From Caenorhabditis remanei (lineage: Eukaryota > Nematoda > Chromadorea > Rhabditida > Rhabditidae): a stretch of DNA of 64,000 nt. Of this stretch, positions 1 to 64,000 are shown in pieces. The stretch lies in NCBI RefSeq assembly GCF_010183535.1, contig NC_071329.1, positions 2,604,001 to 2,668,000 of the forward strand, written 5' to 3'. Position numbers and translations under genes: made by a program. The notes beneath the pieces are model-generated. The model did not search any database and was not told the DNA's origin. It saw only the letters and a program-made list of their open reading frames with translations. Each line of letters starts with the position of its first letter. Position 1 is the first letter of the stretch.

Positions 1-1094
1 TGGAATTACATGGTGAGTCAAATTTTTTGTTATGCATCTACCCACGAAGAAAACTTGCCTACCCACGAACGCAAAATAATGCATTTTTATGGCACAAAAA
101 TGCAAAAAATGCATTAAATTGCATTCGTGAATAGAATTAAATTGCATTAAATGGTACAAGTTTTCTTCGTGGGTAGATGCATTAGGGAAAAACAATCGGA
201 ATTAATTTATATTCTACTTTTCTTTTATAGTGTCTGGAGCGGAAAAGTAAACACCTCTTTGCAAATCGATTTTGCATGGAAATTCGATTGGGATGAACTC
301 AGAAGTCAAGGAGTCGATGAGATCACTGGACACATTACTGTTTCGTCAAATAACAATTGGTTCACTCCAACGAAAATTGATGTAAAAATTACGGAAGATA
401 ATCAAGAAATCACAAAAGTAGTCGGAAGCGGTTATATTGCTTATAATGCTTACTACGAGTATTCACTTATTCCCCACTACAGTCCACTTCTTGAGAAACC
501 CTCATACGAAGAAATGTTTGCGCCTTCCGATCAGAATGACGCGATTCTGGTAGTTGAAGAAAAGAAGCTTCATGTTAGTAAAGCGGTGAGTGAACCCGCA
601 GATGTTGAAAGTTTCTGTCAATTCTCTAGAATCAAAACTAGGATCAATTTTGTTAATTTCAGTTTCTGTCGTACCACTCCGAATATTTCCGCTCTCTTTT
701 CTCATCGAATTTCAAAGAAGGACAAATGGATGAAATTCCGATCGGAGATGTCTCTAACGAAGATTTCGCTCTTCTTCTCAGCACTTTTTATCCAACTCAA
801 GCGTTTCCAGCTGACAAAACTGTCGAGAAACTTCTCGAATTGGCTCGTCGTTTTCTCGTTTCTTCTGCCACGAGAAGCGCCGAGTTCCATCTGATAAAAA
901 ACTCGAAAATCAATAATGAGAAGATGTTGTGGTTGGCTGACGAGTATGGTTTGCCGACACTTATGGAGAAGTGTATTCGAGGACTGAATACCGAGGAGAA
1001 GACAAAAACGCTGAAACAATCTGAAGAATATAAGAAGTTGTCGGATAGTGCTAAAGCGAAAGTTCTCGATCGCATTTTCTCTCAATTTTACTAG
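1..1094 (+). CDS. BTB-1: BTB/POZ-domain protein, 5' partial
   Basis: Exons are 1-12 (tail of exon 1), 231-585 and 663-1094. Family architecture, valid for all array members: a start peptide of about 31 residues; a beta-rich region opening with C-[VI]-W-S-G and then T-W-K-F-D-W, E-I-T-G-H-I and Y-E-Y-S-L-x-P-H-Y; a linker A-P-S-D-Q-N-D that begins the BTB fold (I-L-V-V-x-x-K-K-L-H-V); then exon 3 with F-L-S-Y-H-S-E-Y-F, D-E-I-P-I-x-x-V, E-D-F-A-L-L-L and a helical tail. BTB proteins commonly bridge substrates to CUL-3 ubiquitin ligases; that role is inferred from the family. The N-terminal region is not a clear MATH domain. The copy is intact as far as seen. It closely resembles BTB-19, and BTB-2 follows after only 186 bp. 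Confidence 0.85.
32..182. repeat. Foldback element in intron 1 of BTB-1
   Basis: Perfect 26-bp inverted arms at 32-57 and 157-182, containing TACCCACGAAGAAAAC and its complement, flank about 100 bp that is itself rich in TGCATT runs. No coding content. This is a small MITE-like insertion lengthening an intron that is usually 60-80 bp. Confidence 0.8.
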
Positions 1095-1280
1095 TTTTAA
1101 ATTGAATTCGCTCAATTGTTGTTATTTGTTGAATTAAATTGTTTTCTTTTTTCTCTCTCCTTCTCACTTTGTTCTTTTATATCAGTATTCTTTACTGCAA
1201 TTATATTTACTTTTTATTACTTGTTAATTATTTATAAGTTTTAATTGATTTTTAATAATTTTGCAGAACATTCATCGAAA

Positions 1281-3061
1281 ATGTCAATAAAGTACACAAG
1301 TGAGGCGTATCAAGTCAATCGCGACACCAATGTTTTGGAGACAAAAACGAATAGTGGAATTACATGGTAGGTTAAATTTTTTGTTAGGGAAAAACAATCG
1401 AGATTGAATTATATTGTACTCGATCCGTACTTTTCTTTCTTTATTATCAATGACGTCATGTTGCGGGGATGGGAGACGGGCCAAAGGGCATCCTCTCCTC
1501 CCCCGCAACATGACACATTCCACATTTCTCACCTTCCAAATGTTTTTCCCTCTATTGCTTTTTCTATAGAGCATTGTCTCTCGCCAGAAAACTGTCTGGC
1601 TCCGCCCCACGGGCCGGAGCCAGACAGTTTTTCATTTCTATCCCTCATTCTTCACAGAAGCGTCAAGAAGCTTCTTTCCTTTTTTCCAGTTTTTCATTTC
1701 TTTCGTTTTCTAGATTTTTCCCCTTCTTTGTTCCTCCTCCCATTCTGGAAACTTCCTAAGAAGTTTCTTTTCTATTTTTTGTAACCCTCCTTACACCTAT
1801 TGAATAAGTTTCTTTCTAGTATCTATTCTTAACTTCTTTTTCTTTATTATATTATTAAATAAAAGGTTTAATTACCCAAGTTTGAGTTTGAGGAAACGAT
1901 TGGTCTTGAGGATCTTAGTCTTGAGCGAGCAGACTACGGACAGCCCTGCGTTTCATATATTCTACTTTTATTTTATAGTGTCTGGAGCGGAAATATGAAT
2001 TCCATCTCATATCAAATCAATTTGACATGGAAATTCGATTGGAGTGAACTCAAAAGTCAAGGAGTCTATGAGATCACTGGACACATTAATGTCCTTTCAT
2101 ATTTCACTTCGTCCACTCCTATGAAAATTGATGTGCAACTGACTGAAAATAACCAAGAAATCACAAAACAATTCAACGGTTATGTCCCTGTATTCAACTA
2201 CGAATATTCTCTCACTCCGCATTACACACCTATTTTTGAGAAACCGTCATACAAAGAGATGTTTCTGCCATCCGATCAAAACGATACTATTCTGGTTGTT
2301 GATGGAAAGAAGCTTCATGTTAACAAAACGGTGAGTTAATTTATCGTTAAATATCGATTAATTTGGCTCCGGGACATTTCGCCATCGGACATTTCGCCAC
2401 CAGACATTTCGCCACCAGACGTTTCGCCACCGATTTTCGGAAAATTTCCAAAGCTTTATGGAGAGAAAAACATATTACCTTTATCAGCAGAGTCAACGCA
2501 TGCTAGTGATATGTTTTTCTCCCCATAAAGCTTTGGAATTTTCCGAAAATCGGTGGCGAAATGTCCGGTGGCGAAACGTCTAGTGGCGAAATGTCCCGGA
2601 GCCATTAATTTTTGTTTTTTTTTCAGTTCCTCTCCTACCACTCCGAATATTTCCGCGCACTTTTCTCTTCGAATTTCAAAGAAGGACAAATGGATGAAAT
2701 TCCTATCGGAGACGTCTCTTACGAAGATTTTGCTCTACTTCTCAGCACTTTTTACCCAAATCCAGTGTTCCCGAATGATGGTACTGTCGAGAAAATTCTA
2801 GAAATGGCTCGTCGTTTTCTGGTGTCTTCTGCTACGAGCAGCGCAGAACATCATCTCATGTACATTTCCAGAATCACTAGAGAAAGAATGTTGTTGTTGG
2901 CTGACGAGTATGGAATGCCGAAACTTCTCGAGAAGTGTATTCACGGATTGGATACAACGTACAAGGCAGAGAATCTCAAGCAATCTGAAGAATTAGAGAA
3001 ATTGTCAGATGAGACCAAGTTGAGAGTTGCCGACCAAATTTCTAAATTGTCACATATTTGA
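1281..3061 (+). CDS. BTB-2: BTB/POZ-domain protein
   Basis: Exons 1281-1366, 1979-2330 and 2627-3061 give 290 aa; the BTB fold spans roughly residues 126-235. The start is the ATG 14 nt after a TTTTGCAG acceptor (trans-splice site). Exon 1 is three codons shorter than usual and begins M-S-I-K-Y-T, a form shared only with BTB-20. Both introns are swollen by hairpin-forming insertions. The gap to BTB-1 is only 186 bp and lacks the 47-nt upstream element found before most other members, so this is probably the second gene of an operon. The reading frame is intact throughout. Confidence 0.87.
1414..1960. repeat. Insertion with two strong hairpins in intron 1 of BTB-2
   Basis: Intron 1 is 612 bp against about 60-80 bp in paralogues. 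The extra DNA holds a 13-bp inverted pair (1456-1468 with 1501-1513) and a GC-rich hairpin with perfect 16-bp arms (1589-1604 with 1615-1630). A long pyrimidine-rich tract follows. I see no coding content and no clear terminal repeats. Confidence 0.6.
2364..2604. repeat. Foldback element with TTTCGCCAC repeats in intron 2 of BTB-2
   Basis: Both ends read TGGCTCCGGGACATTTCGCC and its complement. Inside are tandem 15-bp units of the form CATTTCGCCACCAGA, and the two halves pair as a long hairpin around a centre near 2485. The related element at 55345-55829 has the same GGCTCCGGG ends. Confidence 0.85.
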
Positions 3062-3190
3062 AATATATTTTTTCTGTTATAATTTGTTGAATTATTGTTG
3101 ATGTAAACGTTGTTATTTTTCTTTTTTTTTTTGTCTTTGCTTTCCCGACTTCTCAGTATTCTTCATTGCGAAGAAATCTTTAATATTTAA

Positions 3191-5806
3191 GAGACAATGT
3201 CTCGCTCAAGCCTACAGGCCATGTTACACATAAACCAAAGTGATCCGTTCCGGCTGATTTTTTGATATGTTAGTACCCAAGGAATTCTAAGAATTTTATA
3301 CTATACCAGATTAGGCTTCGCCCCCTTTGACCTACCGAAACGATCGATTGAAGTTGAAAAATGAAAATTTTTCTTTCGAAAGATAGGATCAAAATTCTTT
3401 CAGAAATGAATTGCCAGCCTTATTTTGTGCATTTTACAAGATAACTACTTTTCTCTAGCTTTCCTGCATCATATAGAAAAAATCACTTTTTTGAAAATTT
3501 TCTCATTTTTTTCATGTTTTTTGGATTTTTCGGGTGATCGAAGTACTGTGGTCCGAAGTAAATTTATGATGATAAGAGACATATTTGTGTTGGCTATCTG
3601 AAACTACAAAGACTTGTCCCAGATTCCACTGTCTAGGTGAGTTACGATCAAAAAAGTGACGAAATTTGATGCATTTCAACGTACCCCCCCTCCATGGTAA
3701 AAAATGGCTAGGTGACAAAAATTAAAAATATTTCTGATTCGAGTTATTCAGAGCTAGAATAATGCTCACACAACTTTTCAGACAATTCTGGCCATGTTTC
3801 AGTGAGTTACAGACACCTCCTCCATGGCCCATAATCCAAGGGTACATCGAAAAAGGGTACATCTATGAAAAATTTGATCATAGGGTACATTGAATCGAAG
3901 GGTACAGTCAATCTTAGGGTACATCGAGGAGCTATGATCACGGGGTACATCCATGGGGTTATCATAGGGTACATCGAGTCAGAATTTTTATAAAATTTCA
4001 GAAGACTCAAAGTTTTTACCTATTTTTGAGAAAAGCTTTACAAATGGAGTTCAAGGAATGTGTTTATGCTGTTTTCAGAGGGATGACATCATAAGATTTA
4101 GCATTTAAGAAGATTCTTGAATCAATTATAGAAACTCCAATATGATCATCTCTCAAATGGTTGTTAGAGTAATTTATATGTGTCATCCCTCTGAAAATAG
4201 CAATCAACATGTTTCCGAACTCCATCTGTAAAGCTTTCCCCAAAAATTGGTGAAAACTTTGAGTCTTCTGAAATTTTATGAAAATGTTTGACTCGATGTA
4301 CCCTATGATAACCCTATAGATGTACCCCATGATCATAGCTCCTCGATGTACCCTAAGATTCACTGTACCCTTCGATTCAATGTACCCTATGATCACGATG
4401 TACCCTTTTTCGATGTACCCTTGGATTATGGGCCCTCCTCCATTTTTTCCAGACTTGCAACGGGCCGGGCCGGGCCGGGCCGGAATGAAAATTTCCAGGG
4501 CCCGGCCCGGCCCGGCCCGGCCCGGTCGGCCCGGAAGTTCAGTACTGAAAAAAATTCAAATTTTTTTTTCGAAAATTTCCCGATTTTTTTTGAAAAATAT
4601 TTTTAAAAAACAATTTTTTGTAGGCTTCGAAGGTTTTTGAAAAATATACTTGAGGAAAAATATGAAAAATTTTCAGAAAATAAATTTTTGGACAAAAAAT
4701 TGTAGTGAAAAAAGTTCAAAAATTCAAATCCGGGCCGACCGGGCCGGGCCGGGCCGGGCCAAAACCGGGCCGGGCCGGGCCGGGCCGGCGGGCCGGCCCG
4801 GAATCTTGCAAGTCTGATTTTTTCGAATCAAAAAGTTTGAGCTCTCGTAACTTTCCAGATCATAGCTCAAAATCTTAGAAACTTCAGGAAAATGGTGAAA
4901 CATATTTCAACAACACAAATAATTAGCTGAAAGTTGATTACAAAGAAAAATTCTGGTTTTTCATGTGCCAGAATAGCTGACTTTCGTAGATCCATGAAGC
5001 TAGCAGATATAAAATGAAACGAAAGTTGAACAAAAACATAGAAACTGACTTTCAGCTAATTATTTGTGTTGTTGAAATATGTTTCACCATTTTCCTGAAG
5101 TTTCTAAGATTTTGAGCTATGATCTGGAAAGTTACGAGAGCTCAAACTTTTTGATTCGAAAAAATGGAGGAGGTGTCTGTAACTCACTGAAACATGGCCA
5201 GAATTGTCTGAAAAGTTGTGTGAGCATTATTCTAGCTCTGAATAACTCGAATCAGATATATTTTTGATTTTTGTCACCTAGCCATTTTTTACCATGGAGG
5301 GGGGTACGTTGAAATGCATCAAATTTCGTCACTTTTTTGATCGTAACTCACCTAGACAGTGGAATCTGGGACAAGTCTTTGTAGTTTCAGATAGCCAACA
5401 CAAATATGTCTCTTATCATCATAAATTTACTTCGGACCACAGTACTTCGATCACCCGAAAAATCCAAAAACATGAAAAAAATGAGAAAATTTTCAAAAAA
5501 GTGATTTTTTCTATATGAAGCAGGAAAGCTAGAGAAAAGTTGTTATCTTGTAAAATGCACAAAATAAGGCTGGTAATTCATTTCTGAAAAGATTTTGATC
5601 CTATCTTTCGAAAGAAAAATTTTCATTTTTCAACTTCAATCGATCGTTTCGGTAGGTCAAAGGGGGCGGAGCCTAATCTGGTATAGTATAAAATTCTTAG
5701 AATTCCTTGGGTACTAACATATCAAAAAATCAGCCGGAACGGATCACTTTGGTTTATGTGTAACATGGCCTGTAGGCCTATGCTCGAGGCAGTCAGAGAT
5801 TGTCTC
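3191..5806. mobile_element. 2.6-kb TTAA-flanked composite foldback element
   Basis: The element starts GAGACAATGTCTC and ends GAGATTGTCTC, with TTAA on both sides (3187-3190 and 5807-5810) interrupting a stretch that is continuous after BTB-20. Outer arms of about 640 bp (3191-3835 and 5164-5806) are near-perfect inverted copies. Between them lie a GGGTACAT-rich foldback (about 3836-4433), a GGCCGGGCC-rich foldback (about 4448-4816) and a third inverted pair (about 4822-4925 with 5040-5163). No transposase-like reading frame is visible. TTAA targets suggest mobilisation by a piggyBac-like enzyme; that is inference. Confidence 0.85.
4448..4816. repeat. GGCCGGGCC-rich foldback nested in the TTAA element
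   Basis: It begins CAGACTTGCAACGGGCC and ends GGCAAGTCTG-like (CTTGCAAGTCTG). The two arms are runs of GGCC/CGGGCC units around an AT-rich centre. The base composition is sharply different from the flanks, which supports a separate nested insertion. Confidence 0.75.
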
Positions 5807-5883
5807 TTAATAGTTCTGCCTTGTCATTTAATTATCTTTCAGAAGAAAATTTGTCAGAAATGAGCTGAAATTCTCTACAAATC

Positions 5884-6206
5884 GAGGCCCCACAAATCGG
5901 GGAGAAACGTGGTGCGGGAAACACGAATCGGGGAGAAACAAATCGGGGAAATACCGATCGGGGAAATACAATTCGGGGAGAAAGGGGCGGAGTCGCGAAA
6001 AAACTGTGCGGCAGTTGCGAAACAAATTTTTTACAGTAGTTTTAAGAGGAAAAATTACCATGAGCAAATTTTTTTGCAACTGCCGCACAGTTTTTTGGCG
6101 ACTCCGCCCCTTTCTCCCCGAATTGTATTTCCCCGAATGGTATTTCCCCGATTTGTTTCTCCCCGATTCGTGTTTCCCGCACCACGTTTCTCCCCGATTT
6201 GTGGGG
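5884..6206. mobile_element. Foldback element with CGGGGAGAAA repeats
   Basis: Long inverted arms carry repeated units such as AATCGGGGAGAAAC and pair across a centre near 6045. The 12-bp direct repeat TCTCTACAAATC flanks it (5872-5883 and 6207-6218), consistent with a target duplication. It ends 54 bp before the 47-nt element of BTB-3. Confidence 0.8.
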
Positions 6207-6255
6207 TCTCTACAAATCTTTGAAAATTCTGAAAATGACAACGAAAATTTGAAAT

Positions 6256-6330
6256 GAGTACGGTACGCAAGTCCGCAAACACTCTGCGTACTTTCTTGTC
6301 TACCGTAGTTGCAAGAAAAATACGTGGATT
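6256..6330 (+). promoter_or_regulatory. 47-nt dyad element upstream of BTB-3
   Basis: The core is 6260-6306. It reads ACGGTACGCAAG, then TCCGCAAACACTC, then TGCGTACTTTC, and ends CTACCGT. The outer arms ACGGTA/TACCGT and the inner arms GTACGCA/TGCGTAC are each perfectly complementary. A downstream flank TACGTGGATTTT is also conserved. The distance to the ATG is 345 bp, longer than usual because of an inserted small foldback (6487-6553). Role inferred: promoter element. Confidence 0.75.
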
Positions 6331-6486
6331 TTCCCACATTGCTCACTTTATTTTTTGATAGAAATTCCAGCGAAAAACAGTTTCCCTTTAGTTTTTTATC
6401 CATCCGTTTAACCTTTTTTTTAACTTGCCAATGAATTTAATTTTATTACAAACGAGAAAAACGACCCAAGTTTTTTGTCGCTTTCA

Positions 6487-6553
6487 CAGATTTTTCAGTT
6501 TTCGCAATTCATCTTGCTCATTATTTTTTCGATTGCGAAAACTGAAATATCTG
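6487..6553. repeat. Small palindrome in the BTB-3 upstream region
   Basis: TCAGTTTTCGCAAT and its complement ATTGCGAAAACTGA form a hairpin, bordered by CAGAT and ATCTG. The same palindrome sits in the same place before BTB-21, -23 and -24, so it marks a sub-branch of the array. Confidence 0.75.
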
Positions 6554-6651
6554 CTAATGTTACAAAGAAAATTAAAGTTTTTCTAGTTTGTAACTATTTA
6601 GACATCATAAAAGCCGTTTTAAATGAGAAATTTGCAGAAAAATTATCGAAA

Positions 6652-7659
6652 ATGAAGGGCGACACGGTCGAGTACAAAAGTGTGGAATGCAGAGTCGATA
6701 GTAGCACAAATGTTTTGGAGACGAAATCTCAAAATGGAATTAAATGGTTAGTTAAATATTTGAGGAAGAAATCTATTGGGATTGAACTATATTCTACTCT
6801 TATTTTATAGTGCCTGGAGCGGAAAAGTAATTAACTCTTATCAAATCAATTTCACGTGGAAATTCGACTGGAATGTACTCAAAAGTCAGGGAGTCGATGA
6901 AATCACTGGACACATCTTTGTCTATTCAAGAAACAATTGGTTCTCTACAACGAAAATTGATGTGAAACTGACTGAAAATAATCAAGAAATCATAAAGCAA
7001 GTTCAAGGTCAAAATACTTACGATACTGTCAGCTACGAGTATTTTCTCATTCCCCATTACGCACCAGTTCTCGAAAAGCGAGATTACGACAAGATGTTTG
7101 CACAATCCGATCAAAACGATACTATTCTGGTTGTCGACGGAAAGAAGCTTCATGTCAACAAAACGGTGAGTTAATTCGTGAAATTTGAAAGTTTCTATCA
7201 ATTTTCTTGAATCAATATTGTTCATTTCAGTTCCTCTCCTACCATTCCGAGTTCTTCCGCGCACTTTTCTCATCGAATTTCAAAGAAGGACAAATGGATG
7301 AAATTCCGATTGGAGACGTCTCCTACGACGATTTTGCTCTTCTTCTCAGCACTTTCTACCCAAATCCAGTGTTTCCAAATGATAGTACTGTCGAGAAACT
7401 TCTGGAAATGGCCAGTCGTTTCATGGTATCTTCAGTTATCAACATTATCGAATATCATTTGATGAACAACTCGAAAATCAATAGTGAGAAAATGTTGTGG
7501 ATGGCTGACGAGTATGTGATGCCAAAACTTCTCGAAAAGTGTATTCGTGGGCTAAATACCGCGGAAAAAGCGAAGAAATTGGATCAATCTCCTGAATACA
7601 AGAAGTTGTCGGACAGCGCCAAAGCGAAAGCTCTCGATCGTCTTATCAAATTGTTCTAA
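6652..7659 (+). CDS. BTB-3: BTB/POZ-domain protein
   Basis: Exons 6652-6746, 6811-7165 and 7231-7659 give 292 aa: start peptide 1-31, beta-rich region about 32-128, BTB about 130-237, tail 238-292. The ATG lies 15 nt after TTTGCAG. Intron 1 (64 bp) and intron 2 (65 bp) have canonical ends. The tail (A-E-K-A-K-K-L-D-Q-S-P-E-Y) is of the type shared with BTB-4, -17 and -23 to -26, showing that tail types are mixed along the array. It carries no visible lesion and serves as the reference model for the family. Confidence 0.9.
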
Positions 7660-7855
7660 CTCTCAATTATTTCGTTTTTTCTTGTTATGACTTTGCTTCT
7701 GTGCAAAGCGTTGTTAAGTTGTTGAAATTGTTGTTGAATTAAATTTTGTTTTCATTATATTATCTCCATCAGTTTTTGTAAAAATGAGTAGAATTACCTC
7801 AAATGTTACTTCAAAATGTGAGCAACTTTTGAAAATAATGACAAAATTTCGTAGC

Positions 7856-7930
7856 GAGTACGGTAAGCAAGTCCGCAAACACTCTGCGTACTTTCTCGTC
7901 TACCGTAGTTGCATGACAAAATACGTGGAT
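7856..7930 (+). promoter_or_regulatory. 47-nt dyad element upstream of BTB-4
   Basis: Core 7860-7906, inner left arm GTAAGCA (one mismatch to TGCGTAC), outer arms intact, 179 bp before the ATG. The rest of the 7660-8085 gap holds only the 3' UTR of BTB-3, with a GAATTAAATTTTG end region, and AT-rich sequence. Confidence 0.75.
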
Positions 7931-8085
7931 TTTCTCACATTGTTCACTTTTTCAATTGAAATTCAAGCGAAACGCTGCGTTTTAATTAGTTTTTCACTTC
8001 TTGAATCTTTAAGACTATCATATTCTCGAAATTTCTTCGAGTTCTATCAATTCTTATCAATAAACTTTCAGAAAAACTATCGAAA

Positions 8086-9327
8086 ATGGCGACTGGAGCG
8101 ATTGAGTACAAAAGCGGTACTCTTCAAGTCAGTAACTACACCAATCTTTTGGAGACAAAAACGAATAGTGGCATTACATGGTAGGTTAAATTTTTTGTTA
8201 GGCAAAAACAATCGGAATTAAATTGTATTCTACAATCATCTTATAGTATCTGGAGCGGAAAATTCATGCGCGTCAACTCATATCAAATCGATTTCAAATG
8301 GAAATTCGATTGGAATGAACTCAAAAGTCAAGGAGTCGATGAAATCACTGGACACATTACAGTTTCGTCTAGAGACAATTACTTCCGCCGAACGAAAATT
8401 GATGTAAAAATTACGGAAGATAATCAAGAAATCACAAAAGAAGTCTGGGGCATTTATTATTCTTATACTGTTTACTACGAGTATACTCTCATTCCCCATT
8501 ACGCTCCAGGTTTTGAGAAGCCAGATTACGACAAGATGTTTGCACCATCCGATCAGAATGATACTATTCTGGTTGTCGACAAAAAGAAGCTTCATGTCAA
8601 CAAATCTGTGAGTTTATATGCGGGAGTTGTTATTGACTACACCTTTCATTCAATCGGTAGTTAAATATATTTATATTTATTGCTGTAATTCAATAGAAAT
8701 TGTGTTAATTTCAGTTTCTCTCGTACCACTCCGAGTACTTCCGCAAACTCTTCTCATCGAACGACAAACAGGGCGATGCCAAGGTAGCGTTAATCGGTTT
8801 TCGCTTCATCAGAAGCACGGCAAACCAAAGTTACAAAAATTGTGATTTGTGCGCAGCGGTTCTCAAAAATAAAACTATCTTCTTTGCGTTTAAACACACT
8901 TCACTCTTTTCAGCCGCCAAAGCGCCAGCGTAAGCAAATCTCTGACAACAAAGAAGGACAAATCCAAGAGTTTCCGATCAAAGATGTCTCATTCAAAGAT
9001 TTCGCTCTTCTCCTCAGCACTTTCTACCCAAATCCAGTGTTCCCAACTGACGAAACTGTCGAGAAACTTCTCAAGTTGGCTCGCCGCTTTGTGGTTTCTT
9101 CAGTTATTAACATCATCGAGTATCATCTTCTAAACAATTCGAAAATCAATAATGAAAAGATGTTGTGGATGGCTGATGAGTATGTGATGCCAAAACTTCT
9201 CGAAAAGTGTATTCGTGGACTGAATACCGTAGAGAAAGCGAAGAAATTGGATCAATCTCCGGAATATAAGAAGTTGTCGGATAGTGCCAAAGCGAAAGCT
9301 CTCGACCGCCTAATCAAACTGTTTTAA
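8086..9327 (+). CDS. BTB-4: BTB/POZ-domain protein with a transposon-born intron
   Basis: Exons 8086-8180, 8247-8607, 8715-8783 and 8914-9327 give 312 aa. The usual BTB exon is split: after S-S-N-D-K comes Q-G-D-A-K, a 130-bp intron, then P-P-K-R-Q-R-K-Q-I-S before the normal K-E-G-Q. Residues about 171-185 and the intron come from a 176-bp inserted element (8769-8944). The K-R-Q-R-K run resembles a monopartite nuclear localisation signal; function not shown. The insertion falls in the loop after the first BTB helix, so the fold may tolerate it. Exon 1 and intron 1 are nearly identical to those of BTB-25. Confidence 0.87.
8769..8944 (+). mobile_element. Introner-like hAT-type MITE in BTB-4
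   Basis: 176 bp starting CAGGGCGATGCC and ending GCAAATCTCTG, flanked by the 8-bp near-duplication ACGACAAA (8761-8768) and ACAACAAA (8945-8952). It carries the donor AAG|GTAGCG and acceptor TTTTCAG|CC that define intron 3, so splicing removes most of it and leaves about 15 codons. Confidence 0.82.
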
Positions 9328-9536
9328 TTCTCTAATTTTTGTTGAAAAAGTTCTGTTTTTTCTTGTTACGATTTTGCTTTCATGTAAAGCTCAATCGTTG
9401 TTATTTTGCTGAAATAAATGTTATTTTTTATTTAACTTTTATTCCCCATCATTTTTCTCAAAAAATGAGTAGAATTACCTCAAATGTTACTTCAAAATGT
9501 GAGCAACTTTAAAAAATAATTACAAAATATTGAAGT

Positions 9537-9605
9537 GAGTACGGTACACAAGTCCGCAAACACTCTGCGTACTTTCTCGTCTAGTAATATCAAAAACACG
9601 TGGAT
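9537..9605 (+). promoter_or_regulatory. 47-nt dyad element upstream of BTB-5, right arm lost
   Basis: The core begins at 9541. The left half and centre are intact (inner arm GTACACA, one mismatch), but the end reads CTAGTAATATC, so CCGTA of the outer right arm is missing. It lies about 180 bp before the ATG. The rest of 9328-9764 is the 3' UTR of BTB-4 and AT-rich DNA. Confidence 0.7.
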
Positions 9606-9764
9606 TCTTTGAAATATTGCTCACTTTGCAATTCATAGCAGAAAAAGCAATTATTTTCACTTTCCCATCCGTGTTGTTTTCAAACTTTTTCGCAACAATT
9701 TCTTCAATAAAATCTTTAATTTCTAACCATTTCAATGACAAAAATTCCAGGAAAATTAACGAAA

Positions 9765-10776
9765 ATGTTGGGTCAACCAATCGAGTACAAAAGTGGCTAT
9801 CATCGAGTGAGTGGCTATTTTGATGAATTGGTTTTGGAATCGAAATCAAATAAGGACATTAAATGGTGTGTTGAGCTTTTTTTGAAATAATGATGTCCAA
9901 TTGTACGGAAACAAAATCAAATCATTTTTCAGTATCTGGATCGGAAGTTTCTTTAAGTATTCCCCCAATCAAATATTTTTCACATGGAAATTCGATTGGG
10001 ATGAACTCAAAAGTGAAGGAGTCTATGAGATCACTGGACACATTACTGTCCATTCAAGAAACAATTGGTTCCGTGCAACAAAAATTGATGTGAAACTCAC
10101 TGAAAATAACCAAGAAATCACAAAAGAATTAAGATGCAGTAAGAGTATCAGTTCTGTCTACTATCAATATTCCCTCATTCCTCATTATGCTCCGGTTCCT
10201 GTGAAACCGTCATACGACGAGATGTTTGCGCCATCCGATCAAAATGACACAATTCTGGTTGTCGAAGGAAAAATGCTTCATGTAAACAAAACAGTAAGTC
10301 TATTTCCTCATAAAATATCGATTAATTATTGAAATTTTCAGTTTCTCTCCTACCACTCCGAATATTTCCGCGCACTCTTTTCATCGAATTTCAAAGAAGG
10401 ACAAATGGATGAAATTCCGATCGGAGACGTCTCTTACGAAGATTTCGCTCTTCTTCTCAGCATTTTCTATCCGAATCCATCGTACCCTAATGATGAAACC
10501 GTCGAAAAACTACTAGAAATGGGCCGTCGTTTTCTGGTTTCTTCTGCCTTGAGTAGCGCCGAGCATCATCTACTCAACATGTCCAAGATCAACGATGAGA
10601 AGATGTTGTATTTGGCTGATGAATATGGAATGCCGACAGTTTTGGAGAAGTGTATTCGTAAAATAAATACATTAGAAAAGGCGAGGGAATTGAAGCGATC
10701 TGAGAAATATGACCGATTATCGGACAAGACCAAGTTGAAAGTTTACGAGTGTATCGTGGATTCTAATTCATTTTAA
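9765..10776 (+). CDS. BTB-5: BTB/POZ-domain protein
   Basis: Exons 9765-9865, 9933-10293 and 10342-10776 give 298 aa. Exon 1 has two extra codons (G-Y-F-D-E-L-V-L-E in place of the usual T-N-V-L-E), a feature shared in part with BTB-9 and -10. Intron 1 uses GTGTGT and intron 2 is only 48 bp. The start peptide M-L-G-Q-P-I-E-Y defines a subgroup (M-L-G-x-P-I-E-Y) with BTB-8, -9, -10 and -17. The ATG is 15 nt after TTCCAG. The frame is intact. Confidence 0.88.
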
Positions 10777-11011
10777 CAAATCTTACCGGTTTTTTTCTTT
10801 GATTGTTAAAAATTTTGCGAAACTTTTGTTGAGAAATAAATTTCTTGTTCTGTTATTCTTGTTCAACACATTCAGGGTGATAAAATTCTTAATATTTTCT
10901 TATTTTCGTAATACTTTTTTCAGTAAAAAATCAAAAATAAAATAATATTTTCAAGTTTTTTTTGCGAAAATTTCGAACTTTTAACTAATGGACACAAATA
11001 ATTTTCGCCAC

Positions 11012-11086
11012 GTGTACGGTACGCAAGTCCGCAAACACTCTGCGTACTTTCTCATCTACCGTAGTAATATCGAAAACACGTGGATA
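11012..11086 (+). promoter_or_regulatory. 47-nt dyad element upstream of BTB-6
   Basis: Core 11016-11062 with perfect inner (GTACGCA/TGCGTAC) and outer arms. It is pushed 764 bp from the ATG by the 553-bp element at 11112-11664; removing that insert restores about 205 bp. Confidence 0.75.
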
Positions 11087-11111
11087 TTTTAAAATATTGC
11101 TCATTTTATTT

Positions 11112-11664
11112 GGGGGTATTTGAGTTTAGAACTCGGAAGAATAGAACTGCGACAAAATAAAACTGTGAAAATATAGAACAGGAAAAAATAGAACTGTTAC
11201 AAAGTGGAACAGTGAAAGTTAGAACTGCTACAAAATAGAACTCAACAAAATAGAACTGAACACAATGGAACTGCTACAAAATAGAACTGTTACAAAATAG
11301 AACTCTAGTTCGAACGGAGCGCGTTTGCATTCGTGACTTTTTAGAAGAATTAAAACGACGTTTTTTTTCAATTTTAACAATTAGTCGATGAAGAAAATGA
11401 ATTTATTTGAGAAAAGTCAAAAATAAATTGAATTTTTGCAAAAAAATGCAAACGCGCTCCCTTCGAACTAGAGTTCTATTTTGTAACAGTTCTATTTTGT
11501 AGCAGTTCCATTGTGTTCAGTTCTATTTTGTTGAGTTCTGTTTTGAAGCAGTTCCATTTTTTCGTAGTTCCACTTTGTTCAGTTCTATTTTAGTCAGTTC
11601 TATATTTTCACAGTTTTATTTTGTCGCAGTTCTATTCTTCCGAGTTCTAAACTCAAATACCCCC
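11112..11664. mobile_element. Foldback element of TAGAACTG repeats with 8-bp target duplication
   Basis: Ends GGGGGTATTTGAG and CTCAAATACCCCC, flanked by TTTTATTT on both sides (11104-11111 and 11665-11672). Each arm is a degenerate tandem array of AAAATAGAACTGCTAC-like units. A second family member lies at 20432-20878. The 8-bp duplication fits hAT-type insertion. Confidence 0.85.
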
Positions 11665-11826
11665 TTTTATTTTAAAATTAAACTTCAGCAAACATGTTTG
11701 CTGAAAAACTATATTTCATTTTTCAATCGGCGTTTACCCGTTTCCAAACTTTTCACGACAACTTATTAATGAATTCATTCAATATCAATCGTCTTAATAA
11801 CAAAAATTGCAGGAAAATTAACGAAA

Positions 11827-13009
11827 ATGCCGGGTGACGTAATCGAGTACGAAAGTGGCGTTCATTTCGTCAGTCGACACACCTATGCCGTGGAAAGGGA
11901 ATATCATAAAGGAATCGAATGGTGAGTTGAGCTTTTATTTACTGGGTCTATTCACCTCCGAAAAAAAACACTTTTTTTCCCTCGATTCATTTACCGGAAA
12001 AAACTGTTATTTTTTCCGTTTTTCGCCGTTTTTTTTCGGTACATGAATCGAGGAAAACAACTTTTTTTCCCGGACGTGAATAGCCCCATAAAATAATGAT
12101 GCCCATTTTTTTTCATTGAAACGAAACATTTTGAGTGGCTTCTCCGGGCAAGTCTATGGCAATTCTCCCAATGAGATCGATTTCACATGGAGTTTCGATT
12201 GGAGTGAACTCAAAAGTCAAGGAGTCGACAAGCTCAATGGACATATTACTCTCTTTTCAGTAAACAATAAGTTCCCTCCAATGAAAGTTGTTGCGAACAT
12301 GACTGAAAATCTGGGATCATCCCGAGTAAGATTCGAATGCGATTATGTTACCGATACTGTCTACTATAAATATACTCTCACTCCTCATTACACCCCCATT
12401 TCGGAGAAACCGGCATCCGCTCTCCAAATTCCTGAGAAGCCAGATTACGACAAGATGTTTGCGCCATCAGACCAAAACGATACCATTCTTGATGTTGAAG
12501 GAAAGAAGCTTCATGTTAGTAAAGCGGTGAGTGATTTTTTTCATAAAATATCGATTAATTATTGAAATTTTCAGTTTCTCTCGTACCACTCCGAATACTT
12601 CCGCGCTCTCTTCTCATCGAATTTCAAAGAAGGACAAATGGATGAAATTCCAATCGGAGAAGTTTCATTCGAAGATTTCGCTCTTCTCCTCAGTACTTTC
12701 TATCCGAATCCAGTGTTCGTAACCGATGCAACTGTCGAGAAAATTCTAGAATTGGCTCGTCGTTTTCTAGTTTCCTCTGCCGTAAAGAGCGCCGAAAACC
12801 ATCTGATGAACAATTCAAAAATCGACAATGAGAAGATGTTGTGTTTAGCTGAGGAGTACGGAATGCCGACACTTTTGGAGAAGTGTATTCGTGGATTGGA
12901 TACATTGGAGAAGGCGAAAAAATTGAGACGATCTGAGAAATATGACCAATTATCGGATAAGACCAAGTTGAAAGTGTTCGAGCGGCTCGTGAATCCCATT
13001 TCATTCTAA
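11827..13009 (+). CDS. BTB-6: BTB/POZ-domain protein with a weak splice acceptor
   Basis: Exons 11827-11921, 12136-12526 and 12575-13009 give 306 aa. Exon 2 must begin after ATTTTGAG (12135), a GAG acceptor where paralogues have TTTTCAG, and the family motif C-[VI]-W-S-G is changed to C-G-F-S-G; no other nearby AG keeps the frame. The linker before the BTB fold holds an extra E-K-P-A-S-A-L-Q-I-P, a partial duplication of E-K-P-x-Y. The BTB exon is normal. Either splicing tolerates the weak site or the gene is starting to decay. Intron 1 carries a foldback element (11944-12087). Confidence 0.78.
11944..12087. repeat. Foldback element in intron 1 of BTB-6
   Basis: Ends GGGTCTATTCACCTCCG and CGGACGTGAATAGCCCC, with inverted internal segments such as CCCTCGATTCATTTACCGG. 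A second copy lies at 15282-15398. Confidence 0.75.
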
Positions 13010-13271
13010 CAAAAACTGACCGTTATATTTCTCGTCACTTTTAATCGTTAAAAGTTGTACAAAAGTTTTGTTGAAAATAAATGTCTTGTTTTGTTATTCC
13101 TGTTCAACATGATTCATGGTTATGAAATCCTTAAATTTTTCTTGCTTTCGTAATACTTGCAACAGATCAGCTCGACCGGACCGAATTTGCAATAAAACAT
13201 AATACATTTTATACTATTTTCAAGATTTTTTTTTGCGAAAAAATCGAACAAAAGGAAAACAAATTTGCTAC

Positions 13272-13345
13272 GAGTACGGTACGCAAGTCCGCAAACACTC
13301 TGCGTACTTTTTCACCTACCGTAGTTGCATGACAAAATGCGTGGA
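13272..13345 (+). promoter_or_regulatory. 47-nt dyad element upstream of BTB-7
   Basis: Core 13276-13322, perfect inner and outer arms. A 277-bp foldback starts 26 bp downstream and separates it from the ATG (405 bp; about 128 bp without the insert). Confidence 0.75.
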
Positions 13346-13347
13346 GA

Positions 13348-13624
13348 GACCGTACGAATCGGGAAGAAACGAAATTGGGAAGAAACGAATCGGGAAGAAC
13401 AGTTTTCCGCAAGTTTTCTTGACTTTGGCTGAAGTAATAGCTGCGCACAATGCTCTAAATCGATTTTTTAGTTTCGTAGCTTTATTTTTGACACAAATTT
13501 TAGCGCATAAGCCAGAAAAATCTTTTCTTAATTTTGGATTACGGTAAACTCCGCAATTTGACGTTGATGTTTGCAGAAATTTAGCCTGTTCTTCCCGATT
13601 CGTTTCTTCCCGATTCGTACGGTC
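13348..13624. mobile_element. Foldback element with AATCGGGAAGAAACG ends, copy 1
   Basis: Starts GACCGTACGAATCGGGAAG and ends with the complement TTCCCGATTCGTACGGTC. The interior is shared, in inverted orientation, with 24328-24609 and, more diverged, 38303-38551. No coding content. Confidence 0.82.
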
Positions 13625-13727
13625 AAAAAGAGATTAACCGTTTTCAAATCTTACGCGACAATTTATTTAATCAATTATTCAATTTTTAACCGTTTTTTTA
13701 ACAAAAATTGCAGGAAATTCATCGAAA

Positions 13728-15033
13728 ATGGCGAATGACGTATTCGTGTACAGTAGTGACTATCATTCGGTGAACGGCGACACCAATGTTTTGGAGACAA
13801 AATCTCATCATAAAATCAAATGGTGAGTTAACCTTTACTTTAAAATAATGATTTTAAATCGTTTTGTGCGGAAAAATTATTGAAACGAAACATTTTTCAG
13901 TATCTGGACCGGAACTATTTATTACTTCCTCAAAGAATACAATTTCACCTGGAAATTCAATTGGAATAAACTCAGAAATCAAGGAGTCGACAAGCTCACT
14001 GGACACATTTATGTCAGCAATTCGTACACTGTACAGAAAATCGATGTGGAGTTGACTGAAAACAATCAAGTAATCACAAAAGAATTCGGTAGCAGTCATA
14101 GTGATGGTGATGTCTACTACGATTATTGTCTCACTCCTCATTACACCTCCATTTCTGAAAAACCGTCAGACGATGAGATGTTTGCTCCATCTGACCAAAA
14201 CGATGCGATTCTGATTGTCGAAGGAAAGAAGCTTCATGTCAACAAAACAGTGAGTTCATTTTCTCCAAAAATATCGATTAATTTTCCAATTTTTTCAGTT
14301 TCTGTCGTATCACTCCGAATACTTTCGCGCTCTCTTCTCATCGAATTTCAAAGAAGGACAAATGGATGAAATTCCGATCGGAGACGTCTCATTCAAAGAT
14401 TTCGCTCTGCTCCTCAGCATTTTCCACCCAAATCCAGTGTTCCCAAATGACAGAACTGTCGAGAAACTTCTAGAAATGGGCCGTCGTTTTCTGGTACCAT
14501 CTGCCTTGAGTAGCGCCGAGCATCATCTACTGAACATGTCCAAGATCAACGATGAAAAGATATCATTTTCTTGTAAAATATCGATTAATGTTTCTGTTTT
14601 TCAGTTCCTCTCCTACCACTCCGAATACTTCCGCGCACTCTTCTCATCGAATTTCAAAGAAGGACAAATGGATGAAATTCCAATCGGAGAAGTTTCATTC
14701 GAAGATTTCGCTCTTCTCCTCAGAACTTTCTACCCGGATCCAGTGTTCGTGACCGATGCAACTGTCGAGAAACTTCTAGAAATGGCCCGTCGTTTTCTGG
14801 TGTCTTCAGTCATAAAAGTCGCCGAACATCATCTTCTAAACATGTCGAAAATCGACAATCAAAAGATGTTCTATTTAGCTGATGAATATGGAATGCCGAC
14901 TCTTTTGGAGAAGTATATTCGTGGATTGGATACATTGGCAAAGGCGAAACAAATGAAGAAATCGAAAAAGTATGAGCAATTATCGGATAAGACCAAGTTG
15001 AAAGTGTTCGATCGTTTCATGGATTTCATTTGA
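13728..15033 (+). CDS. BTB-7: chimeric BTB protein with one and a half BTB domains
   Basis: Exons 13728-13822, 13901-14249 and 14299-15033 give 392 aa. Exon 3 starts as a normal BTB exon but after S-K-I-N-D-E-K (near 14559) it runs into a relic of another member's intron 2 (14563-14604, matching the BTB-8 intron) and then a complete second BTB exon (14605-15033). The 42-nt relic has no stop and keeps frame, so the whole 735-nt exon is open. Alternatively exon 2 could splice directly to the acceptor preserved at 14604, giving a standard 290-aa protein. The second BTB is most like that of BTB-8. Unequal crossing-over is the likely origin. Confidence 0.82.
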
Positions 15034-15281
15034 TTTTAACAAAAAATCACTTTTTTTTTCTTCACACGTTGTTATTTTAATAGTAAAAATTGTACAAAAC
15101 TGTAGTTGAGAAATAAATATCTTGTTCTGTTATTCTTGTTCGTGGTGATGAAATCCTTAATATTTTCTGGCTTTGGTAAAACTTGCTACGGATGATAAGG
15201 TCGACCAGACCGAGTTTTGAGTAAATAATCAAACATTTTAATACTATTTCAAGTTTTTTGCGAAAAAATTGAACTTTTATA

Positions 15282-15398
15282 GGGCTATTCACGTTCGGAA
15301 AAAACGTTTTTTCCCTCGATTCATTTGCCGGAAAAAAACAGTTTTTCCAGTAAATGAATCGAGGGAAAAAACGTTTTTTTTCGGAGGTGAATAACCCC
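15282..15398. repeat. Foldback element between BTB-7 and BTB-8
   Basis: Ends GGGCTATTCACGTTCGG and the near-complement CGGAGGTGAATAACCCC. It is a second copy of the family in intron 1 of BTB-6 and ends 37 bp before the next 47-nt element. Confidence 0.75.
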
Positions 15399-15430
15399 AT
15401 TAACTAACGGAGAAAAATATTTAATTCCAC

Positions 15431-15505
15431 GAGTACGGTACGCAAGTCCGCAAACACTCTGCGTACTTTCTCGCATACCGTAGTAATATCAAAAACACGT
15501 GGATT
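15431..15505 (+). promoter_or_regulatory. 47-nt dyad element upstream of BTB-8
   Basis: Core 15435-15481, perfect inner arms, 195 bp before the ATG. The conserved flank is ACACGTGGATTC. Confidence 0.75.
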
Positions 15506-15676
15506 CTTTGAATTGTTGCTCACTTAAGTTTTAAACTGCTTTTCCTGAGAAAACCAATGATTTTTGGCTTCCTAATTGGTTTTTCTCTGTTAAAAAGATT
15601 TCGCGACGATGTTTTCAATAAATTTATTCAGTTTCGAACCATTTTAATAACAAAAATTGCAGGAAAATTAACGAAA

Positions 15677-16711
15677 ATGTTGGGTGAACCAATTGAGTAC
15701 ACAAGTGGTACTTATCTCGTGAATAACGCTACAAATATCTTGGAATCGAAATCTCATCATAAAATCAAATGGTGAGTTGTTCTTTTCTTTAAAATAATGA
15801 TTTTTAATTGTTTTGCACGAAAAAGAAAAACACCGAAGCATTATTGAATCGAAACATTTTTCAGTACCTGGACAAAAAGAATCTTACTTCCCAACCCCTT
15901 TCGAATCATTTTCACATGGAAATTCGATTGGAACAAACTCAAAAATCAAGGAGTCGATAAGATCACTGGATACATTACTCTTTTTTCAGTAAATAATGCG
16001 TTCACTGCAATGAAAATGAATTTGGAACTGACAAAATCATACCAAGAATTTACAAATGAATTCGGATACGATTCTTCAATATTTGGATACGATAAGGTCT
16101 ACTATGCATACTGTCTCACTCCTCATTACAACCCGATTTCTGAAAAGCCAGATTACGACAAAATGTTTGCACCATCCGATCAGAATGATACGATTCTGGT
16201 TGTCGACGGAAAGAAGCTTCATGTCAGCAAAGCGGTGAGTTCATTTTCTTGTAAAATATCGATTAATGTTTCTGTTTTTCAGTTCCTCTCCTACCACTCC
16301 GAATACTTCCGCGCACTCTTCTCATCGAATTTCAAAGAAGGACAAATGGATGAAATTCCAATCGGAGAAGTTTCATATGAAGATTTCGCTCTCCTCCTCA
16401 GAACTTTCTACCCGGATCCAGTGTTCGTGACCGATGCAACTGTCGAGAAAATTCTTGAAATGGCTCGTCGCTTTCTGGTGTCTTCAGTCATTAAAGTCAC
16501 CGAACATCATCTTCTAAACATGTCGAAAATCAATAATGAAAAGATGTTGAGGTTGGCTGATGAATATGGAATGCAGACACTTTTGGATAAGTCTATTCGA
16601 GGATTGGATACATTGGCAAAAGCGAAACAAATGAAGAAATCGCAAAAGTATGAGCAATTATCGGATAAGACTAAGCTGAAAGTGTTCGATCGTCTCATGG
16701 ATTTCGTTTGA
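15677..16711 (+). CDS. BTB-8: BTB/POZ-domain protein
   Basis: Exons 15677-15771, 15865-16234 and 16283-16711 give 297 aa. Intron 2 is exactly 48 nt, a multiple of three, and free of stops, so intron retention would add 16 residues without a shift. The beta-rich region opens C-T-W-T-K-R-I instead of C-V-W-S-G-K-V. The BTB exon has V-F-V-T-D-A-T and V-I-K-V-T-E-H-H, a subtype shared with BTB-7, -9, -10 and -13. The ATG is 16 nt after TTGCAG. No lesion. Confidence 0.88.
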
Positions 16712-16919
16712 TCTTAACAAAGTCTCATCGTTTTATTTCTTGACATTGTTATTTTAACAGTAAACATTTTGCAAAAGTTTTGTTGCGAAATAAATTCCTT
16801 GTTCTCTTATTCTTGTTCAACATGTTTCATGGTGATGAAATCCTTATTATTTTCTGGTTTTTTTCGTTCGAACTAATAGTTAATTGGCCTGCGAAGCAGA
16901 CCGAATTGAAGTTTGTCAC

Positions 16920-16995
16920 GAGTACGGTACGCAAATCCGCAAACACTCTGCGTACTTTCTCATCTACCGTAGTAATATCGAAAATATGCGGATTT
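16920..16995 (+). promoter_or_regulatory. 47-nt dyad element upstream of BTB-9
   Basis: Core 16924-16970, both stems perfect; the loop has AAATCC instead of AAGTCC. It is 195 bp before the ATG. Otherwise the 16712-17165 gap holds the BTB-8 3' UTR with an AATAAA signal near 16790. Confidence 0.75.
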
Positions 16996-17165
16996 TTCAA
17001 ATTGTTGCTCACGTTTATGTTTAAACTGTTTTTCCTGGAAAAACAATGATTTTTTAGTTTCTTGATTGTTTCTTTTCTGTTAAAATGGTTTCGTGACGAT
17101 TTTTTCAACAAAACCTTCAACTTCTAACCATTTTAATAACAAAAATTACAGAAAAATTAACGGAA

Positions 17166-18155
17166 ATGTTGGGTGATCCAATCGAGTACAGAAGTGGTCG
17201 TTATTCCGGGTGTAACTATATTGATGAATTGGTTTTGGAACCGAATTTATTAAATAAGGGAATTAAATGGTGAGTTAACCGTTTCCTTAAAATAATGATT
17301 TTCAATTGTACGGAAACAAAATCAAATCATTTTTCAGTATCTGGAGCAAAACACTCTTATCCCCTCGTCGAACCATTTATAAATGGAAATTCGATTGGAG
17401 TGAACTCGAAGGAGTCGACAAGCTCACTGGACACATTACTGTCTCTTCACTGTACAATGCGTTCACTGCAAAAAAAATGAATGTGGAATTGACTGAAAAT
17501 AACAAAGAATTCACAAAAGAATTCAATAGCAATTATACTGTCTCCTACAAATATTCTCTCACTCCTCATTACACTGACGTTTCTAAGGCACCGTTATACA
17601 AAGAGATGTTCGCGGCCTCTAAGCAAAACGATACTATTCTGGTTGTTGAAGGAAAGAAGCTCCATGTCAACAAAACAGTGAGTTCATTTTCTCGTGAAAT
17701 ATCGATTAATTTTCCAATTTTTGCAGTTCCTCTCCTCACACTCCGAATACTTCCGCGCACTTTTCTCATCGAATTTCAAAAAAGGACAAATGGATGAAAT
17801 TCCGATTGGAGACGTTTCATTCAAAGATTTCGCTTTACTTCTCAGCACTTTTTACCCAAATCAAGTGTTCCCGAATGACAGTACCGTCGAGAAACTTCTA
17901 GAATTGGCTCGTCGCTTCCTAGTGTCTTCGGCCATAAAAGTCGCCGAACATCATCTACTGGAAATGTCGAAAATCGACAATCAAAAGATGTTGTTTTTGG
18001 CTGATGAATATGGAATGCCAAAACTTCTCAAAAAGTGTATTCGTGGATTGGATAACTTGGCAAAGGTGAAAGAAACGAAGCAATCTGAGAAGTATGACCA
18101 ATTATCGGATAAGACCAAGGTGAAAGTGTACGATCGTCTCATGGATTTCATTTGA
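17166..18155 (+). CDS. BTB-9: BTB/POZ-domain protein
   Basis: Exons 17166-17269, 17338-17677 and 17727-18155 give 290 aa. Exon 1 has three extra codons (Y-I-D-E-L-V-L-E-P). Exon 2 lacks the three residues usually written K-S-Q, reading S-E-L-E-G-V-D-K, and the linker reads S-K-Q-N-D in place of S-D-Q-N-D, changing a strongly conserved acidic residue at the BTB start. The BTB exon has S-S-H-S-E-Y-F for S-Y-H-S-E-Y-F. The frame is open, so this is an intact but diverged copy. Confidence 0.86.
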
Positions 18156-18443
18156 TTTTAACGAAAACTCACCGGTTTATTTCTTGACACGTTGTTATTT
18201 TAATACTAAAAATTGTACAAACATTTTGTTGAGAAATAAATTTCTTGTTATTTTTGTTATTCTTGTTCAAAATGCTTTTTTGGTGATGAAATCCTTAATA
18301 TTTTCTGGCTTTGGTAACATTTGCAACGGATAAGGTCGATCAGACCGTGTTTTCAGTAAAAAAATCAAACGTTTTAATACTATTTCAAGTTTTTTTGCGT
18401 AAAATTGAACTTTTAACTAACGGAGAAAAATATTTAATTCCAC

Positions 18444-18518
18444 GAGTACGGTGTGCAAGTCCGCAAACACTCTGCGCACTTTCTCGTCTACCGTAGTAAT
18501 ATCAAAAACACGTGGATT
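18444..18518 (+). promoter_or_regulatory. 47-nt dyad element upstream of BTB-10, with a paired change
   Basis: Core 18448-18494. The inner arms read GTGTGCA and TGCGCAC: the A of the left arm became G while its partner T became C, and C to T leaves a G-T wobble. Stem potential is kept although both arms differ from the consensus. It is 192 bp before the ATG. Confidence 0.75.
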
Positions 18519-18686
18519 CCTTGAACTGTTTCTCACATTTATTTTAAATTTAATTTCAGCAAAAAACAAGTTTTCTATTTTTAATCGGTCTTTACCCGTC
18601 TTAAAACTTTTTCGCGACAGTTTCTCCAATAAATTCTGTAATTTCTAGTTGTATTAATAACAAAAATTGCAGGAAAATTAACGAAA

Positions 18687-20311
18687 ATGTTGGGTGACCC
18701 AATCGAGTACAGAAGTGGTAATCTTTCGGTGAATGGCAATACTAATGGATTGGTTTTGGAATCGAAATCAAATAAGGAAATTAAATGGTGAGTTAAGCGT
18801 TTTTTGAAATAATGATGTCCAGTGTGCTCCACCGGTGAAGAAACCGGCGAAACCCCGTTTATTTCCCGGTTTTATAAAAATAAAAACCGGAGTCAAGTTT
18901 GGCGAAAACCGGTGTTCACCGAAATTCCCCGGTGTTCAATATTGAAAAACCGGTTTTCCCCGGTTTTCATTTTTCACCGGTGCCCGGTTTTCACCGGTTT
19001 TTTTAATGATGCAAACACTTCAACGTGAGCGAACGTGACAGCAACCGGCCATTTTGCAGTCGGAAGTTTTGAAACAGGACATTTCGAAACCGGACACTTT
19101 GAAACCGAACGTTTCGCAACCGGACATTTTGAAACCGGACGTTTCGCAACGGGAATTATTTTGTTTCCAAGTGTCATTCGGTTGCGAAACGTCCAGTTGC
19201 GAAGTGTCCCGTTTCAAAGTGCCCGGCTGCGAAACGTCCGGTTTCAAGGCGTTCGGTTGCGAAACAACCGGCTTGGAAACGTTCGGTTGCGAAATTTCCG
19301 GCTTCGAAATGTCTGGTTGTGTGTTACCAATTTCAAATAAATCCGGCGAAAACCGGTGAAAACCGGGGAAACACCGGTTTTTTTCGCCAAAAAATTTTAT
19401 TTTTTTATTTTTATTCCGGTGGAGCACACTGATGATATCCAATTGTACGGAAACAAAACCAAATCATTTTTCAGTATCTGGAGCAAAAGAATCTTATATT
19501 ACTCCCCTTTTCGAATCATTTTTAAATGGAAATTCGATTGGAGCAAACTGAAAAATGAAAGAGTCGATAAGCTGACTGGATACATTACTCTCATTTCAGT
19601 AGACAATGCGTTCACTGCAAAGAAAATGAATGTGGAACTGACTGAAAATAATCAAGAATTCACAAATGAATTCGGATACGATTTTTCTCCCTATGATACT
19701 GTCTATTACGAGTATTCTCTCACTCCTCATTACACTTCTAAGAAACCATCATACGAAGAGATGTTTTTGCCATCTGACCAAAACGATGTTATTCTGGTTG
19801 TCGACGGAAAGAAGCTTCATGTTAGCAAAGCGGTGAGTTCATTTTCTCGTAAAATATCGATTAATTTTCCAATTTTTTTCAGTTCCTCTCCTATCACTCT
19901 GAATTTTTCCGCGCACTCTTCTCATCAAACTACAAAGAAGGGCAAATGGATGAAATTCCGATCGGAGACGTCTCTTACGAAGATTTCGCTCTGCTCCTCA
20001 GCAGTTTCTACCCAAATCCAGTGTTACCAACTGACAGAACTGTAGAGAAGCTTCTAGAAATGGGTCGTCGTTTTCTGGTTTCTTCAGTCATAAAAGTCGC
20101 CGAACATCATCTTCTTAAAATGTCGAAAATCAATAATGAAAAGATGTTGTGGATGGCTGACGAGTATGGAATGCCAAAACTTCTCAAAAAGTGTATTCGT
20201 GGATTGGATACATTGGCAAAGGCGAAACAAATGAAGCAATCGGAGAAGTGTGTACACTTATCAGATAAGACCAAGTTGAAAGTGTTCGATCGTCTCATGG
20301 ATTTCATTTGA
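18687..20311 (+). CDS. BTB-10: BTB/POZ-domain protein
   Basis: Exons 18687-18787, 19475-19832 and 19883-20311 give 295 aa. Intron 1 is 687 bp because of a 612-bp element (18820-19431); without it the intron would match BTB-5 almost base for base. The beta-rich region opens C-I-W-S-K-R-I-L-Y-Y, close to BTB-8. Exon 3 reads F-L-S-Y-H-S-E-F-F and S-S-N-Y-K-E-G-Q. The BTB subtype V-I-K-V-A-E-H-H matches BTB-7 and BTB-9. No lesion. Confidence 0.87.
18820..19431. mobile_element. ACCGGTG-rich element with a GAAACCGGA satellite, intron 1 of BTB-10
   Basis: Terminal inverted repeats CAGTGTGCTCCACCGG and CCGGTGGAGCACACTG. The sequence before it (ATGATGTC) and after it (ATGATATC) looks like an 8-bp target duplication with one change. 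The ends are rich in ACCGGTTTTC; the middle (19063-19315) is a degenerate 15-bp tandem array such as GACATTTCGAAACCG. The array is open on both strands only because its unit is 15 bp. Confidence 0.82.
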
Positions 20312-20431
20312 TTTTAACGAAAACTCGTCGTTTTATTTCTTGACACGTTGTTATTTTAATAATTTAAAAAAACAGAAATTTGGTTGAGAAATAAATGTCT
20401 TCTTCTGTTACTGTTGTTCAATTTACTTCAA

Positions 20432-20878
20432 GGGGGTATTTGAGTTTAGAACTCGGAAGAATAGAACTGCGACAATATAGAACTGACTAAAATAGAACTG
20501 CTACAAAGTGGAACTGAACACAATGGAACTGTCACAAAATAGAACTCCACGAAATAGAACTGAACGAAATAGAACTGCTACAAAATAGAACTGTACCACT
20601 GGTTTTGAAAATGCTTATTGGGCTTATCTAATATAATTTTATATAGTTTTTGTAGACTATTAAATAGACAAAGACTTTATCTCCATAAAATAAGTGTTTT
20701 TAATCGACTTTTCTCCTCGAAAGCGAACTAGAGTTCTATTTTGTAACAGTTCTATCTTGTAACAGTTCCATTTCGTCGCAGTTCCATTTTGTTCAGTTCT
20801 ATTTTTGTCTGTTCTATATTTTCACAGTTTTATTTTGTCGCAGTTCTATCTTTCCGAGTTCTAAAATCGAGTACCCCC
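20432..20878. mobile_element. Foldback element of TAGAACTG repeats, second copy
   Basis: Ends GGGGGTATTTGAGTTTAGAAC and the near-complement GTTCTAAAATCGAGTACCCCC. The family is that of 11112-11664 but the spacer (20590-20725) differs. No clear target duplication remains. It ends 44 bp before the 47-nt element of BTB-11. Confidence 0.8.
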
Positions 20879-20917
20879 GTTTCCTTAACGCCGCCGGACA
20901 TCATTTTTCATCAATGC

Positions 20918-20990
20918 GAGTACGGTACGCAAGTCCGCAAACACTCTGCGTACTTTCTCGCCTACCGTAGTTACATGAAAAATTTCATGA
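20918..20990 (+). promoter_or_regulatory. 47-nt dyad element upstream of BTB-11
   Basis: Core 20922-20968, perfect inner and outer arms, 151 bp before the ATG. The usual TACGTGG flank has diverged here. Confidence 0.75.
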
Positions 20991-21119
20991 AATGTTGGTC
21001 ACTCTTTTGGGAAAAACGGTGATTTTTTTCTGTTTAAATGGTTTCGCGACAGTTTCTTCAATACCTTTTTCAATTTCTAACCGTTTTCATTACAAAAATT
21101 TCAGAAAAAATTAACGAAA

Positions 21120-22662
21120 ATGTGGGGTGCCGCAATCGAGTATAAAAGTGGTACTTATCACATCAATGGAAACACCAATGTTTTGGAGACAAAATCTCAT
21201 GAGGGAATTGAATGGTGAGATGTTCGGCTTGGGGTCGCGAAGTTTGTCTCGACGCGACTACCGTAGTATAAAACTTTTAATGACTAAAGTACGGTCAAGA
21301 GCCGCCGTAATTCGAAATTCCGAAACGAGACCCAGTCCGCGTCCCCGGGCCGAACTTTGAGCAAGCGGTTAGCCACCGGCGGATGGGTAATATTGAAATA
21401 TATCTTTTTCCAGTATCTGGAGCGGAAAAATTTATAGCACTAGTGTTAGTGTTTTCTCCTCTCACAAAATCAACTTCACGTGGAAATTCGATTGGAACAA
21501 ACTCAGAAATCAAGGAGTCGACAAGGTTACTGGATACATCACTGTCAGATCAGCATTTAATGGAACGAAAATTGATGTGAAACTGACTGAAAATAACCAA
21601 GAACTCAGAACAGATATGGTAATCACTAATTTTGCCGAAAATGTCTACTATCAATATTCTCTCACTCCACATTACACCTCCATTTCTGAGAAACCATCAT
21701 ACGAAGAGATGTTTGCACCGTCCGATCAGAATGATACTATTCTGGTTGTCGAAGGAAAGAAGCTTCATGTTAGTAAAGCGGTGAGTTCATTTCCAGAGAT
21801 GAGCGGAAGAGTTGGCGGAAGAAATCCTTGGCTGAGTAGCTTTTCTTTGGGACGGTAACAAAACGTGTTCAATAGATAAAATTTGCAGCATAAATTTTTC
21901 AATCTAATGGGAAAAACAAGACATTAAAATATTATAAACTAAACGAGTTACAGTCATCAAGGCTTGTATTCCGCCTTCCGCCAAATGGTCTCAGGGCGGA
22001 AGGCGGAATAAAGACTTAAATTGACTGTAACTCGTTTAGTTTATAATATTTTAATTTCCTGGTTTTTCCAATCGATAGACAAATTTATGCTGCAAATTTC
22101 ATCTATTGAACACTTTTTGCTACCGTCCCAAAGAAAAGCTACTCCGCCTATTTAAGGATTTCTTCCGCCAACTCTTCCGCTCATCTCTGCTCATTTCCTA
22201 TTAGGAAATCTATTAATTTTTGCTATTTTTCAGTTCCTCTCCTACCATTCCGATTATTTCCGCGCACTCTTCTCATCAAACTACAAAGAAGGACAAATGG
22301 ATGAAATTCCGATTGGAGAAGTCTCTTACGAAGATTTCGCTCTTCTTCTCAGCACTTTCTACCCAAAACCGGCGTTTCCAAATGATAGTACTGTCGAGAA
22401 ACTTCTGGAAATGGGTCGTCGTTTTCTGGTATCGTCTGCCATAAGTAGCGCTGAACATCATTTGATAACCAATTCAACAATCGAAAACGAGAAGATGTTG
22501 TGGTTGGCTGACGAGTATGGAATGCCGACGCTTCTCGAGAAGTGCATTCGTCAAATAAATACAGTAGAAAACGCGAAGAAGTTGAAGAAATCGGAAAAGT
22601 ATGAACACTTATCTGATAAGACCAAGGTGAAAGTGTACGAGCGTCTGATGGATTCGATGTGA
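21120..22662 (+). CDS. BTB-11: BTB/POZ-domain protein
   Basis: Exons 21120-21214, 21414-21780 and 22234-22662 give 296 aa. The start peptide is M-W-G-A-A-I-E-Y. Exon 2 has an insertion T-S-V-S-V-F-S-S after C-I-W-S-G-K-I-Y-S, lengthening the first loop. Intron 1 (199 bp) holds a GC-rich diverged inverted segment (21225-21357) and intron 2 (453 bp) holds a long foldback (21794-22188). Exon 3 reads S-E for the usual residues but Y-H-S-D-Y-F in the helix. All frames are open. Confidence 0.87.
21794..22188. repeat. Long hairpin element in intron 2 of BTB-11
   Basis: Inverted arms of nearly 190 bp start AGAGATGAGCGGAAGAGTTG and end with the near-complement CTCTTCCGCTCATCTCT. The apex is TTCCGCCTTCCGCC facing GGGCGGAAGGCGGAA near 21968-22008. 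It could fold as a long hairpin in the pre-mRNA. Confidence 0.82.
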
Positions 22663-22888
22663 TTTGAAAAATCTCACAATTTTATTTTTTATCACATTGA
22701 TGGTTAAACATTTTGCAAACGTTTAATTGAGAAATAAATGTCTTGTTCTGTTATTCTTGTTCAACATTCTTAATGGTGATGAAATCATTAATATTGTCAG
22801 GTCTTTAACATTTGTTTAGCAGGCCAAGTTTTTTCGCAAAAACTTCAAAGTAAAAGATAATTGGCCCTGCCGAGCAAACCTTTGCCAC

Positions 22889-22950
22889 GAGTACGGTATA
22901 CAAGTCCGCAAACACTCTGCGTACTTTCTCGTCTACCGTAGTTGACAGAA
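22889..22950 (+). promoter_or_regulatory. 47-nt dyad element upstream of BTB-12
   Basis: Core 22893-22939, inner left arm GTATACA (a wobble and one mismatch), outer arms perfect, 149 bp before the ATG. Confidence 0.75.
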
Positions 22951-23088
22951 AATACGCGAACTTTTTGAAATATTTCCTGGGAAAAACAGTTTTGGTGTCC
23001 TAATTGTTTTTTTCATGTTAAAATGTTGTCAAATTGCTCAATAAATTCATTCAATTTCTATTGTGTTAATTACAAAAATTGCAGGAAA

Positions 23089-24061
23089 ATGGCGAGGAAC
23101 GCAATCGACTACAAAAGTGATATTTATTACATCGATAGCAGCAATCATATCAAGGAGACGGCGTCTCATCATGGAATCAAATGGTGAGTTAAGCTATTTG
23201 AAATAATGGTGTCTAATTGTTTTACGGAAACAAAACCGAAACATTTTTCAGTACCTGGACCGGAAAATGCGTTAATCTAACCCCTTATCGATTCAATTTC
23301 AAATGGAAATTCGATTGGGATGAACTGAAAAGGCGAAGAGTCGAGAAACTCACTGGACACATCAAGCTCCTTTCGTTAAACAATTCGTTCCCTCCAATGA
23401 AAATCGATGTGGAACTGACTGAAAATTACCAAGTATTTGCAATAGAATTCGAATGCATTTATAATAATTATACTGTCTGCTATGAATATTTTCTCACTCC
23501 TCAATATTATATGTTTACTTCCTCCGATCAAAATGACACAATTCTGATTGTCGACGGAAAGAAGCTTCATGTTAACAAAGCGGTGAGTTCATTTTCTCCA
23601 AAAATATCGATTAATTTTTCAAACTTTTCCAGTTTCTCTCCTACCACTCCGAATACTTTCGCGCACTATTCTCTTCAAATTTCAAAGAAGGACAAATGGA
23701 TGAAATTCCGATCGGAGAAGTTTCTTACGAAGATTTCTCTTTACTTCTGGGAAGCTTCTACCGGAATCCAGTGTTTCCGAATGACGAAACTGTCGAGAAA
23801 CTTCTAGAAATGGGTCGTCGTTTTCTCGTTTCTTCTGCCATAAGAATTTCCGATTATCATTTGATGAACAATTCGAAAATCAATAGTGAGAAGATGCTAT
23901 GGATGGCTGATGAATATGTGCTGCCGAGTCTTCTGGAGAAGTGTATTCGCGAATTGGATACCGTGGAGAAGGTGAAGAAATTACATCAGTCACCGGAATA
24001 TGAAATGTTGTCGGATAATACCAAAGTGAAAGTGCTCGATATTCTTATCAAAATGATTTAA
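23089..24061 (+). CDS. BTB-12: BTB/POZ-domain protein with a short linker
   Basis: Exons 23089-23183, 23252-23582 and 23633-24061 give 284 aa, the shortest intact member. The linker between the beta-rich region and the BTB fold, normally Y-A-P-x-x-E-K-P-x-Y-x-x-M-F, is cut to Y-Y-M-F. The leader is also unusual: only four bases (GAAA) lie between the GCAG acceptor and the ATG, whereas paralogues keep AAAATTAACGAAA there. The tail (L-H-Q-S-P-E-Y-E-M-L) is diverged. Frame intact. Confidence 0.86.
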
Positions 24062-24327
24062 TCTTAGAATACCCCCTTCTTTCGTTTTAACTGCTTTACT
24101 TCTTAAAAATTGTACAAAAGTTCGGTTGAGAAATAAATTTCTTGTTATTTTTGTTATGTTCAACATTCTTCATGGTGATGAAATCCTCAATATTTTCTTA
24201 TTTTCGTGACAATTGCAAAGGATTAAGTCAACCCGGCCGAGTTTCCAGTAAAAAATCATAAATTTTAATACTATTTTCAAGTTTTTTCTTGCAAAAATGC
24301 GAACTGTTAACTAACGCACATAAATAT

Positions 24328-24609
24328 GAGACCGTACAAATCGGGAAGAAACGAATCGGGAAGAACAAGCTAAATTTCTGCAAACGTCTTCACGTCAAAT
24401 TGCAGAGTTTACCGTAATCCAAAATTAAGAAAAGATTTTACTGGCTCATGCGCTAAAATTTGTGTCAAAAATAAAGCTACGGAACTAAAAAATCGATTTA
24501 GAGCATTGTGCACAGCCATTACTATAGCTAAAGTCAGGAAAACTTGCGAAAAACTGATCTTCCCGTTTCGTTTCTTCCGCTGTCGTTTCTTCCCGATTTG
24601 TACGGTCTC
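24328..24609. mobile_element. Foldback element with AATCGGGAAGAAACG ends, copy 2
   Basis: Ends GAGACCGTACAAATCGGG and its complement; the interior is in the opposite orientation to 13348-13624. It stops 23 bp before the 47-nt element of BTB-13. Confidence 0.82.
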
Positions 24610-24627
24610 AAAAATATTTATTTCCGC

Positions 24628-24705
24628 GATTACGCTATGCAAGTCCGCAAACACTCTGCGTATTTTCTCGCCTACCGTAGTTGAATGAAAAATACGTGGA
24701 TTCCT
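24628..24705 (+). promoter_or_regulatory. 47-nt dyad element upstream of BTB-13, diverged
   Basis: Core 24632-24678. The left arm is ACGCTATGCA and the right inner arm TGCGTAT, so several pairs are lost or wobble, while the central AAGTCCGCAAACACTC is unchanged. It is 166 bp before the ATG. Confidence 0.72.
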
Positions 24706-24844
24706 TTCTTGTTTTGTGAAAGTAATTCCAGCAAAACGCACAGATTTTCGATCTTTCAATTTGTTTTCAACCGTTTAAAAAATGTTCGCGATTATTTGAT
24801 TTCAAATAGTTTTAGTGAGAAAAATTGCAGAAAATTCATCGAAA

Positions 24845-25826
24845 ATGTCGAATGGCGCAATCGAGTACAAAAGTGGTACACATGAATTCAATGGATGCGA
24901 CACCAATGTTTCAGAGACTAGTGTCAAAAATGGTGTTACATGGTAAGCAATCATAAATATTTGCCACAAAAAACATTTGATTTAAAGTCAGTTATATATT
25001 TTATAGTGTTTGGAGTGGAACACTGGACAATTACTGTTATATCAATTTCACATGGAAATTCGATTGGGTTAAGCTCAAAAACGAGGGAGTCGATGAGATC
25101 ACTGGACACATTTATGTTTTTTCACTGTACAATCACTTCGCTGCAACGAAAATCGATGTAAAAATTACGGAAAATAACCAAGAAATCACAAAACAAGTCG
25201 AAAGCGAATATGTTTTCGATGATGTTTTCTACGAGTATTCTCTCGTCCCTCACTACGAAAACCCATCATACGAAGAGATGTTTGCACCGTCCGATCAAAA
25301 CGATACTATTCTCATTGTCGATGGAAAGAAACTCCATGTTAGTAAAGCGGTAAGCTCATTTTCTCGTAAAATATAGATCATTTTTCGAAAATTTCAGTTT
25401 CTCTCGTACCACTCCGAGTATTTCCGCGCTCTTTTCTCATCGAATTTCAAAGAAGGACAAATGGATGAAATTCCTATCGGAGACGTCTCTTACGAAGATT
25501 TCGCTCTTCTCCTCAGCACTTTCCACCCGGATCCAGTGTTCGTAACCGATGCAATTGTCGAGAAACTTCTGGAATTGGCTCGCCGCTTTCTGGTTCCTTC
25601 CGTCATAAAAGTCACCGAATATTATCTTATAAACTGGTCCAATATTGAAAATGAAAAGATGTTGTGGTTGGCTGACGAATATGGAATGTCGAAACTTCTC
25701 GAGAAGTCGATTCGTAAAATAACTACAGTAGAAAACGCGAAGAAATTGAAGAAATCGGAGAATTATGACCAATTATCGGATAAGACAAAGGCGAAAGTGT
25801 TCGATTGTCTCTTGGATTCCATTTGA
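24845..25826 (+). CDS. BTB-13: BTB/POZ-domain protein
   Basis: Exons 24845-24942, 25007-25349 and 25398-25826 give 289 aa. Exon 1 has one extra codon (F-N-G-C-D-T-N-V-S-E-T). The linker is shortened to L-V-P-H-Y-E-N-P-S-Y-E-E-M-F. The BTB exon carries V-F-V-T-D-A-I and a W in L-I-N-W-S-N-I-E-N-E-K-M. The ATG is 14 nt after TTGCAG. BTB-14 starts 284 bp downstream with no 47-nt element in between, so the two may be co-transcribed. Confidence 0.87.
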
Positions 25827-26110
25827 TTTAAAAAATTTCACAGTTTTGTTTCTTATCACTTTGTTGGTTAAAAATTTTGTTAAAGTTTGGTTGAGAAATG
25901 AATTTTTTGTTACTCTTGTTTTGAACATACTTCATGGTGTCAAAATCCTTAATATTTTCTTGTTTTTAAAGTTTAACGAGATCTGAGCGGAAAACAGTTG
26001 TGATCTTACTCTCGTTCGTTTTCACTTTTTTCTATCTTCGAAACACCGTATTTATTAAATTTTCCAACTTTTAGTACTTATGTGATAACTTTTCAGAAAA
26101 TTTGGCGAAA

Positions 26111-27113
26111 ATGTCGGGCGGACCGATCGAGCGCCGAAGTTTTACCTATGAACTCACAAAAGGCAATGCTTTTGTTGACCCAAGTCTCAAATATGGTATC
26201 GAATGGTAAGTCGGTCTGTTCTTTAGAAATTTCTATCAATTGTGTCCGTTAATTACTTTTCAGTGTGTGGAGAGGAACAATGAACAACTCCTACAAATCC
26301 GCTTTCACATGGGAATTCGATTGTAATGAGCTCGAATATCAAGAAGAGGATGAGCTCAAAACTGATAAAATAACTGGTCACATCATTCTCAAATCAGAGA
26401 AGAATTCGTTCGCTCCGGTTAAAATCGAAGTGAATTTGACAAAAGATAACCAAATGATCGCAAAACAAGTTGGAGGTTGTTACACTTCAGATATTGTCAA
26501 CTACGAATATTCTCTCACTCCACATTACACTCCGATTGAGAAACCGTCATACGATGAGATGTTTGCTCCATCTGACCAAAATGATGCAATTCTGATTGTC
26601 GACGGAAAGAAGCTTCATGTCTGCAAAACGGTGAGTTTATTTTCTCGAAAAATATCGATTAATCATCGAAATTTTCAGTTTCTTTCCTACCACTCCGAAT
26701 ACTTCAGCGCTCTTTTCTCATCGAATTTCAAAGAAGGACAAATGGATGAAATTCCGATTGGAGACGTCTCTTACGAAGATTTCGCTCTTCTTCTCAGCAC
26801 TTTCTACCCAAATCCATCATTCCCAACTGACAAGACTGTCGAAAAACTTCTGGAACTAGCTCGTCGTTTTCTGCTGTCTTCAGTCATAGGCATTTCTGAA
26901 AATCATCTTTTGAACAGTTCAAAATTCAATAGTGAGAAGCTGATATGGTTGGCAGACGAGTATGGAATGCCGAATCTTCTCGAGAAGTGTATTCGTGTAC
27001 TGAATACCGTGGAGAAAGCAAATAAATTGAAGAAATCGGAGGCATATGAACAATTGTCGGACAAGACCAAATTGAAAATTGTCGACCGAATTTTAAAATT
27101 GTCCCATATTTGA
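26111..27113 (+). CDS. BTB-14: BTB/POZ-domain protein, diverged N-terminus
   Basis: Exons 26111-26205, 26264-26630 and 26679-27113 give 298 aa. The start peptide is the most diverged of the array (M-S-G-G-P-I-E-R-R-S-F), the W of the F-D-W motif is C, and an acidic insertion (E-Y-Q-E-E-D-E-L-K-T-D) sits in the beta-rich region. Intron 2 is 48 nt with no stop, so retention would keep the frame. There is no 47-nt element between it and BTB-13; the trans-splice acceptor TTTTCAG is about 270 bp after the BTB-13 stop. Probable downstream operon gene. Its closest relative in the window is BTB-18. Confidence 0.86.
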
Positions 27114-27352
27114 AATATAATTGTTCTGTTATTTTTTTATGATTTGTTGTTTTGTTGTTAAATTAAATGTTGTTACTTTCTTTTGTCATTGTTTCCCAAC
27201 TTGTCAGTATTCTTCATTGTGAAGAAATCTTTAATATTTCATATTTCTTCGCAGCTATTTCAGTATTTTTCAGAAGAAAATTTGTCTGAACTTAGCGGAA
27301 TTTCTCTTTAAATTACTGAATATTCTGAAAACAATGATGAAATTTTTGAAGT

Positions 27353-27428
27353 GAGTACGGTACACAAGTCCGCAAACACTCTGCGTACTTTAGTGTCTAC
27401 CGTAGTTGCATGAAAAAACACGTGAAAT
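27353..27428 (+). promoter_or_regulatory. 47-nt dyad element upstream of BTB-15
   Basis: Core 27357-27403, inner left arm GTACACA (one mismatch), outer arms perfect, 188 bp before the ATG. Confidence 0.75.
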
Positions 27429-27591
27429 TTATGTTTGGTTTGTAAATGGTAATTCCAGCGAAACGAACGCACACATACTTGCTGCTTCCCATATTGTTTC
27501 CAGCCGCTAGTAAAGTTTCGCAGAAATTTGTTTAATGAATTCTCCAAATGCTAGTCGTTTAATAAGAAAAATTGCAGAAAACTCGTCGAAA

Positions 27592-28584
27592 ATGACTGAA
27601 GAGGGTTTTGAACACGAAAGTGGTTGTTTTCGAGTTCAATCAAACAGCAGCCTTTTAGAGACGAGTACCAAGAAGGGAATTACATGGTAAGTCGAACTTT
27701 TTGTGTATGAAAAAGAACTAGTAATTGAAATTTAATTGCATTCAACATTTACCTTACAGTGATTGGAGCGGAACAGTTGCCAACAGTCAAATGAATTTCA
27801 CATGGAAATTCGATTGGAATGAACTCAAAAGTCAAGGAGTCGATGAGATCACTGGACACATCACTGTCTTGTCAAAAAACAATTGGTTCACTGCAGTGAG
27901 AATCTATGTTGAACTGTCTGAAAATAATCAACTCATTACACATCAAATTCCATCTCCACATAATTATGACGAGGTCCGTTACGTGTATTCACTCACTTCC
28001 CATTATGCTCCGGTTACTGAAAAGCGAGATTACGATGAGATGTTTCTGCCATCCGATCAGAATGATACGATTCTGGTTGTTGAATGAAAGAAGCTTCATG
28101 TTAGTAAAGCGGTGAGTTCTTTTAAAAAAATCAATTATTTTTTGAAATTTTTCAGTTCCTCTCCTACCACTCCGAGTACTTCCGCGCTCTATTTTCATCG
28201 AATTTCAAAGAAGGACAAATGGATGAAATTCCAATCGGAGAAGTTTCTTACGAAGATTTCGTTCTTCTTCTCAGCACTTTCTACCCAAATCCAGTGTTCC
28301 CAACTGACAAGACTGTCGAGAAACTTCTGGAATTGGCGCGTCGTTTTCTGGTTTCTTCAGTTATCAACATCATCGAATATCATCTTCTAAACAATTCGAA
28401 AATCAATAGTGAGAAGATGTTGTGGATGGCTGATGAGTATGTGATGCCAAAACTTCTGGAGAAGTGTATTCGTGAACTAAATTCTATGGAGAAAGCAAAG
28501 AAATTGGAAAAATCTCCGGAATATGAGAAATTGTCGGACAGTGCCAAAGCGAAAGTGCTCAATCGTCTCATCAAAATGATTTAA
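27592..28584 (+). pseudogene. BTB-15: BTB gene with one nonsense codon
   Basis: Exons 27592-27686, 27760-28111 and 28156-28584 would encode 291 aa. In exon 2 the codon for the first G of V-V-E-G-K-K-L-H-V is TGA (28085-28087) where paralogues have GGA, so translation stops after 140 residues, just inside the BTB fold. Everything after it is still open and well conserved (exon 3 is a full 429 nt), so the change looks recent. It could also be a rare allele or an assembly error. A MATH-like-region-only product of 140 aa is possible because the stop is only 24 nt before the last junction. BTB-16 follows after 287 bp. Confidence 0.82.
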
Positions 28585-28871
28585 TTTGATACATTTTCTG
28601 TTTTTTTTCAACTTTCATCGCTTCGTTGTTTTGTTATTGAATTAAACTTTGCTACTTTTCTTCTTTTGTCATTGTTTCCCAACTTCTCAGTATTCTTCAT
28701 TATTCGAAGAAATCTTCGATATTTCCAAGTCTTGAATTGTTTCAATAATGTTCTTTTCTCGATTTCGCAGATTTCAGTTTTCGCATTTCGTCTCGTGTTC
28801 CCAGTTTTCAACTATTTTAAGCTCATAAAAACCGATTTAACTAGAAAATTTGCAGAAAAATTGACGAAAAG

Positions 28872-29882
28872 ATGGATGACGCAATCGTGTACCAAAGTAT
28901 TTTTCATCAAGTATCTAGCAACACCAATGTTTTGGAGACGAAATCTCAAAATGGAATTAAATGGCTAGTTATATTCGTATTTCAATAACTTAGATCCCAT
29001 GAGATGTTTTCAGTGTCTGGAGCGGAACATGAAAATTCTATGCCTCTCATATCGATTTCAAATGGAAATTCGATTGGGATGAGCTCAAAAGTCAAGGAAT
29101 CGAAGAAATCACTGGACACATTACTGTCTCGTCAGTGTACAATAGGTTCACTGAAACAATGATCGATGTGAATCTGAGAGAAAGTAACCAAGAAATCACG
29201 AAGCAAGTTCAAAGTATGTATGCTTACAATCCTTCCCGCTTCAGCTATTATCTTATTCCTCATTATGCTCCAATTCATGAAAAGCCAGATTACGAAGAGA
29301 TGTTTGCACCATCCGATCAGAATGATGTGATTCTGGTTGTTGAAGGAAAGAAGCTTCATGTCAACAAAACAGTGAGTGAATTCGTGAAATTTGAAAGTTT
29401 CTATCAATTTTCTAGAATTGAAACTAGAATCAATTTATTTATTTCAGTTTCTCTCCTGCCACTCCGAATACTTCCGCGCTCTCTTCTCATCGAATTTCAA
29501 AGAAGGACAAATGGATGAGATTCCAATCGGAGAAGTTTCTTACGAGGATTTCGCTCTGCTCCTCAGCACTTTCTACCCGAATCCAGTGTTCCCAAATGAT
29601 AGTACTGTCGAGAAAATTCTGGAAATGGCTCGCCGTTTTCTGGTGTCTTCTGCCATAAGCAGCGCAGAGCATCATCTCATGTACATTTCCAGAATCAAAA
29701 GTAAAAAGATGTTGTGGATGGCAGATGAGTATAGAATGCCGAAACTTCTCGAAAAGTGTATTTTTGGATTGAATACAATGGCGAAGGACGAGAAATTGAA
29801 GCAATCTGAGGAATTTAAGAAGTTGTCGGATGAGACGAAAGCAAAAATTGTCGAACGAATTTTCAAATTGTGCCATATTTGA
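28872..29882 (+). pseudogene. BTB-16: BTB gene with nonsense codon and odd donor
   Basis: Exons 28872-28963, 29014-29371 and 29448-29882 would encode 294 aa. Exon 2 has TGA at 29030-29032 (codon 37, right after C-V-W-S-G-T) and reads on in the same frame through H-I-D-F-K-W-K-F-D-W. The intron 1 donor reads ATG|GCTAGT instead of GTTAGT, and the exon 1 start region is one codon short. Downstream exons are open. Like BTB-2, -14 and -20 it lacks a 47-nt element, and the gap to BTB-15 is 287 bp; both members of this putative operon are broken. Confidence 0.82.
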
Positions 29883-30113
29883 AATATAATTTTTTTTCTG
29901 TTATGATTTGTTGTTTTGTTGTTAAATTAAATGTTGTTACTGTTTTTCTTATTTCATAGTGTCCCAACTTCTCAGTATTCTTCTAGGCGAAGAAATCTTT
30001 AATATTTCATAGTTCTTCCCAGCCATTTCAGTGTTTTTCAGAAGAAAATTTGTCAGAAACTAGCTGAAATTCTCTATAAATCACTGAACATTCTGAAAAT
30101 GATGACAAAATAC

Positions 30114-30569
30114 ACGGTGATTTTTTCGGAACCAGCTAGTAGGTAGCGCTCAAAAAGTTCGGCCGCAGTGGAAAATAAAATGGGCGGAGTCTTGATGCAA
30201 GCTTGGCACGCGGTTTTTGCAACTGCGGCACTCGTTTGGCTCTGCGTCTCTCTTCTCTCGCACGTGCAGGTAGAGCGCGTTCGAAAATGGAATAATTTTT
30301 TACACTGTATTGAATGTCAAGAAAAGTGAATGGCCGATTAAACTGTGAAACTGAGGACAGAATAGCACGAGACTTATTTTCAAAAATTCTCCATTCCTTT
30401 CTTCAGGGTAATTTTAATTCGATTTGGGGGAAATTTAATTAAATTTTTAGAAAATTGAAGCCAAAGTTGAGGGTCTAGAAATTTCAACGGTGCAGTAGAG
30501 CGGGTTTGCTCGCGGCCGCCAATGTGATGGCATAGAAATCAAACCAAGTGGTTTCGAGAAAATCACCGT
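30114..30569 (-). mobile_element. MITE with ACGGTGATTTT ends, copy 1
   Basis: 456 bp, left end ACGGTGATTTTTTCGGAACC, right end GGTTTCGAGAAAATCACCGT. Interior blocks CTCTGCGTCTCTCTTCTC and CGCACGTGCAGGTAGAGCGC match the second copy (44244-44700) in the opposite orientation. Flanks are AAAATAC and GAAAATA. It ends 19 bp before a 47-nt element core. Confidence 0.85.
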
Positions 30570-30583
30570 GAAAATATCAAAGC

Positions 30584-30662
30584 AAGGACGGTACGCAAGT
30601 CCGCAAACACTCTGCGTACTTTTTCGCGTACCGTAGTTTCATGAGAAAATACGTGGATTTTT
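30584..30662 (+). promoter_or_regulatory. 47-nt dyad element upstream of BTB-17
   Basis: Core 30588-30634; inner arms perfect, outer arms perfect, preceded by AAGG instead of GAGT because of the nearby MITE junction. It is 157 bp before the ATG. Confidence 0.75.
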
Positions 30663-30791
30663 TCGAAAATTCTTGATTTTTTGGCCTCCATTTAGTTTTT
30701 CCCCGTTACAAAGCTTTTGCGACAATTTACATACAAATTTTTCCAATTTCAATGTATTTCAATAGCAACAATTGCAGGAAAAATATCGAAA

Positions 30792-31829
30792 ATGTTGGGT
30801 GAACCAATCGAGTACAAAAGCGTCAATTTTTCTGTCAATGGCAACTCGAATGTTTTGGTGACGAAGTCCCATAATGGAATCACATGGTAAGTCATATTTT
30901 TCATCAAAAAACAAAGAGAATAAAACCAAAGAATGATCGGAAGGTGTCTTTTTTAAGTGTCTGGAGCGGGACGTGGAACAACAATCAAATGAATTTCACC
31001 TGGAAATTCGATTGGAATAATTTCAAAAGTGAAGGAGTCGATGAGATCACTGGACACATCACAATTTACTCTGCGAATAATTACTTCACCCCAAAGAAAA
31101 TTGATGTTAAAATCACAGAAGACAACCAAGTGATCACATGTCAATTTGCACACAATTATAGCTCCGATTGTTACTATCAATATTCTCTTGCTCCTCACTA
31201 CGCTCCAGCTCCTGAGAAGCCAGATTACGACAAGATGTTTCAGCCTTCCGATAAGAACGATGTTATTCTGGTTGTTGACGGAAAAAAGCTTCATGTTAGC
31301 AAAGCGGTGAGTTTATATTTGCATATTGTTTTTAAAATCAATGAAAAACACGATTTTTCATAAGCTGTTGTAAAAAATGTTCTAAAATTGCATTTTCCAG
31401 TTTCTCTCGTACCACTCGGACTTCTTCTCCGGACTCTTTTCATCGAATTTCAAAGAAGGACAAATGGATGAAATTCCGATCGAAGAAGTTTCTTACGAAG
31501 ATTTCGCTCTTCTTCTCAGCAGTTTCTACCCAAATCCAGTGTTCCCAAATGACAGAAATGTTGAGAAACTTCTAGAAATGGCCAGTCGTTTCATGGTTTC
31601 TTCAGTTATCAACATCATCGAGTACCATTTGATGAACAATTCGAGAATCAATAGTGAGGAGATGTTGTGGATGGCTGATGAGTATGTGATGCCGAAACTT
31701 CTCGAAAAGTGTATTCGTGGACTGAATACAGTGGAGAAAGCGAAGAAATTGGATCAATCTCCGGAATATAAGAAGTTGTCGGATAGTGCCAAAGCGAAAA
31801 CTCTCGATCGTGTCATGAAATTGATATAA
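30792..31829 (+). CDS. BTB-17: BTB/POZ-domain protein
   Basis: Exons 30792-30886, 30958-31306 and 31401-31829 give 290 aa. The exon 2 acceptor is TTTTTTAAG, an AAG site where most paralogues have CAG or TAG. The linker reads P-S-D-K-N-D (K for Q). The first BTB helix is diverged: S-Y-H-S-D-F-F-S-G-L-F for S-Y-H-S-E-Y-F-R-A-L-F, and the strand reads P-I-E-E-V. The tail ends V-M-K-L-I. No stop or shift. Confidence 0.86.
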
Positions 31830-32043
31830 TTCTCTAATTTTTGTTGTTTCCTCTTGTTATTATTTTGCTTTTATGCAAAACCTAATTGTTGTTGAATTGT
31901 TGAATTAAGTTTTGTTTTTGTTTGACAGTTTATTCCCCATCAATTTTAGAAAATAATCGGTTAGAAATAACCTTAAATACTACTTTGCAAAGCTCTGAAA
32001 AAGAAATGTTTGCAACTTGAAAATAATGACAAAATTTCGAAGT

Positions 32044-32120
32044 GGGTACGGTATGCAATTCCGCAAACACTCTGCGTATTTTCTCGTCTACCGTAGTTGA
32101 CTGAAAAATACGTGGATTTT
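32044..32120 (+). promoter_or_regulatory. 47-nt dyad element upstream of BTB-18
   Basis: Core 32048-32094, inner arms GTATGCA/TGCGTAT (two wobble pairs), loop AATTCC, 181 bp before the ATG. Confidence 0.73.
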
Positions 32121-32275
32121 TTTCGTTTTTAATTGAAATTCCCGAGAATGCAATGATGTTTTCAGTTTCGAACCAGTGATTAACCGTTTTCAAATTCTTT
32201 TGCGACAATTTATTTATTCAATTCTTCTATTTCTAATCAGTTCACGTAAGAAAAATTGCAGAAGACACATCGAAA

Positions 32276-32832
32276 ATGTCGGGTGGAGCAATCGAGTATA
32301 TCAGTGAGGAGTATGAAGTCAGTAGGGACAGTAGTGTTCTAAAGACGAGTATCAAAAATAATATTAAATGGTAAGTCGAAATATTCAAATATGAAATGAA
32401 AATTTTCAAAATTTTCTCAGCATCTTCAAAGGAACAATGAACAACTCCTATAAAATCAGTTTCTCGTGGGAATTCGATTGGAATGAACTCGGAAATCAAG
32501 GAGTCTTTGAAATCACTGGACACATTTCTATAAAATCATCGAAAAATGCATTCGCTCCGGTGAAAATCGATGTGAAACTGACAGAAGATAACCGAACAAT
32601 CACTAAACATTTAGGAGGCTGTTATACTCATTACTTTGTCACCTACGAATATTCACTCACTCCACATCTTGTTCCACCAGAAGAACCACCATATGATGTT
32701 ATTTTTGCGCCCTCCGATAAAAATGATGTTATTCTGGTTGTTGATGGAAAGAAGCTTCATGTTAATAAAGCAGTCAGTTCATTTTCTCGTAAAATATCGA
32801 TTAATTATTAAAATTTTCAGTTTCAGCGCTAA
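32276..32832 (+). pseudogene. BTB-18: truncated member lacking the BTB exon
   Basis: Exons 32276-32370 and 32421-32772 are intact and typical, closest to BTB-14 (N-terminal C-I-F-K-G-T-M-N-N-S). The acceptor for exon 3 is present (TTTTCAG ending 32820), but what follows is not a BTB exon: spliced translation would add F-Q-R and stop at 32830-32832. About 430 bp of BTB coding sequence is gone and a GC-richer stretch (32824-32880) replaces it. The donor GTCAGT is also weaker than usual. A stable 152-aa domain-only product is possible; loss of function by deletion is more likely. Confidence 0.82.
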
Positions 32833-32925
32833 CGTGAGAGTGGGAGCGGGGCGAGGTTTTCTTGCACAGAAAAAATTGTATTCATAATGCTGAATATTCT
32901 GGGATTGATAACGAAATATTGAAGT

Positions 32926-33002
32926 GAGTACGGTACGCAAGCCCGCAAACACTCTGCGTACTTTCGCGCCTACCGTAGTTGACTGAAAAATACGTGGATT
33001 TT
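32926..33002 (+). promoter_or_regulatory. 47-nt dyad element upstream of BTB-19
   Basis: Core 32930-32976, perfect arms, loop AAGCCC instead of AAGTCC. It is 985 bp before the ATG, but only about 175 bp when the 810-bp insertion at 33044-33853 is taken out. Confidence 0.74.
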
Positions 33003-33043
33003 TTTTTCAAAAGAGTTTTCATCGAAAAGCTGTGTTTTAATTA

Positions 33044-33853
33044 GAGTAACGTGTCGACCAAATGTTCGATGATTTTTGAATCGAAAATTGATAGATCACA
33101 GTCGATAGGTGGTCGAGTCGATGACTAGAAAATGAATCGCGACTCGACGATAAACAAAAAGTCATGATTATCGCCTCAAAATTATCGATGACTATCGACG
33201 ATCATGATCACTGGTGATTATCGATAATTTATCGACCGGCGATTATCGATAGTCGGTCGACGATTATCGACGATAATGAGCAAAAATAAAAGACTCCGGA
33301 AACGGTTTTAAATGGCTCAAACTGGTCAAAAATGGTGTTTTGATAGATTTCTGAAGCTACTCTATCAATTTACACCAAGAAAAACATTTTTAAACAAAAT
33401 TATTTTTTTCATTTTTTTTTTGAAAAATTGGAAAAAAAAATTTCTTTCATTTTTAAATGTTTTTTGATGGAATCAATAGAGGACTCTTACAAGACTATCA
33501 AAACACCATTTTTGACCAGTTTGAGCCATTTAAAACCGTTTCCGGAGTCTTTTATTTTTGCTCATTATCGTCGATAATCGTCGATAATCGCCGATCGCCG
33601 CGACGATCGACGATTATCGATAATCGTCGACCGACTATCGATAATCGCCGATCGAAAAATTATCGATAATCATGAGTGATCATGATCGTCGATAGTCATC
33701 GATAATTTAGAGATGATAATCATGACTTTTTGATTATCGTCGAGTCTCGACTCATTTTTTGGTCATCGACTAAACTAAAGTTTGATCAAATCGACATGAT
33801 TTTCCCGATTATCGTCGACTCTATCGATGATCACAGCGATCGACACGTTACTC
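33044..33853. mobile_element. TA-flanked foldback element rich in ATCGATAATCG
   Basis: Terminal inverted repeats GAGTAACGTGTCGA and TCGACACGTTACTC, with TA on both sides (33042-33043 and 33854-33855), the target typical of Tc1/mariner-type elements. The arms are mosaics of GATTATCGATAATC-like words, and the inner parts (about 33288-33390 and 33455-33565) pair as well. No transposase frame. Confidence 0.82.
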
Positions 33854-33961
33854 TAGTTTTAATCATGTTTTTCACTTCTTGAATCTTTCGGTTTGCATAT
33901 CTCCAAATTACTTTAAGCTTTATCAATTTTTAACGATAAACTTTCAGAAAAATTGTCGCAA

Positions 33962-34984
33962 ATGGCGAGTGGAGCGATCGAGTATAAAAGTGATCGGAAA
34001 TACGCCAATACCGCCACCAATGTTTTGGAGACAAGAACGAATAATGGAATTACATGGTTAGTTAAATATTTGAGGGAAAAATCAATTGGGATTGAATTAT
34101 ATTCGACATTTATTTTATAGTGTCTGGAGCGGAAAAGTTAACTACTCTCATCATATCGATTTCAAATGGATATTCGATTGGGACGAGCTCAAAAGTCAAG
34201 GAGTCGATGAGATCAGTGGACACATAATTGTTACGTCAAATAACAATTTGTTCACTGCAATGAAAATTGATGTAAAAATTACGGAAGATAATCAAGAAAT
34301 CACAAAAATAGTAGGAAGCGGTTATAGTTCTTATTATGTTTACTACGAGTATTCACTTATTCCCCACTACAGTCCACTTCTTGAGAAACCCTCATACGAC
34401 GAGATGTTTGCACCCTCCGAACAGAATGACACTATTCTGGTAGTTGAAGGAAAGAAGCTTCATGTTAGCAAAGCGGTGAGTGAACCCGCAGAAGTTGAAA
34501 GTTTCTGTCAATTCTCTAGAATAAAATCTAGAATCAGTTTCATTCATTTCAGTTTCTCTCCTACCATTCCGAATATTTCCGCGCACTCTTCTCATCGAAT
34601 TTCAAAGAAGGACAAATGGATGAAATTCCAATCGAAGACGTCTCTTACGAAGATTTCGCTTTTTTTCTCAGCACTTTTTATCCAACTCAAGCGTTTCCAA
34701 CTGACAAAACTGTCGAGAAACTTCTGGAGATGGCTCGTCGTTTTCTCGTTTCTTGTGCCACGAGAAGCGCCGAGTATCATCTGATGAAAAACTCGAAAAT
34801 CAATAATGAGAAGATGTTGTGGTTGGCGGACGAGTATGGTTTGCCGACACTTTTGGAGAAGTGTATTCGAGGACTGAATACTGAGGAGAAGATAAAAAAG
34901 TTGAAGCAATCTGAAGAATATAAAAAGTTGTCGGATAGTGCCAAAGTGAAAGTTCTCGATCGCATTTTATCTCAATTTTTCTAA
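33962..34984 (+). CDS. BTB-19: BTB/POZ-domain protein
   Basis: Exons 33962-34056, 34121-34475 and 34553-34984 give 293 aa. It is the near-twin of BTB-1 over exons 2 and 3 and in intron 2 (GTGAGTGAACCCGCAGA). In exon 3 it has F-F-L-S-T-F-Y-P-T-Q-A-F-P-T-D and A-T-R-S-A-E-Y-H. A cysteine replaces S in V-S-C-A-T-R. The tail ends I-L-S-Q-F-F. BTB-20 starts 188 bp after its stop with no 47-nt element, repeating the BTB-1/BTB-2 arrangement. Confidence 0.88.
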
Positions 34985-35172
34985 GTTTCAAATTGAATTC
35001 GCTCGATTGTTGTTATATGTTGAATTAAATTGTATTCCTTTTTTCTCTCTCCTTCTCACTTTGTTCCTTTATATCAGTATTCTTTACTGCAATTATATTT
35101 ACGTTTTTTACTTGTCTTCTATTTAGAAGTTTTAATTGATTTTCAATAATTTTTGCAGAAAATTTTTCGAAA

Positions 35173-36442
35173 ATGTCAATAAAGTACACAAGTGAGACAT
35201 ATGAAGTCCAGGTATGTGCGTGGGTGGCGTTGAGCGCCTCGCATTTCTTCAAAGGGTGATGAAAAAACTTGAAAATGTGAAAAGAGAGTGTGTGTAAAAA
35301 TGAGTGACGAGATCTGTCCATTTTCACGTTGATTGGCTGATTGAAAGGGGCGGAGTCTCAGGCTGAACACTGATTGGCCGTTTGAACCCCCTCGCCAGAT
35401 ATCGTCTCTCGATTTTACACACTCTCTCATTTCGCTCACGTTGAATTCTTTCAGCTCCCAAAGCGCTTCCAGAGGCACATCCCTGATGAAGTCAGTCGCG
35501 ACATCAATGTTTTGGAGACAAAAACGAATAGCGGAATTACATGGTAAGTTAAACATTTGAGGAAAAAACAATTGGAAATAATTTATATTCTAATTTTATT
35601 TTATAGTATCTGGAAAGGAGCAGCATTCGGTGACCGAATGAGTTTGACGTGGAAATTCGATTGGAGCGAACTCAAAAGTCAAGGAGTCTATGAGCTTACT
35701 GGACACATTAATGCCTTTCCAGTTTTCACTTCGTCCACCACTTCGGTGAAAATTGATGTACAACTGACTGAAAATAACCAAGAAATCACAAAAGAATTCA
35801 ACGGTTGTCTCCCTTTTGTCCACTACGAATATTCTCTCACTCCACATTACACCTCCATTTCTGAGAAACCACCATACGAAGAGATGTTTTTGCCATCTGA
35901 TCAAAATGATACTATTCTGCTTGTCGAAGGAAAGAAGCTTCATGTCAGCAAAGCGGTGAGTTCATTTTCTCGGCAAATATCGATTAATTTTTTTTAAACT
36001 TTTTCAGTTTCTCTCTTACCACTCCGAATATTTCCGCGCACTTTTCTCTTCGAATTTCAAAGAAGGACAAATGGATGAAATTCCTATCGGAGACGTCTCT
36101 TACGAAGATTTTGCTCTACTTCTCAGCACTTTTTACCCAAATCCAGTGTTCCCGAATGATAGTACTGTCGAGAAAATTCTGGAAATGGCTCGTCGTTTTC
36201 TTGTGTCTGCTGCCATAAGTAGTGCCGAACATCATCTCATGTACATTTCCAGAATCTCTAGAGAAAGAATGTTGTGGTTGGCAGATGAGTACGGAATGCC
36301 GAAACTTCTCGAGAAGTGTATTCACGGATTGGATACAACGTACAAGGTAGAGAATCTCAAGCAATCGGAAGAATATGAGAAATTGTCGGATGAGACCAAG
36401 TTGAGAGTTACCGAACAAATTTCTAAATTGTCCCACATTTGA
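35173..36442 (+). CDS. BTB-20: BTB/POZ-domain protein with a transposon-born intron in exon 1
   Basis: Exons 35173-35211, 35455-35543, 35607-35955 and 36008-36442 give 303 aa. Exon 1, undivided in all other members, is split here by a 277-bp element (35209-35485) flanked by ATGAAGTC on both sides. Splicing at CAG|GTATGT and TTTCAG|CTC leaves Q-L-P-K-R-F-Q-R-H-I-P inserted between E-V and S-R-D, with the target duplication re-encoding D-E-V. The leftover peptide parallels P-P-K-R-Q-R-K-Q-I-P of BTB-4. Exons 3 and 4 resemble BTB-2. Probable downstream gene of an operon with BTB-19. Confidence 0.85.
35209..35485 (+). mobile_element. Introner-like hAT-type MITE in exon 1 of BTB-20
   Basis: Starts CAGGTATGTGC and ends GCACATCCCTG, imperfect terminal inverted repeats, with perfect 8-bp target duplications ATGAAGTC (35201-35208 and 35486-35493). 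The left terminus itself is the 5' splice site. The right 37 bp (TTTCAGC, CCAAAGCG, ACATCCCTG) match the right end of the element in BTB-4, -22, -24, -25 and -26, so it is the same family at a different site. Confidence 0.85.
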
Positions 36443-36663
36443 TATATAATTTTTTGTTGTGTTGTTGAAATAAACGTAGTTACTGTTTTTCTTATTTCAT
36501 AGTGTCCCAATTTGTCAGTATTCTTCATTGCGAAGAAATCTTTAATATTTTATAGTTCTGCCTTGCCATTTCATTATCTTTCAGAAGAAAATTTGTCAGA
36601 AATGAGCTGAGAATCTCTTTAAATTACTGAATATTCTGAAAACAATGAAGAAATGTTTGAAAT

Positions 36664-36740
36664 GAGTACGGTATGCGAGTCCGCAAACACACTGCGTACT
36701 TTCTTGTCTACCGTAGTTGCAAGAAAAATACGTGGATTTT
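36664..36740 (+). promoter_or_regulatory. 47-nt dyad element upstream of BTB-21
   Basis: Core 36668-36714, inner left arm GTATGCG, loop ending CACAC. It is 340 bp before the ATG, the longer spacing caused by the palindrome-bearing segment around 36890-36957. Confidence 0.73.
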
Positions 36741-36889
36741 CACACATTGCTCGCTTTATTTTCAATAGAACTTCCAACAGAAAAGCAGTTTCTTCATCTT
36801 TTTTAAAATCATTTTGCCTTTAATAACTTTTTAATACGCTTATTCTCATTACAAACAAGAAAAACGGCCGAAGCTTTTTGTCGCTTTCA

Positions 36890-36957
36890 CAGATTTCTCC
36901 GTTTTCGCAATTCGTCTTGCTCATTCTTATTTCGATTGCGAAAACTAAAAAATCTGC
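36890..36957. repeat. Small palindrome in the BTB-21 upstream region
   Basis: CAGATTTCTCCGTTTTCGCAA faces TTGCGAAAAC and AATCTG. Same element and position as before BTB-3, -23 and -24; the copy is slightly decayed. Confidence 0.65.
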
Positions 36958-37054
36958 TAACGTTACAAAGAAAAATTAAAGTTTTCTCCGTTTTAACTAT
37001 TTTAAGCTCCTAAAAGTTGTTTCAACTAAGAAATTTGCAGAAAAACTATCGGAA

Positions 37055-38082
37055 ATGACGGGCGACGCGGTCGAGTACAGAAGTCATTATTGTTACGTCT
37101 CTAGGGACACCAATGTATTGGGAACAAACTATCAAAATGGAATTAAATGGTTAGTTGTTTTCATATTTGCGCTAAAGCATGATCTAAAGAGATATTTTCC
37201 AGTGTCTGGAGAGGAACGATTAATTATTACTATTATATCAATTTTTATCGTATCGATTTCATATGGGAGTTCGATTGGAGTAAACTCAAAAGCGAAGGAG
37301 TCGATGAGATCACTGGACACATTACTATCGCGTCACAAAACGATTGGTTCCCTCGAACGAAGATCGATGTAAAACTGACAGAAAATAATCAAGCAATCAC
37401 AAAGCAAATTCCATTTTGGAATTGTTTCAATAATTATTATTATCAATATTCTCTCATTCCTCATTACGCCCGAATTCCTGAGAAGCCAGATTACGAAGAG
37501 ATGTTTGCACCATCTGATCAGAACGATGCAATTCTGGTTGTTGGAGGAAAAAAGCTTCATGTCAACAAAACAGTGAGTGAATTCGTGAAATGTGAAAGTT
37601 TCTTTTTTTTCAAGAATCAAAACTGGAATCAATTCTGTTCATTTCAGTTTCTCTCCTACCATTCCGAGTTCTTCCGTGCTCTCTTCTCTTCGAATTTCAA
37701 AGAAGGACAAATGGATGAAATTCCGATTGGAGAAGTCTCTTACGAAGATTTCGCTCTTCTTCTCAGCACTTTCTACCCAAATCCAGTGTTCTCGAATGAT
37801 AGTACTGTCGAGAAACTTCTGGAATTGGGTCGTCGTTTTCTGTTGCCGTCTGCCATAAGTAGTGCTGAACATCATCTCTTGTACAATTCGAAATTCGGAT
37901 GTCAGAAGATGTTGTATTTGGCTGACGAGTATGGAATGCCAAGACTTCTAGAGAGGTCGTTTCGTGGACTGAATACATTGGAAAAGGTGAAACAAATAAA
38001 CCAATCGGAAGAATTTGAGAAGTTGTCGGATGAGACTAAAGTGAAAATTATCGCCCGAAATTTTAAAATGTTCCATATTTGA
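37055..38082 (+). CDS. BTB-21: BTB/POZ-domain protein
   Basis: Exons 37055-37149, 37203-37572 and 37648-38082 give 299 aa. The beta-rich region has an insertion of tyrosines after C-V-W-R-G-T-I-N (Y-Y-Y-Y-I-N-F-Y), lengthening the first loop by about six residues. The linker is A-R-I-P-E-K-P-D-Y-E-E-M-F. The BTB exon is typical but has F-L-L-P-S-A-I and the tail I-A-R-N-F-K-M-F-H-I of the BTB-2/-14 type. The start is M-T-G-D-A-V-E-Y, 14 nt after TTTGCAG. No lesion. Confidence 0.87.
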
Positions 38083-38302
38083 AATATAATTGTTATAATT
38101 TGTTGTTTTTTTGTTGAGATAAACGTTGTTACTCTTCTTTTTTCTTTTCTTTTTCCAACTTGTCAGTATTCTTCAAAGCGAAGAAATCTTTAATATTTCA
38201 TCGTTTTTCCCAGCCATTTCAGTATTTTTCAGAAGAAAATTCGTCAGAAATGAACAGAAAATCTCTATGAAAGACTGAACATTCTGAAAATGATGACAAA
38301 AA

Positions 38303-38551
38303 ACCGTATACAAATCGGGAAGAAACAAAAACGAGAGAGAAATTTTGCAAACACCTTCTCGTCAAGTTGCAAAGTTTCTCGGAATTACGAAAAGATTTTC
38401 CAGGCTTTTGCGCTGAAATTTGTGTCGAAAATAAAGCTACAAAACTAAAAATTGATTTAGAGCATTTTGCGCAGACATTTCTTTAGCTAAAGTCAGTTAA
38501 ACTTGTGAAGAACTATTCTCCTGGTTTCATTTCTTCCCGATTTGTACGGTC
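38303..38551. mobile_element. Foldback element with CGGGAAGAAAC ends, copy 3
   Basis: Ends ACCGTATACAAATCGGG and CCCGATTTGTACGGT; the interior is related to 24328-24609. It ends 25 bp before the 47-nt element of BTB-22. More diverged than copies 1 and 2. Confidence 0.75.
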
Positions 38552-38571
38552 TTTGAATATTTTTTCGAAGA

Positions 38572-38648
38572 GGTTACGGTAAGCAAGTCCGCAAACACTC
38601 TGCGTACTTTTGCGCCTACCGTAGTTCCATGAAAAATACGTGGATTTT
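38572..38648 (+). promoter_or_regulatory. 47-nt dyad element upstream of BTB-22
   Basis: Core 38576-38622, inner left arm GTAAGCA (mismatch), right side CGCCTACCGT, 153 bp before the ATG. Confidence 0.74.
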
Positions 38649-38775
38649 TCGCATATTGCTCACTTCCTTTTCAATAGAAATTTCAGCAAAAACAAGTTTC
38701 TCTTCAGCTTTTTCATTCATTTTGAGCGCATTAAATCAGCATTAATTAAAAAAAATTGCAGAACAATTATCGTAA

Positions 38776-40537
38776 ATGTTGGGCGACGCAATCGAGTACA
38801 AAAGTGGTGATTACGATCTTTGTAATGACGAAGAAATTTTCGATACGAAATCTCAAAATGGAATTAAATGGCAAGTTATTTTCATATTTCAAAAATTAAA
38901 TTTCCTTCGTTTTTTTCGATATTTAACAGCGTCAAAGTATGATCGAATGAGACCTTTTTCAGTGATTGGAGCGGAACGGTGTATTCCTTCTCCTATAAAA
39001 TCGATTTCAAATGGAAATTCGATTGGAGTGAACTCAAAAATCAAGAAGTCGATGAGATCACCGGACACGTTACTCTCGATTCAAGAGAAGATGTTTTCTC
39101 TGCAACGAGAATTTATGTGAAAATTACGGAAGATAACCAAGAAATCACAAAAGAAGTTCGAAGCGAACGATACTATGAAGGCGATACTGTCCGCTACGAG
39201 TATACTCTCATTCCCCATTACGCTCCAGTTCTTGAGATGCCAGATTATGACAAGATGTTCGAACCCTCCGATCAGAATGATACGATTCTGGTTGTTGAAG
39301 GAAAGAAGCTTCACGTCAACAAAACGGTGAGTAAATTCGTGGAATTCGAGATCTACTTTCTCAACAAAACTCGATTAAATAGGTTTTTTTCAGTTCCTCT
39401 CCTACCACTCCGAATATTTCCGCGCACTCTTTTCATCGAATTTCAAAGAAGGACAAATGGATGAAATTCCGATCGGAGAAGTTTCATTTGAAGATTTTGC
39501 TCTTCTTCTAAGCGCATTCTACCCGAATCCAGTCTTCCCATGTGACAGTATTGTCGAAAAACTTTTGGAAATGGCCAGTCGTTTCATGGTTTCGTCAGTT
39601 GTCAACATCATCGAGTATCATCTTCTAAACAATTCGAAAATCAATAGTGAGAAGATGTTGTGGATGGCTGAAGAATATGTGATGCCAAAACTTCTCGAAA
39701 AGTGTAGTCGTGGACTGAATACCGAGGAGAAAGCTCCAGTTCTTGAGAAGCCAGATTACGACAAGATGTTTGCACCATCCGATCAGAATGATACTATTCT
39801 GGTTGTCGACAAAAAGAAGATTCATGTTAACAAATCTGTGAGTTTATATGCGCAAGTTGTTATTGACGTTTGTTTTTTTTCAGTTCCTCTCTCATCACTC
39901 CGAATACTTCCGCAAACTCTTCTCATCGAACAACAAACAGGGCGATGCCAAGGTAGAGCTAAGCGGTTTTTGTTTCATCAGGATCACGGCAAACCGAAGT
40001 TTCCAAATGTTTCTATTCATGAGTAGCGGTGCTCGAAAAGAAAACTTTTCCCGCTCCCCAGATTTTGTCTGTCAGTTGAAAAAAACTATATTATTTACGT
40101 TCAAACACACTTATTTTTTTCAGCGCCCAAAGCGTCAGCGTAAGCAAATCCCTGACAACAAAGAAGGACAAAGGGATGAAATTCCGATCGGAGACGTCTC
40201 TTATGAAGATTTCGCTCTTCTCCTCAGCACTTTTTACCCGAATCCAGTGTTTCCAACTGACAGAAATGTCAAGAAACTGTTGGAAATGGGTCGTCGTTTT
40301 ATGGTATCTTCAGTTATTAACATCATCGAGTACCATCTGATGAACAATTCGAAAATCAAAAATGAGAAGATGTTGTGGATGGCTGACCAGTATGTGATGC
40401 CGAAACTTCTCGAAAAGTGTATTTATGGACTGGATACCGACAAGAAAGCAAAGAAGTTGAAGCGATCTGAGGAATATAAAAAATTGTCGGACAGTGCCAA
40501 AGCGAAAGTTCTCGACCGTCTTATCCAATTGTTTTAA
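38776..40537 (+). CDS. BTB-22: five-exon fusion with two BTB domains and a GC-AG intron
   Basis: Exons 38776-38870, 38963-39326, 39394-39837, 39884-39952 and 40124-40537 give 461 aa, all in frame. Exon 3 starts as a normal BTB exon but near 39733 (after L-N-T-E-E-K-A) it switches to the end of another member's exon 2 (P-V-L-E-K-P-D-Y-D-K-M-F through K-K-I-H-V-N-K-S). A second, transposon-split BTB follows in exons 4 and 5. Exon 3 is 444 nt, so skipping it would give a standard 313-aa protein. Intron 1 uses the donor ATG|GCAAGT, a good GC-type site. Origin: unequal recombination between two neighbours. Confidence 0.82.
39938..40154 (+). mobile_element. Introner-like hAT-type MITE in BTB-22
   Basis: 217 bp, CAGGGCGATGCC to CAAATCCCTG, flanked by perfect ACAACAAA duplications (39930-39937 and 40155-40162). 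It provides the donor AAG|GTAGAG and acceptor TTTTTTCAG|CG of intron 4. Same exon position as in BTB-4, so it was inherited through gene duplication. Confidence 0.84.
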
Positions 40538-40737
40538 TTCTCTAATTTTTTGTTTTTTTCTTGTTATGATTTTACTTTCATGCAAAGTCTTATTGTTGTT
40601 ATGTTGTTGAAATAAATTTTGTTTTTTATTTAACAGTTTAATCCCCATGATTTTTCCCAAAAAATGAGTAGAAATAACCTCAAATGTTACTTCAAAAATG
40701 TGTGCAACTTTTGAGAATAATGACAAAATATCGAAGT

Positions 40738-40812
40738 GAGTACGGTAGGCAAGTCCGCAAACACTATGCATACTTTCGCGCCTACCGCAGTTCCATGAAA
40801 AATACGTGGATT
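40738..40812 (+). promoter_or_regulatory. 47-nt dyad element upstream of BTB-23, re-paired variant
   Basis: Core 40742-40788. The centre is ACTATGCATAC, so the usual inner stem is weakened, but CGGTAGGC on the left can pair with GCCTACCG on the right over 8 bp. It is 340 bp before the ATG. Confidence 0.72.
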
Positions 40813-40960
40813 TTTCACATATTGCTCAATTTATTTGCATTAGAACTTCCAGTGAAAAGCAGTAGCTTTTCAGCTTTTTATCCTTTTTTCGTTTAAAACT
40901 GTTCAATGCACTTAATTTCATCACAAACAAAAAAAAACGACCGATGTTTTGTCGCTTTCA

Positions 40961-41028
40961 CAGATTTCTCAGTTTTCGCAATTCATATTGCTCATTCTTT
41001 TTTCGATTGCGAAAACTGAAATATTTGC
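40961..41028. repeat. Small palindrome in the BTB-23 upstream region
   Basis: CAGATTTCTCAGTTTTCGCA pairs with TGCGAAAACTGA plus AATATTTG. Same family as 6487-6553. Confidence 0.7.
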
Positions 41029-41128
41029 TAATGTTACAAAAAAATTCAGCGTTTTTCTAGTTCGTGACTATTGTGATAGTTCAAAAAAAACCATTTTAAC
41101 TATGAAATTTGCAGAAAAATTAACGAAA

Positions 41129-42138
41129 ATGTTGGACGACGCGATCGAGTACAAAAGTGGTGATCTTCGCGTGGATGGCAAAACTAATGTTTTGGAGACG
41201 AAATCTCAAAATGGAATTAAATGGTTAGTTATGATCATATTTCAAAAACTTAGATAAACGATCGGGATTGAATTCTATTCTACATTTATTTTATAGTGTT
41301 TGGATGGGAAGAGTCACCTCTTGGCGATTCGATTTCACATGGAAATTCGACTGGAGTGAACTCAAAAATCAAGGAGTCGATGAGATTACTGGACACATTA
41401 CTGTCTCGTCAACTAACAATCGGTTCCCTTTCACGAAAATCGATGTAAAAATTATGGAGGATAAACAAGTGATCACACAGCAATTTCAAGCTCCACATGG
41501 TTACGATACTGTCAGCTACGAGTATTCTCTCACTCCCCATTACATTCCCGAAATGCGCAAATACAACAAAATGTTTGCACCATCCGATCAGAATGATACG
41601 ATTCTTGTTGTCGAAGGAAAGAAGCTTCATGTCAACAAAACAGTGAGTAAATTCGTAGAAGTTTGAAAGCTCCTATCGAATTTTCTAGAATCAATATTGC
41701 TCATTTCAGTTTCTCTCGTACCATTCCGAATATTTCCGTGCTCTCTTCTCGTCGAACTACAAGGAAGGACAGATGGATGAAATTCCAATCGGAGAAGTTT
41801 CTTACGAAGATTTCGCCTTACTTCTCAGCAGCTTCTACCCAAATCCAGTGTTTCCAACTGACAAAACTGTCGAGAAACTTCTAGAAATGGCCAGTCGTTT
41901 CATGGTATCTTCAGTTATCAACATCATCGAGTATCATCTGTTGAACAATTCAAGAATCACCGATGAGAAAATGTTGTGGATGGCTGATGAGTATGTGATG
42001 CCAAAACTTCTCGAAAAGTGTATTCGTGGACTGAATACAGCGGAAAAAGCGAAGAAATTGGATCAATCTCCTGAATATAAGAAGTTGTCGGATAGTGCCA
42101 AAGCGAGAGCTCTCGACCGCCTCATCAAATTGTTCTAA
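41129..42138 (+). CDS. BTB-23: BTB/POZ-domain protein
   Basis: Exons 41129-41223, 41297-41642 and 41710-42138 give 289 aa. The beta-rich region opens C-V-W-M-G-R-V-T-S. The linker is reduced to I-P-E-M-R-K-Y-N-K-M-F. Exon 3 (S-S-N-Y-K-E-G-Q, then M-A-S-R-F-M-V-S-S-V-I-N-I-I-E-Y-H) is almost the same as the BTB half of BTB-24, including the stretch N-N-S-R-I-T-D-E-K-M, and the 3' UTRs also match, which points to recent exchange. The start is M-L-D-D-A-I-E-Y, 13 nt after TTTGCAG. Confidence 0.88.
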
Positions 42139-42343
42139 CTCTCAATTATTTCGTTTTTTCTTGTTATGACTTTGCTTCTGTGCAAAGCGTTGTTAAGTTG
42201 TTGAAATTGTTGTTGAATTAAATTTTGTTTTTTTATTTAACAGTTTACTTCCCATCATTTTTCTTAAAAAATGAGTAGATTTACCTCAAATGTTACTTCA
42301 AAAATGAGTGCAAATTCTGAAAATAGTGACAAAATATTGAAGT

Positions 42344-42418
42344 GAGTACGGTAGGCAAGTCCGCAAACACTCTGCGTACTTTCTCGTCCACCGTAGTTGC
42401 ATGACAAAATACGTGGAT
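42344..42418 (+). promoter_or_regulatory. 47-nt dyad element upstream of BTB-24
   Basis: Core 42348-42394, inner left arm GTAGGCA, right outer arm CCACCGT (one change), 344 bp before the ATG. Confidence 0.73.
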
Positions 42419-42573
42419 TTTGGAATTATTTCTTACTTTATTTTCAATAGAAATTTCAGCAAAAAAAACAGTTTCTTTTCAGCTTTTTCATTCATTTTGC
42501 CTTTAATAACTTTTTACTACGCTTAATCTTATTACAAACGTGGAGAACTACCCAATTTTTTTTGTCGCTTTCA

Positions 42574-42640
42574 CAGATTTCTCAGTTTTCGCAATTCATC
42601 TTGCTCATTCTTTTTTCGATTGCGAAAACTGAAAAATCTG
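42574..42640. repeat. Small palindrome in the BTB-24 upstream region
   Basis: CAGATTTCTCAGTTTTCGCA and TGCGAAAACTGAAAAATCTG form a near-perfect hairpin of 20-nt arms. It is the best preserved of the four copies. Confidence 0.75.
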
Positions 42641-42738
42641 CTGATATTACAAAGAAATTTAAAGTTTTTACAGTTTGTAGCTGTTTTGAGCGCATCAAAT
42701 CCGCATTAATCGAGAAATTTGCAGAAAAATTATCGAAA

Positions 42739-44044
42739 ATGATGGGCGACGCGATCGAGTACGAAAGTGGTACTTATGAAGTCGATGATAGCACAGGTGC
42801 TTTGGAGACAAACTCTCAAAATGGAATTAAATGGTGAGTTATGATCATATTTCAAAAACTTGAATCCCTTCATTTTCTTCTGAATCAAACCCAGGGAATG
42901 ATTGAATTCGATATTTTCAGTGACTGGAGCGGAACGATCAATTTCAACTCCTCTCAAATCGATTTCACGTGGAAATTCGATTGGAGTGAACTCCAAAGTG
43001 AAGCAGTCTATGAGATCACTGGACACATTACTGTCACTTCAACTAACAATTACTTCAGTGCAACGAAGATCGATGTGAGACTGACAGAAAATAATCAGGT
43101 ATACACGAAGCAAGTTCCAATTGAAAGTGAATATGAATACGATGAGGTCAACTATCACTATTCTCTCATTCCCCATTACGCTCCGATTCCTGAGAAGCCA
43201 GATTACGACAAGATGTTTTCGCCGTCCGATCAGAATGACACGATTCTTGTTGTCGGAGGAAAGAAGCTTCATGTCAATAAGTCTGTGAGTTTATATGCGC
43301 AAGTTGTTATGATTTCAACTTTTAATCAATCGGTAGTTGAATATATTTATATTTATTGCTGTAAATTCAATAGAAATTTTGTTAATTTCAGTTTCTCTCC
43401 TACCATTCCGAATACTTCCGCAAACTCTTCTCATCGAACGACAAACAGGGCGATGCCAAGGTAGCGTTAATCGGTTTTTGTTTCATCAGAAGCACGGCAA
43501 ACCAAAGTTACAATAGTTTCCATTTTTGCGCAGCGGTGCTCAAAAAGAAAACTATTACCGCTCCCCAGATTTTGTCTCTCACTTTTAAAAACTATCTTCT
43601 TTGCGTTTAAACACACTTTAATCATTTCAGCCGCCAAAGCGTCAGCGTAAGCAAATTCCTGACGACAAAGAAGGACAAATCGAAGAGATTCCGATCAAAG
43701 ATGTCTCATTCAAAGATTTCGCTCTTCTCCTCAGCACTTTTTACCCAAATCCAGTGTTCCCAACTGACAAAACTGTCGAGAAACTTCTAGAAATGGCCAG
43801 TCGTTTCATGGTATCTTCAGTTATCAACATCATCGAGTATCATCTGTTGAACAATTCAAGAATCACCGATGAGAAAATGTTGTGGATGGCTGATGAGTAT
43901 GGAATGCCAAAACTCCTCGAAAAGTGTATTCGTGGACTGAATACAGCGGAGAAAGCGAAGAAATTGGATCAATCTCCGGAATATAAGAAGTTGTCGGACA
44001 GCGCAAAAGCCAAAGCTCTCGACCGTCTCATCAAATTGTTCTAA
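42739..44044 (+). CDS. BTB-24: BTB/POZ-domain protein with a transposon-born intron
   Basis: Exons 42739-42833, 42921-43284, 43392-43460 and 43631-44044 give 313 aa. Two ATGs are adjacent at the start (M-M-G-D-A-I-E-Y); I use the first, which restores the family spacing to the acceptor. The BTB exon is split by the 216-bp element at 43446-43661, leaving Q-G-D-A-K and P-P-K-R-Q-R-K-Q-I-P-D-D. The strand after the insertion reads I-E-E-I-P-I-K-D-V-S-F-K-D-F. The beta-rich domain starts C-D-W-S-G-T-I. No lesion. Confidence 0.87.
43446..43661 (+). mobile_element. Introner-like hAT-type MITE in BTB-24
   Basis: 216 bp, CAGGGCGATGCC to GCAAATTCCTG, with perfect 8-bp duplications ACGACAAA (43438-43445 and 43662-43669). 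Carries the donor AAG|GTAGCG and acceptor ATTTCAG|CCG. Confidence 0.85.
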
Positions 44045-44243
44045 TTCTCAATTATTTCGTTTTTTCTTGTTATGACTTTGCTTCAAAGCGTTGTTAAGTT
44101 GTTGAAATTGTTGTTGAATTAAATTTTGTTTTTATTATATTATCTCCATCAGTTTTTGAAAAAATGAGTAGTAATTACCTCAAACGATACTTCAAAAATA
44201 TGGGCAACTTTTGAAAATAATGACAAAATTTCGTAGCGAGTAC

Positions 44244-44700
44244 ACGGTGATTTTCTCGGAACCACTTGGTTTGATTTCTAGGCCATCACATTGGCGGCCC
44301 CGAGCAAACCCGCTCCAATGCGCCGTTGAAATTTCTATACCCTCAACTTTGGCTTTAATTTTCTAAAAATTTGATTATAACAACCAGCAGGTTATTTATA
44401 ATGCCTCTTAAAAAAATTATGGAGAATTTTTAACAATAAGTTTCATACCATATGGCCGTCAGTTTCATAGTTTAATCCGCCAGTTACTTTTCTTGACATT
44501 CAATACAGTGTAAAAAATTATTCCATTTTCGAACGCGCTCTACCTGCACGTGCGAGAGAAGAGAGACGCAGAGCCAAACGAGTGCCGCAGTTGCAAAAAC
44601 CGCGTGCCAAGCTTGCATCAAGACTCCGCCCATTTCATTTTCCACTGCGGCCGAACTTTTTTTGGCGCTACCTACTAGCTGGTTCCGAGAAAATCACCGT
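44244..44700 (+). mobile_element. MITE with ACGGTGATTTT ends, copy 2
   Basis: 457 bp, inverted relative to 30114-30569. Left end ACGGTGATTTTCTCGG, right end CCGAGAAAATCACCGT. The 6-bp duplication GAGTAC flanks it (44238-44243 and 44701-44706). That target is exactly the first bases of the 47-nt element of BTB-25. Confidence 0.87.
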
Positions 44701-44772
44701 GAGTACGATACACAAGTCCGCAAACACTCTGCGTACTTTCTCGTCCACCGTAGTTGCATGACAAAATACGTG
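44701..44772 (+). promoter_or_regulatory. 47-nt dyad element upstream of BTB-25
   Basis: Core 44705-44751, directly abutting the MITE. Left arm ACGATACACA and right outer arm CACCGT are changed, the centre is intact. It is 182 bp before the ATG. Confidence 0.73.
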
Positions 44773-44933
44773 GATTTTGGAATTATTTCTTACTTTATTT
44801 TCAATAGAAATTCCAGCGGAAAACTGTGTTTTAATCAGATTTCACTTTGTTCATCTTTCAGTCTAGCACATTCTCGAAATTTCTTTGAGTTCTATCAATT
44901 TTAATCGATAAACTTTCAGAAAAATTATCGAAA

Positions 44934-46170
44934 ATGGCGAGTGGAGCGATCGAGTACAAAAGCGGTACTCTTCAAGTCAGTAACTACACCAATCTTTTGG
45001 AGACAAAAACGAATAGTGGCATTACATGGTAGGTTAAATTTTTTGTTAGGCAAAAACAATCGGAATTAAATTGTATTCTACAATCATCTTATAGTATCTG
45101 GAGCGGAAAATTCATGCGCGTCAACTCATATCAAATCGATTTCAAATGGAAATTCGATTGGAATGAACTCAAAAAACAAGGAGTCGATGAGCTCACTGGA
45201 CACATTACTGTCTCATTAACTAACGATCGGTTCACTGCAAAGACCATTAATGTGAAAATTACGGAGGATAATCAAGAAATCACAAAAGAAGTCTGGGGCA
45301 TTTATTATTCTTATAATGTTTACTACGAGTATTCTCTCACTCCCCACTACGCTCTGATTTCTGAGAAGCCAGGTTACGACAAGATGTTCGCGCCATCCGA
45401 TCAGAATGATACTATTCTGGTTGTCGACAAAAAGAAGCTTCATGTCAACAAGTCTGTGAGTTTATATGCGGGAGTTGTTATTGACTACACCTTTCATTCA
45501 ATCGGTAGTTAAATATATTTATATTTATTGCTGTAATTCAATAGAAATTGTGTTAATTTCAGTTTCTCTCGTACCACTCCGAATACTTCCGCAAACTCTT
45601 CTCTTCGGATTACAAACAGGGCGATGCCAAGGTAGCGTTAATCGGTTTTCGCTTCATCAGAAGCACGGCAAACCAAAGTTACAAAAATTGTGATTTGTGC
45701 GCAGCGGTTCTCAAAAAGAATCTTCTTTGCGTTTAAACACACTTTAATTATTTCAGCCGCCAAAGCGTCAGCGTAAGCAAGTTCCTGATAACAAAGAAGT
45801 ACAAACCCAAGAGTTTCCGATCAAAGATGTCTCATTCAAAGATTTCGCTCTTCTCCTCAGCACTTTCTACCCAAATCCAGTGTTCCCAACTGACGCAACT
45901 GTCGAGAAACTTCTCGAATTGGCTCGCCGCTTTGTGATTTCTTCAGTTATTAACATCATCGAGTATCATCTACTGAACAATTCGAGAATCAATAGTGAGA
46001 AGACGTTGTGGATGGCTGATGAGTATGTGATGCCAAAACTTCTCGAAAAGTGTATTCGTGGACTGAATACCGTGGAGAAAGCGAAGAAATTGGATCAATC
46101 TCCGGAATATGAGAAGTTGTCGGATAGTGCCAAAGCGAAAGCTCTCGACCGTCTCATCAAATTGTTCTAA
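44934..46170 (+). CDS. BTB-25: BTB/POZ-domain protein with a transposon-born intron
   Basis: Exons 44934-45028, 45095-45455, 45563-45631 and 45757-46170 give 312 aa. Exon 1, intron 1, the first part of exon 2 and all of intron 2 are almost identical to BTB-4, while the middle of exon 2 (L-T-N-D-R-F-T-A-K-T-I-N-V) is different, a patchwork expected from gene conversion. After the insertion the strand reads E-V-Q-T-Q-E-F-P-I-K-D-V. Element leftovers: Q-G-D-A-K and P-P-K-R-Q-R-K-Q-V-P. No lesion. Confidence 0.87.
45617..45787 (+). mobile_element. Introner-like hAT-type MITE in BTB-25
   Basis: 171 bp, CAGGGCGATGCC to GCAAGTTCCTG. The flanking 8-mers ATTACAAA and ATAACAAA have diverged by one base. 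The intron inside is 125 bp (45632-45756), the shortest of the set. Confidence 0.8.
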
Positions 46171-46494
46171 TTTTCTGATTCTTGTTGAAAAAGTTTTGTT
46201 TTTTCTTGTTATGATTTTGCTTTTATGCCAAGCCTAATTGTTGTTATGTTGTTGAATTAAATGTTGTTTTTTATTTAACAGTTTATTCCCCATCATTTTT
46301 CTCAAAAAACGAGTAGAATTACCTCAAATTTTACTTCAAAAAAGGTGAGCCCCCGTTTCACCCGAGTAGCTCTGTCATTGGTCTCGTAACGAATTTTCTT
46401 CGTTGAAACAGCGTTCCTCCCCTGTTTCATCAAAACCTCGCTTTCACCGCTGTTTCTCCGTTTCAAAACGCTGAGGATGACGAAATTTCGTAGC

Positions 46495-46555
46495 CAGTAC
46501 GGTATGCAAGTCCGCAAACACACTGCGTACCTTCTCGTCCACCGTAGTTGCATGA
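46495..46555 (+). promoter_or_regulatory. 47-nt dyad element upstream of BTB-26
   Basis: Core 46499-46545, inner left arm GTATGCA (wobble), loop CACAC, right outer arm CACCGT. It is 180 bp before the ATG. Just upstream (about 46340-46475) an unrelated GC-richer insertion with several GTTTCA words interrupts the usual flank. Confidence 0.72.
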
Positions 46556-46725
46556 AAAATATAGAAGTTTTTCACATAGCTCTCTTCATTTTCAATTGAA
46601 ATTGCAACGGAAAGCTGCGTTTTAATTAGTTTTTCACTTTTTAAATCTTTCGGACTAGCATATTCTCGAAATTTCTTTCAGTTCTATCAATTCTTAACGA
46701 TAAACTTTCAGAAAAATTATCGAAA

Positions 46726-47961
46726 ATGGCAAGTGGAGCGATCAGGTACACAAGTGACTATCGAGTAGTCAGTCGCGACACCAATGTTCTGGATACAGAA
46801 GAGAACTGTAGAATTAAATGGTGAGTCAAAGTTTTTGCTAGGAAAACACAATTGGAATTAAATAATAGTCGATATTTATTTTATAGTGTCTGGAGCGGAA
46901 AAGTTAATAACGATTATCAAATCGATTTCACCTGGAAATTCGATTGGAATGAACTCAAAAATCAAGGAGTCGCCGAGATCACTGGACACATTACTGTTTC
47001 GTCAAATAACAATTCGTTCACTCCAACGAGAATTGATGTAAAAATTACGGAAGATAATCAAGAAATCACAAAAGTAGTCGGAAGCGGTTATACTACTTAT
47101 ACTGTTTACTACGAGTATTCTCTCACTCCCCACTACGCTCTGATTTCTGAGAAGCCAGGTTACGACAAGATGTTTGCACCATCCGATCAGAATGACACGA
47201 TTCTGGTTGTTGGAGGAAAAAAGCTTCATGTCAACAAATCTGTGAGTTTATATGCCCAAGTTGTTATGATTTCACCTTTCAATCAGTCGGTAGTTAAATA
47301 TATTCAAATTTATTGCAGTAAATTCAATATAAATTTTGTTAATTTCAGTTCCTCTCGTACCACTCCGAATACTTCCGCAAACTCTTCTCTTCGGACTACA
47401 AACAGGGCGATGCCAAGGTAGCGTTAAGCGGTTTTCGTTTCATCAGAAGCACGGCAAACCGAAGTTTCAAAAATTTTGATTTGTGCGCAGCGGTGCTCAA
47501 AAAGAAAACTATCTTCTTTGCGTTTAAACACACCTCACTTATTTCAGCCGCCAAAGCGCCAGCGTAAGCAAATTCCTGATAACAAAGACGGACAAATTGA
47601 ACAGATTCCGATCAAAGATATCTCATTCAAAGATTTCGCTCTTCTTCTCAGCACTTTCTATCCGAATCCAGTGTTCCCAACCGACGCAACTGTTGAGAAA
47701 CTTCTCAAATTGGCTCGCCGCTTTGTGGTTTCTTCAGTTATTAACATTATCGAGTATCATCTTCTAAACAACTCCAAAATCAATAGTGAAAAGATGTTGT
47801 GGATGGCTGACGAGTATTTGATGCCAAAACTTCTCGAAAAGTGTATTCGTGGACTGAACACAGTGGAGAAAGCGAAGAAATTGGATCAATCTCCGGAATA
47901 CAAGAAGCTGTCGGATAGTGCCAAAGCGAAAGCACTCGACCGTCTCATCAAATTGTTCTAA
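46726..47961 (+). CDS. BTB-26: BTB/POZ-domain protein with a transposon-born intron
   Basis: Exons 46726-46820, 46887-47241, 47349-47417 and 47548-47961 give 310 aa. The start peptide M-A-S-G-A-I-R-Y-T-S and the D-T-E-E-N motif are shared with BTB-27. The first half of exon 2 resembles BTB-1 (E-I-T-K-V-V-G-S-G-Y), and the end resembles BTB-25 (H-Y-A-L-I-S-E-K-P-G-Y-D-K-M-F). Element leftovers are Q-G-D-A-K and P-P-K-R-Q-R-K-Q-I-P. The strand after the insertion reads I-E-Q-I-P-I-K-D-I. Intact. Confidence 0.87.
47403..47578 (+). mobile_element. Introner-like hAT-type MITE in BTB-26
   Basis: 176 bp, CAGGGCGATGCC to GCAAATTCCTG; flanking 8-mers ACTACAAA and ATAACAAA (diverged duplications). Intron of 130 bp (47418-47547). 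Confidence 0.8.
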
Positions 47962-48165
47962 TTCTCTAATTTTTGTTCGTTTCTTGTTATGACTTTGCTT
48001 CTGTGCAAAGCGTTGTTAAGTTGTTGAAATTGTTGTTGAATTAAATGTTGTTTTTTATTTAACAGTTCACTTCCCATCATTTTTCCCAGAAAATGAGTAG
48101 AAATTACCTCAAATATTACTTCAAAATGTGAGCAACTTTTGAAAATAATGACAAAATATCGAAGC

Positions 48166-48242
48166 GAGTACGGTAGGCAAGTCCGCAAACACTCTGCGTA
48201 CTTTCTCGTTTACCGTAGTTTCATGAAAATTACGTGGATTTT
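48166..48242 (+). promoter_or_regulatory. 47-nt dyad element upstream of BTB-27
   Basis: Core 48170-48216, inner left arm GTAGGCA, right side TTTACCGT. It is 378 bp before the ATG, or about 150-160 bp without the inserted DNA at about 48268-48495. Confidence 0.73.
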
Positions 48243-48344
48243 GGAATTATTTCTTACTTTATTTTCAACCAGCCTGTCTTCCCCGCCTTCGGCGGTTAAG
48301 CCGGCTGTCCTCTTCTCATTTACGTGGCAACCCTTTTTCAAATG

Positions 48345-48495
48345 TGCGCGCTTGGCCGAGTGGTCTAAAGCGGCGGTCGTGTCTAAAGCGCGCTAGTTCG
48401 GTTTTGCCCGCTGGCTCAGTTTCTCTTCTCTTTCCAAAACCGTTGCGGACAGCGCCTCAGACAACGCCCAATTGTCTTTTATATATAAGAATGAT
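48345..48495 (+). mobile_element. tRNA-derived SINE-like element
   Basis: The head resembles a tRNA gene of the Leu/Ser class: TGGCCGAGTGG (48353-48363) fits a pol III A box, and AGTTCGGTTTTGC (48395-48407) is a degenerate B box. The body (TTCTCTTCTC, CCGTTGCGGACAG, GCCTCAGACAA) and the end TTTTATATATAAGAATGAT recur at 49240-49328 without the head. No acceptor-stem pairing, so it is not a working tRNA gene. Confidence 0.6.
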
Positions 48496-48594
48496 AGAAA
48501 TTCAAGCGAAAAGCTGCGTTCGGACTAGCATATTCTTGAAATGTGTTTAAATTTAATCAATGTTACTGATAAATTTTCAGAAAAATTATCGAAA

Positions 48595-49782
48595 ATGGCG
48601 AGTGGATCAATCAGGTACACGAGTGACGTTCTAGAAGTCAGTCGCGAGACCAATGTTTTGGATACAGAAGAGATTAGTGGAATTAAATGGTAAGTCAAAG
48701 GTTTTGCTAGGAAAACACAATTGGAATTAATATATAGTCGATATTTATTTTATAGTGTCTGGAGCGGAAAAGTAAACAACTCTTATCAAATCGATTTCAC
48801 CTGGAAATTCAATTGGAAAGAACTTAAAAGTGAAGGAGTCTATGAGATCACTGGACACATTAAAGTCTCGTCAAAAGACAATTCGTTCACTTCAACGAAA
48901 GTTAACGTTAGATTGACTCAAAATATTCAAGTCATTACAAAGCAAGTTCAAGCTCTAAATTTTCTTTTCCATGATGTTTGCTTCGAGTATTTCCTCACTC
49001 CCCATTACGATCCAGCTCCTGTGAAACCGGATTACAACAAGATGTTGGCATCATCCGATCAAAACGATGCGATTCTGATTGTTGAAGGAAAGAAGCTTCA
49101 TGTTAGCAAAGCGGTGAGTTCATTTTTTTGGTTCAGTTTCAGAGCTGTGCGGAATTCCTTCTTCCGCGGAGCTTCCGGGCATTTTTCACTTCCTTCTTCC
49201 GACTTGCTTTTTTGAAAATTTTACTTACGCACAGCTCTGTTCAGTTTCTCTTCTCTTTCAAAAACCGTTGCGGACAGTGCCTCAGACAAACAGACAAACA
49301 CCACTTGTCTTTTATATATAAGAATGATATCGATTAATTTTTGAACTTTTCAGTTTCTCTCCTACCATTCCGAATATTTCCGCGCACTTTTCTCAACGAA
49401 TTTCAAAGAAGGACAAATGGATGAAATTCCAATCGGAGACGTCTCATTCGACGATTTCGCTTTCCTTCTAAGCACTTTCTATCCGAATCCAGTTTTCCCA
49501 TGTGACAAAACTGTCGAGAAACTTCTGGAAATGGCTCGTCGTTTTCTGGTTTCCTCTGCTATAAGCATCACTGAATATCATCTCATGAATGTTTCGAGAA
49601 TCAAAAATGAAAAGAAGTTGTTGTTGGCGGACGAGTACGGAATGGCGCAACTCGTGGAGAAATGTATTCGTGAAGTGAATACCGCAGAGAAAGCGAAGCA
49701 ATTGAAGCAATCGAGCGAATTTGAGAAATTGTCGGATAAAATCAAGTTCAAAATTCTCGATCGCATTATGGAGTTAATTTAA
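48595..49782 (+). CDS. BTB-27: BTB/POZ-domain protein
   Basis: Exons 48595-48689, 48756-49113 and 49354-49782 give 293 aa. Exon 2 is diverged in the middle (V-N-V-R-L-T-Q-N-I-Q-V-I-T-K-Q-V-Q-A-L-N-F-L-F-H-D-V) and the linker reads L-A-S-S-D-Q-N-D. Intron 2 (240 bp) holds a SINE-like body interrupted by a hAT-type MITE. Exon 3 reads S-T-N-F-K-E-G-Q and has E-K-K-L-L-L-A-D-E-Y in place of E-K-M-L-W-M-A-D-E-Y. No stop or shift. Confidence 0.87.
49140..49239. mobile_element. 100-bp hAT-type MITE nested in the SINE copy
   Basis: Terminal inverted repeats CAGAGCTGTGCG and CGCACAGCTCTG, with perfect 8-bp duplications TTCAGTTT (49132-49139 and 49240-49247). The interior is TTCCTTCTTCCG-rich. It sits in intron 2 of BTB-27. 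Confidence 0.85.
49240..49328 (+). repeat. SINE-like body, second copy
   Basis: Shares TTCTCTTCTCTTTC, CCGTTGCGGACAG, GCCTCAGACAA and the end CTTTTATATATAAGAATGAT with 48413-48494. The tRNA-like head is absent. Confidence 0.65.
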
Positions 49783-49969
49783 CTCGATTTCGTTTGTTTT
49801 ATTTCGAAAATTTTTTGTTTTGTCTTGTTATGATTTTGCTTTCATGCAAAGCTTAATTGTTGTTAAGTTGTTGAATTAAATGTTGTTTTTTTAAAAAATA
49901 GTTTTTTCCACATCATTTTTCTCAAAAAACTGAGTATAAATTACCTCAAATAATACTTCCGAAATGTGT

Positions 49970-50045
49970 GCATCCTTCATATAATCCATCAGAGATTTTG
50001 CAGAAGGTGAATTCAAAATAGTTGAATGAAAAATACGTGGATTTT
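49970..50045 (+). promoter_or_regulatory. Decayed 47-nt element site upstream of BTB-28
   Basis: The flank GAATGAAAAATACGTGGATTTT (50024-50045 region) is preserved at the expected place, but the 47-nt core is replaced by unrelated sequence (CATCCTTCATATAATCCATC and following). It is about 140 bp before the ATG. This is a natural loss of the core. Confidence 0.65.
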
Positions 50046-50180
50046 TTAAAATAGAAATTTCAGCGAAAAGCAGTTTTTTTTTCAGATTTACTCTTTTTAA
50101 TCTTTCGGTCTGGCATATTCTCAAAACCTCTTCAAGTTTTATCAATTTTAATCGATAATATTTCAGAAAACTCATCGAAA

Positions 50181-52039
50181 ATGTCGGGTGAAGCAATCGA
50201 GTACAAAAGTGGTACTCATCAAGTCAATATTTACACTACTGTTTTAGAGATAAGCGTGAATAAATGGATGACATGGTAATTGAAGAAATTTCAGAAAAAA
50301 AGACAAAAAGGAAAAAAGAAATTTCTTCTTCTTTGCAGTGCCTGGGGAGGAACAATGGATAAATGTGCAGTAATGCATTTCAAATGGAAATTCGATTGGG
50401 ATAAACTCAAAAATCAAGGAATCGACAAGTTCACTGGACACATTACTGTCAGCAATTTATTCAATACAATGAAAATCGATGTGAAACTGACAGAACATAA
50501 TCTAGTATTCATAGCGCAATTTGAATGCCACAATAATTACAATAATGTCAGCTACGAGTATTCCCTCACTCCCCATTATGCTCCAATTCTTGAGAAGCTA
50601 GATTACGACAAGATGTTTGCACCATCCGATCAAAATGATACGATTTTGGTTGTTGACGGACAGAAGCTTCATGTCAACAAAACAGTGAGTAAATTTGTGA
50701 AATTTGAAAGGTCAATCAATTTTCTCTTACAAGGGATGTATTTGACGGACCGAGTTGAACTTTTTCTTTAAGACCAGGCTTGGTCGAGAAAAACTTTTCG
50801 GGAAAATCGAGAACGAAAAAATTTCTCGAAATTTTTTTTCGGGAAATCGAGTACTCGAAATTTTTTCTCGAAACTTTTTTTCGGGAAAATCGAGTACTCG
50901 AAATTTTTCTCGAAACTTTTTTTCGGGAAAATCGAGAATTTTCGAGAAATTCGAGAATTTTGTCAAACTGACTTCAAATGACTTAAAAATAACTATTTTT
51001 CGATAGATTTTATTTTTATTCATCAATGTATACTTGGTTTCACAGTTCGAGATTGGTACCCCATCAATTAAACGTTTTGCTGGAGAAACATCAGTTTCGA
51101 AAAACTTTCAGCACTTAATAGTTTTCTATTTTGGAGCACCATAGGTGAAAATTGAGAAGTATTTTTTTCAAAAACAACAAAAAATCGGTTGAAACCCTGT
51201 AAAAATAAATGGAAAATTTCGAACTTTTGAATATTACTGTTACAAAAAATTTCCCGATTTTCTCGAAATTTTTCGAGAAAATTCCCGGTCGGGAAAAATT
51301 CTCGAAAAAATTTTTCGGGAAAATTCTCGTCGGGAAATTTTCCCGAAAAAAGTCGGGAAAACCGAGAAATCGAGTATCCCGATTTCCCGACCTCGACCAA
51401 GCCTGGTTATGACCCATCAAACTTTTACTAAAAAAACTATTTCCGTACTTAAAGTTTGACAGGTCATAACTCGGTCCACGTGAGCATTTAGCAGATTTTT
51501 ATTGCGGTTTTTGAATCCTCAAGGTCCAAATTACCTACGGTCAAATTTATAGAAAAAGTTCAACTCGGTCCGTCATCATACTTCCCTTGTTAAAAACTCG
51601 ATTAAATATGTGTTTTCAGTTCCTCTCTTATCACTCCGAGTACTTCCGCGCACTTTTTTCATCAAAAGGACAAGTGAATGAAATTCCGATCGACGGCGTT
51701 TTTTTCGAAGATTTCGCTCTTCTTCTCAGCACTTTTTATCCGAATCCAGTGTTCCCGAATGATAGTACTGTCGAAACACTTCTAGAAATGGCCAGTTGTT
51801 TCGAGGTTTCTTCAGTTATCAACATTATCGAGTACCATTTGATGAACAATTCAAAAATCAATAGTGAGAAGATGTTATGGATGGCGGACGAGTATGTGAT
51901 GCCAAAACTTCTCGAGAATTGTATTCGTGAACTGAATACCGTGGAGAAAGCGAGGAAGTTGAAGCAATCGGATGAGTATGAGAATTTGTCGGATGGCACA
52001 AAAGCAAAAGTTCTCGATCGAATTATGGATTTCATTTGA
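50181..52039 (+). CDS. BTB-28: BTB/POZ-domain protein with lost upstream element
   Basis: Exons 50181-50275, 50339-50684 and 51620-52039 give 286 aa. Exon 1 ends N-K-W-M-T instead of N-S-G-I-T. The first BTB loop lacks three residues: S-S-K-G-Q-V-N-E-I-P-I-D-G-V-F for S-S-N-F-K-E-G-Q-M-D-E-I-P-I-G-D-V-S. M-A-S-C-F-E-V replaces M-A-S-R-F-M-V. Intron 2 is 935 bp with nested foldbacks. Together with the decayed promoter element these changes suggest relaxed constraint, though the frame is still open. Confidence 0.84.
50731..51588. mobile_element. Nested foldback elements in intron 2 of BTB-28
   Basis: Outer ends contain GACGGACCGAGTTGAAC and its complement (50744-50760 and 51557-51573). Inside, a second element has ends ACCAGGCTTGGTCGAG and CTCGACCAAGCCTGGT (about 50771-51407) with arms made of TTTTTCGGGAAAATCGAG words. 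The short open frames here come from this low-complexity repeat. Confidence 0.8.
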
Positions 52040-52353
52040 ATCGATTTCGTTTTTTAAACTTTGAATTTGTTTTATTTTTATTACTTTTTGTTATCCTCCG
52101 CATTCCAGCTAGTTACTAAAAAGAATCTTAAGAGTTTCAGATCTCTCCTCGAATTTTCACGTTTCCTGTTTTTTTCTTGTTATGGTTTTGCTTTCATGTG
52201 AAGCTCAATTGTTGTTATATTGTTGAATTAAATTTTGTTTTTTATTTAACAGTTTACTCTCTCATTATTGTTCTTAAAAATGAGTAGAAATTACCTCAAA
52301 TGATACTTCGAAAATGAGTGCAAATTCTGAAAATTATGAAAAAATATTGAAGT

Positions 52354-52430
52354 GAGTACGGTACGCAAGTCCGCAAACACTCTGCGTACCTTCTCGTCTA
52401 CCGTAGTTGCATGAAAAATGCGTGGATTTT
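52354..52430 (+). promoter_or_regulatory. 47-nt dyad element upstream of BTB-29
   Basis: Core 52358-52404, perfect inner and outer arms, 184 bp before the ATG. The 52040-52588 gap otherwise holds a long BTB-28 3' region with a GAATTAAATTTTG end. Confidence 0.75.
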
Positions 52431-52588
52431 TTCGCATATTGCTCACTTTATTTTCAATAGAAATTTCAGCGAAAAGCTATGTTTTTATTCAGTTTTTCAA
52501 TGTTTATTCTTTCGGACTAGCATATTCTTGAAATTTCTTTTATTTCTATCAATTTTAATCGATAAAATTTGCAGAAAATTCATCGAAA

Positions 52589-53610
52589 ATGTCAAGTGAA
52601 ACAATCTGGTACAAAAGTGGTGCTCGTCAAGTCAGTAGCTACTCCGATGTTTTAGAGAAAAGAGCGAAAATTGGAATTGCATGGTAAGCCAAATTATTTG
52701 AAGAAAAAAAAACGATCAGAATTAAATTATATTCGACATTTATCTTATAGGGATTGGATGGGAAGAGTGGACACCTCCGGACACATCGATTTCACGTGGA
52801 AGTTCTATTGGAATGAGCTCAGAAGTCTAGGAGTCGATGACATCACTGGATACATCACAGTCTCATCAACTAACAATCGGTTCACTGCAACGACCATTAA
52901 TGTGAAAATTACGGAAGATAACCAAGAAATCACAAAAGAAGTCGAAGGCGATTATAATTCTTATAATGTTTACTTCGAATATTCCCTCACTCCCCACTAC
53001 GCTCCAGTTCTTGAGAAACCATCATACGAAGAGATGTTTGCACCATCCGATCAGAATGATGCGATTCTGGTGGTTGAAGGAAAGAAGCTTCATGTCAACA
53101 AAACAGTGAGTGAATTCGTGAAATTTGAAAGTTTCAATCGATTTTTCTAGAATCAAAACTAGAATCAATTTTTGAAATTTTCAGTTTCTCTCCTACCACT
53201 CCGAATACTTCCGCGCTCTCTTCTCATCGAATTTCAAGGAAGGACAAATGGATGAGATTCCGATCGGAGAAGTTTCATTCGAAGATTTCGCTCTTCTCCT
53301 CAGCAATTTCTACCCAATTCAAGTTTTTCCAACTGACGGAACTGTCGAGAAACTTCTGGAATTGGCGCGTCGTTTTCTCGTTTCTTCTGCGAAAAGAAGC
53401 GCCGAGTATCATCTGCTGAACGTTTCCAGAATCAAAAATGAGAAGATGTTGTGGATGGCTGACGAGTATGGAATGCCGACACTTCTCGAGAAGTGTATTC
53501 GTAGACTGGATACGGACAAGACGAAAAAAATGAAGCAATCGGAAGAATTTGAGAAACTGTCGGATAAAACCAAATCGATCTTACTCTGTCGTCTATTGGA
53601 TTTAATTTGA
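52589..53610 (+). CDS. BTB-29: BTB/POZ-domain protein
   Basis: Exons 52589-52683, 52751-53105 and 53185-53610 give 291 aa. The exon 1/2 junction codon is TG+G, so the family cysteine is a tryptophan here (W-D-W-M-G-R-V). F-Y-W replaces F-D-W. The BTB exon has S-N-F-Y-P-I-Q-V-F-P-T-D and S-A-K-R-S-A-E-Y-H; the tail is one residue shorter. The ATG is 16 nt after TTTGCAG. Intact frame. Confidence 0.87.
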
Positions 53611-53821
53611 CTCGACTTTGAATTTTTTATTTTGATTACTTATTGTTCTTGTTGTTTCTCGTTATGATTTTGCTTTCATGCGAAGCCAAATTGTTGTTGA
53701 AATATAAATGTTGTTTTTTACCAGTTTACTCTTCATTTTCTGGAAAAATGAGTAGAAATTACCTCGAATGATATTTCAAAAATGTGTGCAACTTTTGAAA
53801 ATGATGACAAAATATTGAAGT

Positions 53822-53897
53822 GAGTACGGTGCGCAAGTCCGCAAACACTCTGCGTACTTTCCCATTTACCGTAGTTGCATTAAAAAATACGTGGAAT
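53822..53897 (+). promoter_or_regulatory. 47-nt dyad element upstream of BTB-30
   Basis: Core 53826-53872, inner arms GTGCGCA/TGCGTAC (one G-T wobble), right side TTTACCGT. It is 556 bp before the ATG, or 178 bp without the 378-bp element at 53937-54314. Confidence 0.74.
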
Positions 53898-53936
53898 TTT
53901 TCACTTTTTTCAATTGAAATTCCAACGAAACGCTGT

Positions 53937-54314
53937 CACAGGGTCATAGAATGTCCATATGAAGCAACTGCGCTCCAAAAAAATTAGCGCGAAATTCAAA
54001 AAATTTATCCAAAAAAAAATGTTTTTGTGTATTAAAATTTGTATTTTTCTCTTTTTTAGTGAATTCGATATGTTTTGTGCGAAGTTTTCTCGAAAATATC
54101 GAGAAAAATGGAAAAAAAGTCAGCTTCATTCGAAAAATTTCACTCCCTATCGTTCGTCTTACTGTGCCACGTTAAAAGTCCCGCATGCGGGCGGCATTCT
54201 GCTGATCGGCGACTCAATTGGCAATCTGCCAAGTCGTGTGCAAACGCGCTTCGCTGAGCTTCCGGTTTCGCGGGAAAATTATTTGAATTCATATGGACAA
54301 AATTTGACCCTGTG
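53937..54314. mobile_element. MITE with CACAGGGTCA ends
   Basis: 378 bp with terminal inverted repeats CACAGGGTCA and TGACCCTGTG, extended by GTCCATATGAA / TTCATATGGAC. The 5-bp sequence GCTGT flanks it (53932-53936 and 54315-54319) and interrupts the expected GCTGTG word. A central GC-rich block (54178-54275) differs from the AT-rich ends. An open frame of 122 codons crosses it but runs out into flanking DNA and is not credible as a gene. Confidence 0.8.
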
Positions 54315-54428
54315 GCTGTGCTTTTAATCAGATTTTCACTTTTTTCCATCTTTCGGATTAGCATTTCCTCGAAATTTCTTTGAGTTCTATCAATTTTAAT
54401 CGATAAACTTTCAGAAAATTCATCGAAA

Positions 54429-56299
54429 ATGCCGAGTGGAGCGATCGAGTACAAAAGTGGTACTTATCTGGTCAGCACCAATGTTTTGGAGACAAATGCA
54501 AATAGTGGAATTAGATGGTAAGTCAAACTTTTTGCTAGGAAAAAATAATTGGAATTAAACACACTTGTCAAATCACGGGCCGGCCCGCAGGGCCCGGAGC
54601 AAAAAATTATTTTTGAAAATTTTTGAAAAAAAAATAATTGAAAGTCTCGGAAATTACTTTTTGAATTACCGCGCACAATTTCTTTAAAGATTAAATTAAA
54701 AAATATCTGAAAAATGCAGAAAATGTTGAAAATCTCAATTTTAGTCATAGAAAATTGATCAAAACTTTTAATTTAATCTTTAAAAATCCGTTTTCACTTG
54801 TTGTCTTTTTATAATTTCTAATCAATAATATGTTTGCCATAAAGTAGTAAACGACCAAACAATGGGAAAACGAAAAAAAAAATTTCAATATTTTGACGGC
54901 CCGGCCCGTGACAAGTATGGAATTAAATTATATTGAAATTCATCTTATAGTGTCTGGAGCGGAAAAATGAACACTTATCGAATCGATTTCGCATGGAAAT
55001 TCGATTGGGATGAGCTCAGAAGTCAAGGAGTCGATGAGCTCAGTGGACACATTATTGTTACGGCAAAGGACGATTGGTTCACTACAACGAAGATCGATGT
55101 GAAACTGACAGATGATAATCAAGAAATCACAAAGCAAGTTCAAGCTCGAGGTTATCTTGATACTGCCAGCTACGAGTATTCCCTCATTCCTCGTTATGCT
55201 CCAGTTCTTGAGAAACCGTCATACGAAGAGATGTTTGCACCGTCCGATCAGAATGATACGATTCTGGTTGTTGATGGAAAAAGGCTTCATGTCAACAAAA
55301 CAGTGAGTAAATTCGTGAAATGTTTGAAAGGCTAAATCAATTTTTGGCTCCGGGGGCATTCAGCAGCTAGACGTTTCGCAGCCATGAGCCCCACAGCCTT
55401 AATATTCCCGTTTTTTCAGTAATAACTTGACTTTTTCCTGTATTTAATTGTTTGAAAAGTCAAAAAGAACATTTTTGTCATTTTGATGAAGGGGACTACA
55501 AGAAACTTTGTTCAAAGCAACAAAAAAGTTTTTTTTTTGAAAAAGTGACAACTGTTTTACTCGTAGAACTAGTCGTACTCCTGAGAAGGTTCAGAGAATG
55601 AAAAAGACCACTAATTCTACGAGAAAAACTGTTTTCAGCTTTTTCAAAAATAAAAGTTGTTTTTAGACAAAATTTCTTGTAGTCCACGTTATCAAAATTA
55701 AAAAAAAAAGTTCTTTTTGACTTCTCAAACAATTAATCATCTGAAAAAACCAGTTGTCACTGAAAAACGTTAAAATTAAGGCTGTGGAGCTCATGGCTGC
55801 AAAACTTCTGCGAAATGTCCCGGAGCCCAATTTTCTCGAGAAAAAATCGATTAGTTTTCAAATTTTTCAGTTTCTGTCGTACCATTCCGAATACTTCCGC
55901 GCACTTTTCTCATCGAATTTCAAAGAAGGACAAATGGATGAAATTCCGATCGGAGACGTTTCATTCGACGATTTCGCTCTTCTCCTCAGCACTTTCTACC
56001 CAAATCCAGTGTTCCCGAATGACCGAACTGTCGAGAAACTTCTGGAATTGGCTCGTCGTTTTCTGGTTTCTTCAGTTATCAACATCATCGAATATCATCT
56101 TCTAAACAACTCGAAAATCAATAGTGAGAAGATGTTGTGGATGGCTGACGAGTATGTGATGCCAAAACTTCTCGAAAAGTGTATTCGTGGACTGGATACA
56201 ACCGAAAAGGCAAAGAAATTGAAGCAATCGGGGAAGTATGGGAGTTTGTCGGATAGCACAAAAGCAAAAGTTCTCGATCGTCTATTGGATTTAATTTGA
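54429..56299 (+). CDS. BTB-30: BTB/POZ-domain protein, last of the array
   Basis: Exons 54429-54517, 54951-55302 and 55871-56299 give 289 aa. Exon 1 lacks two codons (Y-L-V-S-T-N-V-L-E). Both introns carry insertions: a GGGCCGGCC-ended element in intron 1 and a GGCTCCGGG-ended foldback in intron 2. The linker K-R-L-H-V has R for K. Exon 3 is typical, with the tail K-L-K-Q-S-G-K-Y-G-S-L-S. The ATG is 15 nt after TTTCAG. No further BTB gene follows on either strand. Confidence 0.88.
54560..54918. mobile_element. Element with ACTTGTCA/GGGCCGGCC ends in intron 1 of BTB-30
   Basis: Left CACTTGTCAAATCACGGGCC and right GGCCCGTGACAAGT-type ends, flanked by the direct repeat GGAATTAAA (54551-54559 and 54919-54927). 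The CGGGCC words recall the nested repeat at 4448-4816. Confidence 0.72.
55345..55829. repeat. GGCTCCGGG-ended foldback in intron 2 of BTB-30
   Basis: Ends GGCTCCGGGGGCATTC and CGAAATGTCCCGGAGCC; inner words AGCCATGAGCCCCACAGCC and GGCTGTGGAGCTCATGGCT are complementary. It is the same family as 2364-2604, here about twice as long. Confidence 0.78.
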
Positions 56300-56743
56300 C
56301 TTTTCTACTTTGTATATTTTATTATTGTATGTTGTATTATAATTCCTCATCCCCCGCATTCCAGCTTTGTGAAAATGATTGTACTTAAGAATTTCAGTTT
56401 TCTTCTTCTGTAAATATTTTTGAGCCGAAAAACCATTCTTCTGATGTAACGGACTAATAATCCATTTGTTTATCACTGTCGCCGCCCCCTTTCAGTTGAC
56501 CTTATTAACTAATCCAACATATCCATTTATGGAGATTAGTAATCCGTCTTGTTTCTTAATGTCAATGTCGGTGGAGCTTATTGCTAATGTCATCCGAAAC
56601 AAGATTAGCACAACAATCAACACCAACAAAAAACCTTTTAAGCTAATCCACCTCGTTAAAAACAAGGGGCGTGGCGTATAACAAGATTTTCATGGCTTCC
56701 TTGAGTATAAATATGCCAATTTTTTAAATTGAAATGCCGCATC
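56300..56743 (+). other. Boundary region between the BTB array and the insulin-like gene
   Basis: This is the 3' region of BTB-30 followed by AT-rich DNA with no 47-nt element, no paralogue fragment and no convincing reading frame. TATAAATA occurs at 56706-56713, 31 bp before the insulin-like start codon, and is a good candidate core promoter for that gene. Confidence 0.55.
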
Positions 56744-57098
56744 ATGCTGCGTTTTCCCATTCTTCTCTGCCTTCTGGCATCCATCTGCCTTTGCTCTGCT
56801 CACCACAACCGAAACTTCGATCAGCTTGAGTATGCGCTCGGGCAGGACACCAAGGCTCTTTCAAGACCTCGTCGTGTGCCAGCACCAGAAGAGACTCGGT
56901 ATTGCAGAAAGCGAATGTTGACCTATATTTTCAGCATTTGTGAGAAGACTTGTGATTCAAGTGAGTGGTTTTTTTTTAAATTTGAAAAAAAATCGCAAAA
57001 CCATTTCAGAAAACGGAAAAGACATTGCGACGGAGTGTTGTGGAAAGCAGTGCTCTCCAGAATTCGTTCGTCTTCATTGTTGCCCGTCGACTGTCTGA
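56744..57098 (+). CDS. Insulin-like peptide precursor (beta type)
   Basis: Exons 56744-56960 and 57010-57098 give 101 aa. Residues 1-19 form a signal peptide (M-L-R-F-P then a Leu/Cys-rich core ending C-S-A). A propeptide follows and ends R-P-R-R, a dibasic processing site. The mature part has a B-like segment C-x11-C-x3-C and an A-like segment C-C-x3-C-x8-C-C, eight cysteines in all, with no separate C peptide: the nematode beta-insulin layout, with a fourth possible disulfide. It is secreted and would act on the insulin receptor DAF-2 as agonist or antagonist; which one cannot be told. I cannot match it to a named ins gene. A stretch beginning TATAAATA lies just upstream. Confidence 0.85.
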
Positions 57099-57712
57099 TT
57101 TTTTTTGGAGCCTTCTGATTCTTCTTGAGCTTGTTCACACAATTGACAGTAATAAAATATTTGTTGAGTGCTCGACTTTTTATGGAAAAACCTGGCTTTA
57201 TCAAGTTTGAAAAAAATTGAGTTTAGAGGCCCAATCTAGGAAAATAGACGCGTTTTATGGTTTATTTGAAAGCAGAGGGACAAAAGTGGAGCTTAGTGGA
57301 TGAGGAATTCAGTCTGCTATATAGGATGCCAAAGTCCGTCGGAAACGGATTAGAAAAAATGGGCTCCAAACGGAAATACACAATTGAGCACGTAGGCATC
57401 AAGCCCCTTACTCATTGGGGGGGGGGGGCAATTATATTATGAGAGGTTGGAGAAATGTTAAAGAGAAGTCAGGTATTATGTATTCACGCTCTGCTGTCGA
57501 AGGGTTTTAAAGGCGCATCAAATTTATTGGAGGTTTCGCGGAATGGTCTCGTAATTGAAAAAATCAAGTGCCACATTTTCGAGCTTTGGATTTCTGAAAA
57601 GAACTGCAAATTATGTTTTCTGCTTCGTGACTATTCCGAACAAATCAGATGCACCTTTAACACCCTCTGGCAGCAGATCGTTAATTTATAATAGTGTGTT
57701 CACGATGTAGTC
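57099..57712. other. Gap between convergent genes, nothing recognised
   Basis: Holds the 3' region of the insulin-like gene (an AATAAAAT signal near 57151) and beyond that unassigned DNA with a run of ten or more G at about 57417. Short open frames here show no homology signature I recognise. Confidence 0.5.
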
Positions 57713-59114
57713 CTAACAAAAATTTGCACGTTGTCTCGCCTGAGCTTTGATTTTGACAATCAACGGCTTGTCGCAATATTTCCCTTCTTCCTCACTTGTC
57801 TCCTCCCAGTAGACTTTCAATTCTGTTTTGTCACTCAATGGAATTAGCACACGTTCTGGTTTTGTAGTGGATCTGAAAGCATCCGAAGTAGTAATGCTCG
57901 TGAACAGGGTATAACTCACCTTGCTCCCGAAATGCTCCTGAATTCATTCAAAAGGTTCTCCACATGACATGGATTCAAAAATCCGATAGAATAATAACAT
58001 TCATTCGGAATTCCATCCTGTCTCCATTTTATCATAAGATCTCTGATGCTCTCTTCTTTTAAAAAACTGCTGTTTTCAAGATGTACTCGCTTATTGGGCA
58101 GTGTGATCAATATTCCTATTGAAGGTCTCCAACGGATACACAAAAGTTCTGCAGTATCTCTAACTGGATCATTAGCAATCAGTTGCGGGGCAATTTTTAA
58201 ACATTTCAACGGCACAATATCCTCGGATACAACTCTTTTGAGCATTTCCATAGATTCAGTAAACGTTTGGTAATGAGCAAACATCTTGTCGATTACCAAT
58301 CTATCTGTTTGTAGTGATACTGATCCTTTCAAAGCTGCTCTGAAGTCATCAAGTGTAGTAATCGATGGTCGATACGGTCTTCAGTTATGGGCGAGAGGAG
58401 ACTCTTGAGCAGCAAGTGATGACGTAAAGAAATAGGAATGATCTTCAATGTTAAGAGACTCGATGAGAACTCGGCCAGCAGTACCAATAATCTTTTTCAA
58501 CAAGTAATTTCTAGCCTCCGTCAAAGTTTGCTGATAATCCAAAATCTCAACTCTCTCACCATCGTTAGTAAACTGAATAAACTGGTCAAATGGCGGGTTT
58601 TCATTCGCCATTCTCATCTCATACGAACGGATTTCCAATTTTCTTTTCTCTAATTGAATGGTCCGTGTAATTCTGGATCCCGCGGTTTTCTCCAATTGAA
58701 TTGCATTATGTTCTAATCTTGCTTTTATTTCAGCATCTGTTAGTACTTCTCCATCGATTTGTGTTCCTTCAGGAATCGTAGGGATACCGTACTTATCCAC
58801 TTCATATTGGATCCCACCCTCCTTATTTTTCATATCTATTGATTGCGGAGTGTTCCCGGATGGGTACTTCCGAAGGACTCCAAGTCTATAAACGGTTCCG
58901 TTCATCTCAAAATTTGCGTAGTTGATCCAGAGTTGTCTGATTCTTATAGCTTGGACTTTGTGGACAGTTCGGAATGATGGACATCGTTGATAGAGTTGGA
59001 ATCTAGAATTTCGTATGGAAAAGGAGGTTGGATCATTATTACTTACCTAATGTTAGGTTCGAGATACAGAGCCACACATTTGGCAGTCTCGTAGAACAGT
59101 GGAGGGTTTGACAT
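57713..59114 (-). pseudogene. DUFX-1: nematode DUF3557-like / F-box-C-like protein with a nonsense codon
   Basis: Minus-strand exons 59114-59047, 59002-57920 and 57872-57713 make 437 codons. The family signature is a short N-terminus P-L-F-Y-E-T-A-K-C-V-A-L-Y-L-x-P-N, then Q-R-C-P-S-F-R-x-x-H, Y-G-I-P-T-I-P-E-G, A-R-N-Y-L-L-K-K-I and a C-terminal C-D-K-P-L-I-V-K-I-K. I recognise this as a Caenorhabditis-restricted domain like DUF3557 found in F-box-C proteins; no clear F-box is seen. Codon 230 is TGA (58383-58381) where the paralogues have W before K/R-P-[FY]-R. All else is open, so this is a recent pseudogene, a null allele or a read-through case. Confidence 0.75.
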
Positions 59115-59298
59115 ATTGCTGAAAGTGTATAAAGTTGGAAGAAAAAAGTGTAAAATAAACGCAAAGAGAACGGCTCAACGCTCAATAGTGACAGCTAGAG
59201 GAAATACCCAACCGTTGTGTCCAATAGAGGGTCCGCCCTTATGAGCGAGTCAACAGTCGGTGACGTCACCCTAAAGTAGTGCAAATAGGATTTGATGG

Positions 59299-59345
59299 GT
59301 GACTTGGCTAATCGCACCTATAAATCTACGTGGAGAAGGTCTAAC
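59299..59345 (-). promoter_or_regulatory. Conserved upstream block of DUFX-1
   Basis: Forward-strand words TTGGCTAATCGCACCTA and AAATCTA, shared with the blocks before DUFX-2 and DUFX-3. About 185-230 bp upstream of the start codon; here it contains TATAAAT. Role inferred from conservation only. Confidence 0.55.
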
Positions 59346-59647
59346 TGACGTTCTGCGGGAAAAATAGAAGAGGATGGGAGACCTCACCCACATCTCAGGG
59401 ATGCGCTGGCCAACAGACTGCTAACAAGCTCTCCCCTACAAGCTTTTAGGGATCACAGACCTACTGTAGTCGAATGGGGGTGTTTTCTTCCCTATTTGAA
59501 CCAATTAAACACATCAGACATTTATTTGAAACAGAACAGGGGAATATAAGATAATGAAAGGAAGAAAAAGTGACTGCTGGTTACATTGTAATAAAATAAG
59601 ATTCAACAATTTTAGGAAGATCTTGAAAATTCGATATACCACATCCC

Positions 59648-61074
59648 TCATAGAGAACCTCTCTTAAAAAATAGAGCTGGATCTCTTTCCTGAACTTTGA
59701 TAAATGCAATAAACGGTCGGTAGCAATATTCCTCATCCGTGGTCTCCTTCCACCAAACTTTCACTTCAGTGGTGTCACTCAATGGGACGTAAACGGATTC
59801 TGGATTTTCGGTCAGCCTGAAATTAGTGACGTAGAAAAACTAAAAGCCTGAAGCTTACCTTGCTTCTCGAAAAGCTTTGAAGCAATCCAATAACTTCTTT
59901 GGATCCCAGTAATATTGAAATCCCATAGAATAACATCGTCCGACCATGCTGTTATCCTCCTCCTTCCATTTCCTCATAAGCCGCTCTACATCCTTTTTTA
60001 CCAATAAACACTCTATAAGATGTACTCGCATGTTAGGTAGTTTAAGCAGTACTCTGATCCTTGACGCACCATTTACATTTAAGAACTCGGCGGTATCTCG
60101 AATCGGATCATTGGGTTGTAACTTGTTAGGGACTACCAATAATTTCAACGGAAAGAAATCCGCGGGTGCAATATCTTTGAGGATTGACATGACTATAGGA
60201 AGAACCTGTATAGTAACCAACTTTTTGATTTCCAGTCTCCCTCCTATAACTCGTATTGGTACATCGAATATTACTCTGGTGTTTCGTGGCTTTAAGATTG
60301 CTGGCCGAAACGGTTTCCAATAATATAATTGTGGGTCATCAGCAAGTGATGATGTAAAAGTAGTACTGTCCCCACGATAGTCGAGAACCCAAATTAAAAG
60401 TTTCCCGTCGACACCGAGGATCTTCTTCAAAAGATAGTGGTTAGCTTGCTTCAAGTTTCGATTATAACTCAAAAATTCCTCTTTCAAGAGCTTGCTTCCA
60501 GAACTAACTGTGAGTTTGAGGTATTGCTCAAAAAGCGGCTCTTGGTTCCATATTCTCCTACCATACGAATTCAGTTCAAGGTTTCTTCTCTCTAGTTCTA
60601 TTTCATATCTCGGTGAATGCCTCCCCGCCTCATACCTCTCCAGCTGCATCAACTTCCTTTCCAAACTCGCTCTTATCATCTCATCCTGCGGTATTTCTTC
60701 TCTAGTCTGTGCTCCTTCCGGTATCGTAGGAATACCGTATCTATCCACATCATATTGAATTCCACCTCTTTCATTCTCAATAGCTACCGACTGTGGTGTC
60801 GTTCCGGAGTGGTACTTGCGGACGATTCCAACTCGGTAGTGGATCTCATCCATTATGAAGTCTGCATGGTTGATCCGGAGCTTTCCGATTTTCATGTTTT
60901 GCGTCCTGTGGATGGCTCGGAAAGAAGGACATCTTTGGTTAAGATGGAATCTGGAAATGAAAATTTTGCATAAATCGAGCGTTTAACAGACTACCTCAAA
61001 TTAGGATCCAGATAAAGAGCTACACACTTTGCAGTCTCGTAGAACAGCGGCGGTTGAGTGCGAGGTTTTGACAT
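59648..61074 (-). CDS. DUFX-2: nematode DUF3557-like / F-box-C-like protein
   Basis: Minus-strand exons 61074-60995, 60950-59859 and 59816-59648 give 446 aa in one open frame. The start M-S-K-P-R-T-Q-P-P-L-F-Y-E-T-A-K has four extra residues relative to its neighbours. The intron 1 donor is GTAGTC, weaker than the GTAAGT/GTGAGT of the paralogues. The conserved W-K-P-F-R-P is present at about residue 235, which is what identifies the lesion in DUFX-1. The C-terminus ends with an extra K-R-G-S-L. Molecular role unknown; adaptor function in ubiquitin ligases is a family-level guess. Confidence 0.8.
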
Positions 61075-61195
61075 TTCCTCGAAATTTTTGAGAGTTGGAA
61101 GAGGGAGAAAATAGGGGAGATGATCCGCTGTAGGTGACCTACCAAAATGAGTGTGTTCTCGATGATGTCGTTCTGATGGAGTGCAAATAAGACAG

Positions 61196-61250
61196 GTGAC
61201 GTGGCTAATCGCACCTACAAATCTATGTAAAGACGTTCTGGAAGACCTCT
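61196..61250 (-). promoter_or_regulatory. Conserved upstream block of DUFX-2
   Basis: Forward-strand GTGACGTGGCTAATCGCACC then TACAAATCTATG and TAAAGACGTTCTGG, matching DUFX-3 nearly base for base. It is 122-176 bp upstream of the start codon. A second shared stretch (CACCCACATCTC, GCTGGCCAACAG, GACCTACTGTAGTC) lies further up at about 61301-61387. Confidence 0.6.
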
Positions 61251-61493
61251 CCTTCTTTTTGTACATTCTGTGGGGAACATAGCATAGGATGAGTGACCAC
61301 ACCCACATCTCGGGTGTGTGCTGGCCAACAGAAGGCACTAAGCTCTCTTTTACACGTTTTGGAGGAATGAAAGACCTACTGTAGTCACATCGGGTCCTAG
61401 GAAGCGTATTCTTCTCTGATTCAGACATTTATTTAAAAGAGAAAATAAGAGAATATATGATTCCAGAACAAAGAAATAACAAAACGATCAAAA

Positions 61494-62938
61494 TCAATTA
61501 ACTTGCGTGGTCCCTCTCATTTGAACTTTAATTTTCACGATCAGCGATAGTCCACAATACCACTCGTCTTCTTCTCCAGTATTCATACAACACACATTCA
61601 ACTCCTTATCGTCAACCATCGGGATAACAATAGACTCCCGGTGCTGTGCCAGTCTGAAAATAACTCCTTTGAACGCTGTAAACGCGCTCTATCTTACCTT
61701 GTCTCTGGGACCCTTCGAGCACCTGGGAGAGCTCCGAACCCATTGAAGAAGTCGGGAATCTTTTCAGCGTTAAAGAATCCAATAGAATAATAGGTTCCTA
61801 CTGGGCTTCTAACATCATTGAGACTCCTTACAAGAGCGGCGAAATCTTCTTCAACAAAACTGCAATAGTCCAGATGAACACGATCGTTGGTGATTGAGAG
61901 CAATACACTCAAAGGCAAAACCTCATTGATGCACAAGAACTCAGTTGTCCGGTTATGTATTTCTCTCATCCTATAATTAGGGATTGGTGGTAAAAGCTTC
62001 TTCATGATTCTTGCCGGAAAAACGTCCTTTGATAAAAAACCATTGAGAATGCTCAAGACTTCCGAAAGGGTCCGAAATGGTGTTGTCAAGCTACCAACCT
62101 CCAGCTTATCCGCTTGAATGGACAACGGATACTGGAGCAGTGTTCTTATGCCCCCACTACGTACGATTTGTCGTTGATACGGTTTCCATGGTGTAAAATA
62201 AAAATCTGAGGAAAAATCTAGGGGTAAGGAGGTACAGTAATTAACATATTGTTCAATGTCAATATTTTCGATGATAACTTTTCCATGGACACAAAGAATC
62301 TTCTTCAGCAAGTAATTTCTAGCCTTCGTCAAGGTTTGATTATAATTCAAAATTTCCAGTTTTTCACCATTACCGTCAGATGTTACAGTTAAGTGAAGAA
62401 ACTGATCAAATGGTGGGAATTGATTCCCCATTCTCATCTCGTATGACAGGATTTCAAGTTTCCTTTTCTCCAGTTCAATGGCATAGTCTGGGCGTCCCTC
62501 ACCTCCCCATCGTTCCATTTTCAACACATCTCCTTTCAATCTCCTTAGGATTTCCTCATTTCCGGGTCCTTCTCCCCTAGTTTGAGCTCCATCCGGGATC
62601 ACTGGGATACCGTACTTGTCCACATCATATTGTATCCCACCTTCAGCGTTTGCATCAGTTATCGATTGCGGAGCGTTCTCGAATAGGTACTTCCGAAGAA
62701 CACCAAGTCGGTAGGTGGTCTCATTTATAGTAAAACTTGCGGAATTTATCTTAAGATTCCTGATTCTGATAGATTGTGCTGCTTCGTGAATGCATCGGAA
62801 TGACGGACATCTTTGGTTGAGCTCGAGTCTGGAAAAAATTTCAGTAAAAGAATCGATAACGACTGGTACTCACCTCAAATTAGGGTCAAGGTAGATGGCT
62901 ACACACTTTGCCGTCTCATAGAACAGCGGTCGAGACAT
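61494..62938 (-). CDS. DUFX-3: nematode DUF3557-like / F-box-C-like protein
   Basis: Minus-strand exons 62938-62874, 62828-61698 and 61653-61494 give 451 aa. The N-terminus is M-S-R-P-L-F-Y-E-T-A-K-C-V-A-I-Y-L-D-P-N-L-R, then L-N-Q-R-C-P-S-F-R. The family T-P-W-K-P-Y appears intact. The central part (P-L-D-F-S-S-D-F-Y-F) is longer than in DUFX-2. The C-terminal domain reads W-Y-C-G-L-S-L-I-V-K-I-K-V-Q. Introns are 45-46 bp with GTGAGT and GTAAGA donors. No lesion. Confidence 0.82.
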
Positions 62939-63119
62939 TTTGCTGAAATTTTTGAGAGTTGGAAGAGAAAGAATATAGGAAAGAAGATATAGAGGGGAAG
63001 ACCGAATTGTGTGGGCCACTGGAGGTGGCTGAAGGCTGGAGGTGGTCTACGTCAATGAATGTACCAACAATGAAGGTCTCGATGACGTCGCACTAATGGG
63101 GTGCGATTCTAATTCAATA

Positions 63120-63175
63120 GGTAACGTGGCTAATCGCACCTACAAATCTAAGTAAAGACGTTCTGGGAGACCTCT
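63120..63175 (-). promoter_or_regulatory. Conserved upstream block of DUFX-3
   Basis: Forward-strand GTAACGTGGCTAATCGCACC, TACAAATCTAAG and TAAAGACGTTCTGG, 180-240 bp upstream of the start codon. The neighbouring words GGGAGACCTCTTC are also shared with DUFX-2. Confidence 0.6.
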
Positions 63176-63535
63176 TCTTTTATTTGTACGTGCTGCGGGA
63201 AAAATTGAAGAGAGAGCCTACTGATTGAGTCAAGGCCCAATGACGGTATAATGGACCGCCATATTCCGCGCAAATAGAGGGGTCTTCCTAGATAACGTAT
63301 CCCCTGGGGAAGACCTTGACGGCACTGGGCCAAAGTACATGAATGCTTATGAAGGGAAGTCCTCAAAGCATACTTTTTTAAACGGCTCTTGTGAACCGAG
63401 TTATGACCTGTCAACATTGGAAAAAAGGGAAGATACGTTTGGGTAGCCATTAAAGCAAACTGCGTAGGAACCAAGGGTTAATTTCAGATTTATACAAATT
63501 AAAAAACACGCATACAGCAAAAATTAAACACATCA

Positions 63536-64000
63536 TTAAACTTTAATCTTGACAATCAACGGCTTGTCACAATATTTTGTGTCCTCCATGCCTGTCTCTT
63601 CCACGTAGATCTTTAGTTCTTTCTGATTGTTAAGTGGGATTACAATGTGTTTCGGCAGGTTGGTAGATCTGAAATTCACATAATTAACATTCAGATTCAA
63701 GTTAATTCTAATTTTTACCGGATCTCCGCAAAATCTTCTCTCACTGCTCCCGGGAGACTTCTGAACCGTTTTATCAACTTCTTCGCATCCTTCAATTCGC
63801 GGAATCCAATTGAATAGTATCTCATGGTTTCGGCCTCTTCCATTTTTCTCACAAGAGCGTGAAACTCCTGCTCATTACCCACCAACTGATCAAAATGAAT
63901 TCGAGAGTTCTGGAGATGTTGGATTTCGGCCACTTGTGAGGCACCAACGATGTTGAGAAATTGAGCGGTTCTTACAACTGGATCATCCGGATACGGTTGC
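63536..64000 (-). CDS. DUFX-4: nematode DUF3557-like protein, 5' part outside the window
   Basis: Minus-strand exon 64000-63719 (continuing beyond the window) and last exon 63668-63536. The visible part matches the family C-terminal half: D-P-V-V-R-T-A-Q-F-L, R-I-H-F-D-Q-L, Y-Y-S-I-G-F and the end Y-C-D-K-P-L-I-V-K-I-K-V. The last exon ends five to seven codons earlier than in the neighbours. The frame is open in what is seen. Confidence 0.75.

Follow-up and report, generated by a model that had tools for sequence, protein, structure and literature searches.

Candidate intron-forming hAT-like elements in BTB and F-box/FTH genes of Caenorhabditis remanei

Elements in an array of BTB exons

The window, the whole 64,000-nt stretch of Caenorhabditis remanei DNA analysed here, contains 31 BTB-exon matches, one of them partial (14356). 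As an earlier note on this DNA had claimed, BTB-4, -22, -24, -25, and -26 carry an element (the BTB-4 type) at one codon; all five copies were located, and the element is absent there from the other 26 BTB exons. Twenty-five of these run uninterrupted through AAAGAAGGACAA-like sequence, and in the remaining one (51668) this stretch is shorter by a few codons. Another element lies at a different site in BTB-20.

8769..8944, + strand: BTB-4 element, 176 bp; translated edges 8769-8783 and 8914-8944; predicted intron 8784-8913
34610..34978, + strand: uninterrupted paralogous BTB exon (example), empty site TTTCAAAGAAGGACAA immediately upstream
35173..36442, + strand: BTB-20 gene model, spliced reading open over 303 aa, QLPKRFQRHIPDEV added
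35209..35485, + strand: BTB-20 element, 277 bp; donor CAG/GTATGT; predicted intron 35212-35454; translated tail 35455-35485
39938..40154, + strand: BTB-22 element, 217 bp; predicted intron 39953-40123
43446..43661, + strand: BTB-24 element, 216 bp; predicted intron 43461-43630
45617..45787, + strand: BTB-25 element, 171 bp; predicted intron 45632-45756
46726..47961, + strand: BTB-26 gene model, exons 46726-46820, 46887-47241, 47349-47417, and 47548-47961
47403..47578, + strand: BTB-26 element, 176 bp; predicted intron 47418-47547

The window holds exactly five copies of the sequence CAGGGCGATGCC, starting at 8769, 39938, 43446, 45617, and 47403, and the count stays at five when up to 2 mismatches are allowed (shuffled sequences: mean 0.94, 0/100 reaching 5). 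Flanking 8-bp duplications are perfect, as previously claimed, in BTB-22 (ACAACAAA on both sides) and BTB-24 (ACGACAAA on both sides). Those of BTB-4 (8761-8768, ACGACAAA; 8945-8952, ACAACAAA) and BTB-25 (ATTACAAA and ATAACAAA) differ by 1 mismatch, and those of BTB-26 (ACTACAAA and ATAACAAA) by 2.

The spliced BTB-26 model encodes an open reading frame of 310 aa that is 100% identical over 100% of its length to GCK72_004103. Its Pfam BTB match (residues 125-248, E 1.7e-22) has the 18-aa insert inside it; a solved-structure search with GCK72_004103 found nothing. The same insert is present in GCK72_004096 (BTB-4), GCK72_004101 (BTB-24), and GCK72_004102 (BTB-25). For four of the five BTB-4-type genes, the predicted junction is thereby shared with public gene models, which may be products of gene prediction and not of reads; BTB-22 had no matching copy among the retrieved public proteins. 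In a second C. remanei assembly, CRE_06861 and CRE_06860 carry the insert as well. Of the 145 proteins retrieved, 6 contain the insert; all of these carry the name C. remanei, and no retrieved protein from outside the species contains it.

Across the five copies, the 46 translated-edge positions are gap-free and the intron has 272 gapped pair-cells. Differences per compared cell were 0/150 in the left edge, 0.090 in the right edge, 0.088 in the upstream exon, 0.125 in the intron, and 0.124 in the downstream exon; in these five copies the translated edges show no clear slowing relative to neighbouring coding sequence and no clear sign of constraint. The KRQRK-type basic insert might conceivably have altered the site of action of these BTB proteins.

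The BTB-20 element is flanked by perfect duplications (35201-35208 and 35486-35493, ATGAAGTC), and the N-terminus is uninterrupted in a paralogue at 1281 and in public CRE_06865. Its right end resembles that of the BTB-4 type, as had been proposed, with 26-31 of 37 positions identical without gaps; the last 45 nt align with z 7.6-9.8, and 0/1000 shuffles scored as high. The motif CCAAAGCG alone is not diagnostic of the element, as it also turns up in normal coding sequence in the 3′ part of these genes (e.g. 9287, 40497, 46130).

A genome-wide family and its splice signals

The BTB-20 element is a member of a genome-wide family. With up to 3 mismatches, its left end has 117 matches (64 forward, 53 reverse) and its right end 118 (64 and 54), and controls gave 0 for both. 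A concatenated pattern, TTTCAGCCCAAAGCG, proved a poor probe (25 matches vs. 8 in the control) and was abandoned. From this family of about 117 copies we read 70 places (the window, L016-L044, and L075-L114) and counted 66 copies: two places (L031 and L035) lacked a left end within 6 mismatches, three (L075, L083, and L113) lacked a right end within 450 bp, and L111 comprised two copies. The sampled copies are young (median pairwise difference 0.037, 49 copies), and 60 of the 66 start with CAGGTATGT. The BTB-4-type element, a diverged relative, was detected only in the array. The idea of one family at unrelated exon sites holds as regards the kinship of the ends, but the two types are related subfamilies with donors 12 nt apart, not a homogeneous family.

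The duplications and terminal repeats of the family fit a MITE of the hAT superfamily, whose terminal-repeat consensus begins CAG(G/A). Read with flanks, 57 of the 66 copies have perfect 8-bp target-site duplications, five more have duplications with one (2 copies) or two (3 copies) mismatches, and 4 are poor; the short terminal inverted repeats, CAGGTATGTGCC and CAGGGATGTGCC, begin with CAG(G/A). The autonomous hAT relative with the same ends that the earlier note had looked to was not found. The genome has 33 PF05699 matches, and 0 of the 30 loci retrieved was flanked by such ends within about 1.5 kb; the sole similarities were two weak 12-mers. Two long family members (2520 and 1407 bp) with perfect duplications contain no open frame above 92 and 112 aa.

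The left end of the family contains the donor CAG/GTATGT, and the right end contains an acceptor, TTTCAG or TTCTCAG, and then a 31-nt tail whose last bases are CATCCCTG. The acceptor AG is present in 64 of 66 sampled copies, and GT and AG are both kept in 60. Splicing at these sites would retain 3 nt, the 31-nt tail, and the 8-nt duplication, a total of 42 nt or 14 codons, in frame. In the 60 GT/AG copies, the retained piece with the duplication has no stops in 57, 5, and 53 cases for the three phases, and is thus stop-free for two of three insertion phases. The BTB-4-type donor, AAG/GTAGCG, lies 12 nt further in, at a place where the young family has GG/GTGGCG; splicing there would retain 54 nt, or 18 codons, so that the predicted retained length is divisible by 3 in both types. 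Copies inside and outside genes alike have these splice motifs and the translated tail, which are therefore features of the element itself, as had been suggested from the window.

Exonic copies and competing explanations

Joining the flanks of the 66 copies without the element, followed by inspection of spanning open frames and codon usage, and a Pfam run on 7 spanning frames, singled out BTB-20 and one copy in an F-box/FTH gene (FTH-A). A further exonic copy (FTH-B), not among the 66, was located via a public protein.

C5:19044568-19044904: FTH-A element, exonic copy in an F-box/FTH gene
C5:19051210-19051379: FTH-B element, duplication CCGCTGCC and CCGTTGCC

The empty-site frame of FTH-A has a Pfam FTH match (4.6e-8, residues 44-134) across the insertion site, and the 14 added residues are absent from 10 of 10 aligned relatives. 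In the spliced protein the FTH match (199-305) begins only past the insert, so the insertion may damage that domain. FTH-B reads ...DPLP SAQSASIGPSL PLPAVV..., and paralogues show PLPAVV. Its tail is present in CRE_25940, which links it to a different upstream exon from our model, as if the 15-nt exon made by the insertion were skipped. The BTB-20 and FTH-A peptides were found in 0 of the 145 retrieved public proteins.

These copies bring the number of independent sites with similar predicted introns at non-homologous positions, produced by exon insertion and with uninterrupted relatives, to four: BTB-4 type, BTB-20, FTH-A, and FTH-B. At all four the element is in the sense orientation and in frame, and the gene is open after predicted splicing (+14 or +18 codons). 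The earlier note had regarded copies solely in intergenic DNA, or none outside the array, as findings that would count against it; instead, copies occur far outside the array, at least two of them in F-box/FTH coding exons. The enrichment in exons that it envisaged was not found: exonic location was shown for 2 of 66 sampled copies (BTB-20, itself the starting point, and FTH-A), a lower bound rather than an enrichment test. L086 (pseudouridine synthase), L027, L024, L042, and L076 look intronic and adjoin splice sites, and the remaining copies look intronic or intergenic or were left unclassified; in this sample the family does not consist mainly of introns in genes.

We consider it very probable that a non-autonomous hAT-like MITE family of C. 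remanei, with splice signals in its ends, makes introns in exons. When a sense-oriented copy lands in an exon, the stretch between its built-in donor and acceptor would be removable as an intron, the RNA presumably being spliced at the element's own sites. The BTB-4 type would derive from a single insertion into a BTB exon, multiplied through tandem gene duplication and exchange, with BTB-20 and the two F-box/FTH genes representing three more independent insertions; hAT transposase supplied in trans would have mobilised the family.

For the BTB-4 type, one putative insertion followed by gene duplication explains all five genes. Five separate insertions at one preferred codon would fit the best downstream-exon tree, which requires 2 label changes, and the bootstrap trees, of which 0/200 place the five on one branch; they would also fit the clustering of BTB-22, and of BTB-24 in its 3′ part, with element-free genes. 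Such repeated insertion is nevertheless very unlikely, given that the copies share position, orientation, alignable introns, and an identical 15-nt left edge, and that the sequence just upstream of the site (up54) has its nearest neighbour among the five themselves in 5/5. A single clade of the five is not rejected (p-AU 0.18), leaving one origin compatible with the tree and supporting the earlier claim of spread by gene duplication; the mosaic 3′ ends suggest exchange between paralogues. That these are ordinary ancestral introns, which merely look repetitive as introns of paralogues are alike by descent, can be all but dismissed in view of the terminal repeats, the 8-bp duplications, the uninterrupted paralogues, and a family with over 100 unlinked copies in the genome. 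This idea is already refuted for the BTB-20 and FTH copies, and for the BTB-4 type it is countered by the confinement of the insert to C. remanei among the 145 retrieved proteins.

The element-bearing genes might instead be dying pseudogenes, with the element kept in the mRNA or abolishing expression and the introns existing in annotation only. Location in multi-copy families and the lack of a matching public protein for BTB-20 and FTH-A fit this, yet we judge it improbable: the five BTB-4-type genes retain a full frame and gap-free edges after duplication and divergence, the same insert is predicted in two C. remanei assemblies, and in BTB-20 and the FTH genes the frame stays open across the predicted junction. 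We give even chances to fortuitous splicing, in which an ordinary hAT MITE has ends resembling splice sites by chance, with no selection for splicing; most exonic insertions would be lost, and lucky splicers would persist in dispensable, fast-duplicating genes. The low count of exonic copies in the sample agrees with this, as does the location of all four exonic sites in the large BTB and F-box/FTH families; the copies are also young, and their conserved splice sites therefore prove little. Against it, the inverted repeats differ at the very base that makes the donor (CAGGTATG left vs. CAGGGATG right), an asymmetry common to both size classes, and both types would retain a length divisible by 3. 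Among the matches listed, the donor T is present in 97/100 left ends vs. 1/100 right ends, a comparison somewhat biased by a left pattern that contained T. These sequences are best read as an introner-like hAT MITE whose host is a non-aquatic animal. More tentatively, this introner may be active or very recently so, with an asymmetric left repeat fixed as a perfect splice donor that hides copies in exons, and may have given rise to new introns and protein segments in at least four places.

Relation to known transposon-derived introns

Introners are said, after work by Huff et al. in 2016, to be non-autonomous DNA transposons that make spliceosomal introns via exon insertion. Exonic copies of maize Ds (hAT) and C. 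elegans Tc1 are spliced out, often imprecisely, in mutant alleles and through cryptic sites. Like them, the C. remanei element is an exonic DNA transposon removed by splicing (here predicted), and Ds is also a hAT element; unlike them, it has several splice sites at fixed places in the family and leaves host genes with open frames.

The C. remanei family resembles introners in general, as described by Gozashti et al. (2022, PMC9860276), in being a non-autonomous DNA transposon that would create spliceosomal introns by exon insertion. According to Fig. 2F-G of that paper, Aureococcus introners carry both splice sites, generate target duplications of 8 bp, and lengthen the coding sequence by 12 bp, of which 4 come from the element and 8 are duplicated. 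The C. remanei family likewise carries both splice sites, has 8-bp duplications, and adds codons, but it adds 42 or 54 bp, mostly as the 31-nt translated right tail, its host is a nematode, and most sampled copies are outside exons, with four exonic events found. The survey reports introners in only two animal groups, and only in aquatic organisms apart from Ascomycetes and one other lineage; its main text has no match for nematod- or Caenorhabditis. Our literature search for introners or transposon-born introns in nematodes, with most subscription journals outside its coverage, returned no report of this family or of nematode introners. If true, our reading would temper the view that introners are chiefly a feature of aquatic lineages (PMC9860276): a non-aquatic animal would have one, and nematodes would have a source of intron gain missed by clean-gain screens.

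It is still an open question where new introns come from. In this family the source can be seen directly, since copies have nearly identical ends and clean target duplications, and empty sites are present. Should RNA bear out the predicted splicing, intron birth could be followed in a genus whose laboratory genetics are strong. The study Intron losses and gains in the nematodes (PMC9169325) reports 168 gained introns, none in C. remanei, with no source sequences found and flanking exons unchanged in 166/168. Like those, the introns proposed here would be new introns in Caenorhabditis; unlike those, they have a visible source and would change the flanking exons by 42-54 nt. We infer that a screen of this kind would have difficulty in seeing introns that lengthen multicopy genes by such amounts.

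BTB-4-type elements in the array

The elements of BTB-4, -22, -24, -25 and -26, numbered BTB genes of the array (hereafter the BTB-4 type), all start with CAGGGCGATGCC at one identical codon, as the earlier note had observed, and two of the five genes have perfect 8-bp duplications, the mismatches in the other three numbering 1, 1 and 2. The element is absent from 26 of the 31 BTB-exon matches in the window. A search of the 130.47-Mb genome, in which the window is G000:C2:2604001-2668000 (C2 presumably being chromosome II of C. remanei strain PX506), gave six matches to this element, representing only the five array places with one copy split in two, so that the type has multiplied by gene duplication, as previously proposed. 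The downstream-exon tree of the BTB genes is compatible with one origin of the insertion, a single clade for the five genes is not rejected (p-AU 0.18), and for the 54 nt before the site the nearest relatives are the five themselves. Other paralogues are nearer to BTB-22, and to BTB-24 in its far 3' part, a pattern such as exchange between paralogues might leave.

The predicted splice leaves 15 + 31 + 8 = 54 nt, across which all five copies read QGDAK(P/R)PKRQRKQ(I/V)(P/S)D(N/D)K. The present spliced BTB-26 model is identical to GCK72_004103 over 310 aa, and the public gene models GCK72_004102, 004101 and 004096 carry the inserts of BTB-25, BTB-24 and BTB-4, respectively; such models may stem from gene prediction and not from reads. 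A BTB-4-type insert is also held by CRE_06861 and CRE_06860 from a second assembly, which we take to be an older one of another C. remanei strain. Among 145 retrieved proteins, the BTB-4-type insert is present in 6, every one named C. remanei, and the peptides of BTB-20 and FTH-A (an F-box/FTH gene on contig C5) in none. Conservation of the translated edges is not clearly above that of nearby coding DNA. The insert in the BTB domain, encoded by 8769-8783 + 8914-8944 in BTB-4 and by the matching edges of the other four copies, includes PPKRQRK, a motif like a basic nuclear-import signal, and could change where these BTB proteins act.

The young family and its relation to the BTB-4 type

The second BTB site is occupied by a member of a genome-wide hAT-like MITE family:

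35209-35485, 277 bp: BTB-20 element, perfect duplication

A genome search with this element, in which 40 of 122 candidates were scored, yielded 85 matches spread over several chromosomes. Genome-wide, the end patterns (≤3 mismatches) match 117 times for the left end and 118 times for the right, against 0 in controls, which places copies outside the array. Perfect 8-bp duplications flank 57 of 66 copies read with flanks, most of which are 170–190 or 322–340 bp long, and the median pairwise difference of 3.7% among 49 copies of 170–190 bp indicates that the family is young. Two longer copies, of 2520 and 1407 bp (loci L115 with L083, and L116), are also flanked by perfect duplications; they have no long open frame, and no transposase was found in them; their similar reading frames on both strands suggest long inverted repeats. 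The autonomous hAT relative that had been envisaged did not emerge, as no hAT transposase flanked by young-family ends was found at the 30 loci examined of 33 PF05699 matches in the genome.

Contig C6, presumably the X chromosome of about 21.5 Mb, has 0 of 70 exact left-end matches (chance about 3e-6) and no young-family end among the 100 left and 100 right matches listed. Two copies near BTB-like genes (L090 and L091, C2:16.45 and 16.72 Mb) share flanks and duplication remnants, and are a single insertion duplicated along with its neighbourhood.

The earlier proposal of one family at two BTB sites stands in modified form. BTB-4-type and young-family elements align above shuffles end to end (full length, z 6.6–10.7; left 30 nt, z 4.0–5.5; right 45 nt, z 7.6–9.8; 0/1000 shuffles as high in each case), and the BTB-4-type donor AAG|GTAGCG aligns with young-family CGG|GTGGCG, 12 nt inside the young-family donor, an offset that leaves the frame the same. 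We call them related subfamilies.

Splice signals and exonic insertions

Most young-family copies (60/66) start with CAGGTATGT. The acceptor AG is present in 64 of the 66 (CTTTCAG in 47, TTCTCAG in 15), and donor and acceptor are both intact in 60; in worms, both GTATGT and TTTCAG work well as splice signals. The inverted repeats, left CAGGTATG vs. right CAGGGATG, differ in a single T that creates the donor, found in 97/100 left ends vs. 1/100 right ends among the matches listed. Predicted splicing retains 3 + 31 nt and the 8-nt duplication (42 nt), a piece without stops in 57, 5 and 53 of the 60 intact copies, phase by phase; known exonic copies all occupy the two open phases. As the earlier note had suggested, the splice motifs and the translated tail are properties of the element itself.

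Two further exonic insertions lie in F-box/FTH paralogues 6–7 kb apart:

C5:19044568-19044904, 337 bp: FTH-A element, perfect duplication
C5:19051210-19051379, 170 bp: FTH-B element, duplication CCGCTGCC/CCGTTGCC

With the FTH-A element taken out, the exon that it splits has a frame whose Pfam FTH match (4.6e-8) spans the insertion site. The predicted spliced frame reads ...TIDF RSAQSASEGTSLDF RLL..., and its 14 added residues are absent from 10/10 aligned relatives (two more matches fall outside the alignment). Two other domains of this host gene (L018) are an F-box and an HTH_48 of the Mos1-transposase type. Public CRE_25940, from the other assembly, includes the FTH-B tail AQSASIGPSLPLPAVV; its upstream exon differs from that of the present gene model. 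With FTH-B in place, 15 nt of exon remain between the old acceptor and the new donor (L117 710-724 region, C5:19051.2 kb), and CRE_25940 reads as though such a short exon were skipped.

All four independent exonic sites (BTB-4 type, BTB-20, FTH-A and FTH-B) are in sense orientation, which is weak evidence, since chance alone would give this once in 16 times and the earlier note had singled out two of these sites for looking spliced. The anticipated enrichment in coding exons was not borne out: at least 2/66 sampled young-family copies are exonic, and other near-gene copies appear intronic, some adjoining splice sites (L024, L027, L042, L076 and L086). Should coding exons account for about a quarter of such a genome, the exons hold fewer copies than chance would place there, which fits with most insertions being harmful. 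Given the few exonic copies, edges not clearly more conserved and no transposase found with these ends, selection for splicing is only possible.

Known introners, and two further elements in the window

Among known systems, the Aureococcus introner comes nearest: it likewise carries both splice sites, and it adds 4 + 8 bp (PMC9860276). The same survey reports just two animal groups with introners, and hardly any hosts that are not aquatic. A nematode study found no source sequences for its 168 gained introns; C. remanei has none of these, and 166 of them left flanking exons unchanged (PMC9169325). Against this background, we file the present family as an introner-like hAT MITE with a nematode host, a translated tail and most copies outside exons.

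Another hAT-like MITE, with different ends, lies within a BTB-gene intron at 49140-49239 of the window; it is 100 bp long, reads CAGAGCTGTGCGG...GCACAGCTCTG and is flanked by TTCAGTTT, a perfect 8-bp duplication. At 21794-22189, also in a BTB intron and at the same relative place, lies an element of 396 bp whose inverted repeats are long (CAGAGATGAGCGG...) and whose duplications read TTCATTTC/CTCATTTC.
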